A stretch of 64,000 nt of DNA from contig NC_049981.1 in the NCBI RefSeq assembly GCF_000003815.2, forward strand, positions 32,851,628 to 32,915,627. The letters run 5' to 3'. Position 1 is the stretch's first letter, and every line of letters begins with the position of its first letter. Both the position numbers and the translations under genes were made by a program. The notes under the pieces were generated by a model. The model searched no databases. It saw only the letters and a program-made list of their open reading frames with translations, and was not told the DNA's origin. The stretch is from Branchiostoma floridae. Lineage: Eukaryota > Chordata > Leptocardii > Amphioxiformes > Branchiostomatidae. Shown here one piece after another: positions 1-64,000 of this stretch.

Positions 1-286
1 CCGTAATAGAGACACTTGGCTATTCGGATTGAATAGTTTTGTTTTCGAAATGGTATCCATTAGACATCCAGGTAATAAGATACGCCAAAAAGCAGTTACT
101 CAAGCAGCTGGATATGATATTGGAAACGGTTAGACGTTTCAGATAGTATCCACTATCTTTTGTTAATGACACTGAAGTGATCTGGAAGAAACTGGCCCCT
201 TTTTCAAGTTCAAGTTCATTCCTTATCCGATACAGCATGTTTAATGCATTTATGCTGTACAAAATCCCTTGTTGAAGGGTACTCAC

Positions 287-368
287 CGCAGGCATCCGTT
301 ATTATTCCAACATCATCGATGGCAATGTCGCCGTAAGCGCCGCTGCCACGAACGGTCTCAAAAACAAT
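287..368 (-). CDS. Gene A MAM domain exon 3
   Basis: This 82-bp exon encodes [19 protein letters not shown] followed by VGIITDAC, the conserved C-terminal strand and fourth cysteine of a MAM domain. It is bounded by CACAG at its acceptor and GTGAGT at its donor and ends in phase 1. Identical-length exons occur at 18382-18463, 53729-53810 and 59006-59087. It is the last exon of gene A inside the window. Confidence 0.88.
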
Positions 369-3300
369 CTGTGATGATGTAATAAATCGTCATTGTGATG
401 ACATGTAGGTAATTATGAACATGTGTGGTTACCATTAAAGGTTTCATCTACTAGTATTTTAGTAGTAAGTCATATTATAAAAACATCAAACATATGTCAT
501 TTGCTATGACCAAAGAATTGACGTAACATAATGATAGAACGAAAAGAGCTCTTTATTAAAGAGACCAACAAATTCGAATGCAACTATTCCACAAACTGTT
601 TGATTATGTTTTCAACTCAGAACTTCATTGTGCAAACTGGCCGTTTCTAACTATGTTTTTTCCCGTGTCCTACCAAAATATCCGGGGGGGGGGGGGGAAC
701 CAAGACTTGCGCTTCCACCAGTCAATATACTAGAATACCATTTGTACAGATTTATTGCATCTTGTCAATCAATCTGTTATTTTGCCTTTATGTGTTTGTT
801 CAATAAAAAAAAATCGAATTCCATCCAAATTTCTCCACGTTTCCAGACAAAAAGAAAACTACTCTTAACATCATAAAACCCACACAGAGTTACTTATTAG
901 CCTAGAGTACTCGCTCACAATAGTGTTAACCTAGCCTCTACCAGGCACCACAGGTCGCTAGAAAAATAGTAAAAATTGGTCAGATGAGACAGAAAACACG
1001 CCAGAGGAGTACCGTTTGCGACCGGCCGGACAACACTCCTAGGCCAATTAACCCCTACTTGGCCAAAGTCCCCTATTCGGCCATTCGGGTGTCTGGTAGA
1101 GAGAAGTGTTTACCGTTGTCTGTCATTTTGTCACTCGCAATTAGCCTTCGGGCACAAATCTATTAACTTGTATTTCTAACCTGTAAGAATCCTTCCCGTT
1201 TTGGCAGTGCCAACTCGCTGAACTTCCAGTGGTCCCCCTGGAAGTCTGACCTACTGAAAATGGCCTCTCCAAGGCTGTTGTTCCCGCGCTGTTTCACGTA
1301 CACGTTGAGGGTGCCGACTTGTGTGCCGTACATGTGGTAGTTAAAGTTCAGACAGAGGTTGTTCTCCGTGTTCAGCGGTGCGCTGATGAGCCGAGCCGTG
1401 TCACCTGCGGTACCACCACTGGCCTCAACGTACATGTACTTCCCTATAGAGGAACAAACAATACATTACAGTGAAGAAGTGTATTCCAAGATTTTTAATT
1501 CTCTGTAGAATTTGACCTTTTGTCACAGGAAGAGGGGATCGGACACGTGCCCCTACCAATTTCGTAATACACGTTAGTTTACATCTTGCTACATTTTGTA
1601 TTTTGCGTAGTCTGGTTTTCAGTGAAAAATACGGTAAACTCTCGGGCTATTTTGCAATTTAGCGAGCTCTAGCCGATCTAAAAAAATCGGCCGACGTTCG
1701 CTTGAACTGAGAGGCAGGCTTAACCCTATCTAGACCAGGGGGGGGGGGGGGCTAAAAGTGTCTGCGCTAACTTTGACGTCGTATAACTGGCGAACGACGT
1801 GTGCTAGGACTACGAAACTTGGTGACTTTTCCTAAAATATTGTTAGCAACAATTCTAAGAAAAAAAATTTAGTTTGTGATTTTTCGCGTTGCCATGGCAA
1901 CGGGTTTCTGACAGGCATATTTTCCCAAATTTACTAATTTCAGCTTGAATTATGGGATTTCATAGTTTTATTGCTAGATCAAACTTGTTTATTCATATCA
2001 TTAACATCCTGTGTAATTTTAAGTTACATTTCTAATCAAATATTCATGATTTATGCTAATTTGATGACGTCATGGGTCAAAATCCAAGATGGCCGACAAT
2101 GTCATTTTCAACGATAAATACATGTAATTTTTACTCAAATACCGTCAAAATCTTTGATTTCCTTACAAAACACAATCACTTGATCATGTCTAGTCCGTTT
2201 CTATTAGGTTTTGGGGTTATATGTGGAAAAAGCCGTATTTTATAACATTCAAGCTTGTCGATCCAAGATGGCGGACAGATGACGTCATTTTCTGACGTCA
2301 TATAGACGTCAGTGTCGTCGTCATTGGCAACAAAGGACTTGGCAGACTTAGACACCAATAAGATAAGCTTTATAGTCATCATTTTGTTCAATACATTTAA
2401 GTATAGCGGAAATTTCATATTTTGAAGATCTTAGCGCAAAATATGACATTATGAAGCAGAGTTACGTCATATTACGTCATAATCACGTAACGTGTTGTCA
2501 TGGGGCGGCCCAGTGTTACTGGTGGGGGTGTGCTGACTCCCCCAGACCTGTACCTGTACTATTGCGGAACGTGTTGTCATGGGGCGGCCCGGTGTTACTG
2601 GTGGGGGTGTGCCGACTCCCCCAGACCCGTACCTGTGCTATTGCGGAACGTGTTGTCATGGGGCGGCCCAGTGTTACTGGTGGGGGTGTGCTGACTCCCC
2701 CAGACCTGTACCTGTGCTATTGCGGAACGTGTTGTCATGGGGCGGCCCGGTGTTACTGGTGGGGGTGTGCTGACTCCCTTATACTGTACCTGTGCTATTG
2801 CGGAACGTGTTGTCATGGGGCGGCCCAGTGTTACTGGTGGGGGTGTGCTGACTCCCCCAGACCCAGTCCGTGTCGTCGCTCGTGTCTTGTGTGAAGCCGC
2901 AGCCCCCGGCTCCGTGCTGGAAATCACAGAGTGCCCAGGGCTCTGGAAAAAGAACAGAGGATAAGATGTATATATACTCTTGTCCATTTTGCATGTTTAT
3001 GTATAATTATATTCATATGAAACATCTCATTGGAAACATGGAAGAGCACCTATGTTGGGAATCAAAAAGGAAGCGAAATAAGACAATGGTGCGTCATGTA
3101 CTATCACTGTATCGTTGACGAAATTGTGCCGTTTACTACAGATTGTCATGGTATAGTAGACGTAAATCATAACGAAGTCGACAAGGGGAGGCACGAAGCA
3201 GGGTCATAAAAATAACTATTCCTTGCCGGGGCGAAACGATAAAGAAATGGACGAAGTACGGCAACGATAGTGTGCAACATACTTACCGCCCGAGGTGCTG

Positions 3301-5860
3301 GGTCCGGTACCGGTGGANNNNNNNNNNNNNNNNNNNNNNNNNNNNNNNNNNNNNNNNNNNNNNNNNNNNNNNNNNNNNNNNNNNNNNNNNNNNNNNNNNN
3401 NNNNNNNNNNNNNNNNNTAAATTTTATTAAGGAAAACTAAACGAAATCGTTTCGCATGGCCACATTTGTACAACATTATTTGTCCTTTCTGGACGCTTAC
3501 CGAACCGAGCATAGACATGTTCGTTTTCAAAGGTGGAAATCTCAAAGCCTAACATGGTCATTTAACCCGCAATCCTTGTAATGCTTTGGATCACTTCTAC
3601 GCAACCTTATATATATATATATATGTTGTTTATTGTATATAGATGCGTATACAGCAATAATCGTAAATCGAAAGCCCTGTTCTAACGTCAGACCAGACAA
3701 CGGTGGTCATCTGTTGTTCGAAATCAGCAAAAATACGACTTTGCCATGCGTTTTTACATCGCCTCGCTAAATACCTGTCCAGCAGATCCGGGAGGGCCGG
3801 GAGGTCCAGGAGGTCCGGCCTGACCGGCTGGGCCCTGCGGACCGTCTAGTCCATCAGTTCCAGGTGGACCGGAAGGTCCTGTTGGACCGGGTGGTCCTGC
3901 CTGACCGGCTGGGCCGGGTGGTCCTGTCTCACCGGCTGGACCGGGTGGTCCTGTCTCACCGGCTGGACCCTGTGAACCGTTCAGTCCATCAGATCCAGGC
4001 GGACCGGGTGGTCCTGTTGGGCCTAGTGGTCCTGCCTGACCGTCCCTTCCAGAAGGACCGGAAGGTCCGACTGGGCCCTGCAGACCGTTTAGTCCATCAG
4101 ATCCAGGCGGACCGGGAGGGCCTGGTGGACCGGGAGGACCATGTGGTCCCGTCTGACCGTCCCTTCCAGAAGGACCGGGCGGGCCCTGCACACCGTCCCT
4201 TCCAGCAGATGCAGCAAGGCATCCTGTTCATTAGATAACAATTGATGTTTCATTTGATCGTCACAAGAAAACATACAATTTTGGTGTGGTAAGATCTCCG
4301 TGTACATGCAACAAACAACTGGATGCGACTTTGGAAACGGTCAGAGTCCTTTAGACGTTTCAGGTAGCCTCTCAATTACCTTTCGTCAGTGACCGAGGAG
4401 AGCTTCTTGGAATGCAAGTTTTATACCCTATTATCACCCAAATAGCCGAAGTATACGTGGTTTATCAAATTAACATCATACATGGTGAGTTATGCTGCTA
4501 CTGAAAGAAATAATAACTATAAGAGGTTGAATAGAAAATATAAAGCAAATCATTCAAATAAGTGTCTCCTACCCCCAAGAGTCATCGGCAATGTAATCTT
4601 GTTCGCAAAGTCTCCAGTGTTGTGCACGGATCTCTTGGCTCGCTGATGCACTTCAGCTCCGTACAGAAAGGTGGCGCTTTTACCACGCCTATCTCCGTTC
4701 ACGTCCTCCTGAGCATTCGGGCCTTGAAGACTGACCTGTTGGGCGACATTACATATACCTCATTAACTCCGTATCAAGCTAATATGTTTATCTTGCTTGT
4801 CGTTTTTAGTCTCGCTCGTCAGGCTGACTAACAGGTTGGCAAAGGTCAAACTCGACCAACCGTGTAATGTGAACACGTTCATCTGGAGATCTGTCCTGCA
4901 GGTCCAGACTAAAGACCGCAGGGGACGACTTTTCTCCTCATTGCACTCGTGCAGACAAAGTCGTTAAGTTTGTAATGCTGTGCACCGGGACCAAAATCTC
5001 TTGAAGGCTGTCATCGTTTGTTAAACATACCAAAATATTCTTGATACCAAGGCACAATCCAAAATTGCACAAGTCCGCTTTATAACCTTGCCTAAAGTCA
5101 TGGCAACTTTATTTCTACATCACGTACAATAACACATCACGTTTAACTTTTTTTAGATTTACAGAAAGTTGAAATAACATATAGCCAAAAGAACATACAG
5201 CATTTCGTCTTTACCAGAGATACAATTTCTTTTACTCTTGATCTGATTTCTAATAACAGCAACAATTTGTCTTGTCAACCAGCAGAACTATACATTTGTT
5301 TTACCCTTGGTCTGTTTTCTTGGTAGAGGCTGGGGAGCAAAAGTGGAACAGGAAACCGTTACAGTTCATTACCGGTACCTGCAAAATATTGCGTCAGCTC
5401 TTATGATCTGGGGTTTTTAGCGTCGTTTAAGCACAAATAATGTGGGTAGAAGTGCTAAATAACACAGTCTCACGCAGCACCCTGAACCAAAAAAAAAGTA
5501 TCTATTTGGAGTTCGTCTTGAATTAGAGAGAGAACTACTTGTACTAAACGGTCTTACCTGCACGTCTAGGTGTTCTCTCCATTGTCGCAGCTCTTGCACA
5601 TGCGATTCCATTTCCTTCAGCTGCGCTTCAGTTTCCTTCAGGTGCGTTTCCGTGTCCTTCAGGTGAGACAGCTGTAACTTGATCTCGCCCAGTTCCGCCC
5701 CCAGCCGCACCATTACAAACACGACGACAAACATGGTGACGAAGCTGACAATCACGGCCGTGACAGCCACGATCAGTGTACCCTGGCCATTTGATGCCCC
5801 TTTACCCCGCACGGCTCCGATCTTGGGGTAAGTCATGTCGTACAGCGTTTCGGAACCCAT
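287..5860 (-). CDS. Gene A: type II membrane collagen-MAM protein, 3' part outside window
   Basis: Predicted exons on the minus strand are 5558-5860, 4573-4735, 3775-4223, a gap-damaged exon ending at 3287, 2790-2940 (or 2942), 1181-1443 and 287-368. The protein reads as a short cytoplasmic tail, one membrane span (about residues 28-51), an amphipathic coiled coil (52-101), a hinge with RAKR, a Gly-X-Y stalk of about 140 residues, a Ser/Thr/Pro linker and a complete MAM domain. By comparison with gene B, SRCR and fibrinogen-related exons should follow to the left of base 1; this is inference. The ATG at 5860 was chosen because MGSE/MGSK starts are shared by genes A, B and C, with a purine at -3 and G at +4. 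Two N runs hide most of one exon and the proximal promoter. No in-frame stop is seen in the visible exons. Confidence 0.82.
369..1180 (-). other. Gene A intron between MAM exons 2 and 3
   Basis: No exon is seen here. The stretch holds a 12-13 base G run near 685-698 and a short plus-strand ORF (984-1166) with no recognisable features. Confidence 0.5.
1181..1443 (-). CDS. Gene A MAM domain exon 2
   Basis: The 263-bp exon encodes the MAM core, starting [19 protein letters not shown] and including the [11 protein letters not shown] cysteine strand. The acceptor is CTATAG and the donor GTTAGA. It is entered in phase 1 and left in phase 0. The four paralogous exons in the window have exactly the same length. 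Confidence 0.92.
1724..2490 (+). mobile_element. TTAA-flanked dispersed element rich in CRE, YY1-like and RFX-like motifs
   Basis: The element starts CCCTATCTAGACC directly after TTAA (1720-1723), followed by a long G run. The same start after TTAA occurs at 63919 (cut by the window edge) and, inverted, at 19478. The gene B intron has an uninterrupted TTAA at 20055-20058 in the homologous context, so this copy is an insertion. Inside are TGACGTCA palindromes at about 2065, 2280 and 2293, AAGATGGC(G/C)GAC motifs near 2085 and 2268, and a perfect RFX-type palindrome GTTGCCATGGCAAC at 1888-1901. The far end runs into the minisatellite at 2491 and no matching terminal inverted repeat was found, so the class is undetermined. 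No transposase ORF is seen. Confidence 0.6.
2491..2870 (-). repeat. 79-bp minisatellite made of a MAM exon tail plus its splice donor
   Basis: Five copies start at 2491, 2570, 2649, 2728 and 2806, with periods of 79, 79, 79 and 78 bp. On the minus strand each unit is the last part of MAM exon 1 ([18 protein letters not shown] region), and four of the copies are followed by a GT donor (GTACAG or GTACGG). Only the copy at 2806 is continuous with the 5' half of the exon, so it is the functional one. Its intron begins GTACAGTATAA, as in gene D, so reading past the native donor meets TAA at once. The extra donors lie at 2712, 2633 and 2554. Confidence 0.9.
2790..2940 (-). CDS. Gene A MAM domain exon 1
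   Basis: The exon encodes [20 protein letters not shown] and continues to FRNSTG, with the first two MAM cysteines. The acceptor reads CCAGAG, so the exon may start after CAG (2942) or after AGAG (2940). The visible end of the preceding exon fits the first choice (phase 1), while gene B fits the second (phase 0). The donor is GTACAG; the tail and donor are copied in the adjoining minisatellite. Confidence 0.88.
3287..3317 (-). CDS. Gene A linker exon, mostly lost in assembly gap
   Basis: The last bases of a Ser/Thr/Pro-rich linker exon ([10 protein letters not shown]) lie before a GTAAGT donor. The rest falls in the 100-N gap. The gene B counterpart is 111 bp, and flank comparison puts the acceptor about 15 bp inside the right end of the gap. 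The visible end is 7 bp longer than in gene B, which shifts the exon end to phase 1. Confidence 0.6.
3318..3417. other. Assembly gap, 100 N
   Basis: Exactly 100 N, probably a placeholder of unknown true length. The homologous gene B interval between the same flanking bases is roughly 115 bp and holds most of the Pro/Thr linker exon. Confidence 0.97.
3418..3774 (-). other. Gene A intron between collagen and linker exons
   Basis: The intron is homologous to gene B 20864-21219 and contains a short (TA)n run near 3608-3624. Nothing else is seen. Confidence 0.6.
3775..4223 (-). CDS. Gene A collagen stalk exon
   Basis: A single 449-bp exon (phase 1 in, phase 0 out) starts [11 protein letters not shown] and continues as near-continuous Gly-X-Y triplets, ending SAGQ before GTATTT. 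It has two copies of the 27-bp unit for GPAGETGPP (around 3922 and 3949), where gene B has five. A trimeric collagen helix projecting from the membrane is the expected fold; Pro is frequent in the X and Y positions. Confidence 0.93.
4573..4735 (-). CDS. Gene A hinge exon with RAKR motif
   Basis: The 163-bp exon (phase 0 in, phase 1 out) encodes the region between coiled coil and collagen. The bases for RAKR followed by Ser lie at 4631-4642. RAKR matches the furin consensus R-X-K/R-R and is kept in genes B and C. It is preceded by the conserved block TFLYGAEVH and followed by FANKITLP. Confidence 0.9.
4736..5557 (-). other. Gene A intron 1
   Basis: The intron is homologous to the gene B and C first introns but lacks the MITE that interrupts gene B. 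No exon, repeat or site was recognised. Confidence 0.5.
5558..5860 (-). CDS. Gene A first coding exon: tail, membrane span, coiled coil
   Basis: It codes 101 residues in phase 0 up to a GTAAGA donor. The tail [15 protein letters not shown] holds YPKI, which fits a YxxΦ sorting motif. RGKG before the span supports the N-in orientation. The span is longer than in gene B because of an extra VVVF. The following [19 protein letters not shown] stretch has heptad spacing. Confidence 0.9.
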
Positions 5861-5874
5861 TGCTGGATATTTCC

Positions 5875-5974
5875 NNNNNNNNNNNNNNNNNNNNNNNNNN
5901 NNNNNNNNNNNNNNNNNNNNNNNNNNNNNNNNNNNNNNNNNNNNNNNNNNNNNNNNNNNNNNNNNNNNNNNNNN
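5875..5974. other. Assembly gap, 100 N, over the gene A proximal promoter
   Basis: Exactly 100 N starting 15 bp upstream of the ATG. In gene B the corresponding interval is about 250 bp and contains the 5' untranslated region plus conserved CCAAT and CRE-like motifs, so the gap hides the gene A proximal promoter. Confidence 0.95.
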
Positions 5975-7212
5975 GATTGACGATTTGTAGTCAATCGGCA
6001 CAAGGAAGAAATACCGATCTAATTGGTGTGCTAGTGCCTGAGGGTCAATTTGTAGTATTGGATAAAAGATATCGCTTTAGTTAAGTTACTGGATAAGATT
6101 CTATATATACTATACAGATTCTTCCATCTAGATTATGTGATGCATGAAAACGGATTCTGTTGTTTTGTTTAATTTTTTTTTATTCTGTCAACAATTACTG
6201 GGGTCACTGGAGCCAGCGACAGGTCATGTTTTATCTGTTCTTGTTACTGATAGAGTTTCACACTTTGTTTGCTTCATGATCAGGAGTAGTAAAAGTTAAT
6301 GGTGAACAGTGAGCATCACGGACATGGTAAAACATAGCACTGCCTCTGTCTAGAGTTCCTCCTCTGAGCATGCCGTAATTCAGAGGCTGTCGGGTCATGC
6401 CCGACACACGACGAAGTTTCGCAACTAAGACCGATGATTCCCGACCGCCTTGCTTTAAAGGGTCACTGGGCAAAATGTAGCATTTCTAGTTTGATTATTG
6501 TGACATACGCCCGGGGCTCAGTTTGTCCTCCAATACCTACAGATTACGTTCTCACTTGTCCTGATGAGGTTAAAACCTTTTTTATGCGATGGTGAACTTA
6601 AGAACTTTCATTTTCTTAGAACTAACAACAAATAAAACATCATGTTAGAGACAGTGTGACCAAGCACGTCATGATTCTGAGATTCCGTGACCGCCTTACT
6701 TTAAAGGGTAACTGGGTAAAATGTAGCATTGCAGGTTTGGCATACGCCGCGGGCTCAGTTTGTCCTTCAATACCAAAAGATGAAAGATTATGTTATATCA
6801 TTAAAATCACTTGTGCGGATGAGGTTAAAACCTTTTTAATGTAGTATTGGTTTTCTCTTTGTAACGATGAAAGTAGAAAATGTACACGGTTAGTGCAGTT
6901 TGATTTTGACTCTTACCAACAACGTACCTGTCCTGACCTCTGATAACCCGTGTGTAGAGACGACCGGTTTTACAGACGTGGTGTGTACAGACTTGTTACA
7001 GTCGCGCTGGAGTGTGTGTTTATACAGAAATCACTGATGCATGAAATACCCAAAATGCAACTTAAATGTCCTTATATCTCAAGGTACAGTAAAAATACGT
7101 GTAAGACCAGTGACGTGAGCAAGCAGAAAACAGACCAGCGCGATTTGGGGACAAGAATGTGTCGGAATTTCTTTGTTCGATGATTTCCATTTGGGTAGTC
7201 TATATTCAATCT
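5975..7212 (-). other. Spacer upstream of gene A, proximal half
   Basis: Homologous to 24180-25100 (gene B) and 46180-47200 (gene C). It contains the anchor GTTTATACAGAAATCACT at 7018. A local duplication is unique to this copy: the block with GGTCACTGGGCAAAATGTAGC near 6460 recurs as GGTAACTGGGTAAAATGTAGC near 6704, each followed by GGCTCAGTTTGTCC. No ORF of substance is seen. Confidence 0.6.
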
Positions 7213-8259
7213 TAGAGGAGGCATCCGGCCTATCCCACAATACATTGCGGTTTCCGGTCTACGCCAGATATATACGTTGGACCGGAAGTTCTAGTTCATT
7301 CGAAACTATGTCGGCGCCTCAGACGGATGGGAAAGCGGTGTCTCCCGGCTTTTCGTCCTGTAAGCATAATAATATAAATAATAAAGACAGCTAATGTTCT
7401 ATGAGGCCGATAATGTGTATGAAACATATGGAATTCCAGATAAGGATAGAGACATAGTAACCTTAGCGGGAATGAGGGAAAATCATAAAGAGCGGATTAA
7501 CTCAGCATTGTACCAGACACTTTCAGTACATCGAGCGGACAAACAGGTTCAGTCAATCATTCTCTTGCTGATATCATGCACGAGTAAGCACCCTGGGAAT
7601 AAAACCACGTGAAACCAGATCACAAGCACCTTGAACCGGAAGCAGAATGAACCGGAAGTATATAGCACCTTGAGTCTACGTCTAGCGCAACACAGTAGAC
7701 GGAACCAGCCTCACGGAAAACAGGGATATCAAAATAGTTTGTCAGTTTGTACCGTATCGATAAGTCGCTATTCCTGACATGGGAATGCTTACAAGCTGAT
7801 ATTGTGTCTGCCAACCTGCGGTGCGGCCGATTTTCTCTGGTAGCTTCAAATTGACAGCGATAATCCCGGGGCTGCCGGCAAACAACACAAGTGCCAGCGC
7901 AAGGTCACCAAAAATTCCCCGCACCAAAGCTGCTTGGAGTGGCCAGACGTTGTGTGGCAAAGGTGAGTCTCTACCATCTATCGTTGCACAATTTTGTGTC
8001 TCTGGCATCCTTTGTAAACTCAACCTCCTTGGTAAACTATTTTCTCCGTATTTTCTTACAAACAGTCGCCGTATCGGGCGAACGTAAGTTGTTGGGGGGA
8101 GGGGGGCAAAGCTTGTTTTGTGCGGAGGAGACATGAACCGCAAATACCATGACGTTTTTAACAAAACCAACGTAGAATTTCAATATTAGAACATATGTTT
8201 CAATTTTGATTGTATTAAAAATCTGGGAGGGGCGACAAAATTGTGCTACAAATCTGTTT

Positions 8260-8608
8260 CAGGGCTCAAAATACCACCTACATAATTATGCATGTTAGTG
8301 CAGGTAAAATTGGAGTTTTTTCAGGTATTTCTGGTGTCTACCTGCACCTATATTAAAATTGCACTGGTCCATATACTAGGTTTTATACATAAATGTCCTG
8401 GAGATGTAGGTGGATTTGATTGTTATTAGCTCAGCATTGACTGTTACCACCTATTAAGTATATATTAAAAAAATGGTTCCTGAACAATTTTAGTATGATC
8501 CATACTTTCAAAATTCAGAATGGTGCAGGTTAAATTTGTCTGGTGTAGGTAATTTTCAGTGTTACCTGCACCAGTGCAGGTATGCAGAAAAAAGTATTTC
8601 GAGCCCTG
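8260..8608. mobile_element. Nested hAT-type MITE
   Basis: About 350 bp with inverted ends CAGGGCTCAAAATAC and GTATTTCGAGCCCTG. CAGGG termini are typical of hAT non-autonomous elements. No clean target duplication is seen. The interior has repeated TACCTGCACC-like motifs in both orientations. Confidence 0.6.
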
Positions 8609-8756
8609 GTTTTAGATCCAGCGTCGTGTGTACACTGCTGTGCTAATTTTTAGCAGGGCCAATACTTAAAATCAGTCAAGTCTAATTTTCCTGCTTGTAA
8701 TGATATGGACAATAGTAAACCGTTACAGTAATGTCCTGATCTTATGATCAGTTAGG

Positions 8757-8880
8757 CCTGGATGATGTATGCATGGGCTGGCATTTTTGCTGGAAACCTT
8801 TACAGTTACAAGGTTGGCAATGTAAATGTAAATGTAAAATTTTCCTGCAAAAATGCCAACCCATTCATACGTCATCCAGG
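8757..8880. repeat. Long hairpin (imperfect palindrome)
   Basis: The left arm CCTGGATGATGTATGCATGG and the right arm ending CATACGTCATCCAGG pair over about 34 bp, including GGCATTTTTGC with GCAAAAATGCC. The loop holds short AATGTA repeats. Probably a small foldback element. Confidence 0.6.
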
Positions 8881-8959
8881 TACATAACAGTGCTGTTCAA
8901 GTACCGCAAACCGACCATGCAAAATGGCTTTGAGCCTTTTGGCATAATCAGTTGCGTAC

Positions 8960-9040
8960 TTGGTTTTGTGAGTTTGGCTGCCCGGCTCCAGTGCGATAGG
9001 TCGCAGATTCGAATCCCGGGGTTGAGCTTGCGGTAAAAAC
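8960..9040 (+). repeat. tRNA-like B-box stretch, possible SINE relic
   Basis: GCAGATTCGAATCCCGGG contains a pol III B-box-like core (GATTCGAATCC), but no full cloverleaf and no clear A box could be drawn. It is best read as a decayed tRNA-derived SINE head. Confidence 0.3.
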
Positions 9041-9390
9041 TGTTCTACTCGCCTCTAGCGTTTCACAGGACTAATCATGATTAGTGTGCCTATTGTCATT
9101 TCTGTGTCATGGATTCAATCTTATCCCTCAATACAGTGGTTCGACGATGGCGGTGAATTCTAAAGCACATCTTAGAGATGGGAGTGGGAAGGTATCACAC
9201 CTTCGTCAGTTGACCCCCATCAACCACTGCAGACAGCCTTGATGACTTGGACTACAGTGATGAAGACAGTGAGTTGTGAAGCAGTAACATGTTAAAGATT
9301 ATGCCACAGAATAATAATAAAAATATGTGGTGATTGCAGTCTTTCAGTAGTATATATGACAGTCTAATACACTTTATGGAAAATGTAAGA

Positions 9391-9607
9391 TGTTGCAACT
9401 GTAATACTGTATATACACGGTACACCGTATGGAAAACTCAAGACGGTGATATCTAAAGCCTTAGTAAAGGAAGTTGCAACTGTAATACTATATGAACACT
9501 GTGGAAAACCCAAGACAGTGATACCTTGTTATAAAAGGAAGTTGCAACGTGATACACATTCACTGTGCAAAAATCAAGACAGTGAAACCAAGAAGATGTT
9601 GCAACAT
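9391..9607 (+). repeat. Degenerate tandem repeat
   Basis: GTTGCAAC recurs near 9392, 9473, 9541 and 9598. It is followed by GTAATACTGTAT-like and CAAGACAGTGA-like motifs at variable spacing (about 57-82 bp). Confidence 0.55.
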
Positions 9608-9680
9608 AACTCTATTGTCTATTAGTATATACTAGTGATATAGTAGTAATTGTGGTACAACATGTTGTATCTGTCATAAT

Positions 9681-10223
9681 TTACAGAGAAGACAAATCAC
9701 TATTATACACATTGTTTTTGTCATCTGCTCCCCACTTGCCTTTCTTCACAACTACTATTGAAGCTCCAAACCCATTCTGTACAGGGTGTAGTTCAAACTT
9801 GGGTGTAGATGGTAATGTAACAGATACGATTTCTTCTCTCTTCATCATCTCAACAGGCATGTAACCAATAATTTTCCAGTGGTTTACCAAGGCATCGATT
9901 TTAATAGCATTTCTGTCCTAATGGTTGTCCGGTTCAAAGTCCAATCTAACTGGAACAGGCCTCATGTTGACTAACATTTTGTCTTTTACAGCTGCAAGAG
10001 TGTCTTGGTATTTCCTTTCTCGTGTCAAGCCGCGCTGTTCAATGGTGGCTGCCTCCAATTCTTCATCATCATCACTGTCTTCACTCTCTACTGGAGATGG
10101 ATGGGAAGTGGCTGATGCAGGAGTGAGGGAGCCACTAGCTGGGCAGCAATATGGACAGTCTCCATAATCCAGCACCGGCATGTTCTCAGGGGTATGGATG
10201 CCAGACTGACTAAGAGTTGGCAC
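9681..10223 (-). pseudogene. Decayed ORF with HIRAN-like segment inside the 5-kb element
   Basis: One reading frame runs from 10223 to 9681 with a single internal TAG at 9918-9920. Upstream it contains CPYCC, an acidic ESEDSDDDEELE stretch and PVPVRLDFEPDNH. After the stop it continues DRNAIKIDALVNHWKIIGYM. The pattern EPDNxxDxNAI...IGYxP resembles HIRAN domains (for example HLTF/RAD5), with the stop where Gln would be expected. The acidic-linker-HIRAN order is sometimes seen in multicopy invertebrate ORFs of uncertain role. The assignment is by motif memory only. Confidence 0.45.
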
Positions 10224-12212
10224 AGTCAGTGGGACTTTTGTGATGTGCTCCCATTCCCATATGCATATTGCAGTTGTTACGGCACTGCAGGAGAACTTCC
10301 GTGTTTGATATCTTAACTTCTGGACATGCTATATGGCTATCCTTTTCAAGTAGTGTATTTGGTATATCTTATAAGTAATTGGTGAAGTGTTGATCCCCTA
10401 GTGGCTTCTTTTGGAACTACAGGGGCCAATTTAGTGTTGATAGCTTACATTATATATGTTATATCAGAAAAATGTGACTTGCTCAATATTACTGTCCCAT
10501 TGAGGTAGCCAGAGAAATATGGATTTCTTTTGTCAGGAATAGCCTTCTTGACACAGTACAAACTGACAATGTTGCAGCACAAAAATTAACATTCCTGTGC
10601 AAGTGGGTCAAGGTATGTATATTTTGTATACTGAAACATAGAGGGTTTGTCTTGTAAATATGTTTCTTGTACATTGCAACATACAGTATTACAGGTGTAA
10701 CATCTTACTTGAGCTTTCCGTACAGTATATAGATTTTGATACAAATACAGTTGAAAGCAACCAATTCATATTGTACTGTTGAACAACCGTTAAACATATA
10801 CTGTGTTACCGTCAATCACAATATTTACATAAAATCTCAAGAATATGAAGCAACAGAGAAAACTGTACTGAATGATTGCAACCCCTACATGTCATAGTGT
10901 GGCATAGCTTTAAATATACTACTGTGTTGTACCAATAAACGACGAACATGAGATGTAAAAGCCTCTGTAAATACAACATGTCTATCTTAACTAGAACCAC
11001 TGATACACATACACTTGTCAGTCTCCAACTGTTGTTGGGGATAAGTGTATGGAAACAACCTACATTGAAAAGTGCACTTGATTGTATTACGACAATAAAT
11101 AATTGAAGTCATTCTGTGAAATTGTCTTCATTTTATTATTTATTTGTCAAAAAACAGAACTTGTTACACAACACCGCTTAAAGTCTTCACACCACCCAAA
11201 GTAGAAAGAAGGTTGAAAACAATGTGCATAGTTTTGCGTATATTGTTCAAGAAAACAAGGGGTACTTGTATGTTTGTGTATATATCAAAATATGTACACA
11301 CGTGTCGAGTTCAAAATATAAGAATTGTTCAGTAGATGTGAATGTGCGCCTGTATTCACTGGTGGCACACCCACTGCAAATTTGTGGAATCTCTGCTCTA
11401 TCCATATATTCCATAATTAAAATCTGCATACATAAACATTGGTATATCCATACATTAGTCACTATATAGATACTATGGGATCTCTGAGTTAGAACTAGTG
11501 GCATCTGTACAGCTGTCTTCTGGCTGTGTGGACGTGGACATCTCAACAAGGGGATATCATTTACGTGTTGTTCTCCTATATGGGCCCGGGTTGAAAAGAG
11601 CACAAAAATACGGAAGACCGTGTTGTCTATGGCTAAGCTGTCACAAAACCGGCCAGACATAACCTAAAATGTGCAACATGTAACTGAAAATCACAAAAAA
11701 ATAGTAATTTATTAAAGCTACGTGCCAGGGAGACATCAACGCCGACAGTGAACAACCGTGTAGATATCGTTTACACAACGCAGCCATAGCCCCCCTCCCC
11801 CATTATCTCAAATTTCTCAGCAAAATGTGGGGACCTTAGATTATCACGGCACCCAACGCAAGCTAAGACATCATAGTACATGTTAAACATACTGAAAACC
11901 TAAGGTCCCCACGATTTTTAGTAACCGAGGCGAAGATTCCGTCCGGGAGCGTCATGAAATGAGCAAATATCTTGATGTTTACGTAACGCTGTTCGAAGAT
12001 AAAATGCCCAATTCTAACGTATAAAATACATGTTGCCTCCAAAGGAACACATAAATAGAATATTCATTGCCTCTACGAAGACACTAAAAAACAATAGGCC
12101 CCTAAAAATGCACAGCCACGGAGCAGAAAGCCCTAAAAGTGGGCAAGACTGGAAATCACCTTCAGCTACACATGACACACAACCGGAAGTCAGGGGTCAA
12201 AGGTTAAATTGC
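10224..12212. other. Right part of the 5-kb element without recognisable gene
   Basis: AT-rich sequence. A short inverted pair, GTGGGGACCTTAG and CTAAGGTCCCCAC, occurs near 11827 and 11900. None of the ORFs shows a domain. Confidence 0.4.
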
Positions 12213-12250
12213 ATTCTGGGTAACCCCGGATGCCTCCTCTGATTCAATCT

Positions 12251-14823
12251 GTCAAAAATGTTGTCACTTAGAAAGCAAGCGCATTTGGGTATGTTTAGAG
12301 GCGGAAAATGCATTCTAGACATCAAAACTTCAAGCATTTGTTAATCAAGCGACCATACCCGACGGAAAACGAGTAGATACCGCCTGGGACTTGCCTGGGG
12401 CTCAGTTTGTCCTACATTATGTATTGATAAAAATCATAATCTCTATATCCAAAAATCTACATCTACATCCTCATATTTTGTACATCTTGCATAAATGTGA
12501 TGTTAGTTTGTTCCTTGCACCGCTGAAAAAAAGAAAATCTAAAATCTGCAAATATTATCATGTAGTTTAGGTTTGACTCCTGTCAACAACAGGATCCTAG
12601 GAGCTGCCCTGACTTGTGCACCCTGGGGTCAGGGCGGCCTGTTTTAAACACGCAGTGTACAAAACTGGTCGTGTTTATACAGAAGTCACTAATGCCCAAA
12701 ACATATCTTAGCAAAAGTACACGACGTGAACAAAGACCTCTATGGTTGGGGCGAGTCATTGTCACCATTTCCCTATTCATTCTTATTTGCATGTCTTTGT
12801 AGTCGATTCTTTTTCCAGCACAGAAAAGGTGCCAGTTTCTCTTGAACATCTTCGTTTGCTAACCATGACTGTGGCTACTTGACGAAGATCAGAGACCGCC
12901 AGCACACGCTCGACAGACGACGAGTACAGACCGGAGTTAGGCAAATGGGACCTACTATTTCCGACCAGCATGCTTGACAAAGTCGCTAGGAAGGCGGAAT
13001 ATAGCAACACGTTTGCCTAACTAGACAATAGTTGTAACCAAGTTAGGACCCATTTCTACCAATGTGTTTATATCGTGTGTTTAATGCAGGACATTCTCTC
13101 ACAAGTAACAGATGCTGAACAGATTACAAAACAGGGAAACATCATTTACTGTTGTAAGACACTAGTTCAATGTGACCTCAGGCAGGAGTGACCTGTAAAG
13201 ACATAGAATCCTTACAAAAGAGGTTCGTGTTCTTCATGATGAAGCTAAGCTATTTAAACTCCACAGCATTTATCAGATAGATGTGCAAAAGTTAGGTGCG
13301 ACGGGTCGTTCGGTGTAATATAACCAGCTGCTGCCGCACCGCGTGCCTGCGAAGCTGGTGTGTTACGCCGATCGGCGGTTATACCGGCTATATAGATACA
13401 GATATTATAACCTACCACATTTCTTTTGTTTTTTGTATGTTTTTTGTATGAAGGTCGAAATTGAAATTCTAAAAGAAAAAAAAGGAAAAAGAAGGCAACT
13501 TGGAATCGCTTCATTGAAATACAACAGGTGGTAGTGTATTAGGGATACCAGTCAGATCGGACATTTAGGTTTTTTTTAGAAACTTGCAATTTATTCCAAA
13601 GAAGCAATAGAATCCAACGCCACCAATAATTGTACGATAATTATAGATGTATGGATCATGTACCGACTAACACCAAATGTGTACAAATATTTGGATTAAA
13701 ACATATACCATTAATTATTGTTATATTGAGCCCTAACATACGAACAGAACATACTAAACAAAATGCAAATTCCAGTTGGTAAAAAGAGACAGAAAAATGC
13801 CTACAAATAAAGATCTAGTCAAGTACCGTATAGTTAAGTGCAAATGTAATAGCAGTAACGTTATAGACGTAAAGGCAGCATTTGAAAATGTATAGTGGGT
13901 TTGAGACAATCTCACAGTATATATGGACAGTAAAACTATACTAAGCATAACAGTTTCAAACAGACATATATCCTATTATAGAATAATTCTCACCTTCAAG
14001 TTAAGACACATTATACATTAGAAGAAGATAAGAAAGTAGCATGAAGCTACACATTTTTTTTAATCTAATGGTAAAACTTTGTCGACGTATTTAACTCATA
14101 AAGGCACTATTCCTTTTCTAAAAAAAAATACAGTAAGTTTTATAATCTGCCAAATACAGTGGGAAACTATTGCCACCAGACTATTCAATAAGTACTTGAA
14201 TTTGAATGTAAATATTCCATACTTTCTACAATCGGCATAGAATTGCATCTTTCACATTGTCATTTGAAACCTTTGATACTTGTAGAAACTCTGATGTTTA
14301 GTGATAACTATTAGATTACAGAGAGAAACACACATTACAAGACTCCGCTACTATGACGCCCAATATATGTATTAACTAATAATAACCTCACTATCTTCTG
14401 CCCACTTCCTAAATAGGTAGGAGAATTTTAGCAATAAAGGCTATTCCAGTGCCTTAAAGACTTAATCAAAGGAAAACTACTCGCTTATAAGAATACATAT
14501 AGGCTGGAAATTGTCTTATTCTCAATGATAAGATAACAAGCGTCAGAACACCGTGCTGGAAATGAAGCCTGATTATAGCAATTATCTATGTCAGGTTGTT
14601 CTGTAAACACGCAAAACAGCTGACTCCGCTATATTACCATGGCGGCTTAATCTCTCCCCTTTGTAGATAGCATCACGTTCCTTTGTAACTTTTCTTTAAA
14701 TATTAACATGAAATATCCTAACAATCCATTGCGAAAACAACAAATGCTAGTGAACCGAAACATCAATCTGCTGAAGCACTTTTGTTTAGCCGTTAAATGC
14801 ATGAATATGTATCAAGTTATTAA
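12251..14823 (-). other. Spacer upstream of gene A, distal half
   Basis: Homologous to 25140-28100 and 47260-50690. It contains the second anchor GTTTATACAGAAGTCACT at 12673 and the block GTTAGGCAAATGGGACCTAC followed by TATTTCC, which is the empty site for the MITE at 48073. No gene is seen. Confidence 0.6.
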
Positions 14824-14923
14824 AATCTACTTTTCCTTAAAGGTATTATCACTGTTCATAAAAAGTGATATGCCAGACATGAGTGTAGCAAGATTCCGCA
14901 GAAAATGTTCCAAGTTGCTCTGG

Positions 14924-15221
14924 TTATGGTCTGATTTTCATAGACACAGATTTAAGAGAGTAGTCGTAGCCTTTCCAATGGTTCCACATCACACCTTGCC
15001 AGTCTGAACAGGAGATCCCACAGTTGCCCAGGTAACGCCCGTTGAGGCCGGAGTGGCTGCATCTGTAAAACACCAGTCGCCCTGTCCACGCTGCTGAGAA
15101 CAATGGCTACTCCAGGCATCATTGTCCCTGTCCACGGTGGAGAACCTCTGCCCGTTGTTGGAGTGCGAGCCAGTCAGGGAGTCTCTCGCGTTACCAGAAT
15201 AGCCAGAAACGTGCAGGCGGT
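14924..15221 (-). pseudogene. Frameshifted duplicate of the gene B terminal FReD exon
   Basis: On the minus strand it reads RLHVSGYSGNARDSLTGSHS and continues through DRDNDAW to GQGDW, then a 1-bp deletion (near 15075) shifts the frame. The next frame resumes with [14 protein letters not shown] and ends MKIRP plus stop. The 5' end is cut and no acceptor remains. The downstream 3' UTR-like sequence is duplicated too (14830-14923 against 15290-15391), so one tandem duplication of about 450 bp produced it. Confidence 0.85.
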
Positions 15222-15391
15222 TAAATGAATATATGAATTATGTATATATATATATATATCAAATTATAACAATCACAATTTACTTTTCCTTAAAGGTATT
15301 AACGCTGTTTATAAAAGAAAACTTATATGTAAGCAATTCCAGACATAAATGTGTTGCAAGATTCCACAGAAAATGTTCAAAGCTGCCCTGG

Positions 15392-15716
15392 TTATGGCCT
15401 GATTTTCATAGTCACAGATTTGAGGGAGTAGCCGTAGCCTTTCCAGTGGTACCACACCACACCTTGGTAAGATGAACAGGAGCTGCCGCAATTGCCCAGG
15501 TAGCGGCCGTTGAGGCCGGAGTTGCTGCAGCTCATAAACCACCAGCCGCCCTGTCCGTACTGCTGGGAACAACTGCCGCTGCTCCGGGCATCATTGTCCC
15601 TGTCCACAGTGGAGAACCTCTGCCAGTTGAGGGAGTGCAGGCCAGTCATGGAGTCTCCCGCATTACCAGAATAACCAGCAACATGCAGTCGGTATCCGTC
15701 CGCCTCACCGGACACC
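15392..15716 (-). CDS. Gene B FReD exon 3 (C-terminal)
   Basis: The exon starts at CCATCCAG, completes the Arg codon, then reads [20 protein letters not shown], the calcium-site-like [19 protein letters not shown] and the terminal MKIRP. It gives 325 bp to the TAA at 15392-15394. The last half of an FReD, including the ligand-pocket side, is complete. Confidence 0.94.
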
Positions 15717-18700
15717 CTGGATGGGGACATTAAATTCTGTGATTTTTCTAGAATAAGGCAAACTGACTTGTTAAACTCAGTTCATACCTTTGTACCTTTT
15801 GGTCCCAGTAACCCTAAAATTGATTTTGAAGAGGTGATACTAGGACAAGTAAACCAACCAATAAGCGTATATAATCTGAATAAAAGAATACAAATAATAT
15901 CTATGTATTGAAGAATAATGGTTTACTTTGATCTACCTGAAATGTATTCCTGGTAAAATGAATAAACTGAAACTGAATCCTCTGCATTGAGGTATCCAGA
16001 GATAGCCCCATCAAGGGCAAAGCGCGGAATGGCTGGGAGCTGTGACTACCGCGCTAGACAGAGTGCTTCACTACTGCGGTATAATGTTGGGGAAATGAAT
16101 CTATACCACTAGATTAATCAGAGTATCAGACTTTTCAGAACTAATCTGACTACTTTTTTTACCAGTAGAGTCCCGGATCCTGATTAGAGACAGAGCCTCA
16201 GAGCACGAACTGAACTGAACTACAGGTCGCAGATTCTGTCAGATCGAGACCTCTACCCCATGAGTGTGTATGTATGTGCACAAATGTAGCTATTAATTCC
16301 GTAAATAAAGCACTTACCTGAAAGTTCTATACAAGGCGAAACGTTTGTCCCCTCCCCAATCCTCCATGTCAATTCTTAATTCGTGGTTTTTAAAGTTTGT
16401 CAGGAAGTGGATCATCTCATTCCCAAGCCAAAATTCCCCCTTTTTGTCACCAAAGCCCAGTTTGTACTCCTCCCAGTTCCGGTTGAAGGGAACCGACCCG
16501 TCCTGCCGCCGCTGGATCACGGTCCACCCGCCTCCTGTGTAGAGGTACAATCGACAGGCTTAACACCACGGGCATCGAATCTAATGGTTTGGTCTTATCA
16601 ATTGTACAACAGTACATTTACGCATTTGTAAGGCAAATATGTTGAGTTTCAGAAAACAGAACAATAAACTTCCATCATATGAGTACACAATTATACTAAA
16701 CAGACCCTTGATAAGAAATTTCCACCAAACAGTAAATTTCGAATCACTTGAAAGGTCTAGGGAGGGCGGAGAATTGCCATAGCCAACGTAGAAAAGAAAA
16801 TTTCGTAGACACGGCATGCCGTCATGGTGAGTTTTTTCCGAGGGGTCTGGGGGCGTAGGTTGGGGGGGCATGCTTCATGGGCAACAACTCGTCCTCCTTA
16901 ACATCCCGCCCGGGCTGAAATTCTGCCACTACTCCCTACACTGATGTGCCCTACGTGCCAGAGACTGTCATTCTCGTATAGGACTGTTTAGCCACAGTTG
17001 ACGCTGTAGTTTAGGGGTGATATCAATTAGGATTTTACCATGGTCAATATTGACCGAAGGAGGCCATATATAAATGTGTACAGTACCTGCAGTGTCCATG
17101 TCACAGTAGGTTCCGATCCGGTCAGGGTAGAAAAACATGGTGTACACGCCACTCGCTGTCCGTCCTGAGGCATAGTACTCATCACAGCCTGTAATATCTG
17201 TGAACAATATATGTATAAATATATATATATATAACTTTATCACATTACAAACGACACTGGACTGAGCCTAAAGTCTGCGGAAACAAGTGCAAAGGACCGT
17301 GCAACTTGGAGAGTTCTGACTGATAGGAGCAAGGGGCCAGTCACTGGCCTAAGCGCTTAGCACGACTTGAGATGGGAAAACCTTTGCAAACATATTCAAA
17401 TACAATTCATTCTATGCAACTGGACAAACAAGACGAGATACATCCATGAATATCCATAATTCCTTTGTTCAGTTATTACCCTTGGAAGATGTTGACAAAA
17501 TGACCCTGCAGTTCCAGGGCAAGCTGCTGGGGGGCCAAAGCATAGAGAACTTCTTTTTTACATCACAAACTATCTGTCACCAACAATTTGGAAGCACAGA
17601 CACACACAGATACACACACTCAAAGCAATATCTCCATTTTTATGAAGATAATTACAAAGCCAATAAAGCTTTATAAAAGCAATCTTACCATAACAGGAAA
17701 CACTGGCGTCCTCGTCGTACGCACAGTCGTGATCCCCCCAGCCGTTGTGCGGACAGTCGGCCAGTCTGGACTCGTTCCCGGTACAGGCCACCTGGTCCAT
17801 CCAGATGTGGCCGCCGCCCCGCCCGAAGGAGCGCTGGGAGGACACAGGCCGGGCGTAACGGTAGCCCAGCTGACGGCACACCACCTGCGCGTCCTCGTCT
17901 CCCCATCGGTCGTTACAGACCGTTCCCCACTCCCCGTAGTGAAGCACTTCCACCCTTCCTTCGGCAGAGGTGTTCCCGCCGGTAAGACGTACTGTTGAGA
18001 TAAAGGGTGAACAGAAAATGATTCAAGACGAGCGACAAGTCTTCGTGATAAAGCCGTGTCTGTGAATCTGCAGCTTGTGTGTTACGCTAGCCCATACAGG
18101 TGGCTTGAAAATAGACAAATTGGCCAAATAGACACTGTTATACCAGAGGAGTTAGCGTAAGTCAAAGCTGACTTAGAAGTGTTGCCCGTAATAGAGATAA
18201 TGGCCAATCCTGATTCAATAGACATGTTTTATCTAAATGGTATATAATTACTTATTTATTATCGCATTATGATTTTTTTGTTCAGTTGACAGGAAATATC
18301 TGATCGGATGTGTTCATTATTTATCTGATACAGCATGCCCAATGCACCTATGTACAAAATCCCTTGTTGAAGGGTACTTACCGCAGGCATCCGTTATTAT
18401 TCCGACATCATCGATGGCAATGTCGCCGTAAGCGCCGCTGCCACGAACGGTCTCAAAAACAATCTGTGATGATGTAATAAATCGTCATGGTGATGACATT
18501 TAGGAAATCATGAACATGTGTGGATAACATGAATAATTCCATCTAAGTAAAATGTTAAATATTAAACATTTTGATATTATTTTGCGGAAGTCAGCTATAA
18601 AGCAAAGCAATGACTTTGCACTGTCTAGATCGGGCTTTGGGAGGATTCCTGAGACCAAGTGTTGGGGTGCCCATTCAAACCCCCTTCGTAATTTCAAAAC

Positions 18701-21700
18701 TGCTTGGTTTACGATCACCAAATTCACAGTGAATGATGTACTAGTTTTATCATTACTCGTTTTATATTTTCTGTAATTTTGTTATGGCTTTGACGTAATA
18801 TGACGTAATTATGGTGCCAGAATATCATTTTATTGGCGAACACCGTCTGAATATGGATTTTCCGTTATACTGAAAGTTATTGACTAACAAGGGTGTCTCA
18901 TTGATAACAAAGACTGCCAAGCTCAAGTTGCCGATGTCAATGGCGTTGACGTCTGACGTCAACTTGACGTCAGAAAATAACGTCATATGTCCGCCATCTT
19001 GAATGACAATATTTAATATTCTAAAATACTTTTTTTCAACATATAACCCCATCATCGAATTGAAATGGACAAATAACGCTCATATGAATGTATTTTGTAA
19101 AAAAAAAAGCAAGCTTTTGACGAAACTTTTGACAATAGCCTGAGTACCGTCGCCCAAGATATTGTCCGCCATCTTGTATTTTACCAATGACGTAATCAAG
19201 TTAGTATAGAAAATGATTTTTTAACCATTAATGTAACATACAATTACACAGGATGGTAATGAAAAAGAACATCAAGTCTGGATCAGCAAATTAGCATTAA
19301 AGCTCTACTGAAATTAGTAAATTTGGAAAAAAATATGCCCGTGAGAAACTCGTTGCAACGAAAAATCACGAACTTACAGCGGTATTGCAGAATTGATGGC
19401 AACAAATTATTTTTTAAAAGTTATCAGGCGTCAAAGTTGGCGCGGGGACCTTTAGACACTTCCCCCGTCTAGATAGGGTTAATATTCTAATATTAATAGC
19501 TATTAATTTTGATTTCTAACCTGCACAAATCCTTCTCGTTTCGGCAGTACCAATTGGATGAACTTCCATTGGTCCCCCTGGGAGTCTGACCTGCTGAAAA
19601 TGACCTCCTCAAGGGTGTTGTTCCCGCGCTGTTTTGCGTACACGTTGAGGGTGCCGACTTGTGTGCCGTACATGTGGTAGTTAAAGTTCAGACAGATGTT
19701 GTTCTCCATGTTTAGCGGTGCGCTGATGAGCCGAGCCGTGTCACCAGGGGAAACGCCACTGGCCTCAACGTACATGTACTTCCCTGTGGAGGAATAAAAA
19801 TACATAGTGTCAAGATTTTTCCAAGATTTTTAGTTCTCTGTAAATTTGACCTTTTGTCACAAGAAGAGGGGATCGGACACGTCCCCCTACCGATTTCGTA
19901 ATACACATTAGTTTACATCTTGCTTCATTTTGTATTTTGCGTAGTCTGGTTTTCAGTGAAAAATACGGTAAACTCTCGGGCTATTTTGCATTATGGCGAG
20001 CTCTAGCCGATCTAAAAAAAATCGGCCGACGTTCGCTTGAACTAAAAGGCAGGCTTAAAGGATATCAAAGTCAATCCTCTACAAGACAAAGTTACTGTAC
20101 TCAATAGATGATTGCATGTCCATGTCTGGATATGATGAATTCACTTCACGGTTGCCATTGTACCAAAGACGTATGCTTACATTGGAATATCATTGATATC
20201 CATGCTTTACCTGTACTATTGCGAAACGTGTTGTCGTGAGGCGGCCCAGTGTTACTGGTGGGGGTGTGCTGACTCCCCCAGACCCAGTCCGTGTCGTCGC
20301 TCGTGTCTTGTGTGAAACCGCAGCCCCCGGCTCCGTGCTGGAAATCACAGAGTACCCATGGCTCTGGAAAAAGGAGAGAAGATAAGATATATATATATAC
20401 TCTTGTCCATTTTGCATGTTTACATATAATTATATTCATTTGAAACATCTCATTGGAAACATGGAAGAGCATCTATGTTGGAAATTTAAAAAAAAAGAAA
20501 CGAAAAAAGACAATGATGCGTTATGTACTATGCCGCTGTATCGTTGACGAAATTGTGCCGTTCAATACATATTGTCATGGTATAGTAGACGTAAATCATA
20601 ACAAAGATTTTTCGTTGATAACATTTAATGAAAAGATTGCCACAAGTCGACAAGGAGGCACGAAGCAGGGTCATAAAAATAACTATTCCCTTGCCGGGGC
20701 TAAACGATAAAGAAATGGGCGAAGTACGGCAACGACATTGTGCGATACTTACCGCCGGAGGTCCGGTACCGGTGGAGGCGATGCCTGTGGCAGCCGGTCC
20801 CGCTGCAGGCCTCTCTTGGTGGGTGGAATGAGCCAGGACTGGTGGGGAGGTGACATGAGGTGTCTGAGAAAAGGAATAAATTTAATTAAGTAAAACTAAA
20901 CGAAATCGTTTCGCATGGCCACATTTGTACAACATTATTTGTCCTTTCTGGACGCTTAAGGAACCGAGCATAGACATGTTCGTTTTCAAAGGTGGAAATC
21001 TCAGCCTAACATGGTCATTTAACCCGCAATCCTTGTAATGCTTTGGATCACTTCTACGCAACCTTATATATATATGTTGTTTATTGTAAATAGATGCATA
21101 TACAGCAATAATCGAAAGTCATGTTCTAACGTCAGACAACGGTGGTCATCTGTTGTTCGAAAGCAGCAAAAATAAAACTTTGCGATGCGAAGTTATATTT
21201 TCGTCTCGCTAATAAATACCTGTCCAGCAGCTCCGGGAGATCCTGCCTGATCGGCTGGGCCCTGCGGACCGTTTACTTCATCAGATCCAGGCGGACCGGA
21301 AGGTCCCGTTGGACCGGCTGGGCCGGGAGGTCCTGTCTCACCGGCTGGACCGGGTGGTCCTGTCTCACCGGCTGGACCGGGTGGTCCTGTCTCACCGGCT
21401 GGACCGGGTGGTCCTGTCTCACCGGCTGGACCGGGTGGTCCTGTCTCACCGGCTGGACCCTGCGGACCGTTTAGTCCATCAGATCCAGGTGGGCCGGGTG
21501 GTCCTGCCTGGCCGGGTGGTCCTGTCTGACCGTCTCGTCCAGATTGACCGGGAGGTCCATCAGATCCAGGCGGACCGGGTGGTCCTGTTGGGCCGAGTGG
21601 TCCTGCGGGACCTGCCTGGCCGTCCCGTCCAGAAGGACCGGAAGGTCCGACTGGGCCCTGCAGACCGTTTAGTCCATCAGATCCAGGCGGACCAGGAGGG

Positions 21701-23922
21701 CCTGGTGGACCGGGAGGACCATGTAGTCCCGTCTGGCCGTCCCTTCCAGAAGGACCGGGTGGGCCCTGCACACCGTCCCTTCCAGCAGATGCAGCCAGGC
21801 ATCCTGTTCATTAGATAGCAATTGATGTTTCATTTGATCATCACAAGAAAACAGACAATTTTGGTTTGGTATGATCTCCATGTTCATGCAACAAACAACA
21901 ATTACTCAAACAACTGGATGCGATTTTGGAAACGGTCAGAGTCCTTCAGACATTTCAGGTAGCCTCTCAATTACCTCTCGTCAGTGACACTGAGGAGAGC
22001 TACTTAGAATGCAGGTTTTATATCCTATTATTACCCCAAAATCCCAAGTATACTTGGGTTATCAAATTAACACCATACATGGTGAGTTATGCTCCAACTA
22101 ATAGAAATTATAACCATAAGAATGTGAATAAAAAATGAAAAAAACATCGTTCAAATGAGTGTCTCCTACCCCCAAGAGTCATCGGCAATGTAATCTTGTT
22201 CGCAAAGTCTCCAGTGTTGTGCACGGATCTCTTAGCTCGCTGATGCATTTCAGCTCCGTACAGAAAGGTGGCGCTTGTGCCACGCCCTGCCCCACTCACG
22301 TCCTCCTGAGTGTTCGGGCCTTGAGGTCTGACCTGTTGGGTGACATTAGATTTACCTAATTAACTCCGTATCAAGCTAAACTGTTTAAAAGAACCAGCCT
22401 GTCAGCAACGAAGTAGTCTCGTTCGTCAGCTATCAGATTGGCAAACGTCGAACTCTGCCAAACTTGCAATGCGAACTTGTTTGTCTGAAGCTCTGGCCTG
22501 TAGGTCCAGACTTAAGCTAAAGGCACAACCCGCCGTACGTGCAAATGCGTGCTGTCTGCTTGAAAAAATGCGGGTACTCTTTTGGAATCCGCGGCCGTAA
22601 GTGGTAAGTACCGCCTCCGTACGGAATTTTACGGAATCCAACGGATTTGGGAGCACGCAAACACGCTGTAGTATTTAAGTGAAAGCAAAACTTACGGGTT
22701 GCCGATTGACGAGCCAGTACGGGCGACGTGCTTGCTCTGTACAGCCAATGCGAGTGAGTAAGGAAACCGTACGTACGCAGCACGTGTAAGTACGGCCTGT
22801 ACGTACAACGCATTTTACCACTTACGCAACGAACGATGCACGCAACCGCTCACGACCAGGCGTGGCGTGCAGACCACATACACCTTGCGCAACCGTGCGA
22901 GTGACGTGCGTTGGGACGCGCACCCTCCCTGCTCTTGCCATCCCTTTCCCACGTTTTCAGAAAAAAGTGGCGGACGTGACGAAAAAAACGTACGGACGAA
23001 TAACAGGTAAATCGGGTTGTGCCCATAGCTTAAGAGCCGCAGGGGACGAATTTTTTTCCACATTACAAACGCGCACACATGGCTGTACTGCTGCCTATCA
23101 AGGCGGCATAACTATAAAGTCATAAAGGCTGATAATATTTGTTATCAAATCATAACAAAATCTTTATGATACCTGGTACAATCCGAATTTACGCAGATTT
23201 GCGTTTTAACACCTACTTAATCATAATATAAATGTTGTGTTTATCATGTTGTGTCTAGATCATTTCACGTTACACATAACGCTGAGCATTACTAAATTTT
23301 TTTGAAAGTTGACATACTATATTATGTTTCAGCATAACTACATTTTTTTTACCCTTGATCTGTTTTCTAGGTGGAGGGGGGTCAGTCCAGTGGAACAGGA
23401 AACCATTAATAGTTCATTACCTACAAAAATCATGCGACAGCTATAGATATCTGAGATTTTTAGAGGCGTTCAGGCGTAGAAGTGCTCAGTAACACAATTG
23501 CACAGTATTAAATTCATTTTAATTTGTCGTTAAGCTTCCTGAACCACCGTCCGGAACTATCGGCCCAAAATGTACCTCGTAGTAATTTGTTGTGAAATAG
23601 TGAGAGAAATTCTTGCGCTGAATGGTCATACCTGCGAGTCAATGTGTTCCCTCCACTGTCGTAGCTCCTGCACCTGCGATTCCGTTTCCTGCAGGTGCGC
23701 TTCAGTTTTCTTCAGGTGCGCTTCCGTTTCCTTCAGGTGCGACAGCTCAGACTTAATTTCTGTCAGTTCCACCCCCTGCCTCACCATTACAAACATGGTG
23801 ACAAAGCTGACAATGACGGCCGTGGCAGTTCCGATCGCTGTACCCAGGCCATTAGATGCCCCTTTACCCCGCACTACTCCATGCTTACGGTAACTCATGT
23901 CGCACAGCGTTTCGGAGCCCAT
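15392..23922 (-). CDS. Gene B: type II membrane collagen-MAM-SRCR-FReD protein, complete
   Basis: The eleven exons are 23632-23922, 22170-22332, 21220-21803, 20753-20863, 20211-20361, 19521-19783, 18382-18463, 17689-17991, 17087-17197, 16318-16534 and 15392-15716. All have GT-AG boundaries and compatible phases, and together give 2601 bp (866 aa plus stop). The domain order is cytoplasmic tail (1-25), membrane span (about 26-47), coiled coil (48-97), RAKR hinge (RAKR at 129-132), collagen (about 155-346), Pro/Thr linker (347-383), MAM (384-548), group A SRCR (549-649) and fibrinogen-related domain (650-866). It combines MARCO-like and FIBCD1-like architecture. A surface or shed recognition protein is inferred; the ligand is unknown. 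The ATG at 23967 upstream is in frame but not shared with paralogs, so the conserved MGSE start is preferred. Confidence 0.92.
16318..16534 (-). CDS. Gene B FReD exon 2
   Basis: The 217-bp exon encodes [20 protein letters not shown] and continues WEEYKLGFG...EFWLGNE, the most diagnostic FReD stretch. It is entered in phase 1 and left in phase 2. The acceptor is CACAG and the donor GTAAGT. Confidence 0.95.
17087..17197 (-). CDS. Gene B FReD exon 1
   Basis: The 111-bp exon (phase 1 to 1) encodes [20 protein letters not shown] and then a strand with YCDMDTAG, the N-terminal FReD disulfide loop. The donor is GTACTG. Confidence 0.92.
17689..17991 (-). CDS. Gene B SRCR domain exon
   Basis: A single 303-bp exon, phase 1 to phase 1, encodes a complete SRCR domain: VRLTGGNT start, [42 protein letters not shown] and VSCYG. 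Six cysteines place it in group A. The symmetric phases make it a movable cassette, which gene D carries twice. Confidence 0.95.
18382..18463 (-). CDS. Gene B MAM exon 3
   Basis: The 82-bp exon encodes [19 protein letters not shown] and ends at DAC. The donor is GTAAGT; it leaves in phase 1, joining the SRCR exon. Confidence 0.9.
18780..19478 (-). mobile_element. Second copy of the TTAA/CRE-rich element, inverted
   Basis: Read on the minus strand it begins CCCTATCTAGAC right after TTAA (19479-19482). It follows the gene A copy through ACTTTGACG, CCAAATTTACTAATTTCAG and CATCCTGTGTAATT. TGACGTCA palindromes sit near 18954 and 18965, with AAGATGGCGGAC motifs alongside. It lies between MAM exons 2 and 3 of gene B. 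Confidence 0.6.
19521..19783 (-). CDS. Gene B MAM exon 2
   Basis: The 263-bp exon begins [19 protein letters not shown], contains [19 protein letters not shown] and ends GFVQ before GTTAGA. The reading is intact. Confidence 0.93.
20211..20361 (-). CDS. Gene B MAM exon 1
   Basis: The exon starts [20 protein letters not shown] and ends FRNSTG before GTAAAG. It has the same 151-bp length as in gene A but only one copy of the exon tail and donor, so it shows the unexpanded state of the minisatellite. The acceptor CCAGAG is used after AGAG to stay in phase 0 with the linker exon. Confidence 0.9.
20753..20863 (-). CDS. Gene B Pro/Thr linker exon
   Basis: 37 residues in phase 0, starting [16 protein letters not shown] and ending TGTGPPA, bounded by CTCAG and GTAAGT. 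It is low in complexity and likely O-glycosylated, joining collagen to MAM. Confidence 0.8.
21220..21803 (-). CDS. Gene B collagen stalk exon
   Basis: The 584-bp exon, 45 codons longer than in gene A, codes Gly-X-Y repeats from about residue 155 to 346. Five tandem 27-bp units for GPAGETGPP lie at 21331-21465. Near the C-terminal end two Gly positions are replaced (DEVN and ADQ), so the helix is interrupted just before the linker. Confidence 0.93.
22170..22332 (-). CDS. Gene B hinge exon with RAKR motif
   Basis: The 163-bp exon (phase 0 to 1) has RAKR encoded at 22228-22239, within [18 protein letters not shown]. The spacing from the preceding TFLYGAE block is the same in all three paralogs. 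Confidence 0.9.
22516..23029. mobile_element. TTAA-target MITE in gene B intron 1
   Basis: 514 bp flanked by TTAA (22512-22515 and 23030-23033), with inverted ends GCTAAAGGCACAACCC and GGGTTGTGCCCATAGC. The gene A and C first introns are uninterrupted at this point (GTCCAGACTAAAGACCGCAG in gene A). It is GC-richer than its surroundings and full of GTACGT/ACGTGC motifs. TTAA targets fit piggyBac or Kolobok. No coding capacity is seen. Confidence 0.8.
23632..23922 (-). CDS. Gene B first coding exon: tail, membrane span, coiled coil
   Basis: 97 codons in phase 0 up to a GTATGA donor: [15 protein letters not shown] tail, RGKG stop-transfer basic patch, span [14 protein letters not shown], then [20 protein letters not shown] with heptad repeats. 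The start context has A at -3 and G at +4. Confidence 0.92.
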
Positions 23923-24047
23923 TGTTAGATATGTCCGCCCGAAAAAAATAAGCATCGATCTACACACAGGTCACACCTGCACAACGACCTGTCCGCGACT
24001 GATTTCAAGATGTGACATCACTTTAAGCCAAACTGTTCTGTTCCCTT

Positions 24048-24080
24048 ATTGGTCAGAAACACCCATTTCCTCATACGTCA
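24048..24080 (-). promoter_or_regulatory. Conserved CCAAT and CRE-like motifs upstream of gene B
   Basis: CCAAT on the minus strand at 24048-24052 within ACCAATAAGGGAACAG, and TGACGTA at 24074-24080, lie 125-160 bp upstream of the ATG. Both motifs and their spacing recur upstream of gene C. The surrounding block is conserved between the two spacers, so conservation may reflect recent duplication as well as function. No TATA box was identified. Confidence 0.45.
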
Positions 24081-27000
24081 TTCCTATTTTTAGCGATGAC
24101 TGGAGATTCGGAGCACGTAGACCATTGGGTCCGAACCGAAGTTTGGCGAAGGGTGCCGATTCGCCTCCGATGATTCCCGATTGCCAATTTGTAGTCACTC
24201 GGCACAAGGAAGAAATGCCAATCTAATTGCTGTGCCAAGTGCCTGAGGGTTGGTTTGTACTGGTGGATAAAAGATATCCTTTAAGATCACTACGCTAATA
24301 GAATAGGTTTTTGATATACTATACAGGATCGTCCTGATTTGTTTCAGTTGTTATTCTGTCAACAATTACTGGGGTCACTGGAGCCAGCGGCAGGTCATGT
24401 TTTGTCTGTTCATGTTACAGATGGGGTTTCACACTTTGATTGCTAGAAGTTAGCAGTGAACATGCTGAATAAACATAGCTCTATCTCTGTCTAGAGTTCG
24501 TCCTCCGATCATGCCGTAATTCCGACACACGGCGAGTACAAACCGAAGTTTCGCGACTGAGACCGATGATTCCCGACCGCCTTACTTTAAAGGGTCACTA
24601 GGCAAAATGTAGCATTTCCAGTTTGATTATTGTGGCATACGCCCGGGGCTCCGTTTGTCCTCCAATACCTACAGATTATATCATATCATTGAAATCACTT
24701 GTCCTGATGAGGTTAGTCCTTCTACCTGATGCGATGGTGGTTTGCTCTTTGCAACGATGAAAGTAGGAAATGTAAAATCTATACACGATTAGTTCAGATT
24801 GATTTTGGCTCTTACCAACAACAGTAGCTGCCCTGACCTCTGATGACCGTGTGTATGGACGACCGGTTTTACAGACGCAGTGTGTACAGACGTGTTACAG
24901 TCGCGCTGGAGTGTGTGTTTATACAGAAATCACTGATGCATGAAATCCCGAAATACAACTTAAATGTCTTAATATCTCAAGGTACAGTCAAAATACGTCT
25001 AAGACCAACAGTGTGAGCAAGAACAAAAAAAACGACCAGCACGATTGGGGACAAGAATATGTCAGAATTTCCTTGTTTTTCATTGTGAGAGGGAGGGAGT
25101 CTATTTTTTTTTCTTAAACACAGAAAACAGTCATTTTTTATCCTGTCAAAAAGGGTTGTAACTTACGAAAGCCAGCACACTTGGGTATGTTAAGCGACAG
25201 AAAATGCATTTTAGACTTCCACACTTCATGCATTTGTTATTCAAGATAGCATCGGGGACTCTCGGCCCATGTTTGACGGACAACGAGTAGATACCGAAGC
25301 TGGCCGAAGTGAACCGATGATTCCCGATTGCCTTGGTCGGAAGGTTCTTCTGTCAGAATGTAGCCATGCGTGTGTAATTAGTGGAACACTTGCCTGGGAC
25401 TTGCACGGGGCGGTTTGTCCTCCATTATCTATTGATGAATATCATAATTTCCTCAAGCTAAATATAACATTTTGTAGATATTGCATAAATGTGATGTTGG
25501 TTCATTCCCTACAACGATGAAAATAGAAATTTTGAAATCTGCAGAGTGATCATGTAGTTTTATTTTGACTCCTGTCTGCCACAGGAGCTGCCTTGACTAC
25601 CGGTTTAGACACGCAGTGTACTCATTAAAACACTGGTCGTGTTTATACAGAAATCACTAATGCCCAAAATATATCCTAGCAAAAATACATCTTAGAGACA
25701 AGACGTGAATAAAGACCTCTACGGCTGGGGCGAGACATTGTCACCATTTCGCTATATTCACTCTCATGTCTATTTCTTTGTAGTCGATGTCATTTTCTTC
25801 AGCACAGGAAAAGTGTCCGTTTCTCTTGAACATCTTTGTTTGCTAACCATGACTGCGGCTACCTGAGCCAGGTGTGACCTAGATTGTAGACATTCGGCAC
25901 ACGCTCGTCAGACGACGAGTACAGACCGGAGTTAGGCAAATGGGACCTACTATTCCCGACCAGCATACTTGACAAAGTCGCCAGGAAGACGGAATATAGC
26001 AAGACGTTTGCCTAACTAGACAATTGTCGTAACCACGTTAGAGCCCAAATCAATCTATGTCGTGTGTTTAATGTAGGGCTTTCTCTAACATGTAACAGAT
26101 GCTGAACAGTTTACAAAGCAGAGAAACATCGTTTACATAAAACATTAGTTCACTGTAACCTCTGAGCGCACCAGCTGGGAGGCGATGAGCTACCTTTTGG
26201 TACAGCCGGAAGGAAGCGAGATGGGCTTTTCTGTTTATTACACAGTTTACACAGTTTTACACGCTTTATTGAAGCATAAAAATCCCGAGAATGCCCCTTT
26301 CTACGTTCCTTTTTTGCCCCCTCAACAGTCACAATACACTACAGAGTCACGGGAATAGCATCTTCGACCACCTCTGACCTGTAAAGACATAGAATCCTTA
26401 CAAAAGAGATTACGTTGTTGTTATTTTTTCTGATGAAGCTAAGCCTTGAAAAATCCATAATATTTAGTATCATAACCTACGCAAATACATCCTATGGCTA
26501 ATTTGTATGTAACGACCACCTTACTTAACAGGGAACCCTTTCCCATCAGGGTCGATTCGCGGTGGGTGCTTCAACTGCCTCATGTTTTGTGACATTTCTT
26601 TTGTTTTCTTTATGAAGGTCGAAATGGAAATTCTACAAGAAAAAGAGAAAAAAGAAGGCAGCTTGGAGTCACTTAGTTAAAATCCAAAGTCATACAACAG
26701 ATAGGATACACGTCAGATGGGACATTTGGGATTTTTTAGAAACCTGCACTTTATTCCAAAAAAAGCAATAGAATCCAACGCCACCAATTATTGTACGATA
26801 CTTATAGATGTATGGATGATGTACCTACTAACACCAAATGTATATATATATAGATTAACACATATACCATTCATCATTGTTATTATTATTGTACATTGGA
26901 CCCTGACATACGAACAGAACATAAAATGCACATTAGTTGGGGAAAAGAGGCAGAAAGATGCCTACAAATAAAGATCTAGTCATGTACCGTATAGTTAAGT

Positions 27001-28160
27001 ACAAATGTATACGCCAAAGGGCACCATTTGAAAATGTAAAGTGAGGTTCAGACAATCTCACAATATATTTGGACAGTAAAGCTATACAAAACATAACAAT
27101 TTCAAACAGTGATATATCCTATTAGAATATAATTATTTCCAAACAGAGATATACCCTATAATAGAATAATTCTCACATTCGTATAAAGACACATTATACA
27201 TTAGAAGAAGATAAGAAAGTAACATGAAACATTTTTTTAATCTAATGGTAAAACGAATTGAACTCATAAAGATACTATTCCTTTTCTCAAAAAATTCATT
27301 AAGTTTTCTAATCCGCCAAATACTGTGGGAAACTATTGCCACCAGACTATTTAAGTACTTGAATTTTAATGTAGATAATCCATACTTTCTACCACCGGCA
27401 AAGAATTGCATCTTTCACATTGTCATTTCAAACCTTTGATACATGTAGAAAAAGATGAGTTGATGACTCTAATGTTTTGTGATAACTGAAGGATTACAGA
27501 GAGAAACACAGAGTACAATCTGTATCTATAAAGCCGGTATAACAACAACAAGACGATTCCGTCAATATGATGCCAAATACATGTATAATAACCTCACTAT
27601 CTTCTGCCCCATTCCTAACCAAGTAAGAGAGAATGTTAGCAAAAAGGCTATTTCATTGTCTTAAAGACTTTATCAAAGTAAAACTACTCACTTATAAGTG
27701 TACTGATACACAGATCTGGCTGGACATTCTCTTATACTCAATGATAGTTTCAAGATAACAAGCGCCAGAACATCGTGCTGAACACAAAGCCTGATTATGG
27801 AAATTATCGAACGTTATGTCAGGTTTTACTAGTACATGTACAATGTATTACTATAAAAGACGCGAAATAACTGACTCCGCTACATTAATGATAAGTGGCT
27901 TAATCTATCTCCCATGCAGATATCAGCACGTTCCTACTTTTCTTTAAATGATAACATGAAATGTCCAAAAATGCAATTTGTTCAAAATGTCACAGCAAAA
28001 TGCTATTGAATCAATGTGTTGAAGCCCTTTTCTGGTCGTCAAATTATCATAATCTCCTTTTTAAAAAAAATATGTTTTCTCTGTTTATAAAAAAAGGGAT
28101 ATGTAAGTATTTCCAGAAATTATAGCAGCAACATTCCACAGAAAATGTTCTAAGCTGCTC
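24081..28160 (-). other. Spacer between genes C and B (upstream of B)
   Basis: No gene is seen. It is paralogous to 46078-50690 and to the split spacer 5975-7212 plus 12251-14823. The anchor GTTTATACAGAAATCACT occurs at 24917 and 25641, 724 bp apart. It holds empty sites for the 5-kb element (near 25100), the TA-target MITE (25950) and the hAT MITE (CTTATAAG near 27691). Confidence 0.7.
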
Positions 28161-28163
28161 TGG

Positions 28164-28488
28164 TTATGGCCTGATTTTCATAGACACAGACTTCAGGGAG
28201 TAACCAGCGCCTCTCCAGTGGTACCACACCACACCTTGCACGACTGGACAGGAGCTGCCACAGTTGCCCAGGTAGCGGCCGTTGAGGAATGAGTAGCCGC
28301 AGTTCCTAAACCACCAGCCGCCTTGTCCGTACCGCTGAGAACAATGGTAGCTGCCGTGGTCATCATTGTCCCTGTCCACAGTGGAGAAACTCTGCCCGTT
28401 GAGGGAGTGCCAGCCAGTCATGGAGTCTCCCGCGTTACCAGAATAGCCAGAAATGTGCAGCCGGTACCCGTCCGCCTCACCGGACACC
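28164..28488 (-). CDS. Gene C FReD exon 3 (C-terminal)
   Basis: 325 bp: [41 protein letters not shown] and terminal MKIRP, then TAA at 28164-28166. Intact, the same length as in genes B and D. Confidence 0.93.
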
Positions 28489-31400
28489 CTGGATGGGAAC
28501 ATTACGCCATATCATTGTTAGAATACATTTGTAAAACTACTTATCCATGCAGGTATTGAAGAATAATGGTTTTGTTCAATTTATTCAACGAGAGTTTCAA
28601 ACGTTTCAGAAGCCATCTGGCCATCAGCGAAACGAAAATAAATGATTACATAAGACTTAACGAAACAGGCGCGAAACTACCGAAATACTTCTCTGTATTC
28701 TAAATTTTATTTTGTATGTTGTATGTAATGGGACCGTGTAGCAGAGTGGTATTGTGTTCGGTCCGTGACCAAGAGGTTGCGGGTTCGAATCCAGCTGCGT
28801 GTCACCAATCTTGTGTCCTTGGAAAAGGCACTTTACACGACTTTCCTCACCCACACCCCATGCACGCTAAAGAACCCCCAAACGTGCGATGGTGCGGTGT
28901 GTGTTGGTACAAATCCATCTGTCGGGAATTGGTGATTCACTTCAAATCACCCGGATGGAGTCCTGGCGAACCTCTGTCTTGTAACAACCACATGGTGATT
29001 TACATCATTCACCCGGACGGGAGACCTGGCGCATCCCCGTCTTGTATTCAGCTATTCGAAAGGGTATATCACCCCGTAAGGGGCGGTATAACCCCGTCGT
29101 GTGTAAACATGTGTGAACACGTGCGATCACGTCGACCGATGATGATGATGATGATGTTGTATGTAGTAACACGCTGAAGAGGGACAGCCGAGTTACGGAC
29201 CTGGATAGGGGACAGGGAGGAGTGGCCTTTGGCAATACAACATTCCAGAGATGTCATCCTAGGATGTCCTTGAGGACGTCAGACTTTACTGACTCTACAA
29301 ACTTGAAACGTAAAACAATTTTTTCGTCGTCTAGTAGACCACTTGTGGGTTCCTGTTTCTGTAGCACCACGAATTGACTGAAGTTGATGCATTGATCCAT
29401 TATAGGTTGAGTGGAGAGTACCGCAAAATGCTCATGACATGGTGATGGATTGTAATTGCACGGGCAGTTTTTATTACGGTTATGTGAATATTCGTAATGC
29501 CTAACAACATGACTTAGCAAAAGTATCCTCCAACTTGGTGTCGTCTGGGTAGTACGGCCCTTGGTTCGTCGGAAAGTTGGATAACATGGCGGACAACTCA
29601 AGCGGTGGTGTGAAGTTTGCATATTTTTCAAGACTTTCTCACGGCGCGGCGCAACAAAGTCGCATTCATACGTTGTGAATATTGCTGTGCAGCGTAATAA
29701 AGTAGATTCAAGTCATAATGTGGAAAATAATCAACAACGGAACATTTTTACATTACATCCTTTAACACTAACTTTTTCAATCATTTTTAATTGCGTGCTT
29801 CCCCATCAATTTTGCAAATGGTGATTACATAATTTGCATATTCTCACCTGAAGGTGCTATACTCTGCGAACCTCGTGTCGGCACTCCAGTCCTTGAGGGT
29901 GATTCTTAATTTGTAGTTTTTCCTCATGGTCAGGAGGTGGATGTTGTCGTTCCCCAGCCAGTACTCCCCGCTCTTATTCCCAAAGCCCAGTTTGTACTCC
30001 TCCCAGGTCCGGTTGAAGGGAACCGACCCGTCCTGCCGCCGCTGGATCACAGTCCACCCGCCTCCTGTACAATCGTGTAGATGCCAAATGAGAGGTGAAA
30101 TGATGCGCTGTGCACCATACATAATTGCTGTGTGACAAATAAACTTAGAGATTTGTGATTTCTCAGAAAGATGAGGAACTGAATGTTGATGTACAGAAAT
30201 TTCAACCAATATTGCTGTTTGAAAGCTGACATGGAAATCGAGGATATAAAAAAACTTAAGTGAGAAGACTGGGAGACTTTGCGCAAAAGTGTATCCAATG
30301 TTGGTCATAATTACGTTTCCAAACACAAACCACTAATTAGAATTGGATTGGCAGACGATCAAACCGAGATGGTTTAAGGGCACTATTTTATTGCTTCAAA
30401 CCTAGTAAGCTCTCACCTTTCCATGGAATTAAAGTTCTTTGATAAATACCTTAACAAGACAAACTAACAGATTCCAAAGTTTCACTTCAACATTACCGTC
30501 GTTATCCATGTCACAGGACGCCTCCACACTGGTGGATGACACATTGAGGGTGTAGACTCCACTGGTGTTCTGTCCTGCCGCAAGGTATGCTGCACAATCT
30601 AATCAATTGGAAATGCAAATCATACAAAACTGTCACAAGATTGCTCAAAGGAGGCTTAAGGTGAAAGTGTAAGTCAAGCAACGTTTGCTTGAGGAAGAGC
30701 CAAATCTTCAGCTGTTTGTGATAAAAAAGACAGACGTACATGTACATGTCGTGCAGAATCAAAGTACTGGGAAAGTTGCCTCCCCCCTTTCAACAAATAA
30801 TGAATGAATGAAGACCTTTATTGTACATTCATACCCACTGGGTTTAGTACAGGTCACAACAAATGATACAACATGATATAATGATACAATGAATCTACAC
30901 TACTCAAGGATCGTATTCTACTGCGTACATTCGGCTTCTTCTCGTTTCTTTGTGATATTGAAAATGTAAGAACAGATATGCTTTATAAGTAAAGGTTTGT
31001 CTAGATTCATAAGGAATATAAATTTGTCTATATTACTTAGTTGTATGAAGTGGGGGAACATGGATTCTATTAGTCTGTAGAGTTCAGCTCTCTCTTTCTT
31101 GTACAAACTACATTCTACTACAAAATGATGTTCGTCTTCTAACTTATCTAGATTGCAGTATCTACATATTCGTTGTTCTAGAGGAGTGCGGTTATGTCTT
31201 CCGGTTTCGATGTGTAATTTGTGGCAACTGACTCGTAGTTTTGTGACGGCCGTCCTGTGCCGAATATTGTCAATATCCAGGTATTGTTCCACATTATAAG
31301 TGGACTTGAACAGTCTGTAAGACCTCAATTTGTTTTTAGCGGATCCACCTTTGTTGTCATTGTGTATCTCTCTTAGAAAAGTTGGAAAATAAATGTCTTT

Positions 31401-34400
31401 CAGACGCTGATTGATAGAATTGATAATTTGAGACGAATTTGTATTGTGCTGTAGAGGACAATGCCATACATAACCATAGCCGCATTCCTCCAGTGACTGG
31501 CGAACTCCTGACGCCCAACACTTGGCTCCAGCCTTGTCTAAATCTATCTGGCAAGAAAGAGCGTCTGACTGGAAACTGTCTGCTGGTACTTTCTGGCGAA
31601 GTCTAATTAAGTGTTTAATAGCATTTAGGGAGGCTTCCAAATGAATGGGGAACCTCCCTAACTCGGCTCTAGCGGCGAGGCCACTTGTGGATCTTGGCAC
31701 GTGTAGGGTTTGCTTACAGAATTTTAAATGTATTGTTTCAATAGGACAGGATTTGGGGCTTTTAACAGAACCCCAGATTTCCGATCCATAGAGAATTATG
31801 GGCTTAACACATGTATCAAAAAGTTTGTTTCTGACAGACAAAGGAGCATCGGCTTTGTCCAGGGATTGATTTATCCCGAATAAAGCTTTCAGACCCTTAC
31901 TGTACAAGTGTTTGTTGTGAATGGCCCACAGCTTAAAACCTGTCTATGGAAAGCTACCCTTTCCAGTGACATACATGTTTGTTAAGCGACAGAGGTCGGG
32001 GTTCGCAATCTTCGTCTTACGACCCAGAGACTCACACCTAGACAGCTTGCTGCTAACGAACGTTGAGAATTGCAAACTTTGCTGACGTCGGGATATTGGT
32101 AAAGACGTAAAAGTAACGTAGAGCGAGCTAAAAGACAATAATATCAACATTAAAGTAATGAGTTGTCAAAACCTACCCTCAAGTATCGGATCCTCGGTTG
32201 TCTGGGGCTGGGCTGAAAGAAAGATCACACCATTGTCGCTCACAAACTCACAGTTTGCATTTTTCACATGGTAGCAACCAGAACGTAATTATCATCAAAT
32301 ACAGACACTGGAAGTCAGGTGGGATGGATAAAAGGGAATTTTCAACCGTTATATGCGCAGTTTCATGCAGCCGTTTATTTCTGGTAGGTACTTAATACAT
32401 GAATAAGACCTTAAACAGGAACAACTTGGCACATATTTCTAGGATAAAACTCGCTAAATTAGCACTTCCTGGTGATAATGAGACTGGGAGAAAGATTAGT
32501 GGCCCTTCTCATCCGTAAACAAATAAACATCGTGGCAGGCAAAATAACAAACCTGGGGCAAGCCTGTCACCAACTGCACACATATGGCAACAGCTGCTAA
32601 CCAGGAGGCTTGGAGTGTCCCAGAAAATAGGTCAACATCTGAGGTTCAATTGAAATATTCCTTTTCTTCATTAATTGTTTAAATGAAGCCCAGATTTTCA
32701 TACAATACATTTCAGGATTTTAATCATAACCTAAGGTATGTTAATACCAAAAATAGTTCAAATCCACTAACCCGCCTTTGACTTATCTTCTTCCAAAGAT
32801 TGCCACAAAATTGCCCACTGCAGTTCAAAACAAGCCGCCAGGGGGCCCAAACTTACACGACTCAATCTATACACAGTTTTTACCGATATCTGTGGAGATG
32901 TCTGGAGGGATATGGAATGTTGGCTGCGGGACACCCGTGGCGCTTGCAGTCATAAACAGCTATATAGCCTAATGAGCCCGCGTTATATGCTAACGAGACC
33001 TCCCAAAGTCGGGACACATCTACACGCACGTGGAAGCTGTCTGGGACCCCTGCCAAGCTATCGGGCGAATGGTCCGGACCTTTCGGGAGAAATTTTGCCG
33101 ATAGCGTAATGGCGATATTGCAGTTCCATCTAGACGATGAAAAAAAGCTATCGGCGAGAGGATGTAGGCTCGCCGATATCGGGAAAAACTGTGTGTAGAT
33201 CGTGCCTTACTCCCTGCCCAAAGACGTATCCACCAGCCAAAAATCGTGAACCTGCCACTGATAACTTTAACGCCAACTTCGACGCTCGGCTGCAGTACCG
33301 CGACTTGTCGCCAAGACGCCCATTATCGAACTTGACCGTCGTTTTCCAAACCCCTAAATAACTACCAAATATAATGCAGGACGATCCACAGCGTCAAAAG
33401 TTATCTTGTCCGCAAATACACACACGCACACACTCGCCCCGCTGCACTTACGACAGAAAGTGCGAGGTGAAACATTTTCGTACAAAACCTTGGTATACCG
33501 AACCGCTACTCAAATACCAAATATCGCGACACTCCATGCACAGCTGCCCGAGTTATATGAGATTGACCTACATAATGGGACACACAAAAATTTTCTAACC
33601 AAAATATAACCTTCTTGGCGAAGGTAACTAGGCTTTCTGTTCTACTTGTTTTTCATTATTCTTGTGAAAAATCGTGCTGTGCAGCAAACGTTGCGCCTAA
33701 CGAATCAGTAGCAGGAGTTCTTACAACATCATCCAGTATGTAGATTGGTAATCATTATCTTCAATCTATGTAAGGTATGATGTTAATAGCTGTGTATGAG
33801 TGCTTAATCAAGCAATTCTTCTTCTTTCGTACTGCCAGCCTTTTTGTATAGATTAAGGGAGGATTGCTCAATTTTCACCGATAGACTTATTGATAACACC
33901 CACAATAACATATGATACACTGTAACCGGATTTCTCAAAACATGGAGAAAGTGTAAATGAAAAAGTGTTGTTCACTGAAGAGCTCCTCTTCAATGAAAGG
34001 CAACCGAAATTATAAATGTCACGTTGTAGGCAGGTCTTGTGGCCAGGACATCGACGTTGTTTGAGGTGCTGAATGTAATAAAAGAAAGATCATGGTACTA
34101 AACTTTGCTGTTCACAAATTCAAGATTGGCATGTTTCACATGGTAGCAACCAGAAACCAATCAATTAATTATTGTCAAATCAATTCATAAAACAGAATAT
34201 TTGGATACACACATGTTTCGTTACTCAGAATGACATTTCTAGGTGCCTTGGTATCACCGTTTTTCTTTTAATGAAATCCTCAGAAATAACAAACAAGATT
34301 GGTGTGAAAGAAAAATCTGGTTTGAGTGGCCAATAGGTTTATTTTTTATATTCTGTCAATCTGATCATGAAGATTGGTCAACCTAGGGGTAACAACAGGG

Positions 34401-37400
34401 GAAACATAGCACATAAAAGTCTCTTAAGTAAAAGTCACTGTGTGTGTGCAAGTACGTTTCCTTGGACTCATACTACATCTAATGTTTAACGTTCAAAAGT
34501 CATATTTAAGAAGAGGTGTGTATCCCGAAATACGATTTGTATTCATTTAAATCAAGTGAACATGATGACACACTGTACGGCAAGATCAGGCGATAAATGG
34601 GGCAGATGTAGATAGAAGATGACACTTATCTATTTGTTTGCTTCTGTATAAAAACGGCACAACTTATACGTGGTGGAAATAAATCCCTGCATCGCCTCGC
34701 CGCCTTTTTATTTGTTGATGCGGACGTATTTAATCTAGCTTTGCTCAGCAATCATCTGTTGGCAATATTAAGGCTGAGAATGCAAGTTCAGTAGCAAATG
34801 GTTACATACTAGGCAGTTACAGCTCTACATTTGCTAACGACCAATGTGTTTGCTTCCGTAATAACATTCCCTAAGTAGAATTACAACGCCAATCCACCAT
34901 TCCGCTCATTAATTTGCCAATGGAAGTAAACATGTTGTTATGTCAAGGACAACACTTTACCTGACAGAGTATCATTATAAACAACATAACTGAATAAAAC
35001 TGGACTGGGCAAACAGTCACAATAAAACGTCTACTTTTACCAAAGACAGAAAGGCAGGTGTCTTATGACGCCGTAACAGATGGGAAATCATCAACAGCCG
35101 TGCATTAATCGTTTTGATTAATGCACACGTGCATTAATGACTTTTGAAAAGTTTGAACCAATCAGAGGGACAGACAAACAGGACGCTGGCCAATCAGAAT
35201 GAGATATCCAGGAATCGTCCATCTGCCAAGATAGGGGAATAAGTACAGGCATGGCAGGGGGGATGGCTCCCTCTATCAACATCGGTAGTGCGTGTTTCTT
35301 TGTTCAAAGAAAACATTTTCAGTCTCAAAACAACATCAAAAAATCTATAATATTTAAAACAATAAAGTCTATTTCAATTCATGTCCAATTTAAACTGAAA
35401 ATTGAAAATCAAATTATTTGCACCCTCGCCCTTTCAAGTTAAACGGTCCGCAGGTGACAAAAACACCAAGGTCCGCCACTTTGGAACTAGAACCCCAGAA
35501 GAGGTCATGGCGCTGGAAGACCAAAATGCTACCTTTCTTCGGGGAAGACGTATCTGAGTTCGTAGTGAACGAGATTCTCAAGAGCTGTACATGTGGAGCA
35601 TGTGAAGCACAGGGATCCCGGAATGCCTCAGGAAAGCCGGCAGAGATTTACCGCCTGATACGAACGAACTTGAAAAACTGGAGAATGGGCGAGTGGAGAA
35701 ATACGGAGCGTGTAACAGTTTGTAACATAATGAATAGACTTTGTTATTATTTCAAGCCTTGGAACTGAAAGACATTTCACGTACAAGACATTTCACGTAC
35801 AAATTCACTGTTCAAATGTATTCAATGTACTGAATAAAAGATGTATGTTTTGTAAAGGACTTTGTCGCTTAAATGGGTCAGTTTGGGTAGGCTATATGAT
35901 AATAGGGTTAATGACCCGCCTGTTCCTCGGTATGTATGGAATAAAACCACCTCGTTCGCTTCGCTCACTCGGTGGTTTTATTCGGTGGTTATAGCAAAGG
36001 ACCAGGCGTTATGACACCATATAAGTACACATCGGGGCGGGTCATTAACCCTTAATTAATTCATTCATAAACTGTCACGGCATAGACAGTCCACATTAGA
36101 GACAAGGGGTGTCTATGACAGCACCAAAAAGTTGATAATATGGATACATGAGAAACAAGAGTTCGGATACCTCATACCTCCATGAAATATTCTGATTATG
36201 CAAATGACTTGCAAATCTCATGCATAATTCATGTCTGGTTATGTACACATTTAACTAACTAGCACAGGTCAACATGCTTACAATCATTTACTACTTGCTT
36301 TTAGAATAATTATGACACTTTCACAGTGATTATATAAATTAGTTATTTGTATACTTTTGGCACCTGTTGATATTCCACCTGCCACAAACTACACTTTACT
36401 ATGTATTTAAGTCCTATAATTTAAAATACTGTGCATTTATAGATTTTCTTCATAAAGTATGCAAGTTAAGTCCAGATTTGCATAATTTGCACTTCAATAT
36501 GTACATCTCTGAAATAAGATGTATGCTGAATATCATGGAAATCTGTCCTTCCTCTGTCCCGTTTTGCTCTTTGGAAGATTTTGACCAGAATGCCCCTGCA
36601 GTTACAGAGCAAACCTCTAGGGGGCCCAAACATGCATCACTACATCTTTACATCACAAGCTATCTGCCACGAAAAAAATCAAGACCATAGCATGTCCAGC
36701 TCAAAAGATTTTTAAAAATCGAAATTTAGCTGCAGTACCAAGGTCACACACCAGGGGGCCCAAAATCGACCTTCACCTTCACCTGCCCACATACGAAATA
36801 TTAAAACAATCCATCCAGAGGTTCTAGGGTTATGGTGACCACAAATATCCGGAAACAGACAGACACACAGGAACTATACCTCCATTTTTCATGGAGGAAA
36901 AAAGTTCTAAGTAAGAGTTATTTAAAACAAGGAGGAAGTTAAAAGCAGAACTTACCTATGGCACAGAAGGCGTACTTGTCTTGCTGTTCATTGCCATTGG
37001 TGCACCAGCCTCCCGACTCTGCACCACAGGAGGCACCATTAATCCAGTTGTTCATGAACTGGTACACGCCGTACAACTGTGGACAGCTGCGTGGCTTAGC
37101 ACCACACAGCTGCTGGGATACTTCTATCATGGGGTTGTCACAGTCCGTCAAGCCTGTTTGGAAGCACGACGAGGAGGAATACTGACAAGCGCTGTCCCCG
37201 GAACACGGCGTCACGTACCCCGCGGCCTCACACGTGGCCTTCACGTTGGCCGATGTCATCTCTCCGGTTACAGGTACCTTGTAGTAGTGCCAGCCATTGT
37301 AAGCTGCCAGATATGAGGTATCTCGTCCTGTAAACAGATAAAGAAAAAATCTCAACCAAAAACTCACTTTGGAATTTGCCTTATTGGTGCTCCCCATAAA

Positions 37401-40400
37401 ATAGTATTTACCCTGTGTCTCTAATATTACCGAGTTAGTCAAAAATCACAAGCGTCGATTGAATGCATCCATCATACGTTGTTTCAATCTGGATATGGAA
37501 CTGTCTAATTCATAAGTTCACACAATCCTGGTAAGTGTACGAAGTCAAGGCAATGTATATTGTACAGTAATTGTAACGATGAGTACAATGTTTATCGGGG
37601 TCTGAGAATCTGGCCAACAAGAGATGCAAACTTCAAAATACTTTGACCTGTCAAGGACCACAGCTTGCTATATTAGTATATATGAGCCAAGGAACAAAAC
37701 ATGAGCCGGTGTCACAGCGATTTCGCCCCGGTGTCACAGCGATTACGTTACGGAATAATCTTTTCAACTTGTATTTTCTTTATTGTGCAGGAAACATTTC
37801 CAAAGCACTAACAAAAACACAAGTGAATACTAGTTTTTCATTGTGAACACTATCTACGCGCAAGTTGATATACCTGTTCCTAAATGCTACCAAAAAAACT
37901 GGTAAAGTACCAGTCTTTAGAAACACAGGTAAACAAACTTGTTCCTAAATACTAAAGAAACAGTCATAATGGAGGTAAAGGTACATACAACAGGATGTGT
38001 ATTATACTAATGAATAACTTATTTGTATAATTGATACAGGCACTTAATAATTCTATTGTAGTCAACGGTAGAAACTTTGTATTGGGAGAATAAGGTTGCT
38101 TGAAGACAGGTTAATGTTGTAATGAAAAATATGTCGAGACTCAAGTATATGCAACAAAGGAATACAAGACACCCAAGAAATATTTTGTTTTGTGATGGTG
38201 CGTATGTTGTGTTGTGGGGTTGATATGGTTTGACGTTTGGCAAAATTATTCCATCATTGTTCTTATATATCTACCGAAGGTAAACGGTGAAATCTAAAAA
38301 AAACACCTTATTCTAGTGACCTAACCATTTCATTTCTATTTCCTATTGTTACACCTGAACCTGGCCCATATCCCTAATGTGTATGTAATGATTCATTCCA
38401 TACAGAGGTGACAGGGATGATCACAGTTACTCTTTCTACTAGTTGTGGATCTGTGCCATCGGCTTCACCTTTTATATTTTCTGCTGGGACATATCCCTAA
38501 TGTGTATATAGTGATTAACCCCGCACACATTGGTGACAGGGGTGGCGTTCCCTGTCTTATTCTACTATCTGTGGATCTAAAGAGCTAACGTATCACCTTT
38601 AGCTGGGAAATATTTTAATGTAGATATAATGGTTCAGCCCTGTAGATGTTCAGCTTTCAACTAACATTGAAAGGTATGCGTCCCCAAAAAATCAAGACCA
38701 CAGCATGTCCATGCCCAAACATTTCCGCCGAGAGTCAAGTTCAAACACCAGGAGGCCCCAAAACAAACCTGAATGTCAGGCAACCACCACCAACCCATAA
38801 ACTTAATATCATCGCGATCACACGTTTAGTTCTGGAGATGCAGCACCAGAAACGCCCATTCAACACATAAAAGGCTACCTGCAGTGTCAAGTTCAGACAC
38901 AAGGAAGCCCAAAATCGACCCTGAGCATCAGGCAACCACCCCCAACACATGTATCAACAAGAGTTCGGAGACCTCATATTTCCATGAAATAGTCTGATTA
39001 TGTAAATAAATTCCACATTTGCATAATCTATGCTTAGTTATGTACACCTGTAAATAACCTACGCTAGTAACTATGTTGGTTGTACAATCATTTACCATAT
39101 AGATGAATTATGGCACTTTTACATTAATTATGAAATTATGGACTTATTTGCTTAATTGATACCTGCTAATGTTCCACCTGCCACAAACTACATAGGTATT
39201 TGAGTTCTATAAAAGAAACACTGCAAATTTTCCTCATTAAACATGCAAATTAAGTGTCAACTTGCATAATCTGCACTTCATGATGTGCATCTCTGTCTAA
39301 GCTACCTACATACCAAATATCATGTAAATTTGTCGTTCCCTTCTTCAGTTATCCTCCTTAGAAGATATTCAAAATAATGCCCCTGCAGTTTCAGAGCAAC
39401 CTGCTAGGGAGCCCAAATATACACCACATATCTCTTATGTCACAAGCTATCTGCCATTCAAAAATCAAGACCATAGCACATTCAGAAGATAAAAAAAAAA
39501 ACAAATTTCTGCTGCAGTACCAAGGTCACATACCAGGGGCCCAAAATTGACCTTGACCTTTGTCTTCCCAACACCTACCCACAAACCAAATATCATCGTA
39601 ATCCATCCAGACGTTCTTGAGTTATGCTGACCACAAAAATCTGGTCACACGTCACATGCAATACATCCCCCCCTGCCTGTTGAGAGACAGTTGCCGGGAT
39701 TTGAAATCACCATCTTGAGGTCCAGAGTTGCTCATAAAACCTAGACCGCTTGCTACGAACGAAAGTTGAGAATTCCAAAATTTACTAACATCAAGGTATT
39801 GGTAAAGACGTCAAAGGAACGGATAGCGAGCTAAAAGACAATCATCATCAACATAACAGTAATGAATAGCCAAAACTTACCATCGGCTATCGGATCCTCT
39901 GTTGTCAATTCAAAGGGTAAAACTGTCGTCGCTGCAAGAAAAATCACGAAATTTTGTGAATCCGTTCCCGGGATCCCTCTCTCTGTCGTTACTTCTGAGT
40001 TCTGAACACACATTATTTTATGCATTTTGCTTGAATGTTAGGGAGAAAGAAGAATTTGTATTTCCGGCAGAGAGAGCTACTAAAGGACACTGACATCAAC
40101 ATAAAAGTAATGAGTAGCCAAAACGTACCATCGGGTATCGCATCCTCTGTTGTCAGGTCCTGTGGCCAGGACATCGACGTTGGTTGAGGTGCTGAATGTA
40201 ATAAAAAAAAGATCACGGCACTAAACTTTGTTGTTCACAAATTCAAGGTTGGCATGTTTCACATGGTACCAACCAGAAACCAATCAAGTGCGTAATTATC
40301 GTCAAATCAATTCATAAAACAGGCTATTTAGACACAGGCATGTTTCGTTACTCAGAATGACATTTCTGGGTGCCTTGGTATCGCCGTTATTGTTTTAATG

Positions 40401-42138
40401 AAATCCTCAGAGATAACAAACAAGATTGGTGTGAACGATCAGTAGCAAATGGTTACATACTAGCAATTACAGATCTACATTTGCTAACGGGCAATGTGTT
40501 TGCTTCTGTAATAACATTCCCTAAGTAGAATTACAACGCTAATCCACCATTCCACTCATTAATTTGCCAATGGAAGTAAACATGTTGCTTTGTCAAGGAC
40601 AACACTTTACCTGACGGAGTGACATTATAAACAACATGACTGAATGAAAACTGAACTGGGCAAACAGCCACTATAAAACGTCTACTTTTACCAAAGACAG
40701 AAAGGCAGTTGTCTTACGAGGGCGAGTTGCAGGAGGCGGGCCCGGTGTTGGTGTTGAACAGCAGCACTGTAAAAGCACATAAGGTGATGGTCATTTATTA
40801 TATATATGTATGATATATATGTAAAGCGATTGCGTTGTCTTCATAGAATGGAATGAATAGACACCAGAGGTCTTGTCTTCTCTAGTATTACTAAATCAGT
40901 TACTCAAAAAGTTGTTAAGTGGGAGCACAATTGACTGTGACTGATTAGCACATTAACTATTGCCATGCCACACGTGCATCAAGTTGTACTTACCGACCCC
41001 GGAGGCCCGGGCGGCCCAGTCAGACCTGTCGGACCGGCGGGACCAGGAGGACCGACTGGTCCAGTAGAGCCATCTCTGCCGTCCCTTCCGGGTTCTCCTT
41101 GGTTACCAGCCAAACATCCTGAACAGATAACAATATTCAATTCGACGAAAATATGGCATCTATAAAGTAGATGACCTAGTTATTAGGATGTCCATGAACA
41201 TCATTTTGATTGACAGCAGATTGAAAATGCACACCCATGCCATTATGCAAGTATGTGTCAGACACAATCCCTTCTGCATCTTTATTTCGTAATCTAAAAG
41301 TAATGAGTATATATGATATAAACCAACTACTAAGTTGTCTTTTCATTCACAAAAACAGTTAACAATAATCCTTCTACCAAATCAATTTCGGGGCCTTTTC
41401 CATTACAATTCAGACCACCATCACTACAGTGCTAGACAGCGGAACAAACTAGAACAGATCCAAGTAAAAACACAACAAAGAAATTTCTCCATGATGTTCA
41501 AGTGCCCCCAAATTTAAAGATAACTTTGGAAATATTTATCCAACTTCTAGAACCTGCTAAAAAGTCAATATTAGACCACCAATTATTTAATTCATTTCCT
41601 ATTCATTGTTTTCTATGTCTACATTTTGCTTGCTGTTTTAGTTGTTAGTAGTTGTTCACTACCGGCGGACTAGCCCCCTGCTGTAGTGGCTTTCACAAAT
41701 GTGGCCCAAGGGCTATAGAAACGTAGATGGGCGCCACGTCCCTATGCATCTGCACAGATGTACGGGCTACTTTAACTTTAACTTTTCAGTTGTTACATTA
41801 CTTATGATGTTCCTTTTCTCTTCCGATATTTGCTCAATTATTGAACTATTATTATTGCTTTCCTTAGGGCCAGTTCACACGAGGAAACTATCTGGTCGTC
41901 CGACAATGACATACGTCAAAGTCGTCCGTCAGCTTTCTGTTCACACGCACGGACCCGGGACTCCCGCTGTATCCCTGCTGGCGACAGACGTAAAAAAAAA
42001 ACTGTTGACCACAACACCTTGTGACATGTACATTTTAAATTTTGTAATGAAAATGTTCTATCACGTGTACTGTGTGAGCCCCACGACACTGTTATTTCCT
42101 CCATGAAATGTCATGGAGGTTATATTTTACCCTGCGTT

Positions 42139-42169
<31 letters not shown>

Positions 42170-45100
42170 AAACAAGATAAGAACGGCATGATGGATTGGT
42201 TTCATACTTGGTGTGTTGGTAGGGTGTGATGAAAGCTGGAAATGATTAGATTTTGGCCCCCTAGCGGCTTCCCTTGGTACCGCAGCGCAACTTCCGGCTT
42301 TGCTATCTCGTGTTCTGACACATGCTATGCTACGATTTTTGAATGTTAGATAGCTCTTGTGCTCAGGAATAAGTGACATAAGTTTGGGCCCCCTAGCAAC
42401 TAGGTTTGGCATAGCAGGGGCATTTTTGTCAAAAACTTCTGAAGAGGATAACTCAAGAAGGGAACAACGGATTTTCACGATTTTAAGTATGTAGGTACCT
42501 TACACAATTCCTAATTATGCAAAATAGGAGCACATTTGCATAATTAATGAGATTATTCTATCATAGCAGTTTTTTCAATGTATTTCTTGTCCCGGACATG
42601 AAATGGTCTTGACATTTGTGTGGTAGATAGCATGCAGTGTCATGCTAAAGTGGGACAAGTTTTAACCCCCTTACATTTAATTTCGGAACTGCAGGGGCAT
42701 TTGTCAAGACATTCCAAAGAGGATAACTGCAGAAAGGAATGACGAATTGACATCATTTTAGGCATGCAGGTAGCTTAGGCAAAGACGTTTATTCTTACAT
42801 CTTACATCTTCCCCAGGTAGGCTTTAGGGCCTGTCAGTTGAGAGCATCGTCTCTTCCACTCTTCCCGATCATGGAAGATCCCCTCCTCTTCCAGTCTAAC
42901 TAGTCTGCCCAGTCTGTACTTTGTCAGTATCTCCTGTATGTTGTCCCTCCATCTCTTTCTGGGTCTACCTAAGGGACGCTTGCCCTTTGGTTTGTACTGG
43001 AGGGCTATCTTTGGAATTCTTCCCTCGTCCATTCTTTCAACATGTCCAAGCCATCTTAGGGCTGCTCTTTCTATGTCTTGTTCTATTGATGTTATGCCTA
43101 AGGTTTCTCTGAGGTACGTGTTTCTCAGTCTGTCAGCCCTCGTTTTGCCTAGCATGGTACGGACGACTTTCATTTCTGCGGCCTGTAGTCTACTGATGTC
43201 TTTCTTAGTTAGCACCCAAGACTCGCAACCATACAGAAGGACTGGTTTTAAGATGGTGTTGAAGATAGTTTTCTTCACTTCGTTGGAGACTAGTCTGTCT
43301 CTGAGAACTGGTTGGAGGGCAGCAGCTTGTCTGCTGAAGTTACTGATCCTCTCTGTGATCTCAGCTTTGTTTCCTGATTCTCGGGTTGTGACTGAGCCCA
43401 GGTACTTAGCCTGCTCAACCCTCCCAATAGTATCTCCATTCACTGTAATTTCTGCCTTGGGGGGGTTTCTGCCAAAGATCAGAACTTCTGTTTTGCCACT
43501 GGCTTTGTTCATTTTCAGTCCTGCGTTAGTGAACTCATTGTCATATCTTTCTAGGGCCAGTTTTATTGCCTCTATGCTTCTTTCCCATTGGCAAATGTCA
43601 TCTGCATATCCAAAAGTTTGAAAAATGTCAGTAAGTTCTTTGTTGACTTCTTGGAGAACGGTATCCAGATATGCAATGAAAAGTATTGGGGAGAGAACAC
43701 TGCCCTGTTTAACACCACTTTTGACATCAAACCACTTGTTGTGGGGATACCCGGTCATGACAATGCAGGTGCATGGGTCATATGTGCTTTTGATTGCTTC
43801 TAGCAGTCTTCCTTTTATATCATACTTTGTGCTGAGAACATTCCAAAGGTTTTGACGTGGCACAGAGTCAAATGCCTTGGTTAGATCAATAAAGGCGATG
43901 TACAGGTCTTGGTTGTATTCCCACGATTTCTCAGTTAGCTGTCTGATCGCGAAGATCAGATCTGACGTGCTCCTGCCTTTTCGGTAGGCATGTTGCCATT
44001 CTTGGAGTTTCGGTTCGATTTTTGCCCTTGCTCTTTTCTCGAGAATTCGTTCATAGATCTTGCAGGCATGTGGCATGAGGGATATCCCTCTGTAATTACT
44101 GCAGTTGTTACGGTCTCCCTTTTTGTATATAGGGCAGATGATGCTCTTACCCCATTCTGTGGGTATCTTTCCCAGAGTCCTTGCCCTGTTGATGATTTTG
44201 AGAAGAAGATTTTTGATGTTTGGCTGAACTAAAAGTTCTACTGGGATTTTGTCAGGGCCGGGGGCCTTGGCATTTTTCATTCTCTTGAATGCCATCTCTA
44301 GCTCTTCCATTGTTATTTCTTTGACGTTTATAATGATATAAATTTTATGCAAATGAGTACTTAATTTGCATAATTAATGAGGAAATTGTATAATTTCATT
44401 TTTTTCAATAACTGGACTTCAATAAATGTAACACATGTTAATTATGATAGGTGGAGTATAATCAGATATCAAATATGGTAATGAGGAACTTATTTGCATA
44501 ATTTCTGTAAGAATTGCAAAACCTCTTTTAAATATGATCAATGATGGGAATTTTATTATTGTGACATGTGTACGTTACTCTGATGAATAATATCATGCAT
44601 AAATTATGTTAATGTTAGTTAATTGCATAAAATTTACAAAAGCTCTAAATATTCATGGAGGTATGAGGTCGCCGAACTCTAGTTTGCTTTGTATTTTTAA
44701 TGTGCAAATAAATCAATCAAATACATGTACAAAGCATGAATAAATGAATTCATACAAAAGATGCGTAAGGAAAAACGCTGAAATAGTAACTCAGGACAGC
44801 AGTATCTTGTGTGATGAATAAGTGGTATGCAGGTGTATGCCAATGCAACAAATCTTACGTTTATAAGATGAAATTTGCAATTGATTAATGACAGTGTTTA
44901 AGAAAGGAGCCTACAAAGTCCAATGAAATTCGTATCGATAAATGAATGGAGTCATGCAATGGCCATAAATTAGATTCATGCGGATAGTATAGGGGTTAAA
45001 TGAAATCCACATGAGACTTATCCCTACCCCGTAGAGTTGTCGGCAGTGTAATCTTGTTCGCAAAATTCCCGATGTTAGACACAGATCTCTTAGCTCGGCG

Positions 45101-45902
45101 ATGCACTTCAGCTCCGTACAGAAAGGTGGTACTCTTGCCACGCCCCGCTCCATTCTGCTGCTCACGGACACGGACACTTGGGCCCTGAGGACTCACCTGA
45201 TGGGCGACATTAGATGCACTCAATTAACTCGGTATTGTTAGGCTGACAGTGTCGGGACCTTGTCGGATCTTTTGAAGATCAGTCTGTCAGTGAAGATGCA
45301 GTCTCGCTCGTCAGGATGACAGGTTGGCGACGGTCCAACTCTGCCTTCTCTGCACTTTGAACTCGTTCATCGGGCCTGCTGATCCAGACTTCAGGCCGCA
45401 GGGAAGTAATTTACGCATTACTCATTGAACACGCACGCTTCACGCGCTACTGCGTTCAATGTTTAAGCTGTAATAATCTTGGCCTTTTCACTGCTATTAG
45501 ATAAAATGTACGGGTAGAAATACTAAATAAATCTGCTCACGATTCAGTACTTTTATTTATTATTGTCGCTGAGCGTCCTAACCCACCACCCTGATCCATC
45601 GGCCCGAAAATGTAACTTATGATTGACAAGTGTCGTGAACTTGTGTTCGATAGACATACCTGCGTATCCAGGTGTTCTCCCCACTGTGGCATCTCCTGCA
45701 TCTGTGCTTTTATATCCTTCAGTTGAGACTTTATTTCTGTCAGTTCGGCCCCCTGCCTCACCAGTACAAACATGGTGACGAAACTCACAAGTACGGCCAC
45801 TACGGCTACCATTATGGCCACCATCAGCGCTGCGATTATTCCCAGCCTGTCTCGCTCTGCCCCGTGTGCAGAGGAAGTCATTTCGAGGCTTTTGGAGCCC
45901 AT
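28164..45902 (-). CDS. Gene C: type II membrane collagen protein with 10-Cys domain and FReD
   Basis: The eleven exons are 45660-45902, 45028-45196, 40994-41118, 40718-40766, 40129-40191, 39881-39931, 36956-37327, 32177-32212, 30497-30598, 29848-30064 and 28164-28488. They sum to 1752 bp (583 aa plus stop) with GT-AG boundaries and compatible phases. The order is tail (1-19), membrane span (about 20-48), coiled coil (49-81), hinge with RAKR (115-118), short collagen (about 11 triplets, 145-179), Pro-rich and TTED hinge exons (180-233), 10-Cys domain (234-357), a third TTED exon (358-369) and FReD (370-583). It lacks MAM and SRCR. The introns are inflated by repeats. The small exons rest on splice and phase logic and motif similarity, so the exact exon set is less certain than in gene B. 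Confidence 0.85.
28728..29153 (+). mobile_element. tRNA-derived SINE with perfect target duplication
   Basis: The head has a pol III A-box-like TAGCAGAGTGG and a B-box GGTTCGAATCC. It is followed by TGTCCTTGGAAAAGGCACTT, a core seen in several invertebrate SINE families. The 3' end is (GATG)n. A perfect 12-bp duplication ATGTTGTATGTA flanks it (28716-28727 and 29154-29165). It is inserted in the last intron of gene C, opposite to the gene. Confidence 0.88.
29848..30064 (-). CDS. Gene C FReD exon 2
   Basis: 217 bp, phase 1 to 2: [39 protein letters not shown], ending in the ST-F codons before GTGAGA. It diverges more from genes B and D than those do from each other. Confidence 0.94.
30497..30598 (-). 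CDS. Gene C FReD exon 1
   Basis: 102 bp, phase 1 to 1: [20 protein letters not shown] continuing to ASCDMDNDG. It is 9 bp shorter than in genes B and D. The acceptor is GATTAG. Confidence 0.88.
30800..31950 (-). mobile_element. 5'-truncated CR1/Jockey-like LINE, C-terminal ORF2 part
   Basis: An open frame from about 31907 to 30918 codes the region downstream of reverse transcriptase: [12 protein letters not shown], then a C-terminal cysteine/histidine motif CRYC...[10 protein letters not shown]. Both are typical of LINE ORF2 tails. The 3' end finishes in ATTCATTC-type repeats rather than poly(A), as in CR1-related clades. A stop just upstream of 31930 and loss of homology mark the 5' truncation. 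No target duplication was found. It lies in a gene C intron, in the same orientation. Confidence 0.82.
32177..32212 (-). CDS. Gene C TTED hinge exon (third)
   Basis: 36 bp, phase 1 to 1, between TTTCAG and [19 protein letters not shown]. It matches the exons at 40129 and 39881, which supports it despite its size. Confidence 0.65.
32213..33960. other. Gene C intron part
   Basis: No exon is recognised. Fragments of the dispersed repeat with GCAGTTCAAAACAAGCCGCC and a following GGGGGCCC occur near 32820. Microsatellite-like CACACA occurs near 33420. Confidence 0.4.
34035..35066 (-). pseudogene. Duplicated gene C segment with relic hinge exon
   Basis: The sequence copies 40145-40716 (intron plus part of the TTED exon). 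The relic exon keeps the acceptor and CACCTCAAACAACGTCGATG but loses the TTED codons and donor. The copied block ends at 35066, just before the position of the 40718-40766 exon. About 450 bp (34310-34780) is absent from the other copy. Confidence 0.75.
35067..36051 (+). mobile_element. Composite non-autonomous element with hairpin tail
   Basis: The head has ATGACGCCGTAACA, a GCATTAATCG/CGATTAATGC-type palindrome and two CCAAT-box motifs (ACCAATCAG, GCCAATCAG). A short ORF frame follows (ending FKPWN at 35768). The tail is a 147-bp hairpin (35905-36051) with perfect 16-bp ends GGGTTAATGACCCGCC and GGCGGGTCATTAACCC. Similar head and tail pairs occur near 55450/55813 and, inverted, 63270/62620. 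The boundaries are approximate. Confidence 0.5.
36160..36890 (+). repeat. Dispersed AT-rich repeat, copy 1
   Basis: It starts near GAGTTCGGATACCTCATACC and ends near CCTCCATTTTTCATGGAGG. It contains GCATAATT/ATGCAAAT runs and the block CCCCTGCAGTTACAGAGC followed by AGGGGGCCCAAA. The same blocks recur at 38945-39640 and, inverted and interrupted, at 42100-44690. Short pieces occur near 17490, 52620, 32800 and 59490. Confidence 0.65.
36956..37327 (-). CDS. Gene C unrecognised 10-cysteine domain exon
   Basis: A single 372-bp exon, phase 1 to phase 1 (124 codons), starts [20 protein letters not shown]. It has ten cysteines in ATC, TPC, SAC, SSC, TDC, QLC, RSC, ASC, GWC and AFC. The acceptor is TTTACAG and the donor GTAAGT. 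Aromatic-rich [13 protein letters not shown] and the GVYQFMNNW segment suggest a compact extracellular disulfide fold. No standard family is recognised with confidence; similar lancelet-type modules may exist. It occupies the place of MAM plus SRCR in gene B. Confidence 0.85.
37328..39880. other. Gene C intron with repeats
   Basis: No exon is recognised. Near 38350-38640 there are three loosely related blocks around TATCCCTAATGTGTAT or AATGTAGATATAATGG. The second dispersed-repeat copy follows. Confidence 0.4.
38945..39640 (+). repeat. Dispersed AT-rich repeat, copy 2
   Basis: It starts ACAAGAGTTCGGAGACCTC and carries the block CCCCTGCAGTTTCAGAGC with AGGGAGCCC. Organisation matches 36160-36890. 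Confidence 0.6.
39881..39931 (-). CDS. Gene C TTED hinge exon (second)
   Basis: 51 bp, phase 1 to 1, between TTGCAG and [23 protein letters not shown]. It shares LTTED and the final D-G with the neighbouring exon, indicating exon duplication. Confidence 0.7.
40129..40191 (-). CDS. Gene C TTED hinge exon (first)
   Basis: 63 bp, phase 1 to 1, between ATTCAG and [26 protein letters not shown] followed by G. A relic copy lies near 34035. Confidence 0.7.
40718..40766 (-). CDS. Gene C Pro/Cys linker exon
   Basis: 49 bp, phase 0 to 1, between TTACAG and [22 protein letters not shown]. The CCC run directly after the collagen helix could form interchain disulfides that lock the trimer; this is inference. 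Confidence 0.65.
40994..41118 (-). CDS. Gene C short collagen exon
   Basis: 125 bp, phase 1 to 0: [20 protein letters not shown] and about 11 uninterrupted Gly-X-Y triplets ending PPGS before GTAAGT. The stalk is far shorter than in genes A and B. Confidence 0.9.
41119..42094. other. Gene C intron, upstream of collagen exon
   Basis: No exon is recognised. The phrase AGGGCCAGTTCACACGAGG near 41867, with a second TTCACACG at about 41940, looks like a fragment of a short repeat. Confidence 0.35.
42095..44690 (-). repeat. Dispersed AT-rich repeat, copy 3, split by a LINE
   Basis: Inverted relative to copies 1 and 2: it begins near 44690 (AGAGTTCGGCGACCTCATACC on the minus strand) and ends with the CATGGAGG hairpin near 42105. 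A (TG)n run lies at 42146-42169. The LINE at 42793-44332 interrupts it. Confidence 0.65.
42793..44332 (-). mobile_element. 5'-truncated RTE-like LINE with reverse transcriptase ORF
   Basis: An open frame to 42802 (about 505 codons inside the element) codes a reverse transcriptase: [55 protein letters not shown] and the catalytic FGYADD. The C-terminal [12 protein letters not shown] is typical of RTE-related elements. The endonuclease is missing (5' truncation). The 3' tail is GATGTAAGATGTAAG. A 9-bp target duplication GACGTTTAT flanks it (42784-42792 and 44333-44341). The frame is intact, so insertion is fairly recent, but the copy cannot mobilise itself without an endonuclease. Confidence 0.9.
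45028..45196 (-). CDS. Gene C hinge exon with RAKR motif
   Basis: 169 bp, phase 0 to 1: [20 protein letters not shown], then [19 protein letters not shown]. The RAKR codons lie at 45086-45097. It is two codons longer than in genes A and B. Confidence 0.9.
45660..45902 (-). CDS. Gene C first coding exon: tail, membrane span, coiled coil
   Basis: 81 codons up to [25 protein letters not shown] is the tail, followed by an unusually long apolar run ([20 protein letters not shown]). Then comes a shorter coiled coil, [19 protein letters not shown]. An in-frame upstream ATG at 45995 is not shared with paralogs. Confidence 0.9.
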
Positions 45903-46034
45903 TCTTGGATATTTCCGCCCAAAAAGTAAATGCACGTCGATCAACAAGCAGACACAACCAGCCCGAAGACCCGTCCGCGAGTGATTGATTTTCAAGATAT
46001 GACATCACTTTGAACCCAACAGTTCTGTTCCCTT

Positions 46035-46077
46035 ATTGGTTAGAAACATCGTGAAATACCCATTTCCTCATACGTCA
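46035..46077 (-). promoter_or_regulatory. Conserved CCAAT and CRE-like motifs upstream of gene C
   Basis: CCAAT (minus) at 46035-46039 within ACCAATAAGGGAACAG, and TGACGTA at 46071-46077, with spacing close to that upstream of gene B. Confidence 0.45.
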
Positions 46078-48072
46078 TTCATATTTTTAGCAATGCGGGG
46101 AGATTCGGAGAACTTCGTAGACCGTAGGACCGAACCGAAGTTTGGCGAAGGGTGCCGATTGGTGCCCGATAATTCCCGACTGCCGATTCGTAGTTACTCG
46201 GCACAAGGAAGAAATACCGATCTAATTGCTGTGGCAAGTGCATGAGGGTCGGTTTGTACTAGTGGATAAAGAGATTGGATTAGATAACTTTACTCACTTA
46301 GTGGATTAAGTTTTGAATATAGTATACAGTATATTTCTTCTAGACAATAAAAAAGATTATGTGATACTGTGGACATGAAAACGATGCATTTGGTTTTAGT
46401 TGTAATTCTGTCAACAATTACTGGGTTCACTGGAGCCAGCGAGAGGTCATGTTTTGTCTGTTCATGTTACTGACGGAGTTTCACACTTGGTTTGCTTAAT
46501 GAGTAGTATGAGATAACAGTGAACAGTGAGCGGACATGGTTAAACATAGCACTGTCTCTGCCTGGAGTTCCTCCTCTGAGCATGCCGTAATTCAGAGGCC
46601 GTCGGCTCATGCCCGACACACGACGAGTACAAACCGAAGTTTCGCGAATGAGACCGATGATTCCCGACCGCCTTGTTTTAAAGGGTCACTGGGCAAAATC
46701 ATAGTGAGATTGCAAGTGTGATTAGCGTAGCATGCGCCCGGGGCTCCGTTTGTCCTCCAATACCAAAAGATTGTATTGTCTCATTGAAATAACTTGTCCT
46801 GATGAGGTTAAAGCCTTTTATAATGTGATGCTTGTTTGCTCTTTTGCAAAGATAAAAGTAGAAAATGTAAAATCAAGACGCGGTTAGTGCAGTTTTTGAG
46901 TCAAAACAACAGCAGCTGCGGTGACCTATGACCACCTATGTACAGGGACGACCGGTTTTACAGACGCAGTGTGTGCCGCCTTGTTACAGTCGCACTGGAG
47001 TGTGTGTTTATACAGAAATTACTGATGCATGAAATACCCAAAATACAACTTAAATGTCTTTATATTTCGAGGTACGTGTACAGTCGAAATAGGTCTAAGA
47101 CCAGCGATGTGAGCAAGTACAAAACCGACCAGCACAATTTAGGACAAGAATATGTCGGAATTTCTCTGTTCGATGATTTCCATTGGGGGAGGGGGGCACT
47201 CTATAGTTTTTTTTCTTAAAGCACAGAAAACAGCCATTTTTTAAATCTGTCAAAAAATGTTGTCATTTACGAAAGCCAGCACATTCGGATATGTTTAGTG
47301 ACAGAAAATGTCTTTTAGACTTTCAAACCTCAAGCATTTGTTAATCAAGAGAACATTGGAGATCGTCGGCTCATACCAGACGGACAAGTAGTAGATACCG
47401 AAGCTGGCCGAATGGAACCGATGATTCCCGATTGCCTTGATCGGAAAGTTCTTTTGTCAGAATGTAGCCATACGAGTGTAATTAGTGGGGCACTTGTCTG
47501 GGACTCGGTTTGTCCTTCATTACTTATCAACTAAAATAAGGTTTTGTACAACCTGAATCTCGTCTTTTGTAGTTGACTTTGCATACATGTAAATGTGATG
47601 CTGGTTTTAGACGCGTACACAGTACAAACCTGGTCGTGTTTATACAGAAATCACTCATGCATGAAAATCTCAAAATGGCCACTAGACATCAAAAGTGCAT
47701 GTTAAGCACAATACAGGAGTACGGATAGCAATATACCTATACAGCCTGGGATTAAGACAATATCATAATTTTTCTACGTTCTTTATTTCTACTTTTTCTT
47801 TGTAGTGACGACTTTATTTTTTAAGCACCAAAAAAGTGATAGTTGCTCTTCAAAATCTGCTTCAGACTGAAGTGGCCAACACCGCCACACCATGCCTTTG
47901 GCTTCCTGATCCAGAAAGAGTAGAGTAGGCTATGTATTATATGTTGTGTAAGAAACTTAATATTTGTAATGGCATTTTCAAACGTATAGATGTCTGATGG
48001 ACATAGCAGACCGTCGGCACACGACCAACAGACGACGAGTACAAACCGGAGTTAGGCAAATGGGACCTACTA

Positions 48073-48562
48073 CAGTCAAACCTGTCCATCCAAGACGACC
48101 ACCCGGGGGACCGGAAAAAAGCGGTCGATTTGGACAGGTGGTCGCTGAGAAGAGTATCGACTCCAAACATGCCCGATGCAAAGTTTAAATGGTTTCCGTT
48201 GTGTTTAATGGCAAGTAGCAAGCACACTGCGCGCACGCAAAGAAGCGAGGTATTTAATGTCAAATACAACACGCACACAGTAAACTGTAAATTTAACCCC
48301 AAAATCCGACGCAAACTGGCCGATTTCGGCAAAAAATCTCTCTAGTTATCATAAAAAAATCAATAAAAACCTCAATTTTGAAAATGATGCGGTCGTTATG
48401 GGTCCCAATTTGGGCCGGTCGCGGTCGCGTTGGCCAGGTGGTCGTTCAGAAAAGGTCGCTTAATGCTTACGTCAATGGGAAAATAAATCGGGACCGAGAA
48501 AAAGCGGTCGAAATGGCCAGGTGGTCGCTGAGAAGAGGTGGTCGCTCGGGCAGGTTTGACTG
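48073..48562. mobile_element. TA-target MITE (Tigger/pogo-like)
   Basis: 490 bp with inverted ends CAGTCAAACCTG and CAGGTTTGACTG and a TA duplication on both sides. Sister spacers read CCTACTATTCCCG at 25946 and CCTACTATTTCCG near 12948, which is the exact empty site. Internal AGGTGGTCGCT motifs repeat. It is related to the element at 54442. Confidence 0.88.
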
Positions 48563-49895
48563 TATTCCCGACAAGATTGCTTGACAAAGTCGCTAGCGAG
48601 GCAGAATGTAGCAACACGTTTGCCTAACTAGACGATTGTCGTAGCAGGCACGTCATGTCAGCCGTGTGTCTAATGCATGACTTTCTTTCACAAGTGACAG
48701 ATGCTAAACAGACTACAAAGCAGAGAAACATCATTTACTGTTATAAGACACACATTTCATGTCACCTCTGATCAGCTGGGAGGCTATTTATCGTTACAGT
48801 CGGGAAATTGAGATGGAGTTTTCTGTTTATACACAATTTAATGGAGCATTATATTTCTGAGAATCTCTTTTACCTTCCTGAACAATACACTTAAGAGAAT
48901 AGCTCCAAGACTGCATTTCCACTCTGTAAAGACATAGAATCATTACAAAGAGATAGAAATATTCCAAAGAAGCAATAGAATCCAACGTCACCAATTATTG
49001 TACTATAATTATAGATGTATGGATCATGTACCGACTAACATGAAATGTGTATAAATATATGGATTAAAACATATACCATTCATTATTGTATATTGGACCC
49101 TAACATACATAAAGAACATACTACACAAAATACACATTAATTGGTAAAAAGAGACAGAAAAAAATGCCAACAAATAAAGATCTAGTCATGTGCCGTATAG
49201 TTATTATAATCACCGTTCACAAGTACAAATGTGATAGTAGTATACACCAAAAGCACCATTTGAAAATGTAAAGTAGAGTTCAGACAATCTCACAGTATAT
49301 TAGGGTAGTAAAACTATACTAAACATAACAATTTCAAGCAGTGATATATCCTATTAGAAAATGTAACACCTGTTGTACTACTGGTAATTCTCACCTTCAA
49401 GTAAAGACTCATTATACATTAGAAGAAGATAAGAAAGTAACATGAAACAGAAACTATACATTTTTAATCTAATGATAAAACGAATTGAACTCATAAAGAT
49501 ACTATTCCTTTTCTCAAAAAAATTCATTAAGTTTTCTAATCCGCCAAATACTGTGGGAAACTATTGCCACCACACTATTTAAGTACTTGAATTTAAATGT
49601 AAATATTCCATACTTTCTACCATCGGCAAAGAATTGCATCTTTCACATTGTCATTTCAAACCTTTGATACATGTACAAAAAGTTGAGTTGATAACTTGTG
49701 ATAACTGTAGGATTACATAGAGAACACAGACTATAACAAGAAGATTCCACAACTATGACGCCCAATATATGTATTAACTAATAAGAACCTCGATATCTTC
49801 CTGACCTGCCTACTTCCTAACCAAGTAAGAGAATGTTAGAAAAAAGGCTATTTCAGTGTCTTAAAGACTTCAAAGGAAAAATGCTCACTTATAAG

Positions 49896-50308
49896 TAGTC
49901 ACCAGGTGCGTACCTAAAACCCGGACCTGGAATTGGACCTAAAAATGTTTAGGTCCAAGTCCAGAAAAAACTAAATGTCAGGAGCCAAGTCCGGACTTGC
50001 AAAAATCTATGTGTCACTTATATTCCTTTTTTTTGTTCTAAACCATCTAAAACCTTCCATAGACAGTGAAATTTGCACTGGAAAAAGACCAAAAAGTTTC
50101 GTGTGTACACTGGCTGCATATAATTTGCATGTATTTTTCACATTGCATTTCAATTCATGCTAACATGCAATTTTATATGCACCATCCCCCTCCCCCTCTA
50201 AAAAGAAACAAATTCTGGCGCACATAATATGCAATGATGGGTTCAGGATGAACCTGAACTGCTAGACCTGAATCCGGACCTGAACCTGAGTTTAGGTACG
50301 CACCACTA
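49896..50308. mobile_element. hAT-type MITE with 8-bp target duplication
   Basis: 413 bp flanked by CTTATAAG on both sides, with ends TAGTCACCAGGTGCGTACC and GGTACGCACCACTA. Sister spacers read CTTATAAGAATACATATAGG (14487) uninterrupted. The interior holds repeated GGTCC/GGACC motifs (ACCTGGACC, AAGTCCGGAC). Confidence 0.88.
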
Positions 50309-50784
50309 CTTATAAGAGTCCTGAAATACATATAGGCTGGACATTCTCCTATACTCAATGATAGTTTGAAGATCGCAAGCCTCAGAACATAGTGCTGGAA
50401 ATGAAACCTGATTATAGAAATTATCAACGTAAGATATTACTATAAAACACGCGAAATAACTGACTCCGCTACATTAACGATAAGTGCGTTAAACTTTCCC
50501 CTATGCTGATATCAGCTCGTTCCTACTTTTCTTTAAATGATAACATGAAATATCCAAACAATGCAATTTGTCCAACATGTCACAACAAAAATTCTAGTAA
50601 ACCGAAACATCAATCTGCTGAACCACGTTTGTGGCCATTAAATCCATGAGTTTGTATTAAATGATTTAGTCTACTTTTCCTTAAAGGTATTAACGTACGC
50701 TGCTCATAAAAAAGACCTGCTATGTAAGTAGTGCCAGAAATGAGTGTTGCAAGATTCCGCAGAAAATGTTCAAAGCTGCTTTGG

Positions 50785-51109
50785 TTATGGCCTGATTTTC
50801 ATAGTCACAGATTTGAGGGAGTAGCCGTAGCTTTTCCAGGTGCCCCACACCACACCTTGGTACTACGAACAGGAGCTCCCACAGTTGCCCAGGTAACGGC
50901 CGTTGAGGATGGACTGGCTGCAGCTCCTAAACCACCAGCCGCCCTGTCCTCCGTACCGCTGAGAACAGTGGCTACTCCAGGCATCATTGTCCCTGTCCAT
51001 AGTGGAGAACCTCTGCCCATTGAGGGGGTGCGAGCTAGTCATGGAGTCTCCCGAGTTGCCAGAATAGCCAGAAATGTGCAGCCGGTACCCGTCCGCCTCA
51101 CCGGACAGC
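50785..51109 (-). pseudogene. Gene D FReD exon 3 with premature stop
   Basis: [20 protein letters not shown], then DRDNDAW and [19 protein letters not shown], then TAG at 50863-50865. Beyond it the frame continues undamaged to KIRP and TAA at 50785. The acceptor is CATCAG, 2 bp different from paralogs, but keeps the phase. A single-base origin is likely, so sequencing error or polymorphism remains possible. Confidence 0.8.
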
Positions 51110-54100
51110 CTGATGGGAACGTTACGGCATATCATTGTTAGAATCGATTTGTAAAGATTGTTCATTCTTGCAGGTATTGAACAAAAGTGGCTTAGTTCAA
51201 GCTACATCTTCATTGAGCTAACCCCAAAGGCCCCATTAGAGGTAAAGTTGGGGTGGGGTGGGGTATGTATATTGCGTGGTTGTTATTTATTATTGCTATT
51301 GTATATAGTTAGTCAATAGCTATTATTGTTAATTGAAATCATGTGAATATCCATAATGCCTGACATGATGACTGCGCAAAATGTCATCCGTGTCGTCTTG
51401 TTTCAATTATTTATGTACATGTATGTATGTTTGTATATAAAGGTAAATCGTATGTGTGAACATGCGTGTCTCAGTGTAATTGTAAAGATAGCATTCTGCC
51501 AACGGAGACCCAGATCTCGGTCCTTACCCCGATATGTGCGTGTGTGTTTGCGTTCACATGTGTGTAAGCTTTTTGTCCCACAAAAAAGCACTAACCTAAA
51601 AGTGCTATACAAGGCGAATCGTTTGTTGCCTTGCCAATCTTCCATGTCAATTCTTAGTTCGTGGTTTTTAAAGTTTGTCATGAGGTGGATGACCTCGTTC
51701 CCAAGCCAAAACTCCCCCTTTTTGTCGCCAAAGCCCAGTTTGTACTCCTCCCAGTTCCGGTTGAAGGGAACCGACCCGTCCTGCCGCCGCTGGATCACAG
51801 TCCACCCGCCTCCTGTGAACAAGGTACAATCAAGAAGCTTGAACTATCACGGCGGACAAGGAATGTTATACTAATATCGTCAAGAAATCTGAAAGAATGG
51901 TCGAGGAATCTTATCTTATGATTGTACATGAATAGATGTATGCATTCATCATAAGGTAAAGAAAGTAATTATGTTGAGCCGCTGAAAAGGAACAATGTAT
52001 TTTAGATATTTTTCCTGATATGTGTAAACAATCATACCAGATCTTTATAAGCAGCAGACTCTGGATAAGAAATTTCCACCGAACAGTAAAACTCGAATAA
52101 CTGTATGTAAAGAATTGGGGCTGAGGAATGAGAATTGTCATAACCAGTGTAGAAAAGGAAAATTTCTGACATGCCATCATGCAGAAGTTTTTCAGGTGTA
52201 CAGTACCTGCAGTGTCCATGTCGCAGTAGGTTCCGATCCGGTCAGGGTAGAAAAACATTGTGTAGATGCCACTTGCTGTCCGCCCTGAGGCATAGTACTC
52301 ATCGCAGCCCGTAAAATCTGTGGACAAAATATGTAAACATATATATAATTATATAACTTTATCACAATACAAATTACACTGGCCTGGACTGAGCCTAAAG
52401 TCTGCGGAAACAAGTGCAAAGGGGCCGTGCAACTTTGAAAGTTCTGACTGATAGGAGCAAGGGGCCAGTCACTGGCCTAAGCGCTTAGCACGACTTGTGA
52501 TGATGAAAACCTTTGCAAACATATTCAAATACAATTCATTCTAAACAACTGGACAAACAAGACGAGATACATCCATGTATTTCCATCATTCCTTTGTTCA
52601 GTTTTTACCCTTGGAAGATGTTGAAAAATGACCCTGCAGTTCCATGCAAGCTGCTAGGGGCCAAAGCTTAGAGCACTTCTTTTTTACATCACAAAGTATC
52701 TGTCGCCAACAATTTGGAAGCACAGACACACACAGATACACACACACAAAGCAATATCTCCATTTTCATGGAGATAATTACAAAGCCAATAAAGCTATAA
52801 AAACAATCCTACCATAACAGGAAACACTGGCGTCTTCGTCGTGCGCACAGTCGTGATCCCCCCAGCCGTTGTGCGGACAGTCGACCAGTCTGGACTCGTT
52901 CCCGGTACAGGCCAACTGGTCCAACCAGATGTGGCCGCCGCCCCGCCCGAAGGACCGCTGGGAGGAGACAGGCCGGGCGTAACGGTAGCCCAGCTGACGG
53001 CACACCACCTGCGCATCCTCGTCTCCCCACCGGTCGTTACAGACCGTTCCCCACTCCCCGTAGTGAAGCACTTCCACCCTTCCTTCGGCAGAGGTGTTCC
53101 CGCCGGTAAGACGTACTATAGAGATAAAAGGTGAACAGAAAGTGTTTCATCACGTGCGACAAGTCGGCGTGATAAAGCTAGCCTGCGAACCTGCAGCTGG
53201 AGTGTTGCGCTAGCCTCTACTTAAACAATAGTAACAATTGGCCAATTGATACTGTAAATGCACTTAATTTCGCGGTTGCGGGAAAAAAGACTTTTCGCAG
53301 TGGTTTTAAGTTCGCGGTAGCACCATGCACTGTAGTCTCTTACTGCCATGGAAAAATGTTCGCGGTGGTTTTAAATTCGCCGTGAAGCGGCCACCACGAA
53401 AACCGCGAACATTAAACCACCGCGAAAGTTCCTGCATTTACACCAGAGGATTTAGCTTTTAAGTCAAAGTCAAAGCTGACCTAGGAGTACATTTTGTGGC
53501 CTACGTTGAGTGTTACCCGTAATAGAGATGCTGGCCAATTCTGATTCAATAGATGTTTTATCGAAATGGTCAGAATATATGTCCATGTACGTATCTATTA
53601 TCGTATTAGCATTTGTCTGGTTTTCGTGAAATATCTAATCGGATGGGAAGTCAAATCCTAATGCCATCTTGCGCAATGAATTAAAATTCTACACAACCCC
53701 TTGTTGATTTGGAGAGAAGGGTACTCACCGCAGGCATCCGTTATTATTCCTACATCATCGATGGCAATGTCGCCGTAAGCGCCGCTGCCACGAACGGTCT
53801 CAAAAACAATCTGTGATGATGTAATAAATCGTCATGGTGATGGCATGTAGAAAATGTATGGTTAATATGAATGTCTCAATATGGATATTAAAAAAAAAAC
53901 ATTTTGATGGTATTTTGTAGAAGTCAGCTATGAAGCAAAACAAATGTTACTAGCAATTATATTGAATTTCTAACCTGTAAAAATCCCTCCCGTTTCGGCA
54001 GTGCCAACTCGCTGAACTTCCAGTGGTCCCCCTGGAAGTCTGACCTGCTGAAAATGGCCTCTCCAAGGGTGGTGTTCCCGCGCTGTTTCGTGTAGACATT

Positions 54101-57100
54101 GAGAGTGCCGACTTGTGTGCCGTACATGTGGTAGTTAAAGTTCAGACAGAGGTTGTTCTCCATGTTCAGCGGTGCGCTGATGAGTCGAGCCGTGTCACCC
54201 GGGGTGCCACCACTGGCCTCAACGTACATGTACTTCCCTATGGGGGTGACAAGGATTACGTTAGGATGAAGGACCATATTGCAAAATGTATTACAATCTA
54301 TTTTCAACTCACCTTTGAAAGAAAGTGCATTGGTAGCAAGGCAGAAATATAGCTGGTAGATACACGAAGAAATGACGTACGTATTATTATATTGATAAAG
54401 GTTAATTCAGCATGGCCTTCTGATGTACTTGGAATGGAATACAGTCAAACCTGTCTACAACGGCCGCTCAAGGGCTGTAGAAATGTGGCGATTATAGACA
54501 GGTGGTCACTATAGAGAAAATGCTGATCATTTGATCGAGCAATAAGTTACATATGATTTAAGTACCCACTGATCTATCCCACCAAGTAAGATTGTCTCGA
54601 CCGTCTCAAAATTCAACTGTCCCTGCATATGCCAAAGTCAAATCTACTGAAAATTGTCATGCGCATTTTTTGGTAAATTCGCTGACAAAGACTAGATCTA
54701 ATGTTCAAGGCACGCGTTCCTTCCGCTGCCTCCAAAGTGACCCTGTCTGGAACTCCAAATCCTCGCAAAATACGATTTTTTAAACCCAGCGCAGGGTGAC
54801 ATACGGCCGCTGTATGGTCGCAATATGCAGTGTTTCTGTAACATACGGGACCGTAAATCATGTGGCCGTGGCCGCGTTTGACAGGTGGCCGCTATGGACT
54901 ATTTCTTAATGCTTAGGTTAATGGGAAAATCCAAGAGACCGTCGAAAAGTGACCGCAGTGGCCAGGTGACCAGTATGCAAAGGTGGCCGCTAATACAGGT
55001 TCGACTGTACTGATATTATTCGCCCTGTCATTTAATTGTAAACCTAAAATTTCAGGAATCTACCACTGTTGTATTTCGTCACTACAGGTTTACCATTTTC
55101 TGGACATGCATGTCGGCTACGAAATCCTCGTATCAACTTCTACTCGTAGGGTTGCACTACGATTTGATAGCACAGCTGGGTTTTAGTCCTTGAAAATCAA
55201 GCTATTTATTCTGCTGGCTATTCGGTTGCCGACATTCTATCTTCTTTTGCTCCTTAATCTAATCAGTATCAAAGTCAATCCTCTGCAAGACTAAACATGT
55301 TATGAGCTGGTGGGCTATATTCACATCGGTTACCATTGTACAGTTGTACGATATAACAAGGGAAGACTCAGCAGTACATTGGAATAGTTTCAACAACCAT
55401 TATCATATAGTAAGACGACGTCGACCAATCGGAAGTCCCCATTTCCTGTTGGTTATGACGCTATAACACAGAATTGCGGCGAGCCGGGTAATAGATAAAA
55501 GTGTTAAAAAGAAATGTTAAATGATCAGACATCGAATCCAATCAGAAGGAGCAATTTACAGTGCACTCACCAATGAAACTAATTGTTTCGTCCGCCAATT
55601 TCGAACCAGAATCATGGAACGAGAGGACCGCAAGGTGCCTTTTTTCTGTCAAGAAATCTCAGAGACAGATTTAGGCTCATTTTTCGAGTCACGGGTGGCT
55701 GGGGAAGACGCCCTGGAGCAACAGCCAACAGCTGACGGGCAGGAAGCTAAACAAATTGGGCAAAACGGCACGAGCAAAGGCGCGGGTAGTTTGGATAAGA
55801 TATGATACTGCCGTTGATGACCCGCCTATTCCTCAGTGTATGAATTACAAATCAAGCTCATTCTCTTCAATCACTAGCTAGGTGAATGTATACGGTGGTC
55901 ATACACCTTGTAACAGACCATCAATCATCAATTATACTGTACCTGTGCTGTTGCGAAACGTGTTGTCATGGGGCGGCCCAGTGTTACTGGTGGGGGTGTG
56001 CTGACTCCCCCAGACCCAGTTGGTGTCGTCTGTCGTGTCTTGTGTGAAGCCACATCTAGCAGCTCCATGCTGGAAATCACAGCGTGGCCACAGGTCTAAA
56101 AAAAGGGAAATACAAAAAATATATACTTGTTTTACCATTTTGAATATTTCTATGTATGTATGTATGTATGTATGTATGGAATATCTCATAGGGGGTACGG
56201 AAGATCACCTATGTAAAGAATCAAAAGGTTACATGGAATTAGAAAAATTTATTTTAAAAAACGTTACGATGATATACTATACCGTTGTATCGTTGACGAA
56301 GTCGTTATGCTCAATAGTCAATACATATGCCATGATACAGTAGACATAAATCAAATTGGTTATTTGTCTAGATGACATTTTAAGGGAAAGATGTAATTCA
56401 ATGAAGATTAGGCATTATAGTGACCACTAAAATACTAAAGTATGTCGACAAGGGAGGGCATGATGCATGGCCTTGAAAATAACTCTTCCTTGCCGGAGCC
56501 ATACTGTGTTGGAATGGACGAAGTGCGGCAGCTACATTCTGAGATATTAACCTGGAAGTTCATCTGTGTTGGCAAAAGTCATTCTGAATAAAGTTAAACT
56601 GCAATTTTTTCAAGAAATTGGACTTACCCAAATTAACGAATGATCAACGCCAGTCTTTTCCGTAGACTGTCTGAGACAAATGTTCCACTGCTCACCGGGT
56701 CACGCGTGCTGTCTACATACTGTGACATTTGGCGATTAACTGAGTTTATTAAGTTTATTGAGATACCCTTTAGCTCAGATTACTGAGTTTGGTAGCTTTA
56801 GCGTTAGCCGTTCAGGAGTTATGCGCCTTCAAATTAGCTGAGGCCCCAAAAACTCCTCCAGACTCTCATAATAGGGTTAGTGGTAAACTTGGCCTTTCTG
56901 ATCTTTTGCAAAAATCATTATAGATACATGGAATAAATAACACCTTAACATGTCCAAATATTCCTCTTTCATTGAGGAAGCAATGTATGTACAGCGATCA
57001 CCGATAAAAGTTAAAAAGAAGACTTTATTGAACGGACCCCACTACTAGGTCATTTCAGTCGGAAAAAAGGTCGGGTGTTAGAGGGGTAATGTAGCAAGAA

Positions 57101-60100
57101 GACCTGGAAAATTCATTGTTAGAACCAAAATTAGCGATTTTCGTCAAAAATGCTTTTAAACAACCGGTTGCCATGGCAATACGTAAAACTGGAAAACTTC
57201 TCAAATTTTGTGAAATTGTTGCCAACTACATTTCAGGACAAGTCGCTAAATTTGGCGGCTCTAGCTAAGCCGTTCAGGGGTTATGCGACATAAAAGTTAG
57301 AGCAGGCCTAACCATCATTCAGTATTTGTTTCCACAGAACTGATCCCTAGTTATGTTGTCTCTATGCGTTTTTGAACGAATCTTCAAAACTTGCAATAAA
57401 AATATAAAAGCAATCTTACCATAACAAGAAACGCCAGCGTCCTCGCCGATCGCGCAGTCGTGATACCCCCAGCCGTTGTGTGGACAGTCGGTCAGTCTGG
57501 ACTCGTTCCCGGTACAGGCCACCTGGTCCATCCAGATGTCTCCTCCACCCCGCCCGAAGGAGCGCTGGGAGGAGACAGGCCACGCGTAACGGTAGCCCAG
57601 CTGACGGCACACCACCTGCGCGTCCACGTCACCCCACCGGTCGTTACAGATCGTTCCCCACTCCCCGTAGTGAAGCACTTCCACCCTTCCTTCGGCAGCG
57701 GTTTTCCCTCCGACAAGGCGTACTGTTGAGATAAAAGGTGAACAGAAAATGATTCAACAAAATCGGCGTGATAAAGCCGTTCCTGCGAATCTACAGCTGG
57801 AGTGTTACGTACGTATACGCTAGCACATACCAGGATAAATAGACATAGAACACGCCAGAGAAGTTAGGTGACCTCAGAGTACAGTATGCGGTCTAGAGTG
57901 ATAGGCGGAATAGAGACGCTGGCCAAATCTGATTCAATAGTTGCTATAGACCGTTATTAAATTTGCTATCCAAAACTATCATCAATAGTACAGTGAAACT
58001 GAAATAAGCGGGGGAAATGTATTCTCCCTGATGTTGTTTTATTCTCTTTTAACGCAAAATTTCAGACACTCAAGAATCTGCATGGATTTTGAAAACGTTA
58101 AGACGTTTAAGGTAGCATCCAAAATCTTTTGTCATTGACAAAAGTAAATTCATTAGATTTTTAACACAAACTATGAACTGATATTTAAATGAAGTGGAAA
58201 CAAATTGTTTACATCCCAATTGGAAATAAAACGTCAATACAATATTACAGCTAATGAGCCAATATCTGTTGTGCGAGTACAGGAGCTAAATGTTCGTTCC
58301 ATAATGTTTGACGTATGTATACGTTTGCCCACTAGCATTATTGCTATGCTCAGCACGATTTGTCATTATATCGCTGTCACATTATCCACGATCTTCGGGC
58401 GTATCGATGGACGATCGGCCATATTTAAGATCGACAGAGGGTTGCGCGTATTTTTCACCTGAAAACCGTCCCTATCACATATAAGCAATACTTTGTACCT
58501 TGAATAATTGTTGTGCAATAAAGTTATTATAAGCGAGGTTCGTGCGATTGCCGCAGAATCGTCGTCCGATCGATTTTCGTATAATAAATCTTTTCTGTAA
58601 CGTTCGCCGCAGACACGCGCGTCTCTCGTCTTGAGCGACGATTATAGGACGGTTATGCTTCTATCTTATATGCCCTGTATGTTTCTTGATATGCAAATGT
58701 ATGTTGTTAATAATGTTATTGTACAGTTGATGTTGTTTCATGTGCGGAAAGGCAACCTGTAAAGGTGTGTTCGCACCTATCCCCCCCTTCACTCTGTGAT
58801 AAATTCAACTAAAGAAAACAACAGACCTCTGTCAGAGATGTTTTACCGAAACTGTCGGTACTTACCTATAACCGCATTGGAATTTGTTTAGTTAAGGCTA
58901 AATATCTGGTGGACTGCGCATGTGTAGTCCAACCATCATCCTATAAAAAACAATCAATCGATGTTTTACAAAATCCCCTGTTGATATAGAAAGAATGGTA
59001 CTTACCGCAGGCATCCGTTATTATCCCGACATCATCGATGGCAATGTCGCCGTAAGCGCCGCTGCCACGAACGGTCTCGAAAACAATCTGTGATGATGTA
59101 ATAGATTGTTATGGATATATGTAGGAAACCATGAACAAAACACACTGGATGGCCATCTTGAGGATAAAACGTCATTCTTGTGCAGTTCAAATAATGTTTC
59201 TGTATATATACATTTCCCCACCCGCTGATGAAAATGGAATGGCCGCTGAATGATGTGATCAAGACTCCCAGGGCTGGGCTAAACATGTGAGAAACAGATG
59301 TGTTCTTAGACATAGGTCAAAATAAGATGGTTTAACAGAAATATAAAAAAACTCTGTTCATTTCTGTTAATTGGCCACTACTACAATTTAATGCATCTCT
59401 CCATGTAGATTATTTAAAGTACCTTTCAGCTAAACACAATGCAAATGAATTAAATCGTGCTTGAGTTATTCCCTTCCACAGATAATAATAAGACACCCGT
59501 TGCAGTTCAAAACGAGCCGCTAGGTTTATTCAGCACTTACTCCCTGCCCCAACACTCATCTACGACTGTACCTGGCACTTGCAGAAACCTTGACTTCAAA
59601 CTTTGCCCCTCCGCTGCAGTACCGTAACTCGCCGCTAGAACGCCCATTATGGAACTTGACCGATGTTCATCCGACCCCTACTTATCCACCAAATATCATG
59701 CAAAACCATCGGCAACGTCTCGAGTTATTCTGTCCGCAAACAAACGGACACACCCACCCGGCCCGCTACCGTCATGACGAAAAATGCTACGCCAATCGTT
59801 TTTGAACCCGTCGTTCCTTATCGCAACCGCTATTCAAATACCAAACATCATGACAATCCATACTCAGCTTTTCGAGTTATATAGTATTAACCTAACGTTA
59901 CATAAAGACACACACAGCAAGCCATAACCGGAAATAAAACCTTCTTGGTGAAGATAATGATTACTCATTTCAGCACAGCTCCTAAAGCCACATTTTCCTC
60001 GGATCCAGAAGAGAGTGTTATTTTCTGAAAGACCACATCGACACGAAATCTGTAAAAATTAATCACAGATGAGCAAATAAATGGACCATTTGTAACCCAG

Positions 60101-61784
60101 TATCTGAGTGTTGCCCCTTCATGCTATTCACACACATGCTGCAAACATTGTTTTTAAGATCGGACCTCGATTTCCTAAGAGCTAACCATTTTTATGAAGG
60201 CCTTTTTAAAGTATTAAGAGCAAATGTCTGTAAGAATGTCTGAAAACACTAGTGCTCTGGGTCAAAAAATCGATTTGGCTCGTATTTTGCACAGTGATAG
60301 TACTTGGCCCATAACCCCTCAAAATAGCTTTCTTTCCGGTCAAAACTCATTGTTGCCATGGCAACAGCCCGAGCAAGTGTTGAGGCCATTTTCACAGATT
60401 TTTGCATGTCAACAACATGGAAATTGGCCAAGTTTAGGACCCGATTACTGCCCCTACGCAATAAGACGGAGGCATTCTTGGCAGTGACATCTTTAATTCT
60501 CAAGTCCGAAGTGATGTATCAGGTACAGTCATCACGAGATGTCAGTGGCCTAGTGAAGCTAGGCGGAACCGTAATAGAATATATACAAGGAACGAACTAG
60601 TGTAATCGTACGATGGGCACAACCGTAAAGGCCCTACAAGGTAACATTAAAAGACGTATACAGATTCTTTCAAGGCTTAGAAATACTGCATGGTGAAAAT
60701 GAAACGGTCTCTGCCCGACGCAGGAACAGAGCTTCACCACTAAAGGCGTTGAGACGCCCAACTATGTAACGACCATCTTCGGTGGTTGCATTAAAAACTA
60801 GAGTTCCACGAACACATATCTTCGCCAAATAAACAATTTTTTATCAAGATTGTTGTTTTTGAAATGTTGTTAATTTTGGAAAATAGATATGTAATGAAAT
60901 CATTGAAATGCTTCAAATTTGTAATGTGAGTTTTTGAAGTTTATGTATATTGTTTTGGAATGCAGTGAATTTATATTGTTTGTGTATTTTTGCCTGCATT
61001 TGAAATGCTGGCATAGCTTTTGGTATGTCTGTGTGTGTGTCTGTCTGTCTGCGTTTTTGCATATTTGTGGCCAGCATAAGTTTAGTAGCTTTGAATGGAT
61101 TGTAATGATATTTGGTATGTGGTATCTTTTTACTTGGACATGGTATGGTTATATGTAAATATTTCTTTAAGAGCTACCAAGTTGAAGTTTGTCCAATTGC
61201 TGTTCGCATTATAATGTGTTACACTTGGTTATAATTTAATTAGAGGGTACTCAGGGGTTAATGCTTTATAATGCAACTGCTAACTTGTCCCAGTTCAGTA
61301 TCAAGTGGCCGATACAAGTACATTTTGGGATTCAGAAAAATATCATTAGCAGAACCAGAACACTCCCACCTGTAGTACGGTATGTCTAAGGTGATGTGTC
61401 AGAATCAGTCTACAGGAAAATCTAAGTCATATGTTAAAAGAAATTGGTGTTATTTTGCGGAAGTCAGCTATGAAGCAAAGCATTGACCTAATATTAATAG
61501 CTACGAAATTGAATTTCTAACCTGCACATATCCTTCCCATTTCGGCAGTGCCAACTCGCTGAACTTCCATTGGTCCCCCTGGAAGTCTGACCTGCTGAAA
61601 ATGACCTCCTCAAGGGTGTTGTTCCCGCGCTGTTTCACGTAGACATTGAGAGTGCCGACTTGTGTGCCGTACATGTGGTAGTTAAAGTTCAGACAGAGGT
61701 TGTTCTCCATGTTCAGCGGTGCGCTGATGAGCCGAGCCGTGTCACCTGCGGTGCCGCCACTGGCCTCAACGTACATGTACTTCC
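50785..61784 (-). CDS. Gene D: MAM-SRCR-MAM-SRCR-FReD gene, 5' end missing, C-terminus truncated by stop
   Basis: Exons in order: MAM-a 61522-61784 and 59006-59087; SRCR-a 57420-57722; MAM-b 55943-56095, 53975-54237 and 53729-53810; SRCR-b 52813-53115; FReD 52207-52317, 51596-51812 and 50785-51109. The SRCR-a exon ends in phase 1 and MAM-b exon 1 starts in phase 1 ([11 protein letters not shown]), so the doubled cassette reads through. The first MAM-a exon and any membrane and collagen exons were not found between 61785 and 64000. An in-frame TAG at 50863-50865 (TCGTAGTAC, where gene B has TCATCTTAC) removes the last 26 residues of the FReD. Whether 61522-57420 and 56095-50785 are one gene or two overlapping relics is not certain, but phases and order fit one. 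Confidence 0.75.
51596..51812 (-). CDS. Gene D FReD exon 2
   Basis: 217 bp, almost identical to gene [37 protein letters not shown], ending in ST-F codons before GTTAGT. Confidence 0.94.
52207..52317 (-). CDS. Gene D FReD exon 1
   Basis: 111 bp, phase 1 to 1: [20 protein letters not shown] and YCDMDTAG. The donor is GTACTG. Confidence 0.92.
52813..53115 (-). CDS. Gene D SRCR-b exon
   Basis: 303 bp, phase 1 to 1; six cysteines, nearly identical to the gene B SRCR (W-L-DQL in place of W-M-DQV). The donor is GTAGGA. Confidence 0.94.
53253..53442. mobile_element. Short MITE with TGTAAATGCA ends
   Basis: 190 bp between TGTAAATGCA and TGCATTTACA. Internal inverted TTCGCGG/CCGCGAA and GTGGTTTTAA motifs make an almost continuous foldback. 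The gene B intron reads GACACTGTTATACCAGAGG at the same place, without the element. The target duplication is not clean. Confidence 0.7.
53729..53810 (-). CDS. Gene D MAM-b exon 3
   Basis: 82 bp, [19 protein letters not shown] to DAC; donor GTGAGT as in gene A. Confidence 0.9.
53975..54237 (-). CDS. Gene D MAM-b exon 2
   Basis: 263 bp, [19 protein letters not shown] through [11 protein letters not shown] to GFLQ; intact. The acceptor is CATAG. Confidence 0.93.
54440..55009. mobile_element. TA-target MITE related to the one at 48073
   Basis: Ends TACAGTCAAACCTG and CAGGTTCGACTGTA with TA on both sides. The paralogous intron upstream of MAM-a exon 2 reads CGAAATACTGATGTTATTC near 61978 without the element. 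The interior has repeated GGCCGCT motifs. Confidence 0.85.
55440..55840 (+). mobile_element. Fragment of the composite head/tail element
   Basis: The head TTGGTTATGACGCTATAACA (55451) is followed by an open frame to 55805 ([20 protein letters not shown]) and then TGATGACCCGCCTATTCCTC, which matches the start of the hairpin tail at 35905. No function is assigned to the peptide. Confidence 0.4.
55943..56095 (-). CDS. Gene D MAM-b exon 1
   Basis: 153 bp, phase 1 to 1: [20 protein letters not shown] to FRNSTG; donor GTACAG followed by TATAA. It is entered in phase 1 from an SRCR exon, unlike its gene B counterpart (phase 0, entered from the linker). Single copy, no minisatellite. Confidence 0.9.
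56096..57419. other. Gene D intron between SRCR-a and MAM-b
   Basis: (GTAT)n microsatellite at about 56150-56178. Two related blocks with GCCGTTCAGG(A/G)GTTATGCG lie near 56806 and 57272. GTTGCCATGGCAAT occurs near 57167. No exon is seen. Confidence 0.5.
57420..57722 (-). CDS. Gene D SRCR-a exon
   Basis: 303 bp, phase 1 to 1; six cysteines ([28 protein letters not shown]). More diverged than SRCR-b, with D-V-DAQ and GWGYHDC changes. Ends TATG before GTAAGA. Confidence 0.93.
57723..59005. other. Gene D intron between MAM-a exon 3 and SRCR-a
   Basis: Partly homologous to the corresponding introns of genes B and D-b near both ends. The middle (about 58500-58680) has ATTCGTCG/CGATTATAGG-like motifs. 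No gene is recognised. Confidence 0.4.
59006..59087 (-). CDS. Gene D MAM-a exon 3
   Basis: 82 bp, [19 protein letters not shown] to DAC; donor GTAAGT; leaves in phase 1 into SRCR-a. Confidence 0.9.
59088..61521. other. Gene D intron between MAM-a exons 2 and 3
   Basis: No exon is seen. Contains a relic of the dispersed repeat (GCAGTTCAAAACGAGCCGC near 59500), a perfect RFX-type palindrome GTTGCCATGGCAAC at 60352-60365 and a TG-rich stretch near 61030-61050. Confidence 0.4.
61522..61784 (-). CDS. Gene D MAM-a exon 2
   Basis: 263 bp, [19 protein letters not shown] through [11 protein letters not shown] to GYVQ; acceptor CATAG, donor GTTAGA. Its partner exon 1 is not found in the remaining 2.2 kb. 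Confidence 0.9.
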
Positions 61785-62619
61785 CTATGGGGGTGACAGG
61801 GATTACGTTGTGAAGAACTGTATTGCGAAATATGTTGTATTTTGCTTGCTATTCATCATGGAAATTTCAGAAAATGGCGAAATGCATTGGTAGCAATGTA
61901 GCAATATAGCTGGGTAAATGATAAATATAAGTGTATTATTTTGATTGAGGTTAATTCAACATGCCCTTTTTGTACTCGAAATACTGATGTTATTCTCCCT
62001 GTCATTAAACTTTAACCACCTAACCACTTCTCAGGAATCCACTGTTGGGTTTAGTCACTACAGGATCTCCAAATTCTGGACACAGTGTCGCCTCCGAGAA
62101 CGAGATCCACTTATCAACTTCTATCTGTAACATTGGACTACGGTTTCATAACAAACTTCTTTGGCTGTTCTTCCTTGGGAATCAAGCTACCTTTTTTACT
62201 CACTGGTCGCTTTATTTGTCGATAGTCTATCTTTTATAACGACTTTGATTTAATCGATGTCAACGTCAAACCTCTGCAAGACTAAGCTCGTTATTTTACT
62301 GAATGAATTATGTTTATTGCATGTTTATGTCCGGGTACGGTGGTCTAAATTCACTTCGGTTGCCGTTGTACAGTTTTACGATATTATAAAGGCATGCTCA
62401 GAATTACATTGGAATCTAGAGAGGCAACCTTTTCAACCCTAAAGGAAGTATGAAACGGCGCCTCCCGAAATAAGTTACTTTCTCCCCTACTATACTACTC
62501 ATATCTAACCTAACATATTCACACATATTCATACGTTTCTCTCAATTTAGGAGTCACCTATACATGTTTTCATGTTATATGATCAATTTCATATGTGCAA
62601 CATACTAATGAATAATTAA

Positions 62620-62794
62620 GGGTTAATGACTCGCCCCGAGCTGTACATGGTGCCATAACACCTGGTCCTTTGCTATAACCACCGAATAAAACCACCTCGC
62701 TCGCTTCGCTCACTCGGTGGTTTTATTCGGTGGTTATAGCAAAGGACAAGGCGTTATGCCACCATGTACACCGAGGAACAGACGGGTCATTAAC
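62620..62794 (-). mobile_element. Hairpin MITE, second copy, part of an inverted composite element
   Basis: Starts GGGTTAATGACTCGCC and ends GGGTCATTAAC. It shares the internal palindrome AACCACCGAATAAAACCACC with the copy at 35905. The head motif TGACGCCGTAACA occurs inverted at about 63260-63272, so the whole unit is likely 62620 to about 63300 on the minus strand. Confidence 0.6.
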
Positions 62795-63154
62795 GTTATC
62801 ATCATATAGCCTAACCAAACTTGCAAACTCCTGTATGACGCATAGATCCCTTGTTACTATACGTGTGGATTCCTTTGTCAAATTTCTGAAAATTCACATT
62901 TGTTCTTTAGTACATACATTTGTATTACAGATTGCATTTTGAAACCAGAATTTCCACAGAATATATACGAAACTTTGCAGTCTTTGGCTTTTAAGAACAA
63001 CAAAACTCATTATCAATGTTAGCAGAAGGAGCTATTCCCCCCTTGCAGCCTGTACTTATTCCCTCTGCTCTGACATATGTTTGGCTCTTTTTGATTCGCC
63101 AATGCCTGCATATCCCTTACTTTCCTGTGTGTATAGCTCCTTCTGATTCTCCTA

Positions 63155-63300
63155 ATGAATCGACAACGGTGCCGTTGTCGATTTGCATCGACAACGGAAA
63201 AGTTGTCGATTCATTCTGACCAATCAGGAGGAGCGGGCTGGCCGAAATTTATGTGTTACGGCGTCATGACCAACGTGGAACGGGGCCTTCTGATTGGTCC
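63155..63300 (-). repeat. Palindromic head of the composite element
   Basis: GTTGTCGAT/ATCGACAAC repeats form several nested inverted pairs around 63163-63212. Nearby are two CCAAT-type motifs (ATTGGT at 63294 on plus; CCAATCAGG at 63221). Confidence 0.5.
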
Positions 63301-63918
63301 GCGGCGCCTGGCTATATGATAATCAATGTCAAATCCTATCTTGACCGGATTTTAAGTGTTTTATGCAGTAAAAACCCAAAGCATATAGGATGTAGGCAAC
63401 TTTGGAATATTTCTACCAGAGCAAGAAGAACACACCAGCAAAAAAATACGAGGAGCGTTCAAAAATTAATGCCACGTTGGTTTTATAACAGGCTCAATTT
63501 GTCATCGAATAAGTTGAAATTTGGCACCAAGGTACAAGCATATATATCCTCTTCAGATTGAGATATCTCAATTTGTTGTTCAGGTGAAGTGACTGAGTTG
63601 ATTTCAAGATGACCACACCCTTGGTAGCCCGTCGGAAGCATTTAGAGGTTCAATTAACGCGCAATTGATAATGTCCTTGACTCACTTGTAGCTATTGTAA
63701 GAAACTGAAACTGCACTTATATCAAGTTGCATTTCTCGTTAAGCCACATGCCTATTTTCAATTTTGAAATCTAATCATTTTTTTTCGTTCCTGGGATGAA
63801 GTGAGGTTAAATAGCTGCCATCAGAATCGTGGATCAGGGGTCGGCTGATTGAAGTTTCCGTACCCGACTTTGTTATTAACTGAGAGAAATCAAACTAAGC
63901 AGACTTCTTGATCTTTAA

Positions 63919-64000
63919 CCCTATCTAGACCAGGGGGGGGGGGGGATAAAAGTGCCTGCGCCACATTTGACGGCGTAAAACTGGCGAACGACGTGTGCTA
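63919..64000 (+). mobile_element. Third copy of the TTAA/CRE-rich element, cut by the window edge
   Basis: CCCTATCTAGACCAGG follows TTAA (63915-63918), then a G run and CTGGCGAACGACGTGTGCTA, matching 1724-1803. Confidence 0.7.

Follow-up and report, generated by a model that had tools for sequence, protein, structure and literature searches.

We begin by considering the described proteins that come closest to the genes of this study. The class A scavenger receptors MARCO, SR-AI and SCARA5 are membrane proteins with a coil and/or collagen stalk and, as their ligand head, a six-cysteine SRCR domain at the C-terminus, and FIBCD1 is a type II transmembrane (TM) protein with a coil and a C-terminal FReD. 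The SRCR domain of MARCO belongs to group A and carries six cysteines (accessible text of PMC10855680). The MACIT collagens XIII, XXIII and XXV are type II TM proteins with a coil, a TM-adjacent furin site and a collagen ectodomain; furin shedding is established for these three and for COL-99 of C. elegans, and no MACIT collagen was found in Branchiostoma, as far as the accessible text of that work goes (PMC4678570). For lancelets, the accessible text of Huang et al. 2014 (PMC4284660) reports that exons are shuffled faster than in any other metazoans, with a preference for those of phase 1-1, and that SRCR and FBG receptors turn over rapidly; an SRCR expansion in B. floridae is reported in the accessible text of PMC10855680.

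The window examined here is a stretch of 64,000 nucleotides of Branchiostoma floridae (contig NC_049981.1, 32851628-32915627). Its minus strand carries four paralogs, in agreement with an initial annotation of this DNA, and their order is A, B, C, D; two are complete (B and C) and two partial, with the 5' end of gene A and the 3' end of gene D beyond the window. While four genes are indeed what the window holds, that annotation understates the locus. A search with the module exons over the window and 100 kb on each side gives an array of at least 13 units, which are the minus-strand units U1 to U12 (with U5 = A, U6 = B, U7 = C and U8 = D) and, to their right and in the opposite orientation, U0. 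The 5' half of U4 is missing, U11 is interrupted by gaps (M3b, SRCRb and F3 are without readable sequence), and in U0 the RAKR motif is gone and no collagen run could be seen. Taking the exon with the furin-type site as diagnostic of the family, we find 18 matches in the genome (513 Mb, 431 contigs; 19 of 19 candidates scored), all on this same contig, 15 within 32.78-33.08 Mb and 3 near 30.22-30.24 Mb. Scans of the window with Rfam (gathering threshold) and for tRNAs came back empty. The outer limits given in the initial annotation fall on exon borders: the third MAM exon of gene D ends at position 287, and in gene A the second MAM exon begins at position 61784. The features are collected in Table 1.

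Table 1. Features of the array within the window and at its borders (window coordinates)
Feature	Position	Strand	Content
Gene A, 3' part	50785..61784	-	10 of 15 model exons: M2, M3, SRCR, M1, M2, M3, SRCR, F1, F2, F3
Gene A, five 5' exons outside the window	68045 to 65332	-	TM, furin, collagen, stalk, M1
Spacer A-B	46178..50590	.	pieces homologous to the other spacers
Gene B, complete	28164..45902	-	8 exons, 533 aa; Fibrinogen_C E 5.7e-71
Gene B, exons 1-2	45902-45660; 45196-45028	-	TM/coil; furin exon
Gene B, furin-site exon	45028..45196	-	HRRAKRS
Gene B, exons 3-4	41118-40994; 40766-40718	-	collagen; stalk
Gene B, exon 5	37327-36956	-	X domain
X domain exon of gene B	36956..37327	-	phase 1-1; no Pfam or NCBIfam model
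Gene B, FReD exons	30598-30497, 30064-29848, 28488-28164	-	
Spacer B-C	24337..28000	.	pieces homologous to the other spacers
Gene C, complete	15392..23922	-	866 aa over 11 exons if the M1 acceptor is shifted: one each for TM/coil, furin, collagen, stalk and SRCR, three each for MAM and FReD
Gene C, furin-site exon	22170..22332	-	HQRAKRS
Partial tandem copy of last FReD exon, behind gene C	14924..15248	-	frameshifted
Spacer C-D	5975..14725	.	pieces homologous to the other two spacers
Gene D, 5' part	287..5860	-	TM/coil, furin, collagen, stalk (partly in N gap), MAM
Gene D, furin-site exon	4573..4735	-	HQRAKRS
79-bp tandem repeat, 4.8 copies	2489..2863	-	3' part of gene D first MAM exon and its donor site
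Gene D, SRCR and FReD	-153 to -2467	-	left of the window

Read from the translated exons, the units share a constant frame in the order short N-terminal tail, TM segment, heptad coil, the furin-type motif R-A-K-R↓S, collagen, stalk and C-terminal FReD. Wherever the 5' end is readable, the first exon encodes the short tail, a hydrophobic segment and the coil; in B, C and D the Kyte-Doolittle hydropathy of the segment is 2.18-3.09, and the hydrophobic fraction at the a and d positions of the coil heptads is 0.50-0.67 vs 0.20-0.33 overall. In genes C and D the coil consists of 21-bp (7-aa) tandem repeats. Of the 12 furin exons read, 11 encode the R-A-K-R↓S motif, the exception being U0, which is also the one unit among the 12 with a furin exon where no collagen exon is seen. 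The collagen varies from about 9 triplets (U10) to about 106 (U12), with a short and interrupted run in U9; it has 11 triplets where the MAM-SRCR pair is doubled (A, U2 and, as far as readable, U11) and 49 to 106 triplets where the pair is single (C, D, U3, U12). The short collagens were identified by reading the Gly-X-Y triplets, most of the short runs lying below the Pfam cut-off of 27.2 bits (B 27.1, U2 22.8, U9 16.8). The stalk is rich in Thr, Pro and Ser and has three cysteines at its start in B, U1, U9 and U10.

The evidence is good for a membrane anchor at the N-terminus, for a stalk of collagen and for a mosaic architecture. The coil, the trimer and the cleavage at the furin-type site are predictions. 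The type II topology put forward in the initial annotation would follow from the kinds of modules that lie beyond the TM segment, together with the finding of no other N-terminal signal. The net charge of the tail (0 in B, +2 in C, +1 in D) favours this orientation only weakly, so it would rest mainly on the module types.

The frame can be set beside each of the known designs. With the class A scavenger receptors it has in common the N-terminal TM anchor (in the presumed type II orientation) and the coil and/or collagen stalk. Here, however, the SRCR domain is internal and optional, with B, U9 and U10 doing without it, the tip is a FReD wherever the 3' end is readable, and the array adds MAM, X or VWA-like modules as well as the RAKR site before the collagen. 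The SRCR domain of gene C has six cysteines (counted on the translation) and matches CD163, MSR1, DMBT1, SCARA5 and MARCO; the matches to MSR1, SCARA5 and MARCO are at 2e-30 to 1e-25, but CD163 and other SRCR proteins match equally well or better. With the ficolins the array shares the succession of collagen and FReD, although only the minimal units U9 and U10 are reduced to collagen, a short stalk and FReD; the array has in addition an N-terminal TM anchor with a coil, the furin-type site and, in most units, middle inserts. Ficolins are secreted and have a signal peptide; in B, C and D a tail of 20-28 aa precedes the hydrophobic segment, which is the pattern of a TM anchor.

The likeness to FIBCD1 lies in the TM segment, the coil and the C-terminal FReD, whereas the collagen is a difference. 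The FReD of gene C, which had been called FIBCD1-like, does not bear out that name: its nearest solved structures are angiopoietin-2 (6e-62), then angiopoietin-1 and the ficolins (~3e-53), with FIBCD1 (3.1e-50) and the tenascins further down. The likeness to the MACIT collagens lies in the TM segment of presumed type II orientation, the coil, the collagen and the furin-type motif between TM and collagen, where cleavage is predicted, but wherever the 3' end can be read the protein closes with a FReD, in contrast to the largely collagenous MACIT ectodomain and its conserved C-terminus. With the shuffling of Huang et al. 2014 the array has in common the 1-1 phase exons and the turnover of SRCR and FBG domains. 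That account is genome-wide, and in its accessible text we found no description of this locus or its slot (PMC4284660). Nor did we find the module combination described in the open literature searched, including the accessible texts of PMC6321704, PMC10855680, PMC4284660, PMC11312191 and PMC4678570, and we do not claim that it is unpublished. Since lancelet shuffling has already been reported, what is new within this literature is the locus, its single slot and domain X.

We turn our attention to the individual genes. Gene A has two MAM-SRCR pairs and an in-frame TAG at codon 951, in its last FReD exon. A division of gene A into two genes is ruled out, as its TM, furin, collagen, stalk and M1 exons are located just to the right of the window. 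Gene B has neither MAM nor SRCR and carries the X domain instead, so that it departs from the collagen/MAM/SRCR/FReD combination attributed to all four genes, with which A, C and D agree. The earlier model of gene B, with 11 exons and 583 aa, could not be reproduced, and 8 exons and 533 aa are obtained. Its stalk exon of 49 nt was found by comparison with U1 and U10, and then with U9 by eye; a strict search for a linking exon in gene B gave none, and a relaxed one gave four weak candidates. Gene D is open apart from the N gap in its stalk exon.

Gene C does have the 11 exons and the 866 aa given in the initial annotation, but only with a shifted acceptor. Splicing at the canonical M1 acceptor (the homologous base in the other units) leads to 12 stops, while an AG 2 nt downstream restores the frame, and the length of 866 aa requires this second AG. 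The canonical acceptor shifts the frame because the stalk exon of gene C, with 111 nt, is 7 nt shorter than that of its nearest homolog U3 (118 nt). The domain search proposed for the 866-aa product finds all four modules above the Pfam cut-off: Collagen (E 1.6e-26), MAM (3e-39), SRCR (1.2e-31) and Fibrinogen_C (1.2e-69).

Ten minus-strand units were modeled by splicing, and the same exon order and the same phases recur across them. Six models are open without caveat, namely U2 (15 exons, 978 aa), U3 (11 exons, 891 aa), U12 (10 exons, 975 aa, with collagen and stalk fused in one exon), B, U9 (7 exons, 389 aa, the first residues of the collagen exon being uncertain) and U10 (7 exons, 396 aa), and the two wrong frames of these six chains contain 14-50 stops each. 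In 96 module exons of the whole array, an AG acceptor is present at the homologous base in 86 of 86 cases and a GT donor in 85 of 85. This count omits the collagen and stalk exons, the X exon, three partial M1 repeats, one partial F3 copy, the TM exon and four SRCR exons of U1, one orphan SRCR and all of U0, and its splice sites are not independent, because paralogs are similar DNA. The joining of the exons into genes is our inference from reading frames, splice phases and conservation among the paralogs.

Between the stalk and the FReD lies a variable slot. The stalk donor, the FReD acceptor and both borders of the MAM set, the SRCR and X are all of phase 1. U9 and U10 have nothing in the slot; MAM-SRCR fills it once in C, D, U3 and U12 and twice in A and U2, and in B it is occupied by X. 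The same region of U1 contains open frames that, when joined without splice sites, match VWA (E 6.2e-22), as well as a set of four SRCR exons, of which one is interrupted by a stop.

The domain X that occupies the slot of gene B has no match in Pfam or NCBIfam and no relative in the PDB, where a single chance match (E 0.71) was returned. In the same genome, however, X has 91 matches at E up to 1e-3 (94 candidates scored), all except the query itself on other contigs and the nearest 83% identical. Among the matches listed, 72 of the 91 cover at least 110 of the 123 positions, and the rest are fragments, two with a stop. All 20 copies tested have a phase-1 AG no more than 10 nt from the homologous start and a phase-1 GT no more than 8 nt from the homologous end; two of the AG sites are weak, and chance would supply a number of sites of this kind. 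X looks like a promiscuous 1-1 phase exon. Single-sequence queries with X against prokaryotic and viral contigs gave no relative, and none of 3 viral and 26 genome-contig pattern matches was confirmed.

The next question is how the array has grown. The three spacers are homologous in pieces at about 76-90% identity, which upholds the earlier claim that they were duplicated with the genes. We define two classes of units, I and II, from the type of their TM and F1 exons, so that the separation in TM and F1 is partly built in. The gap in identity between the classes is 12-31 points in the TM, furin, F1 and F2 exons and 1.0 point in F3, where it is near-significant (120 of 2000 permutations). The tree of F1 and F2 splits the classes with a support of 100/100, while in the tree of F3 the classes are mixed, although a class II clade remains compatible with the AU test (p 0.062). 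The last FReD exon, F3, blurs the two classes. U1 is itself a mosaic, having a class I-like TM exon with class II-like furin, stalk, F1 and F2 exons and an F3 nearest to that of U4. Together, the spacer homology, the mixing of exon classes and the U1 mosaic support unequal exchange and conversion of gene-plus-promoter units, and growth of the array by such exchange, as had been proposed, appears well supported.

Purifying selection and a conserved frame are evident at the codon level. Among A, B, C and D, the pairwise dN/dS is 0 to 0.58 in the nine exon types compared. Over unit pairs, with the TM and SRCR exons of U1 omitted and the stop codon of gene A masked, the ratio of mean dN to mean dS is 0.07 in M3, 0.14 in M1, 0.24 in SRCR and F2, 0.25 in the furin exon and F1, 0.31 in M2, 0.43 in TM and 0.55 in F3, with single-pair maxima of 1.48 in F3 and 1.20 in F1. 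Variation concentrates in the loops of the FReD: four loops of F3 around the presumed ligand face, which were picked after inspection of the alignment and which we take, from known FReD structures, to be the binding face, have a dN/dS of 0.94 vs 0.26 in the rest of the exon, and the loop between WWF and LNGRY has 1.85. A value of 0.94 is reached by 2 of 60 random column sets, and the bootstrap range of 0.63-1.41 (40 resamples) does not show positive selection.

Combining these features, we consider it likely, with a probability of roughly 60%, that the array encodes a germline family of pattern-recognition proteins that are partly shed. The coil and the collagen would hold trimers, so displaying three FReD heads at the cell surface, and a furin-like cleavage could release the ectodomain as a ficolin-like soluble lectin. 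The FReD heads, together with SRCR or other modules where present, would bind microbial or altered-self surface ligands. All of these activities (trimerisation, surface display, furin-like release and ligand binding) are predicted from the families to which the modules belong. The array would have been made by duplication of gene-plus-promoter units, its middle varied by insertion of phase-1 exons, and its tip varied by exchange of the last FReD exon and diversification of the loops. Part of the array may be non-functional, given the shifted acceptor of C, the stop in A, the gaps in U11, the truncation of U4, the stop in an SRCR exon of U1 and the loss of motif and collagen in U0.

A more specific reading, which we hold tentatively and at somewhat below even odds, is that of germline "slot" receptors. 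Here a constant membrane-bound collagen-FReD frame would offer one phase-1 site to unrelated recognition cassettes (MAM-SRCR once or twice, X, or VWA-like with SRCR), while the last FReD exon is swapped between the classes and its loops diversify, so that the receptors would be combinatorial and either membrane-bound or shed.

Alternatively, the genes may form an adhesion or matrix family of membrane collagens by which cells would attach to the matrix or to other cells; FReD and MAM would then serve adhesion, and microbes would not be recognised. The relatives of the gene C FReD, with the two angiopoietins and the ficolins nearest and the tenascins lower, can be read in this way, as can the MAM domain of gene C, which is nearest to MDGA1, and the furin-shed membrane collagens are matrix-associated in the accessible text of PMC4678570. 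The copy turnover and the variable middle cassettes would be unusual for a matrix protein, however, and the loops of F3 have a dN/dS near 1 against the far lower value in the rest of the exon; we therefore regard this alternative as unlikely. The defects named above raise the further question of whether the locus consists mostly of decaying duplicates, with many pseudogenes around a few functional genes where unequal exchange readily occurs, a picture that the stops in A and in U1, the frameshift of C under canonical splicing, the 5' truncation of U4, the lost motif of U0 and the high single-pair maxima of F3 and F1 would all fit. Against it, U2, U3, U12, B, U9 and U10 are fully open, D is open but for its gap, and the mean ratios stay at 0.07-0.55 across nine exon types, which makes general decay improbable. 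That the modules are separate, overlapping or nested genes joined by eye is very improbable, since order and phases repeat in ten modeled units and six chains of 7-15 exons are open without caveat, even though introns reach several kb, an intron of B contains a reverse-transcriptase frame, and the joining is read from genomic exons.

A partly shed pattern-recognition family is the reading that we carry forward. Within one array, the outcomes of exon shuffling at a defined site can be compared directly, from an empty slot through one or two copies of an insert to heterologous ones, which opens the steps of receptor invention to dating and testing. One protein joins the designs of the scavenger receptors, the ficolins and the shed membrane collagens, and the comparison has also exposed X, a 1-1 phase exon domain that lacks a Pfam model and is matched 91 times in a single genome. 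The family appears to be one of membrane-anchored, collagen-stalked receptors whose middles and tips have been swapped and duplicated, probably for the recognition of microbes, and its design bears on recognition diversity in chordates without adaptive immunity.

The family to which the array genes belong extends outside the tandem units. To the right of the array lies unit U0, in the opposite orientation, in which the RAKR motif of the furin-site exon is absent and no collagen run is seen, and near it the other strand carries one more exon resembling the last FReD exon. The furin-site exon of the array family also occurs three more times on contig C3, at 30.215-30.240 Mb, about 2.5 Mb from the array's left end. 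Features within or beside the window genes are collected in the table.

Repeats, open frames and N runs at genes B, C and D
Feature	Window position	Strand	Details
79-bp tandem repeat	2489-2863		4.8 copies
Run of exactly 100 N	3318-3417		Conceals part of gene D stalk exon
27-bp collagen repeat	3883-3969		93% matches, 3.2 copies
Run of exactly 100 N	5875-5974		Directly upstream of gene D start codon
Second copy of last FReD exon, frameshifted	14924-15248		Downstream of gene C
27-bp collagen repeat	21313-21459		98% matches, 5.4 copies
341-aa open frame	30921-31943	(-)	Between first FReD exon and X exon of gene B
Reverse-transcriptase open frame	42805-44373	(-)	RVT_1, E 9.1e-31

The 79-bp repeat is derived from the 3' part of a MAM exon, donor site included. 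The repeats of the 27-bp collagen type carry, time and again, donor-like CCG|GTGAGA sites, and both tabulated tracts are likely to be length-variable. Each N run is probably an assembly gap.

Of the two open frames, the RVT_1 frame is located within an intron of gene B; the 341-aa frame, for which a Pfam search at 1e-3 gives no match, looks to the eye like a retroelement remnant.

Domain X, the middle domain of gene B, is without a Pfam model and represents a family of 1-1 phase exons. A genome search returns 91 matches, namely the window exon itself (36956-37327) and 90 other places, with 19 of the 91 counted by us as fragments; many of the matches are carried by a single contig, C4.
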